In this document: piece after piece, positions 1-42,865 of the stretch
Numbering within the stretch: the first letter of the stretch is position 1
Layout: every line of letters begins with the position of its first letter
Source: a virus
Strand: one strand, 5' to 3'
Virus record (IMG/VR): IMGVR_UViG_3300042502_001517
Location: 1-42,865 of that record
Length of the DNA: 42,865 bases
Position numbers and translations under genes: made by a program
The notes under the pieces: model-generated
Database searches by the model: none
Told to the model about the DNA's origin: nothing
What the model saw: only the letters and a program-made list of their open reading frames with translations

Positions 1-370
1 GATGGGGCATTGATGCCTGTCGCGTTGTATTTCCGGTTATCTTGTTGCCCGGTGACCAAATACCTACCATCCATTTTTTGTTGTACTGGAGGGGCAGATG
101 TAAGTATTTTGCGTGCCTGTGCCATGTTTGCGATAATGCGTGCAAATCCTGAAACATACTGCGCTACGCCCGCCGCTCCGAATGTGACGGAGTTGGCAGG
201 GTTGGCACTCGAAGATGCAACAAGAGACGAGATAGCGGCTGCGGTATCAAATGCGATTTTGGCGAGGGTTGCGATCTTTTGTAGGTTGGCGGATTTGGTG
301 GTTTCACTTCCGATCAAATCCATAGAGGCGACTACCAGATCACCAAAGGCGGTAAAACTTGCCTGTAATG
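1..370. repeat. Left terminal copy of 370-bp overlap
   Basis: Positions 1-370 match 42496-42865 with seven substitutions (51, 129, 132, 150, 153, 240, 243 in left-end numbering) and no indels. All seven fall on the third codon position of the tape measure frame and all are synonymous. The simplest reading is a circular genome whose ends were assembled from two co-existing variants. Confidence 0.95.
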
Positions 371-2360
371 CACTAAGCCGCTTTTGCTGCATTGCATATA
401 TATCCTCCTCTTGTTTCTTCTGTGCGTCGTTAACGACTTTCGCTTGCTCGGCGGTCTGTTTTGCTAGTAGTTCGGAGGTGTCTATTCCGTACCTTTTTGC
501 AAGTTCGATTAAGGCGGTGTAGTGTAGCCCAATCGCTTCTATTTCTCTTTGCTGATCGGTGAGTAACGACTGCCGAATGACTTCTTTTGCGGCGTCGCTT
601 TCCTCCTCATAGTTAAGCATAACGAGTTTTTTTGCTCGTTGATGCTCTTCAAATTGTAGCAGGGAGGTGTTAAGTTCGGCTAAAGATATTTCTCCGCGGA
701 CGGTTGCTGATTTTGCTTGCTCTTGCTCGATTAGTCTGTTTACTCCTTGTACGGCGGTTACTCGCTGCGAGTAGGTGTCGTTCCATACTTTCTGCCAGTT
801 GATTTCCTGCTCTACTTCCTTTTGTCCGGTGCTAGTTCCAGTACCGCCGCCACCTACGCCGCGTGCTGCTGCGAACTTTTGTTCTAAGGCGGAAAGGGTA
901 GTCCCTAGTTCGCCCGCTAATTTGCCGTAGGTGTCGCGTATCTTGTTGATTTCTTCCGGTACGTTTTGTACGGTTTCGAGTGACACTTTACGGAGGCCAC
1001 CTAATACTTCTACCTGCCCTTTTATGTACTCTTCGTACTGTGAATTATCTTCAAAATTGCTTTTGGCGGCTAGTTCGGCGCGTTCTTTTTCTACTGCAAA
1101 GGCGGCTTTGGCGGCTTGCGCTCCGCGTTTTGTTGCTTCGGTGATTTCGTCCTGTAGGGAAAGGTAGATTATTTTCTGTGCAAATACTTTATTAGCGGCT
1201 GCCTGGGCAATTCCAATTTGTTCAATGCTGGATTTTTCGGTAAGGAGATTGGGGAGGTATTCCCCGTATTTTGAATTGATTTCGGTAATGATCTGCTTCC
1301 GTTCATCTTGTGTGAAGTTGCCTGTTTTTAGTACCTCGATCTCGGTGTTAAACTCAGATTGTAGTTTGCGGACTGAATCGGCGAGCGAGGAGTTGGTTTT
1401 TTCGGCTTGCTGTCCAGCATTTACAATGTATAAAAATGCAGATCCTACTGCGTTTACAATAGACAGTAATTTGGTGAATACTGGTAGCAGGGTAGTGGCT
1501 ACTTTCTCGGCTATTTCTTGGAACTTGGCAGTGGCTACGGCTTGCTGTCTTGCTGCGCTTTCGGTATTAGTGGCGTATGCAGCCTGTGCATCGGCTGATT
1601 TTTGGGTAATGAGTTCGAGTGTTACGGCGGCTTCTGCTTGCTGTCTGCTTGCCCCGGTCAACTTATCCAGCCCTTTTGTGAGCAATGCGGCATCCACGTC
1701 CGCTTGTGATATAGAGATACCTAATTGCTTAAGTGAGTCGCGTTCACCCAGTAGTGCGTCCGAAAGGATTTCGTTTACTTCTATGGCGGTGATGCCTGTT
1801 GTACTCCATTCCGATAACGCCCCGGAGAGGTTGACCAGTTCGGTGGAAATAGCAGCGGCTTCCTCGCGCTGGAAGCCCATTGGTACTAGCAAGTCCTGTA
1901 TGTTGGCGGCGGCGGCTATGTATTGGGCATTGGTAAGACCCATCGCTTGGGCGTTGGCTTCGGCTTGTTTTGTAACGAAGGGTAGGGTTTCTCCGAAAAC
2001 GATTTGCGCCTTTTTGTCTAACTGGTCCATTCGGATACCTAGATCAAAAACTTGCCTACCCATCGCAATAACCTGATCTACGGCAAAAGCACCTGCGGCG
2101 ATCCCTGCAAATTCTTCTAGGAATCCACTGGCTTGCTCTACTCCTTTGCCGATGTTTCGTAGTTGGGCGTTATGCTGGTCGAGTGGCTGCTTTAACTTTT
2201 TGACCTCTTCCAGTTTTGCAATATACTCATCACTCCCAACGACCATTTTTGCTAGTTCGTTGGAGGCTTTTTTAAACGCGCCTTGAATGTTCTTTATAGA
2301 ACCTTCTACTGCGGCATCGTTTATAAAAACGCTTACCTGCCTTTTGGGATTATTCGCCAT
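1..2360 (-). CDS. Tape measure protein, N-terminal part (partial at window edge)
   Basis: Long open frame on the minus strand, starting at the ATG at 2358-2360 (MANNPKRQV...) and running off the left edge. The predicted protein is rich in Ala, Gln, Glu and Lys with long helical or coiled-coil stretches, as expected for the protein that sets tail length in siphoviruses. The start overlaps the stop of the upstream tail gene by 11 nt, so translation is probably coupled. The same frame resumes at 42865-42099; joining the parts at the 370-bp overlap gives 2757 nt, exactly 919 codons. An intact 918-residue protein suggests a tail of roughly 130-140 nm by the usual 1.5 A per residue rule (family knowledge). 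Plus-strand frames here (10-522, 931-1167, 1225-2076) are shadows. Confidence 0.9.
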   Translation of the reverse strand, partial: MANNPKRQVSVFINDAAVEGSIKNIQGAFKKASNELAKMVVGSDEYIAKLEEVKKLKQPLDQHNAQLRNIGKGVEQASGFLEEFAGIAAGAFAVDQVIAMGRQVFDLGIRMDQLDKKAQIVFGETLPFVTKQAEANAQAMGLTNAQYIAAAANIQDLLVPMGFQREEAAAISTELVNLSGALSEWSTTGITAIEVNEILSDALLGERDSLKQLGISISQADVDAALLTKGLDKLTGASRQQAEAAVTLELITQKSADAQAAYATNTESAARQQAVATAKFQEIAEKVATTLLPVFTKLLSIVNAVGSAFLYIVNAGQQAEKTNSSLADSVRKLQSEFNTEIEVLKTGNFTQDERKQIITEINSKYGEYLPNLLTEKSSIEQIGIAQAAANKVFAQKIIYLSLQDEITEATKRGAQAAKAAFAVEKERAELAAKSNFEDNSQYEEYIKGQVEVLGGLRKVSLETVQNVPEEINKIRDTYGKLAGELGTTLSALEQKFAAARGVGGGGTGTSTGQKEVEQEINWQKVWNDTYSQRVTAVQGVNRLIEQEQAKSATVRGEISLAELNTSLLQFEEHQRAKKLVMLNYEEESDAAKEVIRQSLLTDQQREIEAIGLHYTALIELAKRYGIDTSELLAKQTAEQAKVVNDAQKKQEEDIYAMQQKRLSALQASFTAFGDLVVASMDLIGSETTKSANLQKIATLAKIAFDTAAAISSLVASSSANPANSVTFGAAGVAQYVSGFARIIANMAQARKILTSAPPVQQKMDGRYLVTGQQDNRKYNATGINAP

Positions 2361-2802
2361 TTTTGATACTTATTTTTACCCTTCGAGTAACTAACCCGGG
2401 TATAAAGAACTTTATTTCACCGACTGCATTGTCGGCTGCCATATCGGCTAGTATGTCCGCTAGTTCCTGAATGCCTAAATCCAGTACAGGTACTAGCCAC
2501 GGGTGTGGTGTTGCTTGCCCTGATCCCTTTTTGCGGCCTTTACCTACACCCGTTTCAAAGAATATACCTTGCTTAGCAAACTTAAAATTTACCCGTTCGG
2601 GAAACCCGAATGAGTTTTTGACATTAACGCCAATAGAACGTGCCAAAGGCTTATAGTCCTTTGTGCTATTAATATGGTAAACCCTTTTTTTGAGGGCAAT
2701 TTTATCTTTTAATTGCAATGAAATCACCTTAGCGGTTAGTCTGTTTTTTTGCAAAACAGCCCATGCTTGCATACTCTTGTCAATGTCCGTCTTTTGTTCC
2801 AT
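2350..2802 (-). CDS. Putative tail protein upstream of the tape measure
   Basis: 150-aa basic protein starting MEQKTDIDK with ATG at 2800-2802; its stop overlaps the tape measure start. Its place between connector and tape measure, its size, and the central GKGRKKGSG-type loop recall small HK97 gp10-like or tail-completion proteins, but I see no diagnostic motif. A 157-bp spacer separates it from the upstream connector gene. Family assignment is inference from position only. Confidence 0.7.
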   Translation of the reverse strand: MEQKTDIDKSMQAWAVLQKNRLTAKVISLQLKDKIALKKRVYHINSTKDYKPLARSIGVNVKNSFGFPERVNFKFAKQGIFFETGVGKGRKKGSGQATPHPWLVPVLDLGIQELADILADMAADNAVGEIKFFIPGLVTRRVKISIKNGE

Positions 2803-2959
2803 TTAATGCTACTTTATTGATTTACAATTAGTTGATACTAAAAAAAATATACTTACAAATAAAGAATCAGCCTTTTTTGCCCGCCAAAACATCCCGCCTT
2901 CGCCTGTCGGTCACCCCCCTGTTTGTCCGCAAAAAAGCGGATATATGCAGGTGGGCGCG

Positions 2960-3991
2960 TTACATGCTCACTATGCCCTTCTTTCTATTCTCTGTTTGTG
3001 TATCTGCTTTAGCAGTGGCCTCTGCTGCTGTGTCGATGTGCCATGCATCGGCACTGGCATTGCTGCCTCCAGATGCTGTGTCGAAGGCTATAAGGAATGA
3101 TGATTTGTTATTCCTTATGTATGTGTTGAGTAGTTCGTTGTACTTCAATGCATTGATTTCGTTTTGCCATGCGACCATGCTGAGTGATACCTGTGGTGAT
3201 GTCTTGTTGATCGCGGATTGCTCCCCGAACAACTCATGGACGACTATCGTCCCTTTGTCGTACTTGATCCATCCCTCTGTAATAGCATGACTGATAGCAG
3301 TGTTGAACACTGCTGCACGTATCATCAGCACTAAGTTCTTTTCTGTTGTGCTTAGTGTGCTGGCTTTGTATTTGTTCAATAAGTCATTGTACAAGGCAAT
3401 AGGTATTACCCTTTTAATACCGAACTCAGTAGCCGCGTTAATGGCTGGCCTTAGTGTCTCGAATGTAAAGCGATCACATTGCCGCTGTACTGTCACCCTT
3501 ACCTGTGCAGCATAGTTGCATAGGCTATTGAGGTGCATCTGTGCCTCCTCTGTGCTTACCCATGTAGGGTATTGGGCTTGGTTATCGGATAGAAACTTTA
3601 ACATAGTCTCTATATCGTTATACCCATTGGTTTGGTGGTACTCGGAGTATTCGCGTTCCTGGTACCTGTATGCGGATTTCCTGTTTTCGTTCTCTATCCT
3701 ATGTAGGCCGCTTTCTCCAAACTGCACATTTGCAATCTTCAAATACTCAAACATTGTAAGTTTGGCCAAAGCCTTCCTTACGAATGGCACTAATGCCGTT
3801 TGCGCCGCAGTAGGTGTGCCTGCAATCCCAGCCACCAGTGCATCATAAAAGGATTGTCCTAAAAATGGTACAAGATGCGAGCGCGCAGCATCCTCAATAA
3901 CAGGTGCTAAACTTTCAAGATCAACGCTCGTATTGATCGCGCCGCCAATATTCGCCTTAAACTGGGCGAATGTAGAAAATAACTGTGCCAT
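2960..3991 (-). CDS. Probable head-tail connector or other structural protein
   Basis: 343 aa, ATG at 3989-3991 sharing a TAATG overlap with the portal stop. The protein is mostly helical, with an Asn/Tyr-rich middle and the C-terminal half resembling a duplicated domain (two similar 'LxPxIxxAAxxxLxPxL'-like halves, weakly seen). Similar-length proteins of unknown function lie directly after the portal in other Bacteroidota prophages (I recall DUF6712, not checked). Coupling to the portal and position before tail genes suggest a connector or virion protein. Function is inferred. Confidence 0.6.
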   Translation of the reverse strand: MAQLFSTFAQFKANIGGAINTSVDLESLAPVIEDAARSHLVPFLGQSFYDALVAGIAGTPTAAQTALVPFVRKALAKLTMFEYLKIANVQFGESGLHRIENENRKSAYRYQEREYSEYHQTNGYNDIETMLKFLSDNQAQYPTWVSTEEAQMHLNSLCNYAAQVRVTVQRQCDRFTFETLRPAINAATEFGIKRVIPIALYNDLLNKYKASTLSTTEKNLVLMIRAAVFNTAISHAITEGWIKYDKGTIVVHELFGEQSAINKTSPQVSLSMVAWQNEINALKYNELLNTYIRNNKSSFLIAFDTASGGSNASADAWHIDTAAEATAKADTQTENRKKGIVSM

Positions 3992-5352
3992 TACTTAGTA
4001 GTGTTAGGGGAGTTAGGTGAAGGGACAATGCCCGATTCTTGGTTATTGGTAGTGGTGTGGCTATTATGATCGACCAGGAAGGTTACCCCCCACTTATTGA
4101 AATCAGCCACAAAATTGAGCGGTTCAAGGATTTGCCGCTGCTCCGGGGTGTTGAGGTCAATTAGGATATTGAAACTTTCCCGTTTATCGCTACCACTACC
4201 CGCGCCCATCTTCCCAGATTGCGGAGATAGGCCAATCTGACTAGGATCCATGCCCAAGCCCTGTACGATTTGCTGATCTGCTGCAAAAGAATCAGGTACC
4301 CAAGTCCCTTCCTTTATTTTGTCGTCCACCGATTCTATACGAATAAGACCCAGTGCCGCGCCTGTGATCTCGTTTTCCTTAAATACATACGATACCGATT
4401 TATAGACATTGCTCGTTCCGGTAAGCGACTCATTGAGTTCGGACACTTTAGCGTCAAATATCGCCTGTCTTTTGCCATTGTCCATGGTGTCCCAATCTGA
4501 ATGGCGCATACGGAAATACGTTTCAGGTATTGCAATCGTGTACTTGATGCGTACCTGGTTTTTTTGCATCGCCCTCACTATCTTGGGAACGTCTGCTGAT
4601 ACGTCCATCCAACCATCTTCTTTAAACAATCCCAAATGCCACGGACGCGAATAGTAAATCTTCCCTGGTGTTGGGAATCCAGTATGCCAAGCGAATTTTG
4701 CGCCCCTTAGTTCCTTAAAAAACACCTCCCGATCATACCACCGATAAAGCGGTATTGCCCTACGGTATTGATCCTGTACAGCTGTCCCAAATGGGAAATG
4801 GTACGAATAGATCACATAATCTATCGTTCCCCGCTGCGATGCACGCGACAACCGCGCATGTTCCGCGCCGATATGGTATAAGTTTGTGATCTTACTACGA
4901 TCATTTGATAAAATAAACTCCGAAAACGCATTATAAGGCAAACAGTAATCCGCACACTGAGCAGGAAACCATTCCGTTTCGATCCTGTTTTCTTTCAAAA
5001 ACGCCTCCACCTGCGGCATATAGGCTGGCATGGCTTCTGCGCCCTTTGCTATATCCGCATTCTTGAAATACACCAGCCGTGTCCCTTGCAGAAAACGTAT
5101 CTTTTTATCCAACACCGCGCCCGCTACTGGCACGGCCTCTATCTTTTCGCGCATACGGGTAGGCATTCGGTCATCATCGCCCCAGGCTGCCCATAGCACC
5201 GCTCGATCCAGCCACGTCGGTACTGGTGGCGTGGTTTTATCGTATGCTTGCGCGTCGGATCGTTGTGGGGTCGTTCTTGGGCGGCGATATTCGTCCGCAA
5301 CGGCCATAAATCGGTCTTCTACCTGTATTACGTCAACAATATATTCGCTCAT
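3991..5352 (-). CDS. Portal protein
   Basis: 453 aa, ATG at 5350-5352. Features of phage portals: a WLDRAVLWAAWGDDD-type N-terminus, a central Tyr/Trp-rich region, and near residues 370-400 the run QQIVQGLGMDPSQIGL followed by a Gly/Ser-rich SGKMGAGSGSDKRESF segment, which is the portal wing/crown pattern in Bacteroidota phages. The C-terminus is Ser/Thr/Asn-rich. It forms the dodecameric DNA channel at one capsid vertex. It follows the 119-aa gene by 2 nt and overlaps the next gene by 1 nt. Its position about 13 kb from the large terminase gene and 17 kb from the capsid gene is unusual. Confidence 0.8.
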   Translation of the reverse strand: MSEYIVDVIQVEDRFMAVADEYRRPRTTPQRSDAQAYDKTTPPVPTWLDRAVLWAAWGDDDRMPTRMREKIEAVPVAGAVLDKKIRFLQGTRLVYFKNADIAKGAEAMPAYMPQVEAFLKENRIETEWFPAQCADYCLPYNAFSEFILSNDRSKITNLYHIGAEHARLSRASQRGTIDYVIYSYHFPFGTAVQDQYRRAIPLYRWYDREVFFKELRGAKFAWHTGFPTPGKIYYSRPWHLGLFKEDGWMDVSADVPKIVRAMQKNQVRIKYTIAIPETYFRMRHSDWDTMDNGKRQAIFDAKVSELNESLTGTSNVYKSVSYVFKENEITGAALGLIRIESVDDKIKEGTWVPDSFAADQQIVQGLGMDPSQIGLSPQSGKMGAGSGSDKRESFNILIDLNTPEQRQILEPLNFVADFNKWGVTFLVDHNSHTTTNNQESGIVPSPNSPNTTK

Positions 5353-5354
5353 GC

Positions 5355-5714
5355 CTATATAGTTATAGGCTCACCGTTAAACTCAACGATGAGCCTGAAA
5401 TGAATCTTTCTAATATCTTCTGTTGGTAAATCGCCGACATACTGGCGTACATTCCGCGTATCGTTGTCGCGGTGGTTCGGTTGGCGGGTTTTGGGTGGAG
5501 TATTGCCCATCAATTCCCGCTCCAGTGCAGTGGGAGCGCGTTCGGTGATGCTTTTCGGCTTCACCTTGTCGCTATTGCCCCATACCAATTTACCGCGTTC
5601 GATAAAAAGCACTTTCCCTGTCCTGTCCTTCCGGTTACGGTCGAATGTCACGCATTTGAGGGAGAAATACTCCCCGTCGTGCATTTTTTTCAGTACTTCG
5701 TTTAAGGTAATCAT
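5355..5714 (-). CDS. Small head/portal operon protein, unknown
   Basis: 119 aa, MITLNEVLKKMHDGEYFSL. A charged, beta-rich N-terminal half is followed by a linker with many Pro/Arg/Asn residues and a C-terminal strand segment ending FNGEPITI. It is first in the portal operon and directly follows a GTCCTTTT-type promoter: ATG lies 4 nt after the TTTG. I recognise no family. Co-transcription with the portal suggests a virion or assembly role (inference). Confidence 0.7.
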   Translation of the reverse strand: MITLNEVLKKMHDGEYFSLKCVTFDRNRKDRTGKVLFIERGKLVWGNSDKVKPKSITERAPTALERELMGNTPPKTRQPNHRDNDTRNVRQYVGDLPTEDIRKIHFRLIVEFNGEPITI

Positions 5715-5718
5715 GCCA

Positions 5719-5753
5719 CAAAATTGCCGCCGTCCTTTATTCCTTAAAAGGAC
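5719..5753 (-). promoter_or_regulatory. Phage late-type promoter, portal operon
   Basis: On the minus strand GTCCTTTT (5753-5746), 23 nt, then TTTG (5722-5719) inside CAATTTTG; ATG of the 119-aa gene starts 4 nt later. The box is also half of an inverted repeat with GTCCTTTA on the other strand (5732-5739). One of nine sites sharing this spacing in the window. Confidence 0.7.
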
Positions 5754-5756
5754 GCA

Positions 5757-6686
5757 TTACGGCATGTTATCCGATTGTATAGATAACCAGGTCAGTGCGT
5801 TAGAATGGTGCTGATCGCTCACAGCGTCCAAGTGGGCCACACCACCCGCTAAGCCCATCAAAACACCAGCCCAACCATACTGAGCGTTGTCGTTTTCGTT
5901 CATTTTTGATCGACGCGCAAATACCGAAGGATAACGGTCAATAATTGCTTGCCGGCAAGATGCAAACCAAAACAAAATAACCCGTTTCACGTCCGGGTTG
6001 ATTCCTTGCATCAGTAAAGCCCTTTCTTCTGCTTTTGCTTCATATCCGCGCAGTTTCATGCGGCGGTCACCTTCGTAATTGGTATCGGTGTTCTCTTTTG
6101 TGCGTGGTTTCCTGGGGCGGTAAAGGATGGCCACTAATTCATTCACCGCCGCTTCGTGGCCAGTGGCCACGTAGTTTTCAAACAGGGTAAAGGCATAGCC
6201 CAATTCATAGATCGTAATGTTACTAAGCCCGTCATTAGGCCCATAAAACCAATGGACTTTTGAGCGATTGCCCTTTTGCTTTTGTTCCAACACGATTTCA
6301 GGATAAGGATTTTTCAACCGGTTAAATTTCACCGCATAAGTAGTGCGGCCTTCCTCATCTTCATCTATTTCAAACAATCCTTCAACCGCCAGATGCGCCA
6401 CCTCCTTAAATTCCGATAAAAACACCGAATCCCCTTCCACCTCATCTTCATTCACAATACAATCGGTACGCCATTGCTCTACCTCTGCGTTGTCGAGTCC
6501 GAGTATGTGTTTCGTGATGGAGGCTATTTTCATAACGCCTAGTTTGTGATCAAATCCCTCAGTAATTTTTGAAGGGAACATGGTTTTGTAGATTAACATT
6601 AGGTCACGTTTGCCTAAGTCGTCCCATGATTCGGGTAGTTGTACTACTCGTTCTGTGTCTTGGATTTTTATAGTGCAGTTCTTCAT
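5757..6686 (-). CDS. Conserved-looking phage protein, unknown
   Basis: 309 aa from the ATG at 6684-6686 (MKNCTIKIQD). An ATG at 6767 would add 27 residues but would run through a terminator hairpin and the promoter box, so the shorter form is preferred. It is acidic in the centre (DEDEEGRTT) and has a hydrophobic C-terminal stretch QYGWAGVLMGLAGG near residues 270-285. The gene ends 4 nt upstream of the portal-operon promoter box. I do not recognise the family; position in the structural region suggests an assembly or tail role. Confidence 0.75.
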   Translation of the reverse strand: MKNCTIKIQDTERVVQLPESWDDLGKRDLMLIYKTMFPSKITEGFDHKLGVMKIASITKHILGLDNAEVEQWRTDCIVNEDEVEGDSVFLSEFKEVAHLAVEGLFEIDEDEEGRTTYAVKFNRLKNPYPEIVLEQKQKGNRSKVHWFYGPNDGLSNITIYELGYAFTLFENYVATGHEAAVNELVAILYRPRKPRTKENTDTNYEGDRRMKLRGYEAKAEERALLMQGINPDVKRVILFWFASCRQAIIDRYPSVFARRSKMNENDNAQYGWAGVLMGLAGGVAHLDAVSDQHHSNALTWLSIQSDNMP

Positions 6687-6691
6687 ACACA

Positions 6692-6726
6692 CAAAAGAAC
6701 GGACACACGCACACACGAAAAAAGAC
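6692..6726 (-). promoter_or_regulatory. Degenerate phage late-type promoter
   Basis: GTCTTTTT (one change from GTCCTTTT) at 6726-6719, exactly 23 nt spacer, TTTG at 6695-6692, ATG 5 nt downstream at 6686. Same spacing as the perfect copies, so probably the promoter of the 309-aa gene. Confidence 0.5.
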
Positions 6727-6737
6727 ATAAATAAAAA

Positions 6738-6765
6738 GCCACGCACCCTCATTAGGATACGTGGC
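6738..6765 (-). terminator. Terminator after the 6.8-7.6 kb genes
   Basis: Inverted repeat GCCACG/CGTGGC with an inner CCT/AGG pair; on the minus strand it is followed by TTTTT, as a factor-independent terminator. It separates the small accessory genes from the next late promoter. Confidence 0.6.
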
Positions 6766-6820
6766 ATAATTTTACAATCCCTTGTACAAATTTCTGGGTA
6801 AATGTACTGGGTATTTTTTC

Positions 6821-7228
6821 TTATTTAAAGGACAGTCCTAATTTTAAATCACAATTTTTCCTAGAAACCCTAGCCATTTTCAGATGCATTTCTAACTCTT
6901 CTACCATTTGTGATAGTTCAAATCCTGTATTCATGCCCTCTAAACGATCAAATGCGTATTCACAATCAATGCCAACCAATCCAATATCTTTAATCAAATC
7001 AATTGCTTGAGCCAAAAACTTACGATAATCGCTATCGGCACTAACCGATTTCTCAAACATCCTTTCAAGTATTTGATCCATTTTATCGTAGTATTTAGCA
7101 TATTTGAATACGATATGGCTGTGGTACATAGATCCCTGTAGTGGCACTAATTGAGATGCAATAACTACACCAAAGCCCGAAGTGTCTTTAAATTTATACA
7201 TAAAACTATTAAGTTTTTTCTTGCTCAA
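6821..7228 (-). CDS. Unknown accessory protein
   Basis: 135 aa, MSKKKLNSFMYKF, Lys/Asp/Glu-rich and mainly helical (residues 45-130), no recognised motif. It overlaps the upstream 123-aa gene by 20 nt, so the two are probably translated together. Its codons are more A/T-rich than the neighbouring structural genes, which suits a recently acquired pair. Function unknown. Confidence 0.6.
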   Translation of the reverse strand: MSKKKLNSFMYKFKDTSGFGVVIASQLVPLQGSMYHSHIVFKYAKYYDKMDQILERMFEKSVSADSDYRKFLAQAIDLIKDIGLVGIDCEYAFDRLEGMNTGFELSQMVEELEMHLKMARVSRKNCDLKLGLSFK

Positions 7229-7580
7229 ACTTTAAATAAGTCGTAACCCCACTATCAGGGTCTTTTTTTAGCCGCTCTAAGGCTTTAATCAAAAAAACAC
7301 ATTCTAATGCGCTTTTGCACCGGCTTATGTCTTTGTACAAAATAGTGATAGACTCTGTGGTCAACTTTAAAGATCTAATTTCCAATAGTATCATTTTTAT
7401 ACGTATGGCTAATAGCCTACTAGGAGTCATATTAGTATCGCTTACCAGTGTTCTCCATGTTTTATCCAAACATTTTGAAACGAATACATATTCTTTTCTT
7501 GCCCAAAAACTCTTTTTAATCCCATACATAATCGTATAGATTTCCGGCATTAATTCATCTATCGTTTGTTCTTTTTCCAT
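7209..7580 (-). CDS. Unknown accessory protein
   Basis: 123 aa, MEKEQTIDELMPEIY, helical, with a basic centre and several Cys. ATG at 7578-7580 is preceded by A/T-rich sequence; no own promoter was seen, so it is probably read through from the 157-aa gene 31 nt upstream. It forms an overlapping pair with the 135-aa gene. No family recognised. Confidence 0.6.
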   Translation of the reverse strand: MEKEQTIDELMPEIYTIMYGIKKSFWARKEYVFVSKCLDKTWRTLVSDTNMTPSRLLAIRIKMILLEIRSLKLTTESITILYKDISRCKSALECVFLIKALERLKKDPDSGVTTYLKFEQEKT

Positions 7581-7611
7581 AAGTTTTGCTTTAAAAGATA
7601 AAATAAAAACC

Positions 7612-8085
7612 CTAAGCCGCCATTTTCTTAGGCATAATCTTCAACGCATCTTGCGTCGCCATATATAGCGCGATCCGTTCATCCGAGGTTAAATCCCCGT
7701 TCTCAATCAATGCGCATCTAAACTCATCAAAGGTACGGTACATCTCCGTTGCTTTTATCAATAAATCATTGTCTTCATTGTTGGCGGCGTACTGCTCCAG
7801 ATCTTCCATTTTGCGCAATTCCTTTTCAAGGTTTTGCAGCATTTGTTTATCTACTGCTTTTTGCCTGTTTATTTTACGATCGTCCAGTACCAGACAATCA
7901 ATAAAATAAATGCACCAACTAATTGAATCCCTTTCTTCATTTTGTAGTTCGCCGCTATTACTGTGTACAGCGTGCCGAATCACATTCAATAGTGATGAAA
8001 TGGTAGTTGATCTTTCATCACTATTTAAGATGAATGTTGCGGAGTCGAAGTCCGATAATGGGGTGGTTTGTGTTTGAGTAGCCAT
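7612..8085 (-). CDS. Unknown protein with self-complementary leader
   Basis: 157 aa, MATQTQTTPLSDFDS, acidic and helical (coiled-coil-like around residues 75-105, QMLQNLEKELRKMEDLEQ). It is first in a three-gene minus-strand unit under a host-like promoter at 8264-8311. The first six codons are perfectly complementary to a leader segment (see 8068-8178). Transcribed divergently from the plus-strand tail gene. Function unknown; regulation suggests expression outside the late programme. Confidence 0.65.
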   Translation of the reverse strand: MATQTQTTPLSDFDSATFILNSDERSTTISSLLNVIRHAVHSNSGELQNEERDSISWCIYFIDCLVLDDRKINRQKAVDKQMLQNLEKELRKMEDLEQYAANNEDNDLLIKATEMYRTFDEFRCALIENGDLTSDERIALYMATQDALKIMPKKMAA

Positions 8086-8178
8086 ACTCGTTAAAAAGTT
8101 TAAAAAGTTAGAAAATAATAAAAACCCGCAGGGGGGCTACTCAAACACAATCGACCAGATCGGAAAGAACCCTGCGGG
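8068..8178 (-). promoter_or_regulatory. Candidate RNA switch: anti-start leader and hairpin
   Basis: In the minus-strand leader, CCCGCAGGG (8178-8170) pairs with CCCTGCGGG (8133-8125), followed by TTTTTATTATTTT like a terminator. Its loop holds TTGTGTTTGAGTAGCC (8150-8135), a perfect 16-nt complement of the coding start from the G of ATG through codon 6 (8083-8068). The two pairings could compete. Function is inference. Confidence 0.5.
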
Positions 8179-8263
8179 GAGTACATCCGTACCGTGTACA
8201 GATGCCTTATCTTGAAAATGAAATTTAATTGGATCATAAGGCCAATGTGTTTAAGTAGCACCG

Positions 8264-8311
8264 CAAAGGTATGGCAATATCAGTACATTGCACAAATAAA
8301 TCTTGTGCAAT
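8264..8311 (-). promoter_or_regulatory. Host-like promoter with operator-like inverted repeat
   Basis: On the minus strand TACCTTTG (8271-8264) as -7 box and TTTG (8296-8293) as -33 box, spacer 21. Overlapping the -33 box is a 9-bp perfect inverted repeat ATTGCACAA-7 nt-TTGTGCAAT (8287-8311). The arm CTTGTGCAA recurs at two other promoters, so this is a likely repressor site. Confidence 0.6.
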
Positions 8312-8343
8312 GTTTCAAAAAGTCATAAATCTTACAAAAATAA

Positions 8344-8379
8344 GTCCTTTTGCCGCCACATAACAATCATATACCTTTG
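8344..8379 (+). promoter_or_regulatory. Phage late-type promoter, plus-strand tail gene
   Basis: GTCCTTTT (8344-8351), 24-nt spacer, then TACCTTTG ending at 8379; ATG at 8385 is 5 nt further. The only plus-strand member of the class, divergent from the 8264-8311 promoter. Confidence 0.65.
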
Positions 8380-8384
8380 CAAGC

Positions 8385-10271
8385 ATGATACAAGTAACGC
8401 AAAAAGGCGTAACAACGCCCTTCGATCTCAGTCCCGATCAAGCCATCCAAGTCACCCACGTCAATCCAGCGCTGGATGCTGATCGCCAAGCCCGCATCTT
8501 TACTTTACCCTTCACACTGCCGCGTACACCACGCAACCAGCGGATCAGGAAACATACCAACCGATTGGATGCAACAAAGAAATCGCAGTCCAGGGCAGAT
8601 ATAAAAATAGGTACTTCCCTCGTAAGTGAAGGGACGCTTAAACAGATCAATAGCAACACTGAGGTGGTGGAAGTGCAGTTCATTGGTGATACCATCGACC
8701 TGTGGGCGGCTATGGAAAAGATAAAGATCAATACCATCTTAGAAACGATCGAAATAGACACGGGCAGCATACCCGCCGCCGTGTGGACATTTTCGATGAA
8801 TACGCCATCTACGGGGCTTACCTATTCTATACAAATCGGAATAGGTACCGTAACCTACACCGCCGTCAGTAGCGACCCACTGGAAATACAAATCGCGGCC
8901 AATTCCCTAAAAACGGGACTCAACGCCCTTGTGCCTGGTATTGCGACGGTGGTGAGTGGCGATCTGGTACTGGATGCGGCTTTGGTCAACGAATACAACA
9001 TCATCACCTTCAACAACATCACCGAAGAATCGGTGGTAACACTAGGCGATCAAGCGCAGACGGCAATGGCCGCACACATCGAAGCCTCGCACATTACGCC
9101 CTACGATACACACTGTTTCCCTATGCTCGTATGGAACAACCTGTACGGGAGTTTGCTGGCCGGTAGCACAGTGTGGGAGTACAATTACCGGATCAACATC
9201 TGTACCGATGGTGTTTTCCTCAAAAACGAAAAGTATATCAATCTGCCCGAAAAGCCACTTATTTGGCGCAACACGGTTATCCCTTTTGTCCGCCTGCCCT
9301 ATATCCTGGAGCGCATTCGCATTCAATTGGGCTACGATGCATGGCGCGGCGAAACATGGGACATAGAGGATTTCCAAAAGATCATCATCTGCAATAACTT
9401 TTGCCTCGATGCGCTGTACGACGATCGTTACAGCAATTCGTTCGAGCGCGTGAATGGATTTGCCCGCGAGATCAATTTTAACAACCATGTCCCCGACATC
9501 ACAGCTGCCGCGCTACTCAAAAGGGTATGTACATCGCTCAATCTATCCGTTTCCGTAGAAGATAACAGTCTCGTACTCACTCCCAATCGCGCACAACTCG
9601 TAAAGCCGCCGATGAACTGGCGCGGACGAATGTCGGAGCGGTACAACCGCAAATACAAAGACGGTACGGGCTGGAAAATGGTATTCGATAGCAATAACGA
9701 CGAAAAACCTACACAGGCGGGACAATTGGCCAATCTCGTATCGGGCGATGGCGAAGTGGAAACCCCAATCATTCCAACTACCTGGTACCATACCGATATT
9801 GTGCTAGTCCCCAAGGATCTACCACTAGGACAGGCCAAATTGTCGCAATTCTTCCAGTTAGGCCAATCACCTGCTTTCAATCCCGAACACAAGGCCAACA
9901 CCATGCCGCTCATCTGGCTTTTTGATCGAGGTATACGCGAAAGCAGTGCCGGTGTTGAATACGCCATGGCCACGCACGATAACAAAGACTACGACAACAA
10001 TGTAATAGGCGCATGGTCGCTGGATATACTGGGCGACGTAGGATTATACCAACTTCACCACAAAGGTCACATCGAACTATCTGATTCGGATACGGCGGTA
10101 TTCGACATCGTAATGTCATCCGGTGAATTGGGTATATTATCCAAGTTTCAAAACGCGCGCGCGGTGGTCTATCACCCGGACGGCGAGTTCATTGCAGTAC
10201 TGAAGGTGCTATCTGCATCACACACAGCAAAGGGCATGAGTATAGTATCGGTAGAGGCTTTGATACAATAA
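8385..10271 (+). CDS. Tail/baseplate protein
   Basis: 628 aa, MIQVTQKGVTTPFDLS. It is a large, beta-rich protein with an N-terminal segment HVNPALDADRQARIFTLPF, a pattern seen in distal-tail or baseplate proteins of Bacteroidota prophages (recalled, not searched). A middle section (residues 130-240) has Thr/Ser/Ile-rich strands. It is the only structural gene on the plus strand and has its own late-type promoter and near-leaderless start. In a linear siphovirus map it would be expected directly after the tape measure, so here it has been moved and inverted. Confidence 0.65.
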   Translation: MIQVTQKGVTTPFDLSPDQAIQVTHVNPALDADRQARIFTLPFTLPRTPRNQRIRKHTNRLDATKKSQSRADIKIGTSLVSEGTLKQINSNTEVVEVQFIGDTIDLWAAMEKIKINTILETIEIDTGSIPAAVWTFSMNTPSTGLTYSIQIGIGTVTYTAVSSDPLEIQIAANSLKTGLNALVPGIATVVSGDLVLDAALVNEYNIITFNNITEESVVTLGDQAQTAMAAHIEASHITPYDTHCFPMLVWNNLYGSLLAGSTVWEYNYRINICTDGVFLKNEKYINLPEKPLIWRNTVIPFVRLPYILERIRIQLGYDAWRGETWDIEDFQKIIICNNFCLDALYDDRYSNSFERVNGFAREINFNNHVPDITAAALLKRVCTSLNLSVSVEDNSLVLTPNRAQLVKPPMNWRGRMSERYNRKYKDGTGWKMVFDSNNDEKPTQAGQLANLVSGDGEVETPIIPTTWYHTDIVLVPKDLPLGQAKLSQFFQLGQSPAFNPEHKANTMPLIWLFDRGIRESSAGVEYAMATHDNKDYDNNVIGAWSLDILGDVGLYQLHHKGHIELSDSDTAVFDIVMSSGELGILSKFQNARAVVYHPDGEFIAVLKVLSASHTAKGMSIVSVEALIQ

Positions 10272-10274
10272 AAT

Positions 10275-10305
10275 AAGCCGCTGCGTAATTGCTACGCGGC
10301 GGCTT
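10275..10305. terminator. Bidirectional terminator
   Basis: AAGCCGC/GCGGCTT plus GCGTA/TACGC stem with a 5-nt loop, just after the plus-strand tail gene stop and facing the convergent minus-strand operon. The T-rich flank on the minus side is the better one. Confidence 0.65.
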
Positions 10306-10351
10306 TGAGTATGTATAATCGTATCTAGTATGTGCGTGCGTGTGTGTGTGC

Positions 10352-10930
10352 TCAGTTTGCGGGGAATGCCACTGCTCCAACTCCTATCCTTGCCGATCCC
10401 GCCATTTTCGGCCATTTCAGCACATAGAATGTCCCTAGTGAACCGTATTCTTCTACGGTGTTAATTGGCAGTCCTACCCGTTGTACTTGTCGGTCGTTTT
10501 CGGCGGTTTGCGTGGCCACCTCATCGCCCCATATTTCCTTATCGGTATATCCCAGTACAGCGGCGGCTTCCTTTCCAAACATTTTTTCAAACGAATGATT
10601 TACGCTGAGGTAGCGACCCCAGTCGTCTTTGAGCCACATGGGAGTGGGTATATCGGAATTGATATGTTCCATCATGCCCACTTTGCTGCGTAGGTCGCTC
10701 ACCTCCCTGCGAAGTTTGTCCACCTCGGATAGTAACAAACGTTTTTCGCTTTCGTGTTCGGTTTGCAAAGTCTCTACCTGTGTGCGGAGGCGTTCGTTAT
10801 CCTTTTCCCATCGCTCTATTACGACCTGAAAAGAATCCTTTTGTGCCGTTCTACGGGCGGCGAAATAATTAACCAATTGCGTTAATACGCCGCCCGATAC
10901 GGCACCGCCGATTATCGTTGCTATATCCAT
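10352..10930 (-). CDS. Membrane-anchored coiled-coil protein with PAS domain
   Basis: 192 aa. Residues 5-24 are hydrophobic and glycine-rich (IIGGAVSGGVLTQLV), a possible membrane anchor; 30-88 form a coiled coil (heptads in WEKDNERLRTQVETL); 94-190 look like a PAS fold, with MWLKDDWGRYLSVNHSFEKM, then GYTDKEIW and a final GTFYVLKWP strand. PAS domains sense small molecules, redox state or light, or mediate dimers. There is no kinase or output domain. It overlaps the HU-like gene by one base (TAATG) and ends the fibre operon. A host-sensing or signalling role is speculative. Confidence 0.65.
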   Translation of the reverse strand: MDIATIIGGAVSGGVLTQLVNYFAARRTAQKDSFQVVIERWEKDNERLRTQVETLQTEHESEKRLLLSEVDKLRREVSDLRSKVGMMEHINSDIPTPMWLKDDWGRYLSVNHSFEKMFGKEAAAVLGYTDKEIWGDEVATQTAENDRQVQRVGLPINTVEEYGSLGTFYVLKWPKMAGSARIGVGAVAFPAN

Positions 10931-11262
10931 TACCTTACCTCCAAATCTTTTACCTCCTCGCGCAGGTTCTTTTGTATTTCCTCCAAAAATGCTTTTGCAG
11001 GATGAAACTGGAATTTTTCGTGTTTAGGGACATAGACTACTTTGCCATTGGGAGTAGTACGATTCCTTGCAGATCGACCAACGATTTTGAATGTACCCAC
11101 ATCCTTTAAGATCACTGGATTTTTGGCCGCGCCTACCCGCTTCGCAATGTTCGCCCACAAGTGGCCAAGCATTTCCCGAATAAGATCGGGATGCAGATTA
11201 GTCTGCGCTTCCAGTTCGTTCACCAGGTCGGTATTGTCGTAGTACTTTTTTACTTCTTTCAT
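10930..11262 (-). CDS. HU/IHF-family DNA-binding protein
   Basis: 110 aa from ATG at 11260-11262 (a TTG 9 nt upstream is less likely). The C-terminal half has the family signature GTFKIVGRSARNR, then NGKVVYVP and FQFHPAKAFLEEI, matching the beta-arm and the last helix of HU/IHF. Such proteins bend or coat DNA. The length is slightly above the usual 90-100 residues. It sits in a late operon between a membrane protein and a PAS protein and is translationally coupled to the latter, which is odd for a nucleoid protein; DNA condensation or late control are both possible. Confidence 0.8.
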   Translation of the reverse strand: MKEVKKYYDNTDLVNELEAQTNLHPDLIREMLGHLWANIAKRVGAAKNPVILKDVGTFKIVGRSARNRTTPNGKVVYVPKHEKFQFHPAKAFLEEIQKNLREEVKDLEVR

Positions 11263-11273
11263 GTTATACAATT

Positions 11274-11846
11274 TTAAAAGTTTAAAAATATAATAATCAC
11301 CAGCGAAATGATGGCGAGTATAATGCGGGTGGTAAAGGATTGGCGTGGTATTTTAATGCCCAGTGATGGGATGCCGTATGTTTCGCCTGTTGGGTCGTCG
11401 GTTTGTTCGTCCAGGGTATTCAAGCCTGATAGTTCGTTGATCGCAATCTTCTGGCAGACTACTCCGGGGTAAACGGCCAGCACACACGCCACTAACGGCC
11501 AAAAGCCGCTCACTAAGCATAGCCCTGTGTAGAACATGCTTTCAAGCGTGGTTTTTAAATGCAAGTCGTTTATAAACTTGTTTTTTGAGCGTACCATCAC
11601 CAGTACACTCGCTATGGCCGATGCTGCAACGCAACCTATTTGCGCTACGTCGATAAAAACGGATATAGTGCTTTGCCGTATGCCCCAGCCCATGCCGATA
11701 ATACAAAAGTATCCTGCACCGAATGTACAGGCTAATGTAGCGATGCTGGCTAGTAGCGCGGCGGTTGGGTTGCCTTTGTAGATAAAGCCGTTGCGGAGGC
11801 CGCTGAATAGGTAGCGAGCGATGGAGAGGAGGATTAGGGTGTTCAT
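11274..11846 (-). CDS. Multi-pass membrane protein, unknown
   Basis: 190 aa from ATG at 11844-11846, which shares a TAATG overlap with the upstream gene. About five hydrophobic segments can be seen (near residues 5-20, 31-58, 66-88, 108-130 and 168-188), separated by a polar loop TLDEQTDDPTGE. No family recognised. It lies between a secreted protein and an HU-like protein in the fibre operon; holin-like, superinfection-related or moron roles are possible but unsupported. Confidence 0.65.
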   Translation of the reverse strand: MNTLILLSIARYLFSGLRNGFIYKGNPTAALLASIATLACTFGAGYFCIIGMGWGIRQSTISVFIDVAQIGCVAASAIASVLVMVRSKNKFINDLHLKTTLESMFYTGLCLVSGFWPLVACVLAVYPGVVCQKIAINELSGLNTLDEQTDDPTGETYGIPSLGIKIPRQSFTTRIILAIISLVIIIFLNF

Positions 11847-12577
11847 TATCTTATTTCCCAAGTTTTTTTACGTGAATTGTACCTGTATGTTTTACCCTCG
11901 AATATCACGGTGCCATCGGCTACTAATGTTGTTTTTTGTTGCGGCGGTTCATCTTCGGGAACTGTTTGTCGAGCGGCGGTTCTACTGCTATTGTCGCTGA
12001 TCGGTCGCAAATCGTACTGGTTGTTTATACTTTTATACACTTTACCGGTGCGGCCAGTTCTGTACAAGTCCGTCGTGTACCCGTTAAAATCATTGAGACG
12101 AATCACACTTCCTAAGAATGTCATTTGTCGCCACGTCGCGCTGGTATCGGCGCGGTATTGAAAGTTTGTAGCGGTGCGGCGGAAACGGATAGGGGTTTGG
12201 TTTATCCGCCAGTAGCCGTTTTGATATAGGTCTGGTTCGTCTTTTGCTATTGTATCTAGGAGGTTGCGGCCTAGGATAGACGGGAGGAAACGATAGTAGC
12301 GGGACTTTTCACTAATTCGTTTACGCGAAATTCGACCATATTCAGCAAATGTAAGTAACTCGTCCACTTCTAATGTATTTTGTTCGGTAAAATACCGAAC
12401 ACACTGAGTAGTGTCTCCTAAAGGCGTGATGCTAGTTCTCTCTGCACCTGTTAGAAATACGACTCTGCGCGCTTGGAAAAATTGTCCATTGCTGTTAAAA
12501 ATCCAACTACTGTCTAATTCCTGCGCACTGCCCGCAAACGTGGCAAAAAAAGCAATTAAAAAAAGTATATTTTTCAT
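11846..12577 (-). CDS. Secreted or periplasmic protein, unknown
   Basis: 243 aa starting MKNILFLIAFFATFAGSAQ, a clear Sec signal peptide with likely cleavage after the SAQ region. The mature part is Arg/Tyr/Thr-rich and beta-like, with NGYWRINQTPIRFRR and a C-terminal GKTYRYNSRKKTWEIR. No lipobox Cys was seen. It follows the large fibre gene by 37 bp and is coupled to the downstream membrane protein. Function unknown. Confidence 0.7.
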   Translation of the reverse strand: MKNILFLIAFFATFAGSAQELDSSWIFNSNGQFFQARRVVFLTGAERTSITPLGDTTQCVRYFTEQNTLEVDELLTFAEYGRISRKRISEKSRYYRFLPSILGRNLLDTIAKDEPDLYQNGYWRINQTPIRFRRTATNFQYRADTSATWRQMTFLGSVIRLNDFNGYTTDLYRTGRTGKVYKSINNQYDLRPISDNSSRTAARQTVPEDEPPQQKTTLVADGTVIFEGKTYRYNSRKKTWEIR

Positions 12578-12614
12578 ATTATTTTATTTTTACGATAAAA
12601 AGCGTTATCTTATC

Positions 12615-14798
12615 TTATCTTGTGGTGGTAAAACTTTCGCTGTAACCGATCGCGTCGATGGTTACAGTTCGAGCGGTTGTTCCTATTGTTTTGAATAGTG
12701 CTGATCCCGCGCCCGTTTGCCGCGCCACTCCGGATGGGATATTAGCGGTATGCGTTGCGACAAGTACGTTATCTATATAAAATTCAACACTGGTAGCGGC
12801 GGCGTTGACTTCTACCCTGAAATCGTAGGCTGTAGCAGCCGCTACGGTGATACCTGTTGTAGTATTAGTTTGTGTGCCGTTACTTTCAGTTGTGCAAATG
12901 AAATTTCCGCTCGTGGCATCGTCATAGGCTATGAACGCGCCGTCGATTATCCCAGATAAACTCGTCCCGTCAAGCAAGCCAAAAGCGTATTGATACCTCT
13001 CTGTTGCGTTAGAGAGGATAGGGAATCGCGTATTCAGCGATTTTACTACGACAGGGCCCTGGCCTAAACTGATAGTGTTGTTTGTTAAAAATACCGCACG
13101 CGCTAGGGCGGTTTGGCCTGTACTGTGCTGTAAGTTTCCTCTCTCTTCCGGTACAGTAGATACAAGTAATGTATTCGATGCTCCTGTCCCCGCTGCCGCA
13201 GCGGTGAAAATAGGATCGACTATACTTGTCCCCATGAACTCTGCATACGTGCTGATCGCTACGGCGTAGTCATTTTCGTACATTGGTGTCCAGTTTGATC
13301 CGTTCCACGTGTATTTTTGGCCTTTTACTGGCGCGGTGTTGGATATGTTTCGGCCTTTTAATCCGTCCACTTGTGGGGCATTGTATGTCCCGTCTAAGTC
13401 TCCCGCGAGGCGAATACCGCCCGTTGATACATCGTCGGCGCGATGCATTTGGATGGTAGAGCCGCTTATAGATAGACCGTTGTCGTTTGGGGCGAGTATT
13501 GTTGCGCCTACGGTGTTCACGCCGCCGCCGCCTGATCCGTTACTGGCTGCTGTTATGCGGCCATCTACGTCGACTGTTATGTTGGCCGAGGTGTACGATC
13601 CTGCGGTTACTGCGGTGTTTATTAGTTCGTTGGGGCCTACTGAGTTGTCGGCCATTTCGGTATTAGTTATTCCGTTTGGAATAATACTAGCGAAGTTGGG
13701 AGTGCCTGCTAGTACGCCGCCGAAGGGGTAGGTCGTGGTTACTATGTTGGCGGGATCTAGGGAGGTTCGTTGTAAGCCACCGGTTGGTGATGCTGACAAT
13801 ATTCCATTTCCTGTACCCGCCAAACTACTTGCTTTTATATCGCCGACAACATCTAACTTTGCGGTTGGGGTAACCCCTGTCCCGATGCCCACATTCCCCG
13901 TAGCACCGTCGATGAACATTCTAAGGCTTTGAGATGGCGTTAGAATATTAGGATCTGCAAAAAAAGCCAAACCTCCTTGGTTCCCATTTTGCGCGCGATC
14001 CACGCCACAAATAGAGCCAAAAAGATAGCCGCCAATTCCTTGGAAATCAATACCCATGTAGTTGGGGGATGTCGTTTCTCCACCAGATGCGAAGTCGGAA
14101 AAGATACTCATCCTCAACCCTTTTGCCGCGCTTCGATAGTGTAATCCGTAACTTGGATTAGTCGTACCAATTCCTACATTCCCACCAGTAAAAAACGAGT
14201 TGCCCGCCGTAGAAAAACGAACTTTTTCCGAGCCTGCAAAATCATTAAAACTTACATCGTTTTCCGATCCTGATCGGCCATATCCGAACCTTGATAAAAT
14301 TCGCGCCCCGTTTTCACTAAAAATTGCAAATTCGCCCCCTGAACCATCCGAAAAAGTAGATGCTGCATAAAAAAGTGTACGCCCCGCACCTCCAGTAAGA
14401 TTTTGTGTGACAAACTTTGAGGATCGAAGGCTGGACGATGCGACATTGAATTGATCTATTTGTAGGCCGCTAACTCCAGTTCCCGCAGCAGAGGTATAAG
14501 TATGTATTTTGTCGTTAGGGGCAGCAGTACCTATTCCTATTCGAATATCTGAAGTATTAAAGTTTAGTCCGCTGCTTGAAGCGATCGTTTTTGCTGCTGT
14601 AAAATATGCTAACTGAATACCCGCCCCGCTGCCGGATATGTCACCGACATTTTGCGGAGTATAAACGCTTCCATCAAAAACGAGGCTTTGCCCAGTTGTT
14701 GCCCCAAATTGCCCAATCTGCGAGGGATGCAACTTCGGCTCCACCACCTGCCCAAAGCCCAACCAAGGCAGCAACAAAAATAAAAGTAAAATCCTCAT
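12615..14798 (-). CDS. Large tail fibre / receptor-binding protein with signal peptide
   Basis: 727 aa. N-terminus MRILLLFLLLPWLGFGQ is a Sec signal peptide. Three GNVGIGT-like modules (near residues 85, 205 and 300) are typical of beta-helical fibre shafts. A segment GDLDGTYNAPQVDGLKGR is followed by PVKGQKYTWNGSNWTP near 490-505, a motif shared with the two upstream proteins. The last 80 residues (VEFYIDNVLVATHTANI) look like a lectin-type beta-sandwich tip. It probably binds the host surface. Overlaps the upstream gene by 1 nt (TAATG). A cleavable signal on a virion fibre is unexpected. Confidence 0.75.
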   Translation of the reverse strand: MRILLLFLLLPWLGFGQVVEPKLHPSQIGQFGATTGQSLVFDGSVYTPQNVGDISGSGAGIQLAYFTAAKTIASSSGLNFNTSDIRIGIGTAAPNDKIHTYTSAAGTGVSGLQIDQFNVASSSLRSSKFVTQNLTGGAGRTLFYAASTFSDGSGGEFAIFSENGARILSRFGYGRSGSENDVSFNDFAGSEKVRFSTAGNSFFTGGNVGIGTTNPSYGLHYRSAAKGLRMSIFSDFASGGETTSPNYMGIDFQGIGGYLFGSICGVDRAQNGNQGGLAFFADPNILTPSQSLRMFIDGATGNVGIGTGVTPTAKLDVVGDIKASSLAGTGNGILSASPTGGLQRTSLDPANIVTTTYPFGGVLAGTPNFASIIPNGITNTEMADNSVGPNELINTAVTAGSYTSANITVDVDGRITAASNGSGGGGVNTVGATILAPNDNGLSISGSTIQMHRADDVSTGGIRLAGDLDGTYNAPQVDGLKGRNISNTAPVKGQKYTWNGSNWTPMYENDYAVAISTYAEFMGTSIVDPIFTAAAAGTGASNTLLVSTVPEERGNLQHSTGQTALARAVFLTNNTISLGQGPVVVKSLNTRFPILSNATERYQYAFGLLDGTSLSGIIDGAFIAYDDATSGNFICTTESNGTQTNTTTGITVAAATAYDFRVEVNAAATSVEFYIDNVLVATHTANIPSGVARQTGAGSALFKTIGTTARTVTIDAIGYSESFTTTR

Positions 14799-15685
14799 TA
14801 CTGAAATGGATATTTAAAAGTTACTACTTCTCCTGTCGCTAAAACCCTAGCAAACGTAAGCGTACCGCCTGATCGAGTAACATTACAACCCGAACAACCG
14901 GACGCACCGACAACGTGCCTTACCCCGTTTCTATACACCCATAGTTTGCTGTTTTCTGCAGGTAGTGTACCCGCCATTGTAGCGGTTGATTGACCTGCTG
15001 TAAACGTCGCAGTCGCTTCCACAAATAAATCTTCTACATTCACAGTACCACCCGAAAGCGAAAGTGTAACGACGTTATTTGTCGCTACGTTTCTTGATAC
15101 ATTCTGTATTTCGTTTGTTGGATTACCATCCAACTCTGTACCTGTTATCGTTATTGTCGTGCCGGATGTCGTCGGTACATTTATGCCGCCACCCGCGATG
15201 GTGAACGCGCCGCCGCCGTTCGATAGCGTTACGGTGTTGGTTGCGGTTGCGATTGTTTGTAGTTCGTTGGTATTACTTAGGTCGCCCGTATTACTTATTG
15301 TTGTGCCGGAGATGTCTATGCCTGTACCGCCGGTGTAGGTAGTTCCTGCATCCGGTTGTAATGACCAGGCAGTGCCGTTCCATTTATATACTTGCCCTGC
15401 GGCTGTACCATTTGCGAGCATAGCGGGTGTAACTACCGCGTTAGCTATTACGGTAGCATTTGCCGCGCCCGTAACGTTACCGGAAAGGGTAATGTTCGGA
15501 ACTAATGCAGCAGCGAGCGCGGCGCGAGTGATGTGTGTGTGAATAGTTGCGCCAGATGCGACGGTAGGAATATCTCCCACGCCCGCGCCATACGCGCCGA
15601 TGGTTGCGACTGGGATAAGTGGCTCAACGGGTTGTGCCAAAAGTGCCAAAGGCAACATTAAGATAAAAGCAATAATAAATCTCAT
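14798..15685 (-). CDS. Fibre-like protein with signal peptide and CSGC domain
   Basis: 295 aa: signal peptide MRFIIAFILMLPLALLAQ, then a Thr/Ala/Ile-rich repetitive shaft, the motif GQVYKWNGTAWSLQPDAG near residue 95-112, further Thr-rich strands, and a C-terminal domain YRNGVRHVVGASGCSGC resembling the C-terminus of the next upstream protein. Start ATG overlaps the upstream stop (ATGA). It probably forms part of the tail fibre or an adhesin; the conserved CSxC pair may bind metal or form a disulphide outside the cytoplasm. Confidence 0.65.
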   Translation of the reverse strand: MRFIIAFILMLPLALLAQPVEPLIPVATIGAYGAGVGDIPTVASGATIHTHITRAALAAALVPNITLSGNVTGAANATVIANAVVTPAMLANGTAAGQVYKWNGTAWSLQPDAGTTYTGGTGIDISGTTISNTGDLSNTNELQTIATATNTVTLSNGGGAFTIAGGGINVPTTSGTTITITGTELDGNPTNEIQNVSRNVATNNVVTLSLSGGTVNVEDLFVEATATFTAGQSTATMAGTLPAENSKLWVYRNGVRHVVGASGCSGCNVTRSGGTLTFARVLATGEVVTFKYPFQ

Positions 15686-16215
15686 TGTATAATTTGTAAT
15701 TGAATTGTTTCCTGCGCGATAACCGCACGGGAAAGGGTGAATGTTTGTGTGCTTGAATTATAAGAAACTTGACAATCGGAGCAGTTTGAAAGTCCAACTT
15801 TGTAAAGTTGGCCATTTCTTGTTACTCTCATATTGTCAAGTGAAATACCTGTGAGTGATCCAAAAGCCGTAAAACTCGGGCTTCCGATTGTGGTTGTTAC
15901 GGTGCGGTATTGCCATGCTCCAGCGTCGGTGGATGGTATCCAGTTTGTGCCGTCCCATTTTATTACTTGTCCTGTGGTCGGAGTTCCTGTAATCGGCCTC
16001 CCACCTAGCCTACTATCTGCATACTTTTTCACGGCCCGCTGTGTAGCCACAATCGTATCTGCTACCACCGATAGCGTAGTATCCACTCCAAAAAGCCGCA
16101 CACCCCGCCCTTTAATTTGTATCTCTTTTCTGGCTTTAAATATATCGGCCTGTGTTGTCTGTGCGGAAACAAAAAAATGAGAAAACAATGCCAGCACTAA
16201 AATAATTCTTTTCAT
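15682..16215 (-). CDS. Fibre-associated protein with signal peptide and CSDC domain
   Basis: 177 aa from ATG at 16213-16215 (MKRIILVLALFSHFFVSAQ, Sec signal); an upstream GTG at 16263 is less likely because it ignores the coupled ATGA junction. Contains TTGQVIKWDGTNWIPSTDAG near 80-100 and a C-terminal domain VTRNGQLYKVGLSNCSDC paralogous to that of the downstream protein. Looks like a small paralogue or base of the fibre, or a chaperone. Function inferred from similarity within the operon. Confidence 0.6.
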   Translation of the reverse strand: MKRIILVLALFSHFFVSAQTTQADIFKARKEIQIKGRGVRLFGVDTTLSVVADTIVATQRAVKKYADSRLGGRPITGTPTTGQVIKWDGTNWIPSTDAGAWQYRTVTTTIGSPSFTAFGSLTGISLDNMRVTRNGQLYKVGLSNCSDCQVSYNSSTQTFTLSRAVIAQETIQLQIIQ

Positions 16216-16637
16216 CGAGTATAAACTTTTACGGTCAACGTCCCCGAAAAAGCGGAAAAGCACAATTGACCAGCGTTATTAAAATATTGATTGAATACGA
16301 ATACCGCCCCGGAGGTGTTGTATTCGCTGGTGTTATCTAGTATATTACTGCTGCCTGGTGTAGTTCCCATCTGGAAAGTGGCTACACTGCTTCCAATCAC
16401 CACTATCTTTTCTACCAGTTTGCCCGCCGCGATGGCTATGTTTGGCGATCCAGTGGTGACGGTGGCTGTAAGGACATTCGCATCGGGTAGTGTCAAATTA
16501 GCCTGTACAAAATCGACCAATGCGCCTAACTCGAATGCGCGAGCCGCGGGGGTTTTGCCGTTCCCACGCGCTTGGAAAGGCACACGGGTATCAATAAACA
16601 GATCATTATCGAGTGTAAATAAATGTACTTGTGGCAT
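16212..16637 (-). CDS. Small tail/fibre-operon protein
   Basis: 141 aa from ATG at 16635-16637 (MPQVHLFTLDND), 4 nt after the stop of the baseplate gene. An ATG at 16697 would add 20 residues but overlap the upstream gene by 56 nt. Beta-rich, with VPFQARGNGKTPAARAF near the start and a hydrophobic AIAAGKLVEKIVVIG strand. No family recognised. Being coupled both ways in the fibre operon, a virion role is likely. Confidence 0.6.
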   Translation of the reverse strand: MPQVHLFTLDNDLFIDTRVPFQARGNGKTPAARAFELGALVDFVQANLTLPDANVLTATVTTGSPNIAIAAGKLVEKIVVIGSSVATFQMGTTPGSSNILDNTSEYNTSGAVFVFNQYFNNAGQLCFSAFSGTLTVKVYTR

Positions 16638-16641
16638 ATCG

Positions 16642-18315
16642 TTACGGTAGTGTCCAAGGTTGGTTAAGAGTATCGAGCCAATATGAAAGGTCTGCATCTT
16701 GCCATGCGTCGCTACCCGGATCAGATACTTGTCTTTTAGAGAAATTACCCATACTCAACCGAGGCTGAGTAGTGAACTGGTAACTATGCAGGTCACGGAG
16801 CGAACTGGTTACGTCAAGGCCGTTTGAGGTAATCCGTAGTGGCACATAGCCGTTCTCGGATATATCGTACAGCGATACAGCGAGGAACATTTCTTGCAAT
16901 ACCTCCGCATCGGCGCGGCGAACATAGCCTGTACGGTAAGTAAGTGCCGGATTGAAATCCGTAAAGTATTGCACCGTATCGGCGGCGTACTGGTCGTAGC
17001 CCGGTTGAATGGCTCGCTGCGCCGTAGAGCGCGATATTTCCAAACTTTTTGAGTATTCGCCCGTACATCGCCAGCATTCGGGGCAACCGAACGAGTTTAA
17101 ATACATAATTTGCCGCTCAGTACGACTAAAATCCCGATTAATATAGTATTCTCGCTCTTGCGATAGGTACTCCGGTTCTCCACTATCATACGCGCTATCT
17201 GCATCCACCACCCGCACAGTGTAGCGGTATTTGGTAGCATCAGTAATCCCCAACGCAGATGGCCATGCTGGAATTAAGGCAGTCTCATACGCATCGTATG
17301 AAATGGTGCTGCTTTCAAATAGGAAATCGGCGGCATCGGCTAAACCAGTTACCACCGAATACGCGATCACTTCCAGCACCACCCGCTTTGCAGATCCTGT
17401 ATAATTGTGCCAGGGTAAATACACCCTTTCTTCTTCACCGATCAAACGGCCATCTACTTGCCACGAAAGCAAAGCGTTTGATACGTCGAGGGTAAGCAAG
17501 TAATTCGCCTCTGCCCATATCGAATTCGCTACGCCGCCCAATACCGCTATTTTTACATTGTCGTAAGTCCAGTCCTGGTAAGTGACCGGTGTACCACTTT
17601 GCTCTCTGAAACGCACATAGTAACGGAGCGTATTATTCGCCCGTACTGGTTCTGCATTCGCATAGAGGGGTATGGCAGGTTCTTGTACCATATCGCGGCC
17701 TAGTGCGTCCAGCACCTGCGATATATCGAAGAACATAAGCCCGTTTTCGTCGGGTAGCCCTTCGTGTTCGCTGACCAGTTCATAAGCCCCTGTTTTATAG
17801 CCGTACTCCGCAAATACTTGCAGCGTTACCCGGTAATTGTCGGGCGTAGTATCGGTAGTAGCCGCCGTGGCTGTTACGGTATAAGATGCACTATTGGTAA
17901 CGACCAAAGCCCAACCAGCAGCAGCGGTGCGTTCTTGTATCGTTATTTTTGTAGTGAGTATTACAGAAGTGAAAAACGGAGCGATGCGCGGGTGTGTACC
18001 GATAATGTTGGCCACCGCCGCCCAGTACGTTGTGTTATTGTAGCCCGATACTGCGCCTGAAGGTAAATCGGCTACACCCGTAGGCGTATTGGTAGCCGTA
18101 AAAATAACCGTCTCCATCGTGCCATCTGGTTCGGTGTAGGCGATGGTGATGGTGGCCGCTGCTGACAATCGGTTACTGGCTGCGGTAAAATTGACTTCGC
18201 TTTTTACACCCGTAGCGCGGAATAGTTGACCGCTACCATTCACGCTTTTTAGTTTGTATAGCGCCGTATTGCGGGTAAGCGTTACGGCATCTGGGCTAGT
18301 GATTAGATTTACCAT
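16642..18315 (-). CDS. Baseplate or central tail protein
   Basis: 557 aa, MVNLITSPDAVTLTRNTAL. Mostly beta-sandwich-like (fibronectin-like N-terminal part to about residue 160), then a region with many aromatic residues. Near residue 400 lies SFGCPECWRCTGEYSK, a CxxCxxC cluster that may bind a metal. Similar large proteins precede fibre genes in Bacteroidota prophages (recalled). It overlaps the upstream gene by 1 nt and is followed 4 nt later by the next ORF. Role as baseplate/hub is inferred from size and context. Confidence 0.6.
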   Translation of the reverse strand: MVNLITSPDAVTLTRNTALYKLKSVNGSGQLFRATGVKSEVNFTAASNRLSAAATITIAYTEPDGTMETVIFTATNTPTGVADLPSGAVSGYNNTTYWAAVANIIGTHPRIAPFFTSVILTTKITIQERTAAAGWALVVTNSASYTVTATAATTDTTPDNYRVTLQVFAEYGYKTGAYELVSEHEGLPDENGLMFFDISQVLDALGRDMVQEPAIPLYANAEPVRANNTLRYYVRFREQSGTPVTYQDWTYDNVKIAVLGGVANSIWAEANYLLTLDVSNALLSWQVDGRLIGEEERVYLPWHNYTGSAKRVVLEVIAYSVVTGLADAADFLFESSTISYDAYETALIPAWPSALGITDATKYRYTVRVVDADSAYDSGEPEYLSQEREYYINRDFSRTERQIMYLNSFGCPECWRCTGEYSKSLEISRSTAQRAIQPGYDQYAADTVQYFTDFNPALTYRTGYVRRADAEVLQEMFLAVSLYDISENGYVPLRITSNGLDVTSSLRDLHSYQFTTQPRLSMGNFSKRQVSDPGSDAWQDADLSYWLDTLNQPWTLP

Positions 18316-18860
18316 TATGCGGGTGTAAGCCCTCCATCAGCCCAAGTAATTGTTTGGCATTCGATTGCCATTTTGCGCGGTGTGCGCAAATCCATTGTAG
18401 CAAATACGCCCGCATACGAGCCATCGCCACCGTGAAAATAATAATCGCCCTGTATATTCAAATCGTTAAGCGAGTCGGCGTATCCTTCCCATAGCGGGTG
18501 ACCATTTTGGGAATCGGAAATGATTTTGGAAATAATCTGATCAAATACCTCCTCGGAACTGGAAGCGGCTACAATTGCTGCGCGGCCTTCATCTTCGCGG
18601 CGGCTATACCATTTCCCAACTAACAACCCGATTTGGTATTGCTTTACGGCTCTGCTCGCACTGCCATTCATCCCGAAGGTAGGCACTACCAGCCGCACAA
18701 AATACCCCTTTTCGGTTGCCCCTGTGCGGAAATCCGCAAAGGCTTCTTCGAGTGGGCGTACTTCAAATACCCTTTGCCCGCTTACATCTGCATGTAGTAG
18801 CAAAGGATGCTGCTCGCACTGGTATTGAAAGTAATTGACTATATCGTTCAGATATTTCAT
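18315..18860 (-). CDS. Tail terminator-like or tail-completion protein
   Basis: 181 aa from ATG at 18858-18860 (MKYLNDIVNYFQYQ). An ATG-less 44-codon N-terminal extension exists but would cover the promoter, so it is rejected. It is an alpha/beta protein with HPLLLHADVSG, LLVGKWYSRRED and a final FATMDLRTPRKM strand. Size and operon-first position fit tail completion proteins. ATG lies 4 nt after the TTTG of a late-type promoter, so the mRNA is probably leaderless. Confidence 0.6.
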   Translation of the reverse strand: MKYLNDIVNYFQYQCEQHPLLLHADVSGQRVFEVRPLEEAFADFRTGATEKGYFVRLVVPTFGMNGSASRAVKQYQIGLLVGKWYSRREDEGRAAIVAASSSEEVFDQIISKIISDSQNGHPLWEGYADSLNDLNIQGDYYFHGGDGSYAGVFATMDLRTPRKMAIECQTITWADGGLTPA

Positions 18861-18864
18861 GCCA

Positions 18865-18899
18865 CAAAATTGGATGGAATGCCTACCTAGAAAAAGGAC
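18865..18899 (-). promoter_or_regulatory. Phage late-type promoter, tail/fibre operon
   Basis: GTCCTTTT (18899-18892), 23-nt spacer, TTTG (18868-18865) within CAATTTTG, ATG 4 nt downstream. The 13 bases from the ATG outward are the same as at the portal operon promoter. Confidence 0.7.
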
Positions 18900-18909
18900 A
18901 CAGCCCCGT

Positions 18910-20508
18910 TTACTTTGCCTCCGGTAGCGTATTGCCCGTAGCGTTGTACAAGAAACTACTGTACAGGCCGTACACTGGATTATCCTCAGCATCGCTCAAA
19001 TCGGTGGCCAATTCTCGGCGCAGGTTGTCGCTCCGTTCTTGCCCTTTGTCCTTCTTTATTTCGTTGTTGTTGCCCCGCTTTGCCTTGGCGCGGGACATAC
19101 TGAGGTAGGTATATTTGGCATTGGCGCGATTGATTCTGAATTTAGGGATGCGCGGATTCGTTTCGCCCAATATCAATTCCCATACGCGGTATTTTTCGTA
19201 GTGGCGCGGATTGGTACCGTGTACGGTCATGCGCCGCACTGTCCAGCCTTTCATGGCTAGGTACTGCTCCATTTGCTCGGCCTTGCTTAGTTTCGTGTGG
19301 CCTGTGGAGTGTGTACCCGTTGCATCATGCCAAAACAGCACGATTTTATTGTCGTGGTGCTGGTAATACTCGCAAAAATCCTCTGCCAGATCGTCTTGTG
19401 TTTTGCCCTCCGCACCTTTTACAAAAAAGTCCTTAATCGTTCGGAACTCACCGGGCAACTGTATCGAAACGGTAAGCGAATTGATGGCCGCACCAAAGTC
19501 CATACCTAGAATAAGGTTTTGCCCTGGCAACAAGTCTGCGTCGCCCCTGCAATCGGGCTTTACACCTATTGCGTCTGGGGTGTATAGGTTGCCCGTGTAA
19601 TCGAAGTTGGTGTAGGTGTGCTTATCTTCGTCCAGTAGCGCGTAGAAACCATCGCGGACTTTGCGCACCCGGATATTGAGGTATTCGGCATTGAACACTT
19701 CTAAGTCGGCACTTTCGGCTTTTGCTACGCTTAGGTAATCGGGTTTTAGGATGCCCAACTTTATATTTTCGATACAATTGGCACGCATAAACAAGTGCCG
19801 TTTCGGTTGCGACCTTGCCAATTCTTCCCGATCAATAAACCATTCGCCCGCGAGGGTGAGCGGTGTACTGGTTGCCTTTAAACGGAAGTCAAACCAACGC
19901 TTTTTGCCAAATTCCCGCATGTTGGAGCCGCGAATGGAGGCGTTACTATCGGCTTCCATTTTTGTACGGTTGAGCATGGCCACCTCATCAGCAAATTCGC
20001 CATCGGTGCTTAATCCGCGACCACTACCGGGTATGTCCTGCGATAGTAGATTCATCGTGAAACCGTTGTAAAATGTAACGGTATTGTCGTACTTAACCGG
20101 ACTTTTGTAGGCTTCTGGCCAGTTCCATTTTGCGGGTGGACGGCGACCTATGAAGTAGTGCAGGTCTTTGTAATAGCCCTGCATTTCTAGCGCGTGTATG
20201 TAGGAAGGAATGATTTCGGTTAGGAATTTTTGGTAATTGGGTACGACCCATTGCCATGAGCCACGGGGTAAGTCTTGCATCACCATACGGGTAAATTTGG
20301 CGAATACCGTCGTTTTACCTGTACCACGTCCCCACTCCAAATCGAGTTCTTTGATAGGCAATGCCTTGGTGGCCAAAATGGAAAGCATTTGGGACGAATT
20401 GTACCGTATTTCTCGGTAATGGTCATCCACTTGGCGCATAAGAGACTGAAAATCGCCGCTATCTTGTATCCGTTCTATTTCCTGTTTTATCAGTTCGTTG
20501 TGCGTCAT
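18910..20508 (-). CDS. terL: Terminase large subunit
   Basis: 532 aa. Walker A is GRGTGKTT at residues 60-67; a Walker-B-like segment DGEFADEVAML (169-178) has D174-E175; the nuclease half shows GMDFG (D337) and WHDATG (D395), the acidic residues of the RNase H-like fold. It translocates DNA into proheads and cuts the concatemer. Start overlaps the small-subunit stop by ATGA. Full length for the family. The gene is not followed by the portal, as usual, but by the tail operon promoter. Confidence 0.92.
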   Translation of the reverse strand: MTHNELIKQEIERIQDSGDFQSLMRQVDDHYREIRYNSSQMLSILATKALPIKELDLEWGRGTGKTTVFAKFTRMVMQDLPRGSWQWVVPNYQKFLTEIIPSYIHALEMQGYYKDLHYFIGRRPPAKWNWPEAYKSPVKYDNTVTFYNGFTMNLLSQDIPGSGRGLSTDGEFADEVAMLNRTKMEADSNASIRGSNMREFGKKRWFDFRLKATSTPLTLAGEWFIDREELARSQPKRHLFMRANCIENIKLGILKPDYLSVAKAESADLEVFNAEYLNIRVRKVRDGFYALLDEDKHTYTNFDYTGNLYTPDAIGVKPDCRGDADLLPGQNLILGMDFGAAINSLTVSIQLPGEFRTIKDFFVKGAEGKTQDDLAEDFCEYYQHHDNKIVLFWHDATGTHSTGHTKLSKAEQMEQYLAMKGWTVRRMTVHGTNPRHYEKYRVWELILGETNPRIPKFRINRANAKYTYLSMSRAKAKRGNNNEIKKDKGQERSDNLRRELATDLSDAEDNPVYGLYSSFLYNATGNTLPEAK

Positions 20509-21158
20509 TGTGCCACCTCCTCGTAGTCTGCAGTGTGGGTGGGCATGGCTTGCATTACACCCTCGAATATTTTGGAGGTATCAATATTGCCGCCCGCATT
20601 GGTAACGATGGCCATCAACATATCGCGGAGTTGTGGATCGAGGGCTTCCACATAGGTGCGATCGGCCATTTTCTTTTCTATGTCGTAGGTTTCTTCGTCG
20701 GGTTTGTCTAGCCCTGTAATCACTGCGTATTGCTGCGCGGCTTTGAGCATTAGTTTATCGTTGCCCACATTTGAGGCATTACGATACACGCGCATAATCA
20801 TTTCGATAGCGCGTTCGCGGTGTTGGGCTTTGTCAATTTTATCGGAAGGGCTGAAAATGTTTTTAATATCGGCCACATCCTTCCGGGCGGCTTGGATAGA
20901 TATATCAAATTCATCGCGGAGGGTTTCAGTAATATCGGTATAAGTGCGGCCTTCTAGGAAGAGTGCTTTTGCACGTTCCCACCGGGCTTGCATTTGTTGT
21001 TCGCGCTCGTTCAACTCAAACGGGTCTTCCATCGTGTACCACGCAATGAGGCGTTGTTTCATGGAGTTAAGCCCATCGCGTTTCATCTGATCGCGTTGGC
21101 GCAAAGCCTTTATTTCTAAGAGTGATAAATCGGTAGTAACGTTAATCTTTTTTGGCAT
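20505..21158 (-). CDS. terS: Probable terminase small subunit
   Basis: 217 aa, MPKKINVTTDLSLLE. A central segment ERAKALFLEGRTYTDITETL followed by ISIQAARKDVADIK reads as a helix-turn-helix, as in small terminases that recognise packaging sites. The rest is helical and would oligomerise. It directly precedes and is coupled (ATGA) to the large subunit, which supports the call. The N-terminus overlaps the upstream 152-aa gene by 17 nt. Confidence 0.7.
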   Translation of the reverse strand: MPKKINVTTDLSLLEIKALRQRDQMKRDGLNSMKQRLIAWYTMEDPFELNEREQQMQARWERAKALFLEGRTYTDITETLRDEFDISIQAARKDVADIKNIFSPSDKIDKAQHRERAIEMIMRVYRNASNVGNDKLMLKAAQQYAVITGLDKPDEETYDIEKKMADRTYVEALDPQLRDMLMAIVTNAGGNIDTSKIFEGVMQAMPTHTADYEEVAQ

Positions 21159-21600
21159 TGTTGCGGTATATTGTGTTTAGTTCGGAACTGATCCCCATTA
21201 TCAAAGTGGCGTATTTGGCTAACTTTTCTTGGTTAGGCTCTGCGGATAATGCGTTTTCTACCATCAGCGCGTGTGTAGCGGCACGCTCTTTCATAAGGCG
21301 TACTGCGTGTAAATAAAGCGGATGGTTGGGGGTTATGTTTGTTTTGCCTTCGGTTGTTGGCTCTTTTACTTTCTGTTTTTTCTCTTTTACAGCAACAGGT
21401 GGCGGCGTGTTATCGGGTGCAGGATACTTCGCCAGGGCATTGGTTATTTTGCCTTTTTCGTAGTCGGTTAAGCGGCCACTACGAAGGCAATCCTTTACCC
21501 TTTTTTCTATGTTGGGCAAAAGCGCATTAGGCGGTAAAAGGGCGAATGCTGCCGCCCAGTCTTGCTCTAAGTGTATTTCGAAATATTGCTGTAAATTCAC
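21142..21600 (-). CDS. Terminase-operon protein, unknown
   Basis: 152 aa with a GTG start at 21598-21600; the choice is supported because the GTG sits exactly 4 nt after the TTTG of a late-type promoter, like ATG at four other sites. A Pro/Lys-rich linker (PAPDNTPPPVAVKEKKQK) near residues 60-80 joins two helical parts. It may be a packaging co-factor. No family recognised. Confidence 0.65.
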   Translation of the reverse strand: MNLQQYFEIHLEQDWAAAFALLPPNALLPNIEKRVKDCLRSGRLTDYEKGKITNALAKYPAPDNTPPPVAVKEKKQKVKEPTTEGKTNITPNHPLYLHAVRLMKERAATHALMVENALSAEPNQEKLAKYATLIMGISSELNTIYRNNAKKD

Positions 21601-21604
21601 AACG

Positions 21605-21639
21605 CAAAGGTGCGGGGCGTAGAAACCGCTTAAAAGGAC
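21605..21639 (-). promoter_or_regulatory. Phage late-type promoter, terminase operon
   Basis: GTCCTTTT (21639-21632), 23 nt, TTTG (21608-21605) within CACCTTTG; a GTG start follows after 4 nt. Confidence 0.7.
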
Positions 21640-21645
21640 AAAAAA

Positions 21646-21673
21646 AGCCTACTACACCGAAATGTAGTAGGCT
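21646..21673. terminator. Terminator after capsid operon
   Basis: Perfect 11-bp stem AGCCTACTACA/TGTAGTAGGCT with loop CCGAAA. On the minus strand it is followed by TTTTTT, closing the capsid operon just before the terminase promoter. Confidence 0.8.
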
Positions 21674-21709
21674 CTCAAAATTCCAAAAAACTCAAAATTT
21701 ACTCACTTC

Positions 21710-22012
21710 TTACTTCTCTTCATCCTCCCCACCCGGGTAAAATGTTTCTTTTGCGGCCACGTATTCGCTAAGGTCGGCCTTTTTGGTGTCCTTCTTGTCG
21801 CTTTTCGCTGCTTTTTTTGCGTCCTTATCGTCGCTACTATCGGCTTTTACAATCCACTTGAAACCACCGTCCACCAGTTCGCCGCAGCGTTCTGGAGTAA
21901 GGGTTTTCAGGTTGATTTCTCCAAATCCGGGAAAGATGGCGGTGCCACCGATCCCGTCACAATCGACTGTGCTGTATCCTGCTGCTTGGCATTCTTCTGA
22001 CAAATGTTCCAT
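21710..22012 (-). CDS. Small capsid-operon protein
   Basis: 100 aa, MEHLSEECQAAGYST. The first half is a compact glycine-containing domain; the second half is a lysine/aspartate run (DDKDAKKAAKSDKKDTKK) typical of flexible tails. Last gene before the capsid-operon terminator. Possible head decoration or joining protein; inference from position. Confidence 0.6.
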   Translation of the reverse strand: MEHLSEECQAAGYSTVDCDGIGGTAIFPGFGEINLKTLTPERCGELVDGGFKWIVKADSSDDKDAKKAAKSDKKDTKKADLSEYVAAKETFYPGGEDEEK

Positions 22013-22056
22013 GTCTATTTGCTGCTTTTAAGTTGTGATATAATATACGACTACTA

Positions 22057-22608
22057 CTATGGAATAGGCGTAAGATTGATAGTACCGGTGTACACCTGCG
22101 GCGATGCTGTGACCCAGCGGATCGTGTACAATGTACCACGTTCGTCGGTGGCTGCTTCGCCCGTAGTGCCGTCGCCCTCTTGCAGATATGCGGGTTCATC
22201 CTTACTGCCTAAGCAGTGTACTACGCCGTTTTTATCGGGGATAAGGCATACCTGCGGGATATTGAGTTGATCTCGCATCCATTCCAATTGTACGGCATCG
22301 GTGCCGAGAACGTAGAACTTTGCCATGATCTCCATCGACTTAGAGCCGATACCACCCACTGCTTTGTACGTGACACTACCCTTTTCGAGCAGCATAGGGA
22401 AAGAGCGGAAATAGCCTTTGCCACTGCCCGCGCCCGTGAACGAAAAGTTACCCGTGAGGGTCACAGTTTTACCATCGCCGGGAGTTGTGGCCGCCTGAAA
22501 AGCCGGCCACGTCTCAAACTCCCCGGCGGGGGCATTATATCCGGTACCCTTAACACCTGCTGCGTTTTTGGCACAAGGGATAGCGGTTAATTTATTTGAA
22601 TTACACAT
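22057..22608 (-). CDS. Possible major tail (tube) protein
   Basis: 183 aa, MCNSNKLTAIPCAKN. Beta-rich with many Gly and Thr, including GKTVTLTGNFSFTGAGSGKG and a C-terminal TIRWVTASPQVYTGTINL. Its size, beta content and place just after the capsid protein fit a tail-tube or major virion protein; a head protein cannot be excluded. A strong hairpin lies between it and the capsid gene. Confidence 0.55.
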   Translation of the reverse strand: MCNSNKLTAIPCAKNAAGVKGTGYNAPAGEFETWPAFQAATTPGDGKTVTLTGNFSFTGAGSGKGYFRSFPMLLEKGSVTYKAVGGIGSKSMEIMAKFYVLGTDAVQLEWMRDQLNIPQVCLIPDKNGVVHCLGSKDEPAYLQEGDGTTGEAATDERGTLYTIRWVTASPQVYTGTINLTPIP

Positions 22609-22642
22609 GTTGTGTGTCTTGCTTTTAAAAATTGATAGAATA

Positions 22643-22670
22643 GTACGAGGTAGTAAAAACCACCCCGTAC
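22643..22670 (-). other. Hairpin downstream of the major capsid gene
   Basis: 12-bp stem (with two G-U pairs on the minus strand) and 4-nt loop, arms GTACGAGGTAGT and ACCACCCCGTAC. No T tract follows, so it may stabilise or process the abundant capsid mRNA rather than end it. Confidence 0.5.
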
Positions 22671-22694
22671 CTAAGTAATAATGATGAACAGCAA

Positions 22695-23672
22695 CTACAC
22701 TTGGTTATTCACGTAAATATCCTGCGGTGCCTCGAAGCCATATCCACGGTAGATCGTGCAATACATGTGCAGGATACGTGGACTGTTATCGAAGATGATT
22801 TCGGGATAGAGCGCGTAGCCTTGGCGACCGATAAATGACATGTTGTCGGCCTGTGTGTTAGGCACAAAAATCCAACGATTGCTACTGCCCATCGCTTGCA
22901 CACCTACGATCTCTACATTGTAGTCATCCACAAATACTTTTTGTGGGCCGTTGTTTTGAGCAAATGGCCCATTCATGCTTTGCGTGAACTCGGCACGGTA
23001 ATCACGGAAATATCGGCGGCGGTTAGGCACGCTCATCAATATTTTACCGCCCAAATTAGTCACCTCCGAAGGGATTGCATCTAAGAACGCTTCCACCTTT
23101 TCGCGAATATCCGCGTCGGTAAATACGCCCGTAGCAACTACGTTGATCGAGGTAGCGGTTACTGCATCGGCAATAACTTTTTTAAAGCCATCCACAGATG
23201 CGAGTACTGCGCCCGGTGTGCCAGCGGTAGGTGCAACATAAGAGCCATCCCAAGCGATAGCGTTCAATTCCGAATGCAGTTTGGGAAGTAGAACGCGGTC
23301 GTAGATGTATTTAGGGAACGTCCAACTCTGGGGGTCGCGGCCTGCTTCAAAGCGCGAGCCTTGGTATGCATCCCACCACTTTTTAAGGTCGGTCTCCGTC
23401 CAGTCCATATCCATCTTGATCGGACGGACACGGATAGAGGTTTCGCCATGCGATACACTACCCGTTGGGGTGTATCCGCCTTGGTATGGTTGAAGCATTT
23501 GGCCAGAAACAGCGCGTTCTACGACGTAAAACTCGCCATCTGACATTTTGGGAACCAATAGGTTATTTTCCATTTCCAAGCCCTGCAAAATTTGCGTGCG
23601 GATTTCCGGTCCAAAAGTGCGGCTTTGGTCATTTAAGAAGGCCGCGCCTGCGGCTATCGTGATATTAGGCAT
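22695..23672 (-). CDS. Major capsid protein (HK97-like)
   Basis: 325 aa, MPNITIAAGAAFLNDQ. An alpha/beta protein containing an internal FTDADIREKVEAFLDAIP helix, then LGGKILMSVPNRRRYFRDY, and a C-terminal beta domain with NRWIFVPNTQADNMSFIG and GYGFEAPQDIYV, the layout of HK97-fold capsid proteins. It follows the protease/scaffold gene by 67 bp, the canonical order. It forms the icosahedral shell. Confidence 0.8.
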   Translation of the reverse strand: MPNITIAAGAAFLNDQSRTFGPEIRTQILQGLEMENNLLVPKMSDGEFYVVERAVSGQMLQPYQGGYTPTGSVSHGETSIRVRPIKMDMDWTETDLKKWWDAYQGSRFEAGRDPQSWTFPKYIYDRVLLPKLHSELNAIAWDGSYVAPTAGTPGAVLASVDGFKKVIADAVTATSINVVATGVFTDADIREKVEAFLDAIPSEVTNLGGKILMSVPNRRRYFRDYRAEFTQSMNGPFAQNNGPQKVFVDDYNVEIVGVQAMGSSNRWIFVPNTQADNMSFIGRQGYALYPEIIFDNSPRILHMYCTIYRGYGFEAPQDIYVNNQV

Positions 23673-23739
23673 GTTATTTAATAAATTGTACCCTTATCGG
23701 GTAATTACGGTGTAAACTGATATTTATGAGCCGATACAG

Positions 23740-24915
23740 CTACGAAGGGACAAAACGAACTTGCTCCCCTTTCGCAAGAGAGGCTTCAATGTCCTGATTG
23801 AAGCGAGCAAGACGCGCCTGTGGGGTATCTTCATCGCCTTCGATCCGTAGGTCGTTCGCTGGTGGTGGTGGCGTGCTGCGCCCTGCGCCGGGTGCTGCGG
23901 CAAACGTAGCAATCTGCGCCTGTGCATTAGCCAACTCTCCTTTTAGGGCATTGAGTTCTGCTTTAAAATCGGCGATAAGTGCGGCGTTCGGATCGGCTGC
24001 TGGTGCTGGTGGTGGCGGTGTGGCGGCAGTGTGCTCAGCAAGGAGTGCCTGCACATCGGTGGCCAACAAAGTGCCGTCCGTGAGTGCTGCCTTTAATTCT
24101 GCTTTTGTCATGTCTGTGACGTTAGGTTGAGTGATAGATTTGGCAGAAGACGCTGCCGGACTTAAAAAATTAGTGATGCGCTGTATAAGCCCCTGCGCGG
24201 GGGGTGCTGGTGTATTGCCAGTATCGGGTGCGGCTTTTTTAGGGCGGTACTCGGAGAATGGGTCGCGGATAGCGGCGGCAATAGTATCTTTTGTAACGGC
24301 TGCAATGCCGCTTTGATATTCTTCTGTGGTGCCTGTGATAAGACCCTGCGATAAGACATCGGGGTAGGTAAAGTACTTGTCTTTGTAGTCGGCGAAGTAC
24401 ATAGTAGTAACATCTTCCGGTGTTTTTTGTAGGCTATCAGCAAAGCCTAAGATCATGGCTTCGCTGATCTTGTCTAGGATTTCGGCACATTCGCGCATTT
24501 CCTGTGCGTTGCCTTCGCAATAGTCCCACGGGTGGTGAATCATAAGGATGGCGTTTTTGGCCATGTGCCGCTGTTGGCCACACGCCCATATTGCGGCTGC
24601 CATAGATGCCGCCGTGCCATCGTTGTAGGTGTGAATGGTCATACCGCTCATTTGCATGGATGCAATAATGGCCTGACCATGCTTTGTAGAGCCGCCATTC
24701 GAGTTCAAGCGGATATGGACATCAGTTGCGCCTTCTGCTTTTAGGTCGTTTATTGCCTGAATGAAATCGCTATCAGAAATACCAACTTTTTCGTACTCGT
24801 GTGTGGTGTAGTTATACGACATCATGGAACCGATTGGAGCGTATAAAAACAAGGTATTTTCATTGCGCACTAAGCGGTCGTAACTCACTTTTGCCTCTGT
24901 ATTAATATCTGCCAT
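23740..24915 (-). CDS. ClpP-like prohead protease fused to scaffold
   Basis: 391 aa. The N-terminal 200 residues are a ClpP-type serine protease: NSNGGS at 71-76, the nucleophile region GTAASMAA (Ser104) and MIHHP (His127 or 128). After a Pro-rich linker (PDTGNTPAPPAQG), a C-terminal part contains Pro/Ala stretches and a coiled coil (ALIADFKAELNALKGELANA, about 290-320), resembling a scaffold that is removed on maturation. Protease-scaffold fusions occur in several phages. It is second in the capsid operon. Confidence 0.85.
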   Translation of the reverse strand: MADINTEAKVSYDRLVRNENTLFLYAPIGSMMSYNYTTHEYEKVGISDSDFIQAINDLKAEGATDVHIRLNSNGGSTKHGQAIIASMQMSGMTIHTYNDGTAASMAAAIWACGQQRHMAKNAILMIHHPWDYCEGNAQEMRECAEILDKISEAMILGFADSLQKTPEDVTTMYFADYKDKYFTYPDVLSQGLITGTTEEYQSGIAAVTKDTIAAAIRDPFSEYRPKKAAPDTGNTPAPPAQGLIQRITNFLSPAASSAKSITQPNVTDMTKAELKAALTDGTLLATDVQALLAEHTAATPPPPAPAADPNAALIADFKAELNALKGELANAQAQIATFAAAPGAGRSTPPPPANDLRIEGDEDTPQARLARFNQDIEASLAKGEQVRFVPS

Positions 24916-24920
24916 TGTGT

Positions 24921-25409
24921 TTAAAAAATGGGTATATAACCCGGTGATTTTTTTATAACTACTCCTGAAAATGCGACTTGGTGCGCACGCGTATCGGACG
25001 GCGCAGCACCTGAATCATAATCGGGATTGAATGTAAGTGGATGCTCGGGTGTGCCGAGTAGGATGGTTAAACCATTTCGGGTGACACGGACGATAAATGC
25101 GTGCCGTACCATATCGTCGAGTGTGCCGCGCTGTACGGCGGATTCGCTGAGGAGTGTGGCTGATACGGTAATTTGGAAATTAGGTCCTTGCTGTGTGTTT
25201 TGTGTGCTTTCGCGTACGCGCCCGGTTTCGGGCTGGTATGGGAGTTTGTACCAAGTGCCTACGCCCGCATCGCGCTGCTGATTGTAGGCAGCCGATAAAG
25301 CACGGTGGTATTGCCCTGGCGTGAGTTCGTCCACGGGGCAATACTCTAATAAACCCACTCCGGCGAGGGCTTTACTGGTACAATTGATAGAGGCACTGAG
25401 CGACTGCAT
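24921..25409 (-). CDS. First gene of capsid operon, structural candidate
   Basis: 162 aa, MQSLSASINCTSKALAG. Beta-rich with an aromatic/hydrophobic end (VVIKKSPGYIPIF) and a run RNGLTILLGTPEHPLTF. Comparable proteins precede prohead proteases in Bacteroidota prophages (recalled). It may be a minor tail or tail-tube-like protein. ATG is 4 nt after the TTTG of the late-type promoter. Confidence 0.55.
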   Translation of the reverse strand: MQSLSASINCTSKALAGVGLLEYCPVDELTPGQYHRALSAAYNQQRDAGVGTWYKLPYQPETGRVRESTQNTQQGPNFQITVSATLLSESAVQRGTLDDMVRHAFIVRVTRNGLTILLGTPEHPLTFNPDYDSGAAPSDTRAHQVAFSGVVIKKSPGYIPIF

Positions 25410-25413
25410 AGCA

Positions 25414-25448
25414 CAAAAGTGCAGCCGCCTGAAAGGTAGAAAAAGGAC
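25414..25448 (-). promoter_or_regulatory. Phage late-type promoter, capsid operon
   Basis: GTCCTTTT (25448-25441), 23 nt, TTTG (25417-25414) within CACTTTTG, then 4 nt to ATG. Confidence 0.7.
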
Positions 25449-25451
25449 AGG

Positions 25452-26000
25452 TTACACCTTTGATTTGCGCCGTCCTTTAAACACGTTGTAATTGGAAACG
25501 CCGCGCGCGGTGCGGTAGCGTTGGTTGCGCTTTTTGATGGCGTCGAAATCGGCGACTTCGGAGAGTCCCGCTTCGCGCATAAAATCTTCGATAACCGCTT
25601 TCTCGGACATACCTACTGCGTGGGCGACGGTGGTGCGGGCGCATATTTCCTGCATCATAAGCGCGGGTAGGTAATCGTTAAATAAGCGCGCTACCCTATC
25701 GAGGTAAAGAAAAATATCTACGGTAGCCAAATGGCCTGTGATAATGAAGGGCATAGAGTCGCCGTAGTTTTCTACTACTTCGCAATAATCGGGGAATGAT
25801 ACTCCCTCGGAGACTGGATGCTGCTGGAGGTCGATACTGAAGGTGAGCAAGGAGGTAAGGAATACCGAAATAGGCGATTTGCCGGGCAACAGAATAGGAG
25901 CGTCGGGACTAAGCCGCTCGTACCATTCTACAAATTTTCGGTGTTTTGTGGAGATTGGGAACTTCCCAATAATTTGTTTTGAAATCGTTTCAACTTTCAT
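25452..26000 (-). CDS. Unknown protein between holin and capsid operon
   Basis: 182 aa from ATG at 25998-26000 (MKVETISKQIIGK). A start at 26090 would lie in the terminator hairpin. Helical; the C-terminus is strongly basic (KKRNQRYRTARG ... KGRRKSKV), so nucleic-acid binding is possible. It may be read from the holin promoter past the terminator or from an unseen promoter. Because it is a late gene with a basic tail it is one candidate late regulator, but no HTH is certain. Confidence 0.6.
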   Translation of the reverse strand: MKVETISKQIIGKFPISTKHRKFVEWYERLSPDAPILLPGKSPISVFLTSLLTFSIDLQQHPVSEGVSFPDYCEVVENYGDSMPFIITGHLATVDIFLYLDRVARLFNDYLPALMMQEICARTTVAHAVGMSEKAVIEDFMREAGLSEVADFDAIKKRNQRYRTARGVSNYNVFKGRRKSKV

Positions 26001-26066
26001 ACACAACGCGACGTGGATAGTGATACATACTGCTATCGTTACAAAAATCGAGCCGACTTTTAAAAC

Positions 26067-26105
26067 AATAAGCCCGTGAAAGTAAAACACTTACACGGGC
26101 TTATT
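26067..26105. terminator. Terminator downstream of the holin-like gene
   Basis: 12-bp perfect stem AATAAGCCCGTG/CACGGGCTTATT with an inner AAGT/ACTT pairing, T-rich on both sides. It lies 20 nt after the holin-like stop. Confidence 0.75.
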
Positions 26106-26125
26106 CAAAATAATTTAATGATTTG

Positions 26126-26674
26126 CTACTGGACGACATTTGCGTCCTTCTGCCCTCGCTTAATTAATCGCTCCACAATTGGCCACACAATGTTTTTAAT
26201 ACTGGCGTAAAGGAAATTGGTGGCTCCGAAATTGGGTAGAAATGTGGCGGATAACAACGTGAAAAATTCTTCTGTTAATGCTCCGGCTTTGAACGTTGCT
26301 AGTCCTGTAAGTGCGACAAATATCACGACACCCGATCTGACCCATTTGTTTCCTACGGTTCGCAGTCCGGGTATAAAGCCGCCGAGCAATGCAAGGATAG
26401 CAACTACTCCCGCCTCTAATGCACCGATCAAGCCCTGATCGAAAAAGGTTTTTGGTTCGTTGTAATTGACGGGAATTGGATCGAGCGTAGTGGCTGCATT
26501 TACCGCCGAAACGGTGCTGGCTACGTCAACCATTCCGGGGATAACCTTCGTGGCTCCGTCGCGGGTTTTTACGGTTTCGGTGGGTGCTGGTGTAGTTGGT
26601 GTGGTGGTGTCTTGTGCCTGTGCAAAGAGCGGGACTAAGAACACCAAAAACACGGCAAAAATAAAATTCTTCAT
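26126..26674 (-). CDS. Holin-like membrane protein with signal sequence
   Basis: 182 aa. MKNFIFAVFLVFLVPLFAQAQ is a Sec-type signal, followed by a Thr/Pro-rich stretch and two membrane segments (about residues 85-110 and 114-134), then a basic C-terminal tail ERLIKRGQKDANV. Directly next to the endolysin gene, so a holin or pinholin function is likely. It has its own late-type promoter with a 35-nt leader. Confidence 0.65.
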   Translation of the reverse strand: MKNFIFAVFLVFLVPLFAQAQDTTTPTTPAPTETVKTRDGATKVIPGMVDVASTVSAVNAATTLDPIPVNYNEPKTFFDQGLIGALEAGVVAILALLGGFIPGLRTVGNKWVRSGVVIFVALTGLATFKAGALTEEFFTLLSATFLPNFGATNFLYASIKNIVWPIVERLIKRGQKDANVVQ

Positions 26675-26709
26675 GCTTTAAAATGTTTTGTTTAAAAAAT
26701 ATATTGATA

Positions 26710-26744
26710 CAAAAATATGGATCGGGAGGGCTGGCAAAAAGGAC
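26710..26744 (-). promoter_or_regulatory. Phage late-type promoter, holin-like gene
   Basis: GTCCTTTT (26744-26737), 23 nt, TTTG (26713-26710) within TATTTTTG. The box touches the last base of the endolysin gene. Unlike other sites it leaves a 35-nt leader before ATG. Confidence 0.65.
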
Positions 26745-27358
26745 TACTTAGCCAAATGACTGGCCAGTGCTGCGTAATGCTGCTTGAATGCGGGCGACAC
26801 GTCCGTTTTATCGGCGCGTACATTGTGGTGTGCGTATATCCCAAACTGGTACGGAATATTCATATCTAGTACTCCGAATGGCGCAATGGTAGTAGGGATT
26901 TGGTGCTTTTTGGTGAGCATAAGAAGCAGGTCTTTTAATGCGTCGATCTGCGCGGCTGGATAGATTGGCCATGCTTTTCCGCTGCGCCACTCCTCTATTA
27001 TCGTTTCTCCTTTGTAGATAGGCCCGTCCGGGTGCAACCATTTTAGTTCACCGCTTTGGGTTGGCCATGTGTAGCCTTCGTTTACCATTTCTATGCCAAT
27101 ACTCTGCTGGTTGAGCATTAGGTTACGCGCTGATCGGATGCCCAGGTGATGCGCCCAAAACTTGTCGTCAAATGCTTGAATTACGGTACCATCTTTTTCG
27201 ATTAGGAATGCGGTAGCGATTCGCTCCGGGGTATGCGCCCACCAGCGGAGCGCAGAAGCCGCGCTGCTACTGACGGTGTGGTGCAGTACGATGTTGCTTT
27301 TTTTGTGGATGCGAGCAAAGTACTGGTTGGGTGTGAGTGGGCGTTGCTGGATAATCAT
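26744..27358 (-). CDS. N-acetylmuramoyl-L-alanine amidase endolysin
   Basis: 204 aa from ATG at 27356-27358 (MIIQQRPLTPNQYF). Amidase_2-type pattern: NIVLHHTVS (zinc His26 or 27), GIEMVNEGY (Glu90, catalytic), AHHNVRADKTDVSPAF (His177/178 and Asp186). It cleaves the amide between muramic acid and L-Ala to lyse the host wall. Short, single-domain, no signal peptide, so it depends on the neighbouring holin. Promoter directly upstream with 4 nt to ATG. Confidence 0.9.
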   Translation of the reverse strand: MIIQQRPLTPNQYFARIHKKSNIVLHHTVSSSAASALRWWAHTPERIATAFLIEKDGTVIQAFDDKFWAHHLGIRSARNLMLNQQSIGIEMVNEGYTWPTQSGELKWLHPDGPIYKGETIIEEWRSGKAWPIYPAAQIDALKDLLLMLTKKHQIPTTIAPFGVLDMNIPYQFGIYAHHNVRADKTDVSPAFKQHYAALASHLAK

Positions 27359-27362
27359 ACCA

Positions 27363-27397
27363 CAAAAATGAGGCACGAAAAACACGGGACAAAGGAC
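27363..27397 (-). promoter_or_regulatory. Phage late-type promoter, endolysin
   Basis: GTCCTTTG (27397-27390; last T changed to G), 23 nt, TTTG (27366-27363) in CATTTTTG, 4 nt to ATG. A terminator at 27404-27431 insulates it from upstream transcription. Confidence 0.65.
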
Positions 27398-27403
27398 AAA
27401 AAA

Positions 27404-27431
27404 AGCCCTACCACTGTACAGCGGTAGAGCC
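27404..27431 (-). terminator. Terminator of structured RNA region
   Basis: Stem GCCCTACC/GGTAGAGC (one mismatch), followed by TTTTTTT on the minus strand; loop contains the palindrome CTGTACAG. Closes the transcript from the 28.2-kb promoter. Confidence 0.65.
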
Positions 27432-27469
27432 TAAACCCCAAAAAACCAAATGAAAACAATCTTCTTTGA

Positions 27470-27547
27470 GCGACAGGGAAGAGTTGCACTTCCGACCTTT
27501 GTACAATTTATAGCGTACAACGTTCTAACTACCTGAACTACTCTCGC
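27470..27547 (-). tRNA. tRNA-like cloverleaf with aberrant anticodon arm
   Basis: Minus strand, 78 nt. Acceptor GCGAGAG (27547-27541) pairs with CTGTCGC (27476-27470) at six of seven positions; U8-A9 are present; D-arm GTTC/GAAC with a 9-nt loop; T-arm GGAAG/CTTCC with loop TGCAACT (consensus TTCRANN, position 55 is G). The anticodon arm is not normal: TTGTAC/GTACAA closes a 10-nt loop GCTATAAATT instead of a 5-bp stem and 7-nt loop. It may be a degenerate tRNA or a tRNA mimic; no amino acid is assigned. Confidence 0.45.
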
Positions 27548-27586
27548 TGAGTTTATAATCTTATTTATCTTCTCTTTTGCTCCTTT

Positions 27587-27614
27587 GCCGCTATTCCTTT
27601 TAGAGAATAGCGGC
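27587..27614. other. 10-bp hairpin in non-coding region
   Basis: Perfect inverted repeat GCCGCTATTC/GAATAGCGGC with an 8-nt loop. No T tract on either side, so it is a structured RNA element rather than a terminator. Confidence 0.5.
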
Positions 27615-27656
27615 TAGAAAAAACAAAAAAATATTCACCAAAACAAGTAGTTCTTT

Positions 27657-27731
27657 CGATTTGTGGCTACTGGCGAGTGGCTGAAAAAGGTGTTCTAGAA
27701 AAGGTACGTTTTAATCCTTCGCCACAAATCG
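27657..27731. ncRNA. Structured RNA candidate closed by 11-bp helix
   Basis: CGATTTGTGGC (27657-27667) pairs perfectly with GCCACAAATCG (27721-27731). Inside, CTACT/AGTGG and AAGG/CCTT stems allow a three-way junction. On the plus strand the inner part looks a little like a class II tRNA, but no proper anticodon stem forms. The 27359-27776 interval (418 bp) has no gene and holds these RNA elements. Confidence 0.4.
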
Positions 27732-27776
27732 TGTTGCAAATATACGGTTGTTTATTCCATATCTGCAACTTTTATT

Positions 27777-28049
27777 TTATTCTTTTAATATTAATTGTGC
27801 GGGCTTAATACCGCACCTCGCTAGATAGTCGGCGATGGTTTGTGTTAATTCTTCGGATTGCTGATGGATTATACCACCAGTGCTGGCAAGATGCGGCAAA
27901 TATTCCGCTGCGGTTTCACTTTCTAGTGCAGCAGTGAGTGTGCCGCTGATCGACTGCATGTTAAAAATTGTTTTAAAAATGGGTGATTCTGATAATACCG
28001 TCCAGATGTCGCTGGTGGTTTCGAATAATTCCTTTTCGTTAGTTCGCAT
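27777..28049 (-). CDS. Small helical protein, unknown
   Basis: 90 aa from ATG at 28047-28049 (MRTNEKELFETTSDIW); a start 18 nt upstream would sit in the leader structure. Helical with QSEELTQTIADYL near the C-terminus, no motif. First gene behind the 28.2-kb promoter; the structured RNA region follows it. Confidence 0.6.
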   Translation of the reverse strand: MRTNEKELFETTSDIWTVLSESPIFKTIFNMQSISGTLTAALESETAAEYLPHLASTGGIIHQQSEELTQTIADYLARCGIKPAQLILKE

Positions 28050-28060
28050 AACAAAAATAA

Positions 28061-28138
28061 AAAGCACACCGCATCACGGATGGCGAACCCATCAGTCCCG
28101 AAAAGGGAAAGAGTGGCATCACGTGAGCGGTGCTTATT
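28061..28138 (-). promoter_or_regulatory. Structured 5' leader of the 90-aa gene
   Basis: AAGCAC/GTGCTT, CGC/GCG, CACG/CGTG and GATG/CATC pair in order around an inner TCCC/GGGA hairpin; the 3' arm ends a few nt before ATG and is followed by TTTTTATTTTTG. A GTTCGC-CAT segment is partly complementary to the start codon region. Could be a cis-acting switch; inference. Confidence 0.4.
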
Positions 28139-28189
28139 TTACAAGAAAAGTGTGTGTCGAATAAATTCGGCACTGATGGATTCGCGGGG

Positions 28190-28221
28190 CAAAGATACAC
28201 CGTGTGTTTTTCTTGTGCAAT
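28190..28221 (-). promoter_or_regulatory. Host-like promoter with CTTGTGCAA site
   Basis: TATCTTTG (28197-28190) as -7 box, TTG at 28220-28218, spacer 20. The operator-like 9-mer CTTGTGCAA (plus strand 28212-28220) covers the -33 box. Confidence 0.55.
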
Positions 28222-28266
28222 GTTTTTTGTGATAAATTATGGATATGTTTTGATAGATAGCAAGGG

Positions 28267-28515
28267 TTATCGACAACGAGAAATAACGCCTAGGTCATAA
28301 ACACTTGCTATATTAAGTGAATTCATGGCTTTTTGAACAAGACTTGGCTCTAAAATATTAAAAACGCAACCCCCCTTTCCTACTGTGGATAGGACGCTGG
28401 AGTCTTTGGTTAATAAATCGTCATCATCTACATCGTCATTAAGATGGACGGGGAAAGGCAATGTAAATACCTTTTTCGCAGAATTTTTGGTCGGCTTAAT
28501 CCAAAAAATAACCAT
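28267..28515 (-). CDS. Small unknown protein
   Basis: 82 aa, MVIFWIKPTKNSAKK. A poly-Asp run (NDDVDDDD) near residue 27 and a Cys/Gly segment (GKGGCVFN). It starts 11 nt after the preceding gene stop, without the hairpin repeat, so it is coupled to it. No family recognised. Confidence 0.55.
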   Translation of the reverse strand: MVIFWIKPTKNSAKKVFTLPFPVHLNDDVDDDDLLTKDSSVLSTVGKGGCVFNILEPSLVQKAMNSLNIASVYDLGVISRCR

Positions 28516-28526
28516 TTTTTATGTTG

Positions 28527-28826
28527 TTATTGATCTTTTTTGTTAAATTGCAAGTACGATTTAGCCATTTTGTGTGACTTAGGAACTAAGTACATAACCC
28601 AACTAAACCATTTGTTTAACCAGTTAATAACCCTTAGTACTTTTAAGGAATCCTTATAGTCTTTTTCTGTAAGTAAGTTTTTTCCGCAAAGAGGGCATGG
28701 AGAATTTACGAACATACTAATATCCTCATTAGGATCTCCCGTTGGGTTTTCTATTTTATGGTCGCATGCTGGATTATCGCAAACGATTAAGTATTGTTGG
28801 TGCATTTCTATAAGTTTTCTTGCCAT
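28527..28826 (-). CDS. Zinc-ribbon-like small protein
   Basis: 99 aa from ATG at 28824-28826 (MARKLIEMHQ); an earlier ATG at 28859 is inside the intercistronic repeat. CDNPACDH (Cys16, Cys21) and CPLCGK (Cys44, Cys47) form a CX4C...CX2C pair, a likely zinc site. Residues 66-82 (VINWLNKWFSWVMYLVP) are hydrophobic. It could bind nucleic acid or membrane; one of several candidates for a phage regulator. Confidence 0.65.
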   Translation of the reverse strand: MARKLIEMHQQYLIVCDNPACDHKIENPTGDPNEDISMFVNSPCPLCGKNLLTEKDYKDSLKVLRVINWLNKWFSWVMYLVPKSHKMAKSYLQFNKKDQ

Positions 28827-28839
28827 TTTTTTATTGGAT

Positions 28840-28868
28840 GTGGGCGGTGTTGGCCGCACGGGTTAGTG
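28840..28868. repeat. Intercistronic hairpin repeat, copy 1
   Basis: 29-bp unit of the form GTGGGCGGTGTTGGCCGC, then ACGGGTTAGTG. This copy has A in place of C in the right arm, giving one mismatch in the stem. It sits upstream of the zinc-ribbon gene start. Confidence 0.75.
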
Positions 28869-28875
28869 TGAGAGT

Positions 28876-29001
28876 TTAATATAGAGCAGACCAAAGTTCA
28901 TCTTCATGTACGATTAAGACTCCTTTGTCTCTTTCTGCGAAGCACTCTAAGTAAGAGCCATAAACTATTGTGTTTTTTTCTGAATCTAGTAGATACCACA
29001 T
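28876..29001 (-). CDS. Mini-protein in repeat cassette
   Basis: 41 aa from ATG at 28999-29001 (MWYLLDSEKNTIVYGSYLE); the ORF extending to 29079 would run through the hairpin repeat. Ends DELWSALY. Too short to classify. The hairpin and A-rich start context match its neighbours, which supports it as a real gene. Confidence 0.5.
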   Translation of the reverse strand: MWYLLDSEKNTIVYGSYLECFAERDKGVLIVHEDELWSALY

Positions 29002-29015
29002 GTTTTTTGTTAGAT

Positions 29016-29044
29016 GTGGGCGGTGTTGGCCGCCCGGGTTAGTG
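29016..29044. repeat. Intercistronic hairpin repeat, copy 2
   Basis: 29-bp unit with intact 6-bp stem GGGCGG/CCGCCC and loop TGTTGG, then CGGGTTAGTG; A-rich stretch and ATG of the 41-aa gene follow on the minus strand. Confidence 0.85.
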
Positions 29045-29045
29045 A

Positions 29046-29420
29046 TTATTCGTAGTTTAAAGACTTCCGATATATGCAAGATTTACACCATTCTGGGAGT
29101 TTGTATTCTTGCCCATCCGAGCAGTATTCTATTCTCGTAGTTTCTTTTCGTTCAAAGCTGAAAGGATTATACCAAAATGTCACTTCTTGGTATTGTTTTG
29201 AATTCCTGCCGGACAAAAAATAGTACCTATCGGTAGATTCAATTTGCCATGTTTTTTTATCCTCTTCTATCTGTATAGGGGGTAAGTAGCCATTCAAAAA
29301 AGCCACTCTTTTGGCGGCATCCTCCGAATTATCGTGATCGCTTTCGGCAAACCATTTGCCGTTTGCATCTTCAAATCCTACTGTGTAAAGTGTTGGTTCT
29401 GATTGAATATATACGTACAT
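29046..29420 (-). CDS. Small unknown protein
   Basis: 124 aa, MYVYIQSEPTLYTVGF. Mixed alpha/beta with many aromatic residues (TERYY-, WYNPFSFER-type patches). ATG is 15 nt downstream of a hairpin copy. No motif recognised; possibly a small effector or counter-defence protein (speculation from accessory position). Confidence 0.6.
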   Translation of the reverse strand: MYVYIQSEPTLYTVGFEDANGKWFAESDHDNSEDAAKRVAFLNGYLPPIQIEEDKKTWQIESTDRYYFLSGRNSKQYQEVTFWYNPFSFERKETTRIEYCSDGQEYKLPEWCKSCIYRKSLNYE

Positions 29421-29435
29421 GTTTTTTTTTTGTTT

Positions 29436-29464
29436 GTGGGCGGTGTTGGCCGCCCGGGTGAGTT
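29436..29464. repeat. Intercistronic hairpin repeat, copy 3
   Basis: 29-bp unit, stem intact, ending CGGGTGAGTT; the minus-strand sequence then has ten A residues before the start of the 124-aa gene. Confidence 0.85.
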
Positions 29465-29466
29465 AA

Positions 29467-29715
29467 TTAAACAGATAAACCCCTTGAATATGCTGCAAAA
29501 AGATATGCTTTACCGCGCTGGCTCAGTTGCCAGTCGCCAGTTACGAGGCCAAGTTCTTCACAAATTACTCTTGCGGTGCGGCCTGTCGCATACCCTACCG
29601 CGCATTTCAAAAGTGTATTTGCTATTACATCACGGGGCGAAACATCCCCAAAATTAGCATTACCCCACGCAAGTTCTACCTGCGAATCAGTAACGATGTC
29701 GTTTACTTTGTCCAT
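29467..29715 (-). CDS. Small helical protein, unknown
   Basis: 82 aa, MDKVNDIVTDSQVEL. A helical segment ANTLLKCAVGYATGRTARVICEELGL suggests a winged-helix-like or HTH-like fold, not certain. Cassette with upstream hairpin repeat. Confidence 0.55.
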   Translation of the reverse strand: MDKVNDIVTDSQVELAWGNANFGDVSPRDVIANTLLKCAVGYATGRTARVICEELGLVTGDWQLSQRGKAYLFAAYSRGLSV

Positions 29716-29730
29716 GTTTTTTTATTGATT

Positions 29731-29759
29731 GTGGGCGGTGTTGGCCGCCCGGTGGAGTG
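29731..29759. repeat. Intercistronic hairpin repeat, copy 4
   Basis: Stem intact; the tail reads CGGTGGAGTG instead of CGGGTTAGTG. Confidence 0.8.
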
Positions 29760-29776
29760 ATTATTAATATGATTTA

Positions 29777-30079
29777 CTATTTTACAAATTCAATAACTGT
29801 GCATTCTTCAAAATCAACGCCAAACGGCAAATAACTTTCAACACTGCAAGGTTCTTTTTTGGGTTTTGTTAGTTTTAACGCCGTTCCATCGTCCATAACA
29901 ACGACTATTTCTAATGCGGTTGGTAGATTTTTGTCCCACCATTCGCAGCATAGCCTTACGTGTTTTGTAATAGGATCAACCATATCTTCCAACTCTTTGC
30001 GTTTTGCTCGGAAATCCCTTCGGAAATCCATTTCATCGGAAATTAACTGCTTTAGTTCTTTTGCTGTTTGCTTTTCCAT
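29777..30079 (-). CDS. Small unknown protein
   Basis: 100 aa, MEKQTAKELKQLISDEMDF. N-terminal coiled coil followed by a beta-like C-terminus (EIVVVMDDGTALKLTKPKKEP). Hairpin repeat upstream. No family recognised. Confidence 0.6.
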   Translation of the reverse strand: MEKQTAKELKQLISDEMDFRRDFRAKRKELEDMVDPITKHVRLCCEWWDKNLPTALEIVVVMDDGTALKLTKPKKEPCSVESYLPFGVDFEECTVIEFVK

Positions 30080-30092
30080 ATTTTTTTTGAAT

Positions 30093-30121
30093 GTGGGCGG
30101 TGTTGGCCGCCCGGGTTAGTG
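30093..30121. repeat. Intercistronic hairpin repeat, copy 5
   Basis: 29-bp unit, stem intact, ending CGGGTTAGTG; followed on the minus strand by an A-rich run and the ATG of the 100-aa gene. Confidence 0.85.
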
Positions 30122-30123
30122 AA

Positions 30124-30423
30124 TTAATTAGATAATCGAGTAAAAGTATTCTTTTGAAAATCCCAAGCCAGATAGTTTCTTTTTGTAACCAATGCGTCGG
30201 GGTCTTCATGCTCAATTGTGTGCGGGTGGTCTTTGTAACCGTGCAAATTAAAATATAAATTGCCGTCGGATAATTTGAATGATGCGTTAGATTTAAACGG
30301 CGTGGAGAAGCACTCCCCTTTTTTTAGTTCGGATAGTTTGACTACGTTTTCCTGCAAGTGGAAATCCTTTAGATGACGCTTAAATGTCCAACTTTCTCCG
30401 TATCTGTCAATAAAATGTTCCAT
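30124..30423 (-). CDS. Small unknown protein
   Basis: 99 aa, MEHFIDRYGESWTFKRHL, His/Asp-rich with HGYKDHPHTIEHEDPD, possibly metal-binding. It starts 4 nt after the HNH gene, without a repeat, so it is the first member of the array and coupled to the HNH gene. Confidence 0.55.
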   Translation of the reverse strand: MEHFIDRYGESWTFKRHLKDFHLQENVVKLSELKKGECFSTPFKSNASFKLSDGNLYFNLHGYKDHPHTIEHEDPDALVTKRNYLAWDFQKNTFTRLSN

Positions 30424-30427
30424 TTTT

Positions 30428-30829
30428 TTAAAGTTCTAGTTTAATTTGATGATTTTCTCTGTGATTCCGTCCGTACATTCTACTTGCTGCATGCTGCTTT
30501 ACATCGTGATTTAGGTGGCACTTCTGGCATAGTGCGGCAAGGTTACTTCTTTCGTTGTTCCGTGTGTCTCCGTCTAAGTGTGCGGTGGTTAGGACTATTT
30601 TAGTTAGTCCTAAGCGTTTTAATTTACCGGGCTTCATTTCGTCGGTGGATTCGTTAAATCCTTCGGCGTTTTTTACGATTAGGATTTCTACCCAGCCGCC
30701 CTTTTCTTTTCTCATTATGATCGTCTTATTGGCTATGCCGCATTTTTCGCACTTCCATCCGGCTTCTGTGCGGACTTGGAGGCTGATTTTATCCCAGTCG
30801 GGCGGGTATTTTGATCTATCTATTGGCAT
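30428..30829 (-). CDS. HNH endonuclease
   Basis: 133 aa from ATG at 30827-30829 (MPIDRSKYPPDWDKIS). Has CEKCG (zinc knuckle), then TTAHLDGDTRNN and LCQKCHLNHD, the HNH beta-beta-alpha-metal pattern with a second Cys pair. HNH proteins nick or cut DNA, often near packaging or as homing enzymes. An earlier ATG at 30952 would overlap upstream genes. Confidence 0.8.
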   Translation of the reverse strand: MPIDRSKYPPDWDKISLQVRTEAGWKCEKCGIANKTIIMRKEKGGWVEILIVKNAEGFNESTDEMKPGKLKRLGLTKIVLTTAHLDGDTRNNERSNLAALCQKCHLNHDVKQHAASRMYGRNHRENHQIKLEL

Positions 30830-30833
30830 AAGG

Positions 30834-31004
30834 CTAAAGTATTTTGTGACAGTTACCACATGGCCCCATGCAGCCGGGGCATGTTTCTTCCTGTGTAGTG
30901 TATCCGCTTCCTTGGAGCGGTTCATCCTTTGCGGCGTGGAGCAGTGCGGCAAATAGATAGCCGAAGCCTCCGAGGATGATTAGAAAAGAGCCTATTATTA
31001 TCAT
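30834..31004 (-). CDS. Small membrane protein with Cys cluster
   Basis: 56 aa from ATG at 31002-31004. One hydrophobic segment (MIIIGSFLIILGGFGYLFAA) and a C-terminal CPGCMGPCGNCHK with four Cys and a His, a likely metal or redox site. It overlaps the upstream stop (ATGA). Function unknown. Confidence 0.55.
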   Translation of the reverse strand: MIIIGSFLIILGGFGYLFAALLHAAKDEPLQGSGYTTQEETCPGCMGPCGNCHKIL

Positions 31005-31246
31005 GTTGTTTGATTTAGTGCTTGCTGGAATGCGCAATAACTCGTTTCCAGTAAGCAATCTGAGTAATGAGTGTTAAAATTGTACCAACTACGCATTGAC
31101 TTTACGTATTCCGTAGCGGCTTGGTAGCCTTGATAGATGGCTAGTTCTGAAAACTTCCAGTCGACGTATCCCCTACCCCGGGTAATGTAGTTTTTAGGGT
31201 TTGGTTTGGCTTGGAGTATGGTTTGGATGGCTTGTAATTCGTCCAT
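31001..31246 (-). CDS. Small unknown protein
   Basis: 81 aa, MDELQAIQTILQAKPNPKN. Tyr/Trp-rich centre (WKFSELAIYQGYQAATEYV). First gene of the minus-strand accessory operon beside the putative origin; coupled to the next gene. Confidence 0.55.
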   Translation of the reverse strand: MDELQAIQTILQAKPNPKNYITRGRGYVDWKFSELAIYQGYQAATEYVKSMRSWYNFNTHYSDCLLETSYCAFQQALNQTT

Positions 31247-31395
31247 ATAGATATTTATGTTATTTGACGTTGAAAAAATCTGATTTTCAAAAAGGCCGTT
31301 TTTTACCGACTTACTTTTTATTTTTTGAGAAAAAAAAGAGGTAAAAAAACCTTTGTAACTTGTTGTAAATCAATTGCTTGCAAGGTGGCAATATT

Positions 31396-31531
31396 TGTCA
31401 ACATGGTGATGTTGACAGATGTTGACAGGGTTTTTGATGTTGACACGATGTTGACACGATGTTGACAAAATTAATTAATTGAAAATCAAATAGTTATAGG
31501 GCATTTGTCAACATGTCAACATTGTCAACAT
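31396..31531. other. Putative replication origin with iterons
   Basis: Nine copies of the 9-mer ATGTTGACA: forward at 31409, 31419, 31437, 31448 and 31459, and reverse complement (TGTCAACAT) at 31396, 31506, 31514 and 31523. The groups flank an AT-rich stretch (31468-31500). Such arrays bind replication initiators. The array lies between the primase-helicase gene and an accessory operon, within the otherwise gene-free 31247-31605 interval. Confidence 0.65.
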
Positions 31532-31573
31532 GTTTTTGGGTTTCTGAGAAAAAGCCTTTTTAAAAGCCTAAAA

Positions 31574-31595
31574 AAGCGGCCTCTTTTGGCCGCTT
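31574..31595 (-). terminator. Terminator after primase-helicase
   Basis: 8-bp stem AAGCGGCC/GGCCGCTT with loop TCTTTT, T run on the minus strand; lies 11 nt after the primase-helicase stop. Confidence 0.75.
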
Positions 31596-31605
31596 AGTTT
31601 TTCGA

Positions 31606-34065
31606 TTAAAATGGGGTATCTTCGTCCGGTTTTTCCGCTTCTTGCATAGCCCCTTCTATTACTTTCGGGTGTTGTGCTGCTGATTGAAATTCCAGTTCTG
31701 TCTGCTCTCCTGGCTCTGCATATTTCACGTCGCCTGCTTTTACAAATTGATCCCTTCTGAATACATACGGTCGGCCTCGGAATGGCTTTCTTACTAGTAC
31801 TATCTCTTGCTCCTTGGTGTCCTGACTAAATTGTGTTTCATATTTGGGGTATGTCCCTCGCTTGTAAATGGCTTCTCCGGTTAAATCTCTTAGCAGATCA
31901 ACTCCAATGTAGTCTCGGAGTAGTTCGCTTATCCATGCTGTGCTGCTGCGTGGATTAAAGAACTCCTCTTTTATTTCCTTCATCGTCATTTGCAACTCCT
32001 GTATATCGTTGTCTTGTATGAACCACTCCTTTAGTGATTCGCGCATGTTGGTGGCTTCGGATGGCTCATTTACTTTGACCATCTGCTCGAATATCTTTGT
32101 GCGTAGTAGGCTGTGATGGAAGTACATACGCCCTTCTTTTGGGCAATGCATTTCCCTGTTCTTCAAAAAATCAATGAAAGCGGGTATTTCGGCTTTCATT
32201 TTGGTGAGCATGTTTGGGTCGTCGTTTCCTTCTTGTAGTTGCGGTACCCTGATTATCCAGTAGCGTTGGTCGTGCTTACTTACATAGATCATCCGCAGGT
32301 TGTTACTTGTAAAAATAAACTTACAGAAATAGTCTATTGAATACTGCTTGCTGCCCTTTGGGTTCACCATGATTTTTTCGGCAGTGGACATGGCTTTGAG
32401 CCGTTCCGCATCGCGCTTCCTTTCCAGTAATGTTTCGTCACAGATGGCCAGTAACTTATCTACAAACATTTCGTTAAAATCTGATTGCAAATCGTTATTT
32501 GATATTGGCACGGCATTGTCGCCGAACATGGCCATTAGCAACTTCCCTAGTGTACTCTTCCCTGTGTTGTTTTCGGGGGAATAGAGGCAAAGTACTGGTA
32601 ACATTTGGGTCGGGTTAACTAGCAATTGCTGTACGTAGTCTAATCCCATTTCGTATTGTGTGTATTCTCTACCGTCGTTGTGCTTTACTGTGCTTTCTCC
32701 AAAAATGTGTTTAAACAATTTGGTTATGGTTGGGAATGTGCCTTTCTGTGGTACGTGTGGAAGCGGAAAATATCGGTTATAATATCTTGCGCCGTCTGGC
32801 ATCTCTAAAATACGCTTGTAATTGAAGTGATCGGGTATGTTCACGAATGCCCGATGGTGCTGCAAAAAGCCCCAGAACTCTTTGCCGTACATCTTTACGA
32901 ATTGGCCTTGCTGATATGCGATTAGTTTGCGGATAGTGCCGTATGCGCCTGGTACATTGTCGTCGAGGAAAAACTCATCACCTACCCAGATCACCCGCTT
33001 TGCCCATTCCGGGGCTTGCATAATGAGTTTATCCTCCGATTCGCTCCACCTATACGTCGATCCTTTGTACAGGAACTCCCTGGCACCTATTTGATCGCGG
33101 TGTGCATCGAAGAATGCTTCGTGATCGTGTAGCCTAAAGTATTTTACCAGACTGGCGGTGCTGCTCGTAATGTTGATCGACTTAAAATAGTATTGGTTTT
33201 CGTGGGGCCGCTGTGCCTGCTGAACGATGGCAGGTACTTTGCCCTGGTCACGGCCTTGTACGATTAGGTCGTCTAATCCTTTGGGGCGGGTATCTAATCC
33301 ATCGAACCGAACGTGGGAGAAATATACCTGCGGTTTCTCGCGGGTTTGGGTGTATTCTATTGTAGTGACTAATTCAGCGATCTTCTTTGCGGAGTTGAAA
33401 AATCCTGCTGGGCGGCGGGTTATTTCTTCGGTGATCTGTAAGTCTTTGGCCGATATGTTGAGACAGTCGGCATCCCACATAATGATTACAGTCTGAACAT
33501 TGCACTTTTCGATCAACTTTGTGATGTCGCTGTACAGTTTCCCGTCTTTTTGCTTGTATGTCGAAATAGAGGCAAGCCCGACAACATCTAACCCGGCAAT
33601 GCTTCCACACATTGCCTTAAAAACTCCCTCTGTTAAGATGAGTGTCGGGACTTGCTCCCCTTTCTGGTATTTCTCTACTAATGCTGGTGGGAACCACGGT
33701 AAAGTAGGTTGTCCCGCTGGCATTTGATACTTCATGTCGCCCTTTGGCTCTTTGAGCCTTCGGGTTTTGTATAGCCGTGTCTTGGCATTGAGGTACGATG
33801 TTTTACCATCGCCTTGGTGCAAATAGGATATAAGATCACCCTCTATTGTGTAATAGAGTATTTCTATGTCCCCCGTAGATTTATCCTCTGTGAAAATTGG
33901 GGTGGTGTACGATTCCGGTTGCGGAAACTCCGCTTCTGGGTTGTGTACGGTGATGAGTGCATTATTCTCCGTAACTCCTATTTCCTGCATTCGTTGCTGG
34001 AAATACGATGTTACGGGGGCGGTGTTAGTGGCGACTTGTGGGTCGCTGTGTGTTGCTTGTTGCAT
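31606..34065 (-). CDS. Primase-helicase (TOPRIM + SF3)
   Basis: 819 aa. Residues 138-200 hold a TOPRIM-like core with LTEG (Glu146) and WDAD (Asp198, Asp200), as in phage DUF3854-type primases. The C-terminal half has an SF3 helicase: Walker A SPENNTGKST (496-505), Walker B LLAICDE (538-544), and motif C KFIFTSNN (582-589). Together it can make primers and unwind DNA, so it would drive replication from the adjacent iterons. It has its own promoter of the late-type class, so that class is not purely late. Confidence 0.88.
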   Translation of the reverse strand: MQQATHSDPQVATNTAPVTSYFQQRMQEIGVTENNALITVHNPEAEFPQPESYTTPIFTEDKSTGDIEILYYTIEGDLISYLHQGDGKTSYLNAKTRLYKTRRLKEPKGDMKYQMPAGQPTLPWFPPALVEKYQKGEQVPTLILTEGVFKAMCGSIAGLDVVGLASISTYKQKDGKLYSDITKLIEKCNVQTVIIMWDADCLNISAKDLQITEEITRRPAGFFNSAKKIAELVTTIEYTQTREKPQVYFSHVRFDGLDTRPKGLDDLIVQGRDQGKVPAIVQQAQRPHENQYYFKSINITSSTASLVKYFRLHDHEAFFDAHRDQIGAREFLYKGSTYRWSESEDKLIMQAPEWAKRVIWVGDEFFLDDNVPGAYGTIRKLIAYQQGQFVKMYGKEFWGFLQHHRAFVNIPDHFNYKRILEMPDGARYYNRYFPLPHVPQKGTFPTITKLFKHIFGESTVKHNDGREYTQYEMGLDYVQQLLVNPTQMLPVLCLYSPENNTGKSTLGKLLMAMFGDNAVPISNNDLQSDFNEMFVDKLLAICDETLLERKRDAERLKAMSTAEKIMVNPKGSKQYSIDYFCKFIFTSNNLRMIYVSKHDQRYWIIRVPQLQEGNDDPNMLTKMKAEIPAFIDFLKNREMHCPKEGRMYFHHSLLRTKIFEQMVKVNEPSEATNMRESLKEWFIQDNDIQELQMTMKEIKEEFFNPRSSTAWISELLRDYIGVDLLRDLTGEAIYKRGTYPKYETQFSQDTKEQEIVLVRKPFRGRPYVFRRDQFVKAGDVKYAEPGEQTELEFQSAAQHPKVIEGAMQEAEKPDEDTPF

Positions 34066-34093
34066 AGTGGAAGTGGATTATAGAGAGCGGTGG

Positions 34094-34128
34094 CAAATGT
34101 CTGTTTGTGGCGCGGTGGATGAAAGGAC
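34094..34128 (-). promoter_or_regulatory. Late-type promoter, primase-helicase
   Basis: GTCCTTTC (34128-34121; last T changed), 23 nt, TTTG (34097-34094) with a 28-nt leader to ATG at 34065. Confidence 0.6.
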
Positions 34129-34137
34129 AAGGGCGGG

Positions 34138-34338
34138 TTAGAACTTTTGTGCTTCCAAGTACTCAATGATCGCCGCGTGTACTTTCAAGTTATTTTTATA
34201 GTAGGTTACATACTGGTTCTGTATATCCTTATCATCATTACTTAAATATATGCCTTTTACGTGCCTTTCTAAGCGATTTGTCGCCTTACGTAAATCTTCG
34301 ATGTAATCCAGTATTTCTTTTTTTTGCTGCTCTGTCAT
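34138..34338 (-). CDS. Small helical protein
   Basis: 66 aa, MTEQQKKEILDYIEDLRK, helical coiled coil. Follows the 73-aa gene by 2 nt. No function assigned. Confidence 0.5.
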   Translation of the reverse strand: MTEQQKKEILDYIEDLRKATNRLERHVKGIYLSNDDKDIQNQYVTYYKNNLKVHAAIIEYLEAQKF

Positions 34339-34340
34339 GG

Positions 34341-34562
34341 CTATGGTATTTGGCGGCGCATAATTTCAGCGGCGCAGATGAAAATATATTGATTCTGAAA
34401 CTGTAGGTCTAATTTATATTCTGGTAATTCAAACTCCGCAAAGTTCTCTAATGCCCTAAGCCTACTTTCTGCAAGGGCTTTTAACTCAATGCTGAGTTCC
34501 CAAATTTCATATTTTTTTAGTTGCTCGGTATAGTCCAAGCAGATTTCTTCAAACTGTGTCAT
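34341..34562 (-). CDS. Small helical protein
   Basis: 73 aa, MTQFEEICLDYTEQLKKY, helical, with Phe/Tyr/Ile-rich C-terminus. A 7-bp hairpin leader (34581-34604) precedes it. No function assigned. Confidence 0.5.
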   Translation of the reverse strand: MTQFEEICLDYTEQLKKYEIWELSIELKALAESRLRALENFAEFELPEYKLDLQFQNQYIFICAAEIMRRQIP

Positions 34563-34580
34563 AAAAAATAAAAGTTTTTT

Positions 34581-34604
34581 GCGCTACTGGAGGGAGTGTA
34601 GCGC
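34581..34604. other. Leader hairpin before the 73-aa gene
   Basis: GCGCTAC/GTAGCGC, loop of 10 nt, followed on the plus strand by AGGTTAGT. The stem differs in sequence from the 28.8-30.1 kb repeats but has the same layout: A-rich linker, hairpin, GGTTAGT. Confidence 0.5.
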
Positions 34605-34725
34605 AGGTTAGTTAAAATTGTGTGTGTAATCGACTAGGGGGGAGATTAAAAACGGCTCACGTAGTTGCTACGGTTGTTGCCGGTGTTTACCGATTAGTGT
34701 TTCAAACTTTATTTCACAAATTTAT

Positions 34726-36420
34726 TTATTCACCGTATTTGGTCTTTACGACCTTCAAATTTGGTACTAACCAATCTGTTATTTTATCCGCAAAGGCAAG
34801 TACGCCAAACCATAAGGCAGCGGTAAACCATAGCGATAGTTCAAAGTGTACGATTGCTATAAAAATATCTATTAGAGTAAACCCTATAATAAACCATGCG
34901 CAGATTAAAGTAAGACCAGCGGCGTTTTGCTGTGCATCTACGATCCACTTTCCTGCTATTGTTTTCCCCTTAACGGTTACGAGACTTTCATTTGCGGCTG
35001 ATTTTGCGATATACCGAAAGAAACCTAAAGCGCCTAATACAAACGTACTTAATGACCAAAAAATCCACATAACAGCATTCCAAAAAGTTCCAAACATTGC
35101 CTTTATCTTGCTACTACTAGCGGTGTAGTCTGCCTTTAACCCTTCGATATTTGCGGCGAATGCTGCCGAATCGGGTATCATTCCGAACGCTGATGGCGCA
35201 GGGCGAATACCGCCTGTTTCGGGGAATAAAGGGCGGGGGCGTACTGGATCGGTAGATTGCGCGGGTGTGGATACTGAAATTATTTCTTTTGTTACAGGTT
35301 CTTTACCCACTGGAAAAATACGGCTACCATTAACGGTGATCGAAATTAACTCACCAGCATTGCTATCGTCCTTAAAATAAGACGACTGTGGTAATAATTC
35401 TTTGTAAGTAAATTTACCGTCTCCAATGCGCTGTATTACGCCTTTAGAGAAAACAAATTGAACCTTGCCCACTGGCTTTTCTATTTCGTATCTAGCATTG
35501 CCCAGGTATGTTTCTACCTGCTTGCTTTTTTGAGCAGACAATGTGCCAGCGATCAATAGTAAGGCAATGATCCAAGTGTGTTTTAATAGGTTGAAATGAT
35601 TGGCCATTGCATCCTGTGTGTTAGATGCGGCACGGTGAGCCTTTGTTATTAGGTACTCCTTAATGCGGATCGTGAACTCTTTGCAATATTGTTCGTACTG
35701 CTCGAATGTTTCGGCAACGAACAATGTGTCTTTGTAGTCGGGGAGGCTGATCCACTTTGGCGCATTGCGATCCATGCGCGGATCGTTGCCCTCGCTGGTG
35801 TAAACGTACGCAACGGGATCGGCGTACCTAATGACGATAACTGCGCGGACGTTGCTTTGCTCGTCGGCAAGTTGAGCAAGCGCAAAGCGCAGTCGTTCTT
35901 CGATCGTTGCGTCGCGCTCTATTCGATTGCGCACTAAGCAAATTGAATCTTGTGTGTCTTGCTCGTATTGTTGCGCGGTGTTTTTGCTCGTGTGTTGCAC
36001 GCTCAATGCTCGCGCAAAAATGTTGATTGATAAACCTACGAATGTTAAGCATACCAGTAGTATTATGGTCATAGAAGTCATGTGTCCGTACTGTGCGATT
36101 ACATCTAAAAAGGATTCCTGAATAACTGGGGAATCGAACATACAACCGAAATACACTAGTAAGATAGCGGCTGCTACTGCTGTAGCTATTGCCATGTACT
36201 TAGGTAATAGGTATAGGTACCTGATGTAGATGGTTGTCATTGGGAATGGGTTATGATCGAGGGGTAGAAACTCCTCTCCATCGAGTACATATACTTTCCC
36301 ATCGTTGCTCACGGTGTAGTATTGGCCATCGCTGGCCACGATTTCGCCCATATTGGCGGGTGCAGGGTACTGCAAGTTGCACCTTACTTGCAGTGCTGTT
36401 GCTGGCGGTGTGTATGACAT
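34726..36420 (-). CDS. Large multi-pass membrane protein with internal export-like segment
   Basis: 564 aa. Hydrophobic segments at about 75-95, 117-137, 445-466, 502-524 and 528-545. In the middle, from Met272 (ANHFNLLKHTWIIALLLI) there is a typical cleavable-signal pattern ending AGTLSAQ (residues 291-297), as if two proteins were fused, or as an internal start at 35607. Middle polar region 140-260 is cytoplasmic and charged; 300-440 is extracytoplasmic. Third of a three-gene module (37514-34726) with 4-nt spacing. No known family recognised. Confidence 0.65.
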   Translation of the reverse strand: MSYTPPATALQVRCNLQYPAPANMGEIVASDGQYYTVSNDGKVYVLDGEEFLPLDHNPFPMTTIYIRYLYLLPKYMAIATAVAAAILLVYFGCMFDSPVIQESFLDVIAQYGHMTSMTIILLVCLTFVGLSINIFARALSVQHTSKNTAQQYEQDTQDSICLVRNRIERDATIEERLRFALAQLADEQSNVRAVIVIRYADPVAYVYTSEGNDPRMDRNAPKWISLPDYKDTLFVAETFEQYEQYCKEFTIRIKEYLITKAHRAASNTQDAMANHFNLLKHTWIIALLLIAGTLSAQKSKQVETYLGNARYEIEKPVGKVQFVFSKGVIQRIGDGKFTYKELLPQSSYFKDDSNAGELISITVNGSRIFPVGKEPVTKEIISVSTPAQSTDPVRPRPLFPETGGIRPAPSAFGMIPDSAAFAANIEGLKADYTASSSKIKAMFGTFWNAVMWIFWSLSTFVLGALGFFRYIAKSAANESLVTVKGKTIAGKWIVDAQQNAAGLTLICAWFIIGFTLIDIFIAIVHFELSLWFTAALWFGVLAFADKITDWLVPNLKVVKTKYGE

Positions 36421-36423
36421 AAC

Positions 36424-36771
36424 TTATTGATTATCAGATACGCAAGTAAAACTTGCAGTGTTATTGAACTTTTTGTTATCTAAAGCCCCTCTCAGGGCAG
36501 TTGCGTCCTTTTGGATAGAGCGTTCGGAGTAGCCTGTACGCCCATTCATTTCTCGGACTAATTGGGATAGTGGTAGCCCTTTTGTGATGTATTTTTTCAC
36601 GGTTACGGCTCTATCTTCTTTGTACTGGTATGGGTGGTGAGCGTCGCGGAGGTACTGGATGTCTATTTCATCGAGTAGTACTTCCCTTTCTGCTGACCAA
36701 TTACCCCATTCCATTACGCCGGGTGCTACCCATTCGCCTTTGGTTTCGAGTAATCGTTCGGAAAGGCTCAT
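36424..36771 (-). CDS. Small protein of the membrane module
   Basis: 115 aa from ATG at 36769-36771 (MSLSERLLETKGEWV); the longer ORF to 36942 overlaps the upstream gene. Residues 60-85 (YITKGLPLSQLVREMNGRTG) followed by SERSIQKDATALRG look like a possible helix-turn-helix. It is coupled by ATGA to the upstream gene and sits 3 nt before the 564-aa gene. A regulator or partner of the membrane proteins is possible. Confidence 0.55.
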   Translation of the reverse strand: MSLSERLLETKGEWVAPGVMEWGNWSAEREVLLDEIDIQYLRDAHHPYQYKEDRAVTVKKYITKGLPLSQLVREMNGRTGYSERSIQKDATALRGALDNKKFNNTASFTCVSDNQ

Positions 36772-37514
36772 TCTGTGATTTGTTTGTAGATTGATATTGC
36801 GCGCAAACAGAGGTATGCTATGGCAGACAAAAGCACTGCGAACACGGTGGCCATTAGGTGAGCAATGGAAAATGCAGCACCGAACAAAATGGTTTTCTCT
36901 AAATCGGTTGCGTACGCAATGCTGTTGTAAAATGATTGCCAATTGCTAAAGCAAAATACAAGGGCAATTGCCATACTAATACCGAAACAAATCTTCTTTA
37001 GTTCGAGCAATTGGTCATTGTGTTTTTGCGCGATGTCGCTGGCCACTGTCCAAGGCTGTGGTACTTCCTTGTATGTGCGGCGTATGACCTGCCGAGAAAA
37101 CTCGTAAAAGATGGTGGCCACTGCTCCAAATCCTAATCCGCTAATGCCGGCAAGATTGAAAAGCGAGTACCAGCCTAAACCGATTTCGCCCCAAATAATC
37201 ATATCGGGCAGTGTTACGTCTATTTTAAATTGTGGCTTAATAACGGCGGGTTGTTCTACTGGCATTGTGATTGTTACCGCTGGCGTTGCCTTTGGTTTGT
37301 TCTTTGCGGTGGTAGATACTTTCTTTTTGTCCCCATAGCGCTCTGTGATAACTGCTACTTCGTTGGGCGTTACTGCGCGACTTCTATCGAAGTTAGATAA
37401 ACCCATTGATGGGAATGCCATCCGGACGGTACCAGGCTTTACACCTAGTTCTTCAATCAATTGGCCAAGCGTCATTTTATTGGCGGCGGCGGGCTGTGAA
37501 ATATTATCAGTCAT
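36768..37514 (-). CDS. Membrane protein with N-terminal HTH-like domain
   Basis: 248 aa, MTDNISQPAAANKMTLG. Residues 14-60 (TLGQLIEELGVKPGTVRMAF) look like a helix-turn-helix or scaffold domain; a proline-rich linker (KPKATPAVTITMPVEQP) follows; then three or four membrane segments (about 115-140, 168-190, 205-230). Layout suggests a membrane-anchored DNA-binding or partner-binding protein. First gene of the three-gene module; its start region is duplicated 46 bp upstream. Confidence 0.55.
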   Translation of the reverse strand: MTDNISQPAAANKMTLGQLIEELGVKPGTVRMAFPSMGLSNFDRSRAVTPNEVAVITERYGDKKKVSTTAKNKPKATPAVTITMPVEQPAVIKPQFKIDVTLPDMIIWGEIGLGWYSLFNLAGISGLGFGAVATIFYEFSRQVIRRTYKEVPQPWTVASDIAQKHNDQLLELKKICFGISMAIALVFCFSNWQSFYNSIAYATDLEKTILFGAAFSIAHLMATVFAVLLSAIAYLCLRAISIYKQITE

Positions 37515-37598
37515 AGTTTAAAATATTTGTCTTACTTTTGTGCCATTGATTATCAGTCATAGAAGGGCTGGCTCTTGGCGGGGCTGGCTCTTCGCTTT

Positions 37599-37856
37599 TT
37601 AAAGCAGTTGGTGTGTGATGTTTACATTTTGGACATTGTAGTATTTCTCTGTTATTAGTTCCTTAATCGCCTCCTTTGTTAGTTCCATGTTATGTATCAC
37701 CTTCGATTGCCCCACAATCTCTATCAGTTCGTGTTTGATAGCTGATGTAATAGGGCTTTTCATTCCTAGAGCATAGAGCGCGTTTTGGATTTCCGGTTCA
37801 TCCTCCCAAATTGTTTTGGAGTAGGTGAAGCGGATTGTGAGTTTTACTTTTGCCAT
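37599..37856 (-). CDS. Small unknown protein, early operon
   Basis: 85 aa, MAKVKLTIRFTYSKTIWED. Beta-start then helices with THQLL end. Overlaps the upstream gene by 13 nt. No family recognised. Confidence 0.5.
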   Translation of the reverse strand: MAKVKLTIRFTYSKTIWEDEPEIQNALYALGMKSPITSAIKHELIEIVGQSKVIHNMELTKEAIKELITEKYYNVQNVNITHQLL

Positions 37857-38119
37857 TTTGATTTTTGGTTGACCATATTTGTCACATAAATGATTCCAGC
37901 CTCGCTATTCGGTAATCCATTATCATCCTTATTAAGGATTTCGCCTAGTTCTGTTGCAAAATCAACTCCGTGGTATGCAATCGCTGTAATTGCTTCCTGC
38001 GCAAAATCCCAAGCCAATGAAGGTGTGTTTGCCCTAGATGCGTTATATAAGGCCGTTAAACATCCTTCAATAGGTGCAACAGAACAATCAATCGTAACTC
38101 CTGAATATGATAAGATCAT
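37844..38119 (-). CDS. Small unknown protein, early operon
   Basis: 91 aa, MILSYSGVTIDCSVAPI. Compact domain with Ala/Tyr/Glu. A large leader hairpin (38146-38193) precedes it. Probably transcribed from the 38.5-kb early promoter. Confidence 0.5.
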   Translation of the reverse strand: MILSYSGVTIDCSVAPIEGCLTALYNASRANTPSLAWDFAQEAITAIAYHGVDFATELGEILNKDDNGLPNSEAGIIYVTNMVNQKSKWQK

Positions 38120-38145
38120 GTTTTTATATTTTGGAGATTACTTTA

Positions 38146-38193
38146 GGGAAAGAGATCCGCCCAAAACTCGTTTGTTTCGGGCGGCGGTTTCCC
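38146..38193. other. Nested leader hairpin
   Basis: Outer stem GGGAAA/TTTCCC (38146-38151, 38188-38193) encloses CCGCCC/GGGCGG (38157-38162, 38179-38184). Between the Cro-like gene and the next gene; possible attenuator or mRNA stabiliser. Confidence 0.45.
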
Positions 38194-38217
38194 GTATATA
38201 ACCTCATGAAAAGTGGC

Positions 38218-38481
38218 TTAGTTAGTGGCAAGAATTGCCGCTGCTTCATTTAATTTTTGTCTCTCGTCCAATATCTTCTGAATCCGTTCTCTCTCTTCGA
38301 TTAAAAGCAATACCGCCCTTTCCTCTGCAATTTTTTTAATTTCATCAGCGTCAGCCCCGTTTTTGGTTTTCTCAAGCAAAACGTTAGTTACTGTATTTCT
38401 ACAAACACCTACTGTGTCAGCGATAAATTGTATGCTACCGTATTTGCGTCTTAATATTGCGTATATTTCTTTGTAATCCAT
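38218..38481 (-). CDS. Cro-like HTH regulator
   Basis: 87 aa, MDYKEIYAILRRKYGSIQF. Helix-turn-helix FIADTVGVCRNTVTNVLLEK near residues 18-38, followed by a helical tail (LLIEERERIQKILDERQKLN). Divergent to the repressor gene across a shared control region, the usual cro/cI arrangement. Likely early regulator. Confidence 0.7.
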   Translation of the reverse strand: MDYKEIYAILRRKYGSIQFIADTVGVCRNTVTNVLLEKTKNGADADEIKKIAEERAVLLLIEERERIQKILDERQKLNEAAAILATN

Positions 38482-38511
38482 TTTTAACTACTTTTGTGCT
38501 TTTGTATATTT

Positions 38512-38550
38512 CTTGTGCAAAGGTATAACTTTATGTATAAACCGCACAAG
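38512..38550 (-). promoter_or_regulatory. Early promoter with operator half-sites
   Basis: Minus-strand -7 box TACCTTTG (38525-38518), TTG -33 at 38549-38547, spacer 21. CTTGTGCAA (38512-38520) overlaps the -7 box and GCACAAG (38544-38550) covers the -33 box. Candidate site for the divergent repressor. Confidence 0.6.
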
Positions 38551-38604
38551 CTTTTTCAAGTATTTTTATAACTTTTTATGTATTTTTTATAACTTAAATT
38601 ATAA

Positions 38605-39039
38605 ATGTCTGATTTTCAAAATGCTGAATGGAAAGAGCAAGGTGAAAGATTTTTGCTTTTTATTAAAAAACTTGGACTAAATCAAACTCAAGCCGCTGAA
38701 ATAGTAGGAACAAAGCAGTCGGGTATATCTCGGTGCATTAAGGGAAAGATCGGATTGCCAGAAAAATGGGTATTGCGGCTGGTTGAGCATTATAACAAAA
38801 CTAATAAAATGTACCTTTTGAAAGGGGAGGGCGAAATGTTTCTTCCCGATAAAAATATCAAAAGTTATAATTTGCTAGCGGATGCGGAATATGAACGGGT
38901 GGAAGAACCAGTAATGAGTGCGGAGGTGATAAAGGAATTGAGCGCGGGGGAATTGCATACGCTGGTGCTGCGGCTGGTGTATCGGGTGGAAGAGTTGGAG
39001 CGGAGGGTTAGGGAGTTGGAAGGGTTGGTAGGTAAGTAG
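38605..39039 (+). CDS. XRE-family repressor, likely CI-like
   Basis: 144 aa, MSDFQNAEWKEQGERFLLF. The HTH lies at residues 28-50 (LNQTQAAEIVGTKQSGISRC), as in XRE proteins. The C-terminal part is helical, with a coiled coil at 122-140 (VYRVEELERRVRELE). There is no LexA/S24 protease domain, so induction by RecA cleavage is not expected from this protein alone. It faces the Cro-like gene, and the shared CTTGTGCAA sites are probably its operators. Confidence 0.75.
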   Translation: MSDFQNAEWKEQGERFLLFIKKLGLNQTQAAEIVGTKQSGISRCIKGKIGLPEKWVLRLVEHYNKTNKMYLLKGEGEMFLPDKNIKSYNLLADAEYERVEEPVMSAEVIKELSAGELHTLVLRLVYRVEELERRVRELEGLVGK

Positions 39040-39049
39040 GATTTGTTTT

Positions 39050-39233
39050 TTTTGACACTATTTTGTCACTACCTTTTTTTTGGGTGGTGTAAGTTGTTGA
39101 TTGTTAGGGGGTTGTTGTGTGGGGTTCTGGTATCGCCAGCTCCACGGGACGAAAATGAACCTACTCTAAACCATTGAAAATCAATCAACAGCAGGAATAT
39201 TTTTGACACTATTTTGACACTAAATTGTCACTA
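39050..39233. other. Candidate attP with tandem arm sites and tmRNA-like core
   Basis: The unit TTTTG(A/T)CACTA is tandem: two copies at 39050-39071 and three at 39201-39233 (one AATTGTCACTA), the last touching the integrase ATG. Between them, 39135-39145 reads GCCAGCTCCAC, like the 3' end of tmRNA (ssrA) genes, a known integration site of prophages. Two arms around one core is the layout of tyrosine-recombinase attP. The core assignment is inferred. Confidence 0.5.
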
Positions 39234-40408
39234 TGCAAAAATTGAACTATCGGTTTACGCTTCGCCGTGACCAACCTGCTAAAGACGGATCGTGCAAACT
39301 TGTATTAGTTTGCACGATCAACGGCGACCGGCTAAGGATGTCGGTCGGTATGAGTGTACACCCCAACAATTTTGACGAAGTAAAAATGCAGATGCGGAGC
39401 AAGGGTGACCTCGATCACGCTAAACAGGTAAATACCTATCTGCTGAAAATACGGAGAAAGGTTGATGAGATTTTCTTCGACCACCTGAATACCGATACCA
39501 TTTTGACCGTAAAGAAATTTGAGGAGGCGTTTAGCCGTAAAGCGGCCAGCGGTGATTTCCTTACATTTATGCAAAACGAGATGGACGCGGCGAAGGATAG
39601 CCAAGCACCCGGGACAATAAAGGCGTGGAATAGCACTTATAACCACCTGCGTGCGTGTTTTACCAAGATTCCCTATGCTGATATTTGCCTTGATCTTGTT
39701 AAAAAGTTCGATTCCTACTTGAAAAAAAAGAAGTTTGAAAGTGCTTACATTGCCAAAAACCATTCGTTCCTGCGTAAATATATCTTACTTGCAAACAAAA
39801 AAGGCAAAAAAGTACCGAACCCTTACACAGAATTTAAGGTGGTGATCCAGCAAAAAGAGCGCGAGTTCCTTAATGCTAAAGAGGTGCAAGGTTTACGGGA
39901 GTTGTACAATAAAAAAGAATTACCCGCACACTTGCAAAGGGCGTTACGACACTTCCTATTCCAGATCGGCACTTCGCTGAGGTATAGCGATTTGGCGGCT
40001 ATGACTAAAGAGAATGTGATTAACAATATGCTTGTTTTTTGCCCGATTAAGACCCAAAAGCATGGTAAACTGGTAAAATGCCCATTATCGGACATGGCAA
40101 AAAGTATGCTGAATGATTCCGAAAGTGTAACGGATAAACTGTTTTCTGTGTACGCAGAGCAAACAATGAACCGATGGTTAAAGGATATTGCCGCTTTTGC
40201 GGGGATTTCTAAGAAACTTACTACACACTTGGGGCGGCATAGTTACGGGTATCTGTTTATTGCGGCGGGTGGACAGGTGGAAGTGTTGCAAAAGATCATG
40301 GGTCACTCGGATATTAAAACGACGATGATCTATACACACATAGATACCAAGCAGATTACGGAGGGGGTCGATAGGATTAATAGTTTTCTTTCGGTGGTGG
40401 CTGAATGA
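39233..40408 (+). CDS. int: Tyrosine site-specific integrase
   Basis: 391 aa, MQKLNYRFTLRRDQPAK. N-terminal arm-binding and core-binding (SAM-like) domains to about residue 205, then the catalytic domain with Arg250 (TSLRYSDL), a Lys near 273-276 (KTQK), His332 and Arg335 (HLGRH), His358 (GHSD) and Tyr367 (IYTH). All five catalytic positions are present. It catalyses integration and excision at attP next to it. Length is typical for Bacteroidota phage integrases. Followed by a strong terminator. Confidence 0.93.
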   Translation: MQKLNYRFTLRRDQPAKDGSCKLVLVCTINGDRLRMSVGMSVHPNNFDEVKMQMRSKGDLDHAKQVNTYLLKIRRKVDEIFFDHLNTDTILTVKKFEEAFSRKAASGDFLTFMQNEMDAAKDSQAPGTIKAWNSTYNHLRACFTKIPYADICLDLVKKFDSYLKKKKFESAYIAKNHSFLRKYILLANKKGKKVPNPYTEFKVVIQQKEREFLNAKEVQGLRELYNKKELPAHLQRALRHFLFQIGTSLRYSDLAAMTKENVINNMLVFCPIKTQKHGKLVKCPLSDMAKSMLNDSESVTDKLFSVYAEQTMNRWLKDIAAFAGISKKLTTHLGRHSYGYLFIAAGGQVEVLQKIMGHSDIKTTMIYTHIDTKQITEGVDRINSFLSVVAE

Positions 40409-40411
40409 AAA

Positions 40412-40442
40412 CGCCCCGGACGGTTGCTGATCGTCCGGGGCG
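40412..40442. terminator. Integrase terminator
   Basis: Perfect 11-bp stem CGCCCCGGACG/CGTCCGGGGCG, 9-nt loop, then TTTTTTT on the plus strand. Confidence 0.9.
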
Positions 40443-40447
40443 TTTTT

Positions 40448-40750
40448 TTACCTTGGATATTTGAATATTCCGGGTAATTTTATTTCTGTATTATCAGAAA
40501 AACGTATTGTGTCTGGCCTAAAATCAAAGTGATCTACTGATAATAAAGTTGCGCCCCATTCTTTTACAGATGAATGAGTTACCCCCATGCCTTGGCACAT
40601 AGTTCCGTCGTTATAAATAACATAAGGCATATTTCTATTTATTCCAAATTCAGACGGTATATTCCGTCTTTTAAATTCATCTTTAATTTTAAGTTGGAAT
40701 GTTTGTTTGTCCGTTACTTTTAATGTAAAATTTTCGGCTGTAAAATTCAT
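40448..40750 (-). CDS. Unknown small accessory protein
   Basis: 100 aa, MNFTAENFTLKVTDKQTFQ. Beta-rich with DKQTFQLKIKDEFKRRN and a DFRPDTIRF strand. Last of four accessory genes after the tail operon. No family recognised. Confidence 0.55.
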   Translation of the reverse strand: MNFTAENFTLKVTDKQTFQLKIKDEFKRRNIPSEFGINRNMPYVIYNDGTMCQGMGVTHSSVKEWGATLLSVDHFDFRPDTIRFSDNTEIKLPGIFKYPR

Positions 40751-40786
40751 GATTTTTTATTTTAAAATGTGATTTATTGTATGTGT

Positions 40787-41200
40787 TTATTCAGGTAGTT
40801 TGGGTTCCCAAAAAGTTTTGTGGGCGCGGAGTTCGTCCCACTGCTTTGATAATAAATCGTGCAGGGATTTTTCTTCCTCCGTCCAAGCCTCGTCTGCTTC
40901 CATACCGTTTGCATCGCGGCGATGCTCCAGCATTTGAATCGCTAAAGATTGGGCGTTGTACACGATTAGACACATATCAGTCCCGTGTTTTTCCCATTGC
41001 TGCCATTTTTTGCCGTCCCATTTGCCTAAATAGGGTAGCATGATTTCCATGCCAGTATTGAGAATAAAAGACTTATTTTGGTCTTCCAGCATTTCGGCGG
41101 TTTCCGTCTCAATGCGGAGATGGATAAACGCATTTTTGGGGTTTGGGCTGTTTGGGCGGCCAGCGTTTGGGCGATGGCCGCCGTGTGTGTTTTTTTTCAT
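40787..41200 (-). CDS. Accessory protein with AT-hook-like N-terminus
   Basis: 137 aa, MKKNTHGGHRPNAGRPN. The HGGHRPNAGRPNSPNPK start looks like an AT-hook; the rest is helical, with KWDGKKWQQWEK. The GxxRPNxGRPN signature is frequent in small mobile-element proteins (recalled). It starts one base before the next gene stop. Function unknown; DNA binding is likely. Confidence 0.55.
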   Translation of the reverse strand: MKKNTHGGHRPNAGRPNSPNPKNAFIHLRIETETAEMLEDQNKSFILNTGMEIMLPYLGKWDGKKWQQWEKHGTDMCLIVYNAQSLAIQMLEHRRDANGMEADEAWTEEEKSLHDLLSKQWDELRAHKTFWEPKLPE

Positions 41201-41201
41201 G

Positions 41202-41465
41202 TTAGTATTCTATTTGTGTTTTAGTATTCATATTGATAAAATCAGCAAGTAATTGTCTATTTAATACATATCCAAGATCATCGTCAAAATCGCAAATATC
41301 AACAATTCTAGTGCTTGCCACTAACCCTTTAAATGTGTTTTGGCCAGAATTAAAAATGTCAACATCTCCGTTGCTTTTATAGCCAAATGTTTCATTCCCA
41401 ACTACTGTGAATTCTGCTAAGAAGTTTTCAATTGCTTCTGCTGATTTTTGAAATAAATTTTCCAT
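41202..41465 (-). CDS. Small unknown accessory protein
   Basis: 87 aa, MENLFQKSAEAIENFLAEF. Helical start, then acidic DFDDDLGYV segment. Leader hairpin (GGCAATGTTGCC) lies about 20 nt before ATG. Unknown. Confidence 0.55.
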   Translation of the reverse strand: MENLFQKSAEAIENFLAEFTVVGNETFGYKSNGDVDIFNSGQNTFKGLVASTRIVDICDFDDDLGYVLNRQLLADFINMNTKTQIEY

Positions 41466-41556
41466 GTGTATTGTATATTTATTTTGGCAACATTGCCAAT
41501 TCCCTCCCGCTGGTTAGGCGGGGGACTTTCGTCCGTGGTTCGATTAAGGATTGAAA

Positions 41557-41877
41557 TTAGTAATTAGATTGTAGTTCATTTAAACGTTCTACAATTGAGC
41601 CATAAGCCGCACCGCTCGCATCAAAAACTGTAACATCAATATCGTAATTGATGATTACATCTTCGTCGGTTATAGAACCTTCTACCCAGTCTTCGTTTTC
41701 AATAGCAGTAGCGATTTCATCTTGCTGATTAAATGAAGGGCTATCTCCTTTTGCTAGGAAATAAATTGTTTCGTTTGGAGCACTGCCATCTAGTGTTAGT
41801 AAATCCCATGTTGATGGATTTGCGCCTGATGTTGTTGTTACACTGAATACTTTTGGAGAGAAATTTAACTGTGACAT
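41557..41877 (-). CDS. Small unknown accessory protein
   Basis: 106 aa, MSQLNFSPKVFSVTTTSG. Beta-like N-terminus, acidic middle (ENEDWVEGSITDEDVI). First gene under the 41.9-kb promoter, with a hairpin leader AGCAATGTTGCT. Unknown. Confidence 0.55.
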   Translation of the reverse strand: MSQLNFSPKVFSVTTTSGANPSTWDLLTLDGSAPNETIYFLAKGDSPSFNQQDEIATAIENEDWVEGSITDEDVIINYDIDVTVFDASGAAYGSIVERLNELQSNY

Positions 41878-41926
41878 AATTTTGATCTTTTCGCGTCAGC
41901 AACATTGCTACCGCGTTATTGTGATA

Positions 41927-41961
41927 CAAAGGTACGTCAACTTGATTAATGTGTACACAAA
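41927..41961 (-). promoter_or_regulatory. Host-like promoter of accessory unit
   Basis: TACCTTTG (41934-41927) as -7 and TTTG (41961-41958) as -33, spacer 23 (a little long). No CTTGTGCAA site here, so it is not under the same operator. A stretch of 221 bp between 41878 and 42098 contains this promoter and the tail-operon terminator. Confidence 0.5.
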
Positions 41962-42050
41962 AATCAAGATTATTTTTACAAAAAAGTGTTAAATATTTTT
42001 CATTTTTTATTGAAAGATTATAAGTAGTTGATTGTCAATGAAATAAAAAA

Positions 42051-42074
42051 GGCGGCAACCGGGTGGTTGTCGCC
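42051..42074 (-). terminator. Terminator of tail operon
   Basis: 10-bp stem GGCGGCAACC/GGTTGTCGCC (one G-U), loop GGGT, preceded on the plus strand by AAAAAA, i.e. T run on the minus strand. Closes the portal-tape measure operon. Confidence 0.8.
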
Positions 42075-42098
42075 TTTGAAAGTGATCTTTTTTTACTA

Positions 42099-42865
42099 CT
42101 AAGGATTATTTGAATAAAAATTCCCAGTATTCCCATTTATTTTATTGTACCGCTTTTGGCTTTCTATAATAGTACTGTCGCTCAGTACCGCAAATATCCC
42201 CGATGCCATTACATTTTTTAACTGCTGCAATGTGGTATTGAGCGCGATTAGTACCGATATATCAGCACCACCTGAAGGTGCGGGGGGCATTGATCCATTT
42301 AGTCCCCCTTCTGCGAATTGGCTTACTCTACCGCCTGTGGTGGCCACGTCGATCATTTTTACGAGATTGGCAATGTAGGGATCGCGTAGGCTAGAGGATG
42401 ATACAAAGTACTCCGCGCCGCGCTCGCTTGCCAGTACTGGTTTGTTGGTGGCATTGCTGTTGAATAGTACAGGGTAGTTGGGGAGTAGGCCCGTTGATGG
42501 GGCATTGATGCCTGTCGCGTTGTATTTCCGGTTATCTTGTTGCCCAGTGACCAAATACCTACCATCCATTTTTTGTTGTACTGGAGGGGCAGATGTAAGT
42601 ATTTTGCGTGCCTGTGCCATGTTGGCTATAATGCGTGCAAATCCCGACACATACTGCGCTACGCCCGCCGCTCCGAATGTGACGGAGTTGGCAGGGTTGG
42701 CACTCGAAGATGCAACAAGAGACGAGATAGCGGCGGCTGTATCAAATGCGATTTTGGCGAGGGTTGCGATCTTTTGTAGGTTGGCGGATTTGGTGGTTTC
42801 ACTTCCGATCAAATCCATAGAGGCGACTACCAGATCACCAAAGGCGGTAAAACTTGCCTGTAATG
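42099..42865 (-). CDS. Tape measure protein, C-terminal part (partial at window edge)
   Basis: Open to the right edge; the ATG at 42818 is internal, not a start. Contains Ala/Ser-rich and amphipathic segments (AKIAFDTAAAISSLV) and a C-terminal GGLNGSMPPAPSGGAD linker, typical of tape measure C-termini, which enter the baseplate. It joins to the 1-2360 part with an unbroken reading frame. Terminator follows at 42051-42074. Confidence 0.88.
   Translation of the reverse strand, partial: LQASFTAFGDLVVASMDLIGSETTKSANLQKIATLAKIAFDTAAAISSLVASSSANPANSVTFGAAGVAQYVSGFARIIANMAQARKILTSAPPVQQKMDGRYLVTGQQDNRKYNATGINAPSTGLLPNYPVLFNSNATNKPVLASERGAEYFVSSSSLRDPYIANLVKMIDVATTGGRVSQFAEGGLNGSMPPAPSGGADISVLIALNTTLQQLKNVMASGIFAVLSDSTIIESQKRYNKINGNTGNFYSNNP
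42496..42865. repeat. Right terminal copy of 370-bp overlap
   Basis: Near-identical to 1-370 (363 of 370 positions). See left copy for the mismatch list and interpretation. Confidence 0.95.

Follow-up and report, generated by a model that had tools for sequence, protein, structure and literature searches.

A predicted phage-specific promoter class placing late transcription starts at start codons in a Bacteroidota phage

Some phages depend on an activator or sigma factor of their own to use their late or middle promoters, as do T4 (MotA, gp55), Mu (C), and SPO1 (its sigma factors). The Bacteroidota sigma-ABfr promoter has TTTG at −33 and TAnnTTTG at −7. In F. johnsoniae, the −7 box covers −12 to −5 and the +1 lies 4–5 nt after TTTG (PMC6847099). 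Bacteroidota mRNAs carry no Shine-Dalgarno sequences and almost all are leadered according to published maps. Leaderless mRNAs are rare in the phylum (5.5% in F. psychrophilum), and 3.7% of the 5′ UTRs in B. thetaiotaomicron are below 10 nt. No prior report of the element described here, of late promoters, or of leaderless transcripts of Bacteroidota phages was found in the open-access literature, the coverage of which is incomplete.

Promoter elements and genes in the window

The analyzed window was the whole 42,865-nt stretch of a Bacteroidota phage (positions 1 to 42,865 of the IMG/VR record IMGVR_UViG_3300042502_001517). An earlier note on this DNA had placed exactly 4 nt between TTTG and the start codon at 5714, 18860, 21600, 25409, and 27358, and the base-by-base check agreed: the start is GTG at 21600 and ATG at the other four, all on the minus strand and all preceded by TTTG-N4. 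The note had interpreted these sites as a −7 box ending in TTTG. The TTTG-ending box was retained, but the note had overlooked both the GTCCTTT box and the substitution of C for T at −12: the −7-type box is CAnnTTTG in 5/5 of these sites, the phylum consensus being TAnnTTTG.

Late promoter elements of the form GTCCTTT-N20-CAATTTTG were located at 5719..5753 (−), 4 nt before ATG 5714, and at 18865..18899 (−), 4 nt before ATG 18860. The former precedes a late gene of cluster c11 (5355..5714, −), directly upstream of a portal-like gene, and the latter another late gene (18315..18860, −). GTCCTTT-N20-CACCTTTG (21605..21639, −), adjoined by a terminator hairpin, lies 4 nt before GTG 21600 of a late gene (21142..21600, −) that precedes the terminase genes and is the positional counterpart of cluster c8. 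GTCCTTT-N20-CACTTTTG (25414..25448, −) lies 4 nt before ATG 25409 of the c3 gene (24921..25409, −), with which the head operon opens, and GTCCTTT-N20-CATTTTTG (27363..27397, −), also with an adjoining terminator hairpin, 4 nt before ATG 27358 of the N-acetylmuramoyl-L-alanine amidase (endolysin; 26744..27358, −; Amidase_2, E = 9.8e-18). All five genes are predicted to be leaderless. Late structural genes are found downstream of the element, where the head operon, portal-upstream and terminase-upstream genes, and the endolysin are located.

TTTG-N4-RTG alone occurred in the window near the chance level (32 occurrences against 18.8 expected, with up to 32 in the shuffles). YAnnTTTG preceded by GTCCTTT at a distance of exactly 20 nt was counted 6 times, the expectation from 200 Markov shuffles being 0.000. 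The non-randomness of the 4-nt sites thus comes from the GTCCTTT box, without which the finding would be weak.

The 5-nt spacing reported for 6686 (−) and 8385 (+) was present at both starts, but 8385 is not clearly the same late-type element, because it is on the plus strand and has an N21 spacing and a host-like −7 box (GTCCTTT-N21-TACCTTTG, 8344..8379, +, 5 nt before ATG 8385). At 6686, a degenerate element, GTCTTTT-N20-TTCTTTTG (6692..6726, −), lies 5 nt before the ATG of gene c5 (5757..6686, −). This start is backed by BLAST homologues in two related phages, since residue 28 of the longer ORF is where the G012 homologue begins and the alignment with the G010 homologue starts. A second candidate element, GTCCTTT-N20-TACATTTA (6799..6833, −), was recognized upstream of ATG 6767 by sequence inspection. 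The two exceptions described earlier are real: a TA-type element, GTCCTTT-N20-TATTTTTG (26710..26744, −), is 35 nt before ATG 26674 of the holin-like gene, and a GA-type element, GTCCTTT-N20-GACATTTG (34094..34128, −), is 28 nt before ATG 34065 of the primase gene, both genes being leadered.

Spacing and distribution in other phages

Relatives of the window phage were located via the terminase large subunit (18910..20508, −; phrog_2, E = 4.8e-10; Polaribacter phage Leef_1, 32%). A protein search for close relatives returned near-identical contigs only and zero genome matches; DNA pattern scans succeeded. The comparison of orthologous phages proposed in the earlier note was run, and the 4–5 nt were kept, GTG starts included. 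In three orthologous late genes, the TTTG-to-start distance in the window, G010, and G012 was 4/5/4, 4/5/4, and 4/4/5 nt, with terminases only 59% and 47% identical to that of the window in the phages keeping these spacings. The c11 gene (ATG 5714) has orthologues in G010 (51% identity, 5 nt) and G012 (34% identity, 4 nt). The orthologue of the 18860 gene starts at the aligned residue in G010 (46% identity, 5 nt) and with GTG, 4 nt after CATTTTTA, in G012; that of c3 (ATG 25409) starts with GTG at 4 nt in G010 and at 5 nt in G012. The earlier note had taken GTG 21600 to argue that the spacing is under selection; the distance is conserved, and the sequence of the intervening 4 nt is not.

Leaderless-type sites made up 10/11 in cluster c8, 10/13 in c11, 7/10 in c5, and 4/4 in c3. 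Ten c8 sites in other phages were at 4 nt, the eleventh having an in-frame GTG at that distance; the ten c11 sites were at 3–6 nt, and the seven c5 sites had exact elements at 4 nt. The protease/capsid genes were leadered in 12/14 sites. These counts support a gene-specific and conserved leader type, by which portal-upstream and terminase-upstream genes would be leaderless and protease/capsid genes leadered.

Unbiased IMG/VR scans were run with element patterns followed by N{0,25} before the start codon, and redundant matches were removed on the basis of N20 and of similar N-termini. Among the matches listed, the start codon was at exactly 4 nt in 69/168 of all CAnnTTTG sites with the box, and at 3 and 5 nt in 8/168 and 7/168; ATG was at exactly 4 nt in 43/110 CAnTTTTG and 20/90 CAnCTTTG sites. 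After similar N-termini were removed, the 4-nt bin held 60/219. Without the GTCCTTT box, no 4-nt spike was found (CA 3/177, TA 6/178), as compared with 63/145 at 4 nt with the box among the matches listed (p = 1.7e-22). The start codon at 4 nt of CA sites was ATG in 69 cases and GTG/TTG in 5, an ATG preference as in leaderless mRNAs. When a second count was anchored on GTCCTTT only, ignoring the −7 box, ATG was found exactly 32 nt after it 55 times (control 7-mers, <1 per bin) and almost never 20–31 nt after it. Hardly any start codon preceded the predicted +1. Only half of the CA sites are of the leaderless type; the remaining starts make up a second peak, at leader lengths of about 10–20 nt, with a clear gap between both classes. 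Terminator-like hairpins were just upstream of the element in 24/74 cases (random, 20/4000). The sharp box-dependent 4-nt spike, together with the published TTTG-to-+1 spacing, upholds the earlier prediction, made from promoter position, that the late mRNAs are leaderless.

Annotated starts at 4 nt were present in the phages Leef_1 (2515, 34630), Ingeline_1 (188, 22952), and Mea-Yong924-1 (13128). Across 120 Rufibacter-family genomes, 29 copies of the element were counted against 2 of its reversed control; protein family c13 was present in 13/14 element genomes of this set (p = 4.6e-8), a co-occurrence to be expected anyway within one prophage lineage. The Rufibacter host genomes had no excess of the element over the reversed pattern. 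Judged from these counts, the element appears restricted to phage or prophage DNA. Flavobacterium phage 6H has a distant c13 homologue, but zero GTCCTTT-N20-NAnnTTTG elements. A different repeated box is carried by 6H.

Candidate activator, proposed mechanism, and alternatives

The c13 family is a small, undescribed protein family. Its window member (25452..26000, −) follows the holin-like gene, immediately precedes the head operon, and is matched (E = 5.1e-5) by an HMM built from 12 c13 proteins that were clustered by BLAST. The family was found in 26/26 adequately covered element phages and was the only near-universal cluster among the element phages examined, structural-looking clusters aside. 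No significant match to Pfam, PHROG, or NCBIfam, and no match to a known regulator, was obtained by sequence. The AF2 model (pLDDT 83.5) had no clear fold match in PDB (best hits weak, Z below 5); several weak hits were helix-turn-helix domains at residues 111–168, not clearly reproduced with a second model. Among viral models, the sole whole-fold match was the homologous Leef_1 protein. Element-bearing c13 promoters are TA- or GA-type and leadered. By co-occurrence and position, c13 is a candidate late activator, a role to which we give somewhat less than an even chance.

The sites are probably (at about 0.8) phage-specific late promoters with the +1 at the start codon, giving leaderless late mRNAs under the direction of a phage factor. 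Sequence statistics support the element, its spacing, its phage specificity, and its gene-specific conservation, from which we infer the exact +1 and leaderless translation. GTCCTTT would replace the −33 box, at about −39 to −33, and CAnnTTTG would be a variant −7 box (−12 to −5) in which the T that the consensus has at −12 is missing. Transcription by RNA polymerase would start 4 nt after TTTG, on the initial nucleotide of the start codon. Since the +1 follows TTTG by 4–5 nt in Flavobacterium, it would fall on the A of ATG and the mRNA would be leaderless (the published spacing is from TAnnTTTG promoters, and the 4-nt sites in the window are CAnnTTTG). Late mRNAs would then be translated without a 5′ leader. 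An identical promoter 10–20 nt farther upstream would yield a leadered mRNA, the choice being conserved by gene. A phage-encoded factor, for which c13 is the best candidate, probably directs the host polymerase to the element, because no element excess was seen outside prophages and the −7 box is off the host consensus. Where the promoter of c13 itself carries the element, in its leadered TA- or GA-type form, it might be read earlier by the host sigma factor. Tentatively, and with doubts outweighing confidence, the phage clade may have a private late promoter class at which c13 retargets the host RNA polymerase and the gene-by-gene leader sets late output; capsid output, from a leadered mRNA, would be high, and that of the packaging and connector genes, from leaderless mRNAs, would be lower or come later.

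Ordinary host sigma-A promoters, brought close to start codons by the compactness of phage genomes, would have the TTTG of the −7 box in common with these sites, and published maps give very short leaders to about 4–13% of the mRNAs of hosts from this phylum. In the same DNA, however, sites of the host type, TAnnTTTG, had no 4-nt spike (6/178), and in the host genomes of Rufibacter the GTCCTTT element showed no enrichment relative to its reversed control. The same genomes also have leadered versions, clearly separated from the leaderless class, and C is at −12 in all five window sites and in the majority of the box sites recovered (CA having been specified in the first scans). We consider this origin very unlikely. 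It is likewise very unlikely that the promoter is true but the +1 lies a few bases before the start codon, within the 4 nt, so that 1–4 nt of leader remain: the spike is in the 4-nt bin only and the published spacing is 4–5 nt, although the 3- and 5-nt spacings (8 and 7 of 168, among the matches listed) suggest that the +1 may wobble. The conclusion would hardly change even then, with mRNAs that are almost leaderless.

An operator or translational signal beside the start codons, and not a promoter, could explain the fixed element-to-start distance in many genes, but is highly improbable, considering that the element lies 10–30 nt farther upstream of other genes with its internal geometry unchanged, sits just downstream of terminator-like hairpins, has the geometry of phylum promoters, and is separated from ATG by 4 nt of non-conserved sequence. 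Even if the sites are the phage late promoters proposed here, the chance that their trans-acting factor is another phage protein (LuxR-type or other early) or a host alternative sigma is only a little short of even: the annotations of Leef_1, 6H, and Ingeline_1 include LuxR-type genes, and the TAnnTTGY promoters of F. psychrophilum are ascribed to alternative factors, against which stands c13 alone as near-universal among the examined element phages, structural-looking clusters excepted.

Significance and comparison with known systems

The element supplies many well-defined test genes for leaderless mRNAs in cultured phages and metagenomes, and c13 is a named candidate phage transcription factor for the unusual polymerase of the phylum. 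In poorly annotated phages, the element can serve as a signature by which to call late genes, choose the right start codons, and delimit operons; it is also a possible orthogonal promoter for Bacteroidota genetic tools. The layout, which goes beyond the window to many late genes of a large group of Bacteroidota viruses, is rare in hosts and points to distinct late-gene switching and translation.

The sigma-ABfr promoter is similar in TTTG, its distance to the +1, and boxes about 20 nt apart. The phage element differs in having GTCCTTT for the −33 box, a rigid N20 (partly built in, as the scans required the element), C and not T at −12 (CA was specified in the first scans), and a phage/prophage-only occurrence; the 4-nt sites have neither TAnnTTTG at −7 nor TTTG at −33. 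A Leef_1 element ends in CATCTTGC, which resembles the TAnnTTGY of F. psychrophilum SM5 promoters, a host class with no described GTCCTTT box (PMC9723704). Known leaderless mRNAs (lambda; Actinobacteria, Deinococcus-Thermus) are alike in the +1 at the start codon and the strong preference for ATG with some GTG; here, a conserved phage late gene set stands behind one promoter class, its leaderlessness being predicted. Leaderless mRNAs are known, but a late regulon that is leaderless and served by a promoter class of its own appears undescribed in Bacteroidota. No sequence relatives of the T4, Mu, or SPO1 regulators were found. The changed −35 region, phage specificity, late genes, and candidate regulator before the late operon are shared with those systems, whereas the Bacteroidota-type RNA polymerase and the predicted leaderless mRNAs set the present one apart.

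The late element in the window and the predicted transcription start

The TTTG-to-start distances reported in the earlier note were all correct when checked against the sequence. TTTG-N4-RTG alone is common in the window (32 observed vs 18.8 expected); the five late starts at 4 nt (5714, 18860, 21600 [GTG], 25409, and 27358, all on the minus strand) additionally have GTCCTTT exactly 20 nt upstream of the CAnnTTTG box, and the pair GTCCTTT-N20-YAnnTTTG was found 6 times in the window vs 0 in 200 shuffles. The elements of the holin-like gene and the primase are TA and GA versions (T or G in place of C at −12), respectively, with unchanged internal geometry and with 35 and 28 nt to ATG. A degenerate form of the element precedes 6686, a start codon backed by homologues, and the 8385 site, on the opposite strand to the five late starts, has a host-like TACCTTTG and N21 spacing. 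The 628-aa gene at 8385–10271 is on the plus strand, and its homologues in two diverged phages (G010 and G012) share a strand with their neighbours; an inversion of a tail-related module is possible.

The F. johnsoniae −7 box, TAHHTTTG, spans −12 to −5 and is separated from the transcription start by 4 or 5 nt (PMC6847099); a 4-nt gap would therefore put +1 on the A of ATG. Late mRNAs behind the 4-nt elements are predicted to be leaderless. Such mRNAs are rare among Bacteroidota: approximately 3.7% of 5' UTRs are <10 nt in B. thetaiotaomicron (PMC7366714), 5.5% of mRNAs are leaderless in F. psychrophilum (PMC9723704), and an older survey reported a leaderless signal in 1 of 37 Bacteroidetes/Chlorobi genomes (PMC3160421).

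Spacing across viral genomes and gene classes

IMG/VR was scanned with GTCCTTTT-N19-CAnTTTTG and CAnCTTTG, followed by ATG anywhere at 0 to 25 nt, so sites having the element were preselected. Among the matches listed, ATG lay at exactly 4 nt in 43 of 110 distinct CAnTTTTG sites and 20 of 90 CAnCTTTG sites, the remaining distance bins holding a few sites apiece. For all CA sites with the box, also among the matches listed, the first start codon was at 4 nt in 69/168, at 3 nt in 8 and at 5 nt in 7, with a second broad mode at ~14–23 nt. Without the box, 4-nt starts in the same DNA followed CAnnTTTG in 3/177 and TAnnTTTG in 6/178 cases. When the −7 box was ignored (whole-phage set), ATG was found 32 nt after GTCCTTT 55 times, almost never at 20–31 nt and never at 38–41 nt; control 7-mers gave <1 ATG per distance bin. 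The 4-nt spike persisted once sites with similar N-termini were dropped (60/219). Start codons almost never lay upstream of the predicted +1, and this sharp left edge, together with the gap ahead of the leadered mode, is as expected from a start site at ATG. The four bases between TTTG and the start codon are weakly conserved. Starts at 3–5 nt were found at 84/168 CA sites vs 21/113 TA sites (p = 9e-8), a link that may be lineage-confounded, because the two types were drawn partly from different phage groups.

The spacing had been argued to be under selection, and the orthologue comparison agreed: three window late genes and their counterparts in two diverged phages, both carrying the element (terminases 59% and 47% identical to that of the window), gave 4/5/4, 4/5/4, and 4/4/5 nt. 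GTG starts align with ATG starts among these three sets. Across 25 phage records, the predicted leader class is set by the gene. The protein cluster upstream of terminase genes (c8) had 4 nt in 10/11 cases and an in-frame GTG at 4 nt in the eleventh, and that upstream of the portal-like gene (c11) had 3–6 nt in 10/13; clusters c5 and c3 were of the leaderless class in 7/10 and 4/4. Protease/capsid genes were leadered in 12/14 and cluster c13 in 4/4. Terminator-like hairpins lay just upstream of 24/74 leaderless elements vs 20/4,000 random positions, and are clear in the window at 27397 and 21639. Leader type may tune protein amounts.

A candidate reader of the element

The c13 gene (25452–26000, minus strand) directly precedes the head operon in the window. 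The family (about 150–220 residues) was detected in 26/26 element phages having adequate coverage, and no significant match was found in Pfam, PHROGs, or NCBIfam. Its own upstream elements were 7 TA, 1 GA, and 0/239 CA, leadered where close to the gene. AlphaFold2 models were confident (pLDDT 83.5 and 91.1); the whole fold matched only the Leef_1 homologue, and residues 111–168 had weak structural matches, several to helix-turn-helix domains. Its position and its co-occurrence with the element make c13 a candidate reader of the late element, a function that goes beyond this evidence.

In 120 Rufibacter-family genomes, the full leaderless element occurred 29 times vs 2 for the reversed control. 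It was present in 14 genomes, 13 of them with c13, which was itself in 32 (p = 4.6e-8). Most matches share a contig with c13, tens of kilobases away at most; elsewhere in Rufibacter genomes no excess of the element was found, and a phage-encoded factor therefore likely reads it. Co-occurrence in one prophage lineage does not in itself prove regulation. A prophage-like region of Rufibacter latericius (L053/L457, contig C16, ~370 kb) has three elements and a c13 broken by a TGA stop, and is probably a decaying prophage. In three Rufibacter species (L033, L035, and L036), a 224-aa gene (MEEHFYTEY...), orthologous across the three and located in no recognised prophage cluster, follows GTCCTTT-N20-TAnnTTTG-TGGC-ATG, which could be a domesticated phage promoter.

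The phage, its host and named relatives

The window, a complete IMG/VR virus record of 42,865 bases, has integrase, primase, terminase, head protease, and amidase genes, the content of a tailed, temperate-looking phage. A Bacteroidota host is very probable, since most of the named terminase relatives come from phages that infect Polaribacter, Flavobacterium, Cellulophaga, and Porphyromonas. ARAGORN placed a tRNA-like gene at 27468–27547 (minus strand), between the early region and the endolysin promoter; its anticodon (ataa) has an unusual four bases, and the gene may be a real tRNA, a decayed tRNA, or an attachment-site remnant. At 28828–30135 (minus strand), a 55-nt repeat containing a GC-rich hairpin (GGGCGGCCAACACCGCCC) occurs five times ahead of consecutive small early genes, with a short A-rich stretch preceding their ATGs; a processing, translational, or protein-binding element is possible.

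In Flavobacterium phage 6H, a different repeated box (ATGTCTTAAA) precedes several genes and a distant c13 homologue is present; factor and box possibly co-diverged. Leef_1, Ingeline_1, and Mea-Yong924-1 have GTCCTTT elements with mostly diverged −7 boxes, and annotated starts lie at 4 nt in all three (Leef_1, 2515 and 34630; Ingeline_1, 188 and 22952; Mea-Yong924-1, 13128). The Leef_1 element of the 2515 start ends in CATCTTGC, which resembles the TAnnTTGY class of F. psychrophilum.
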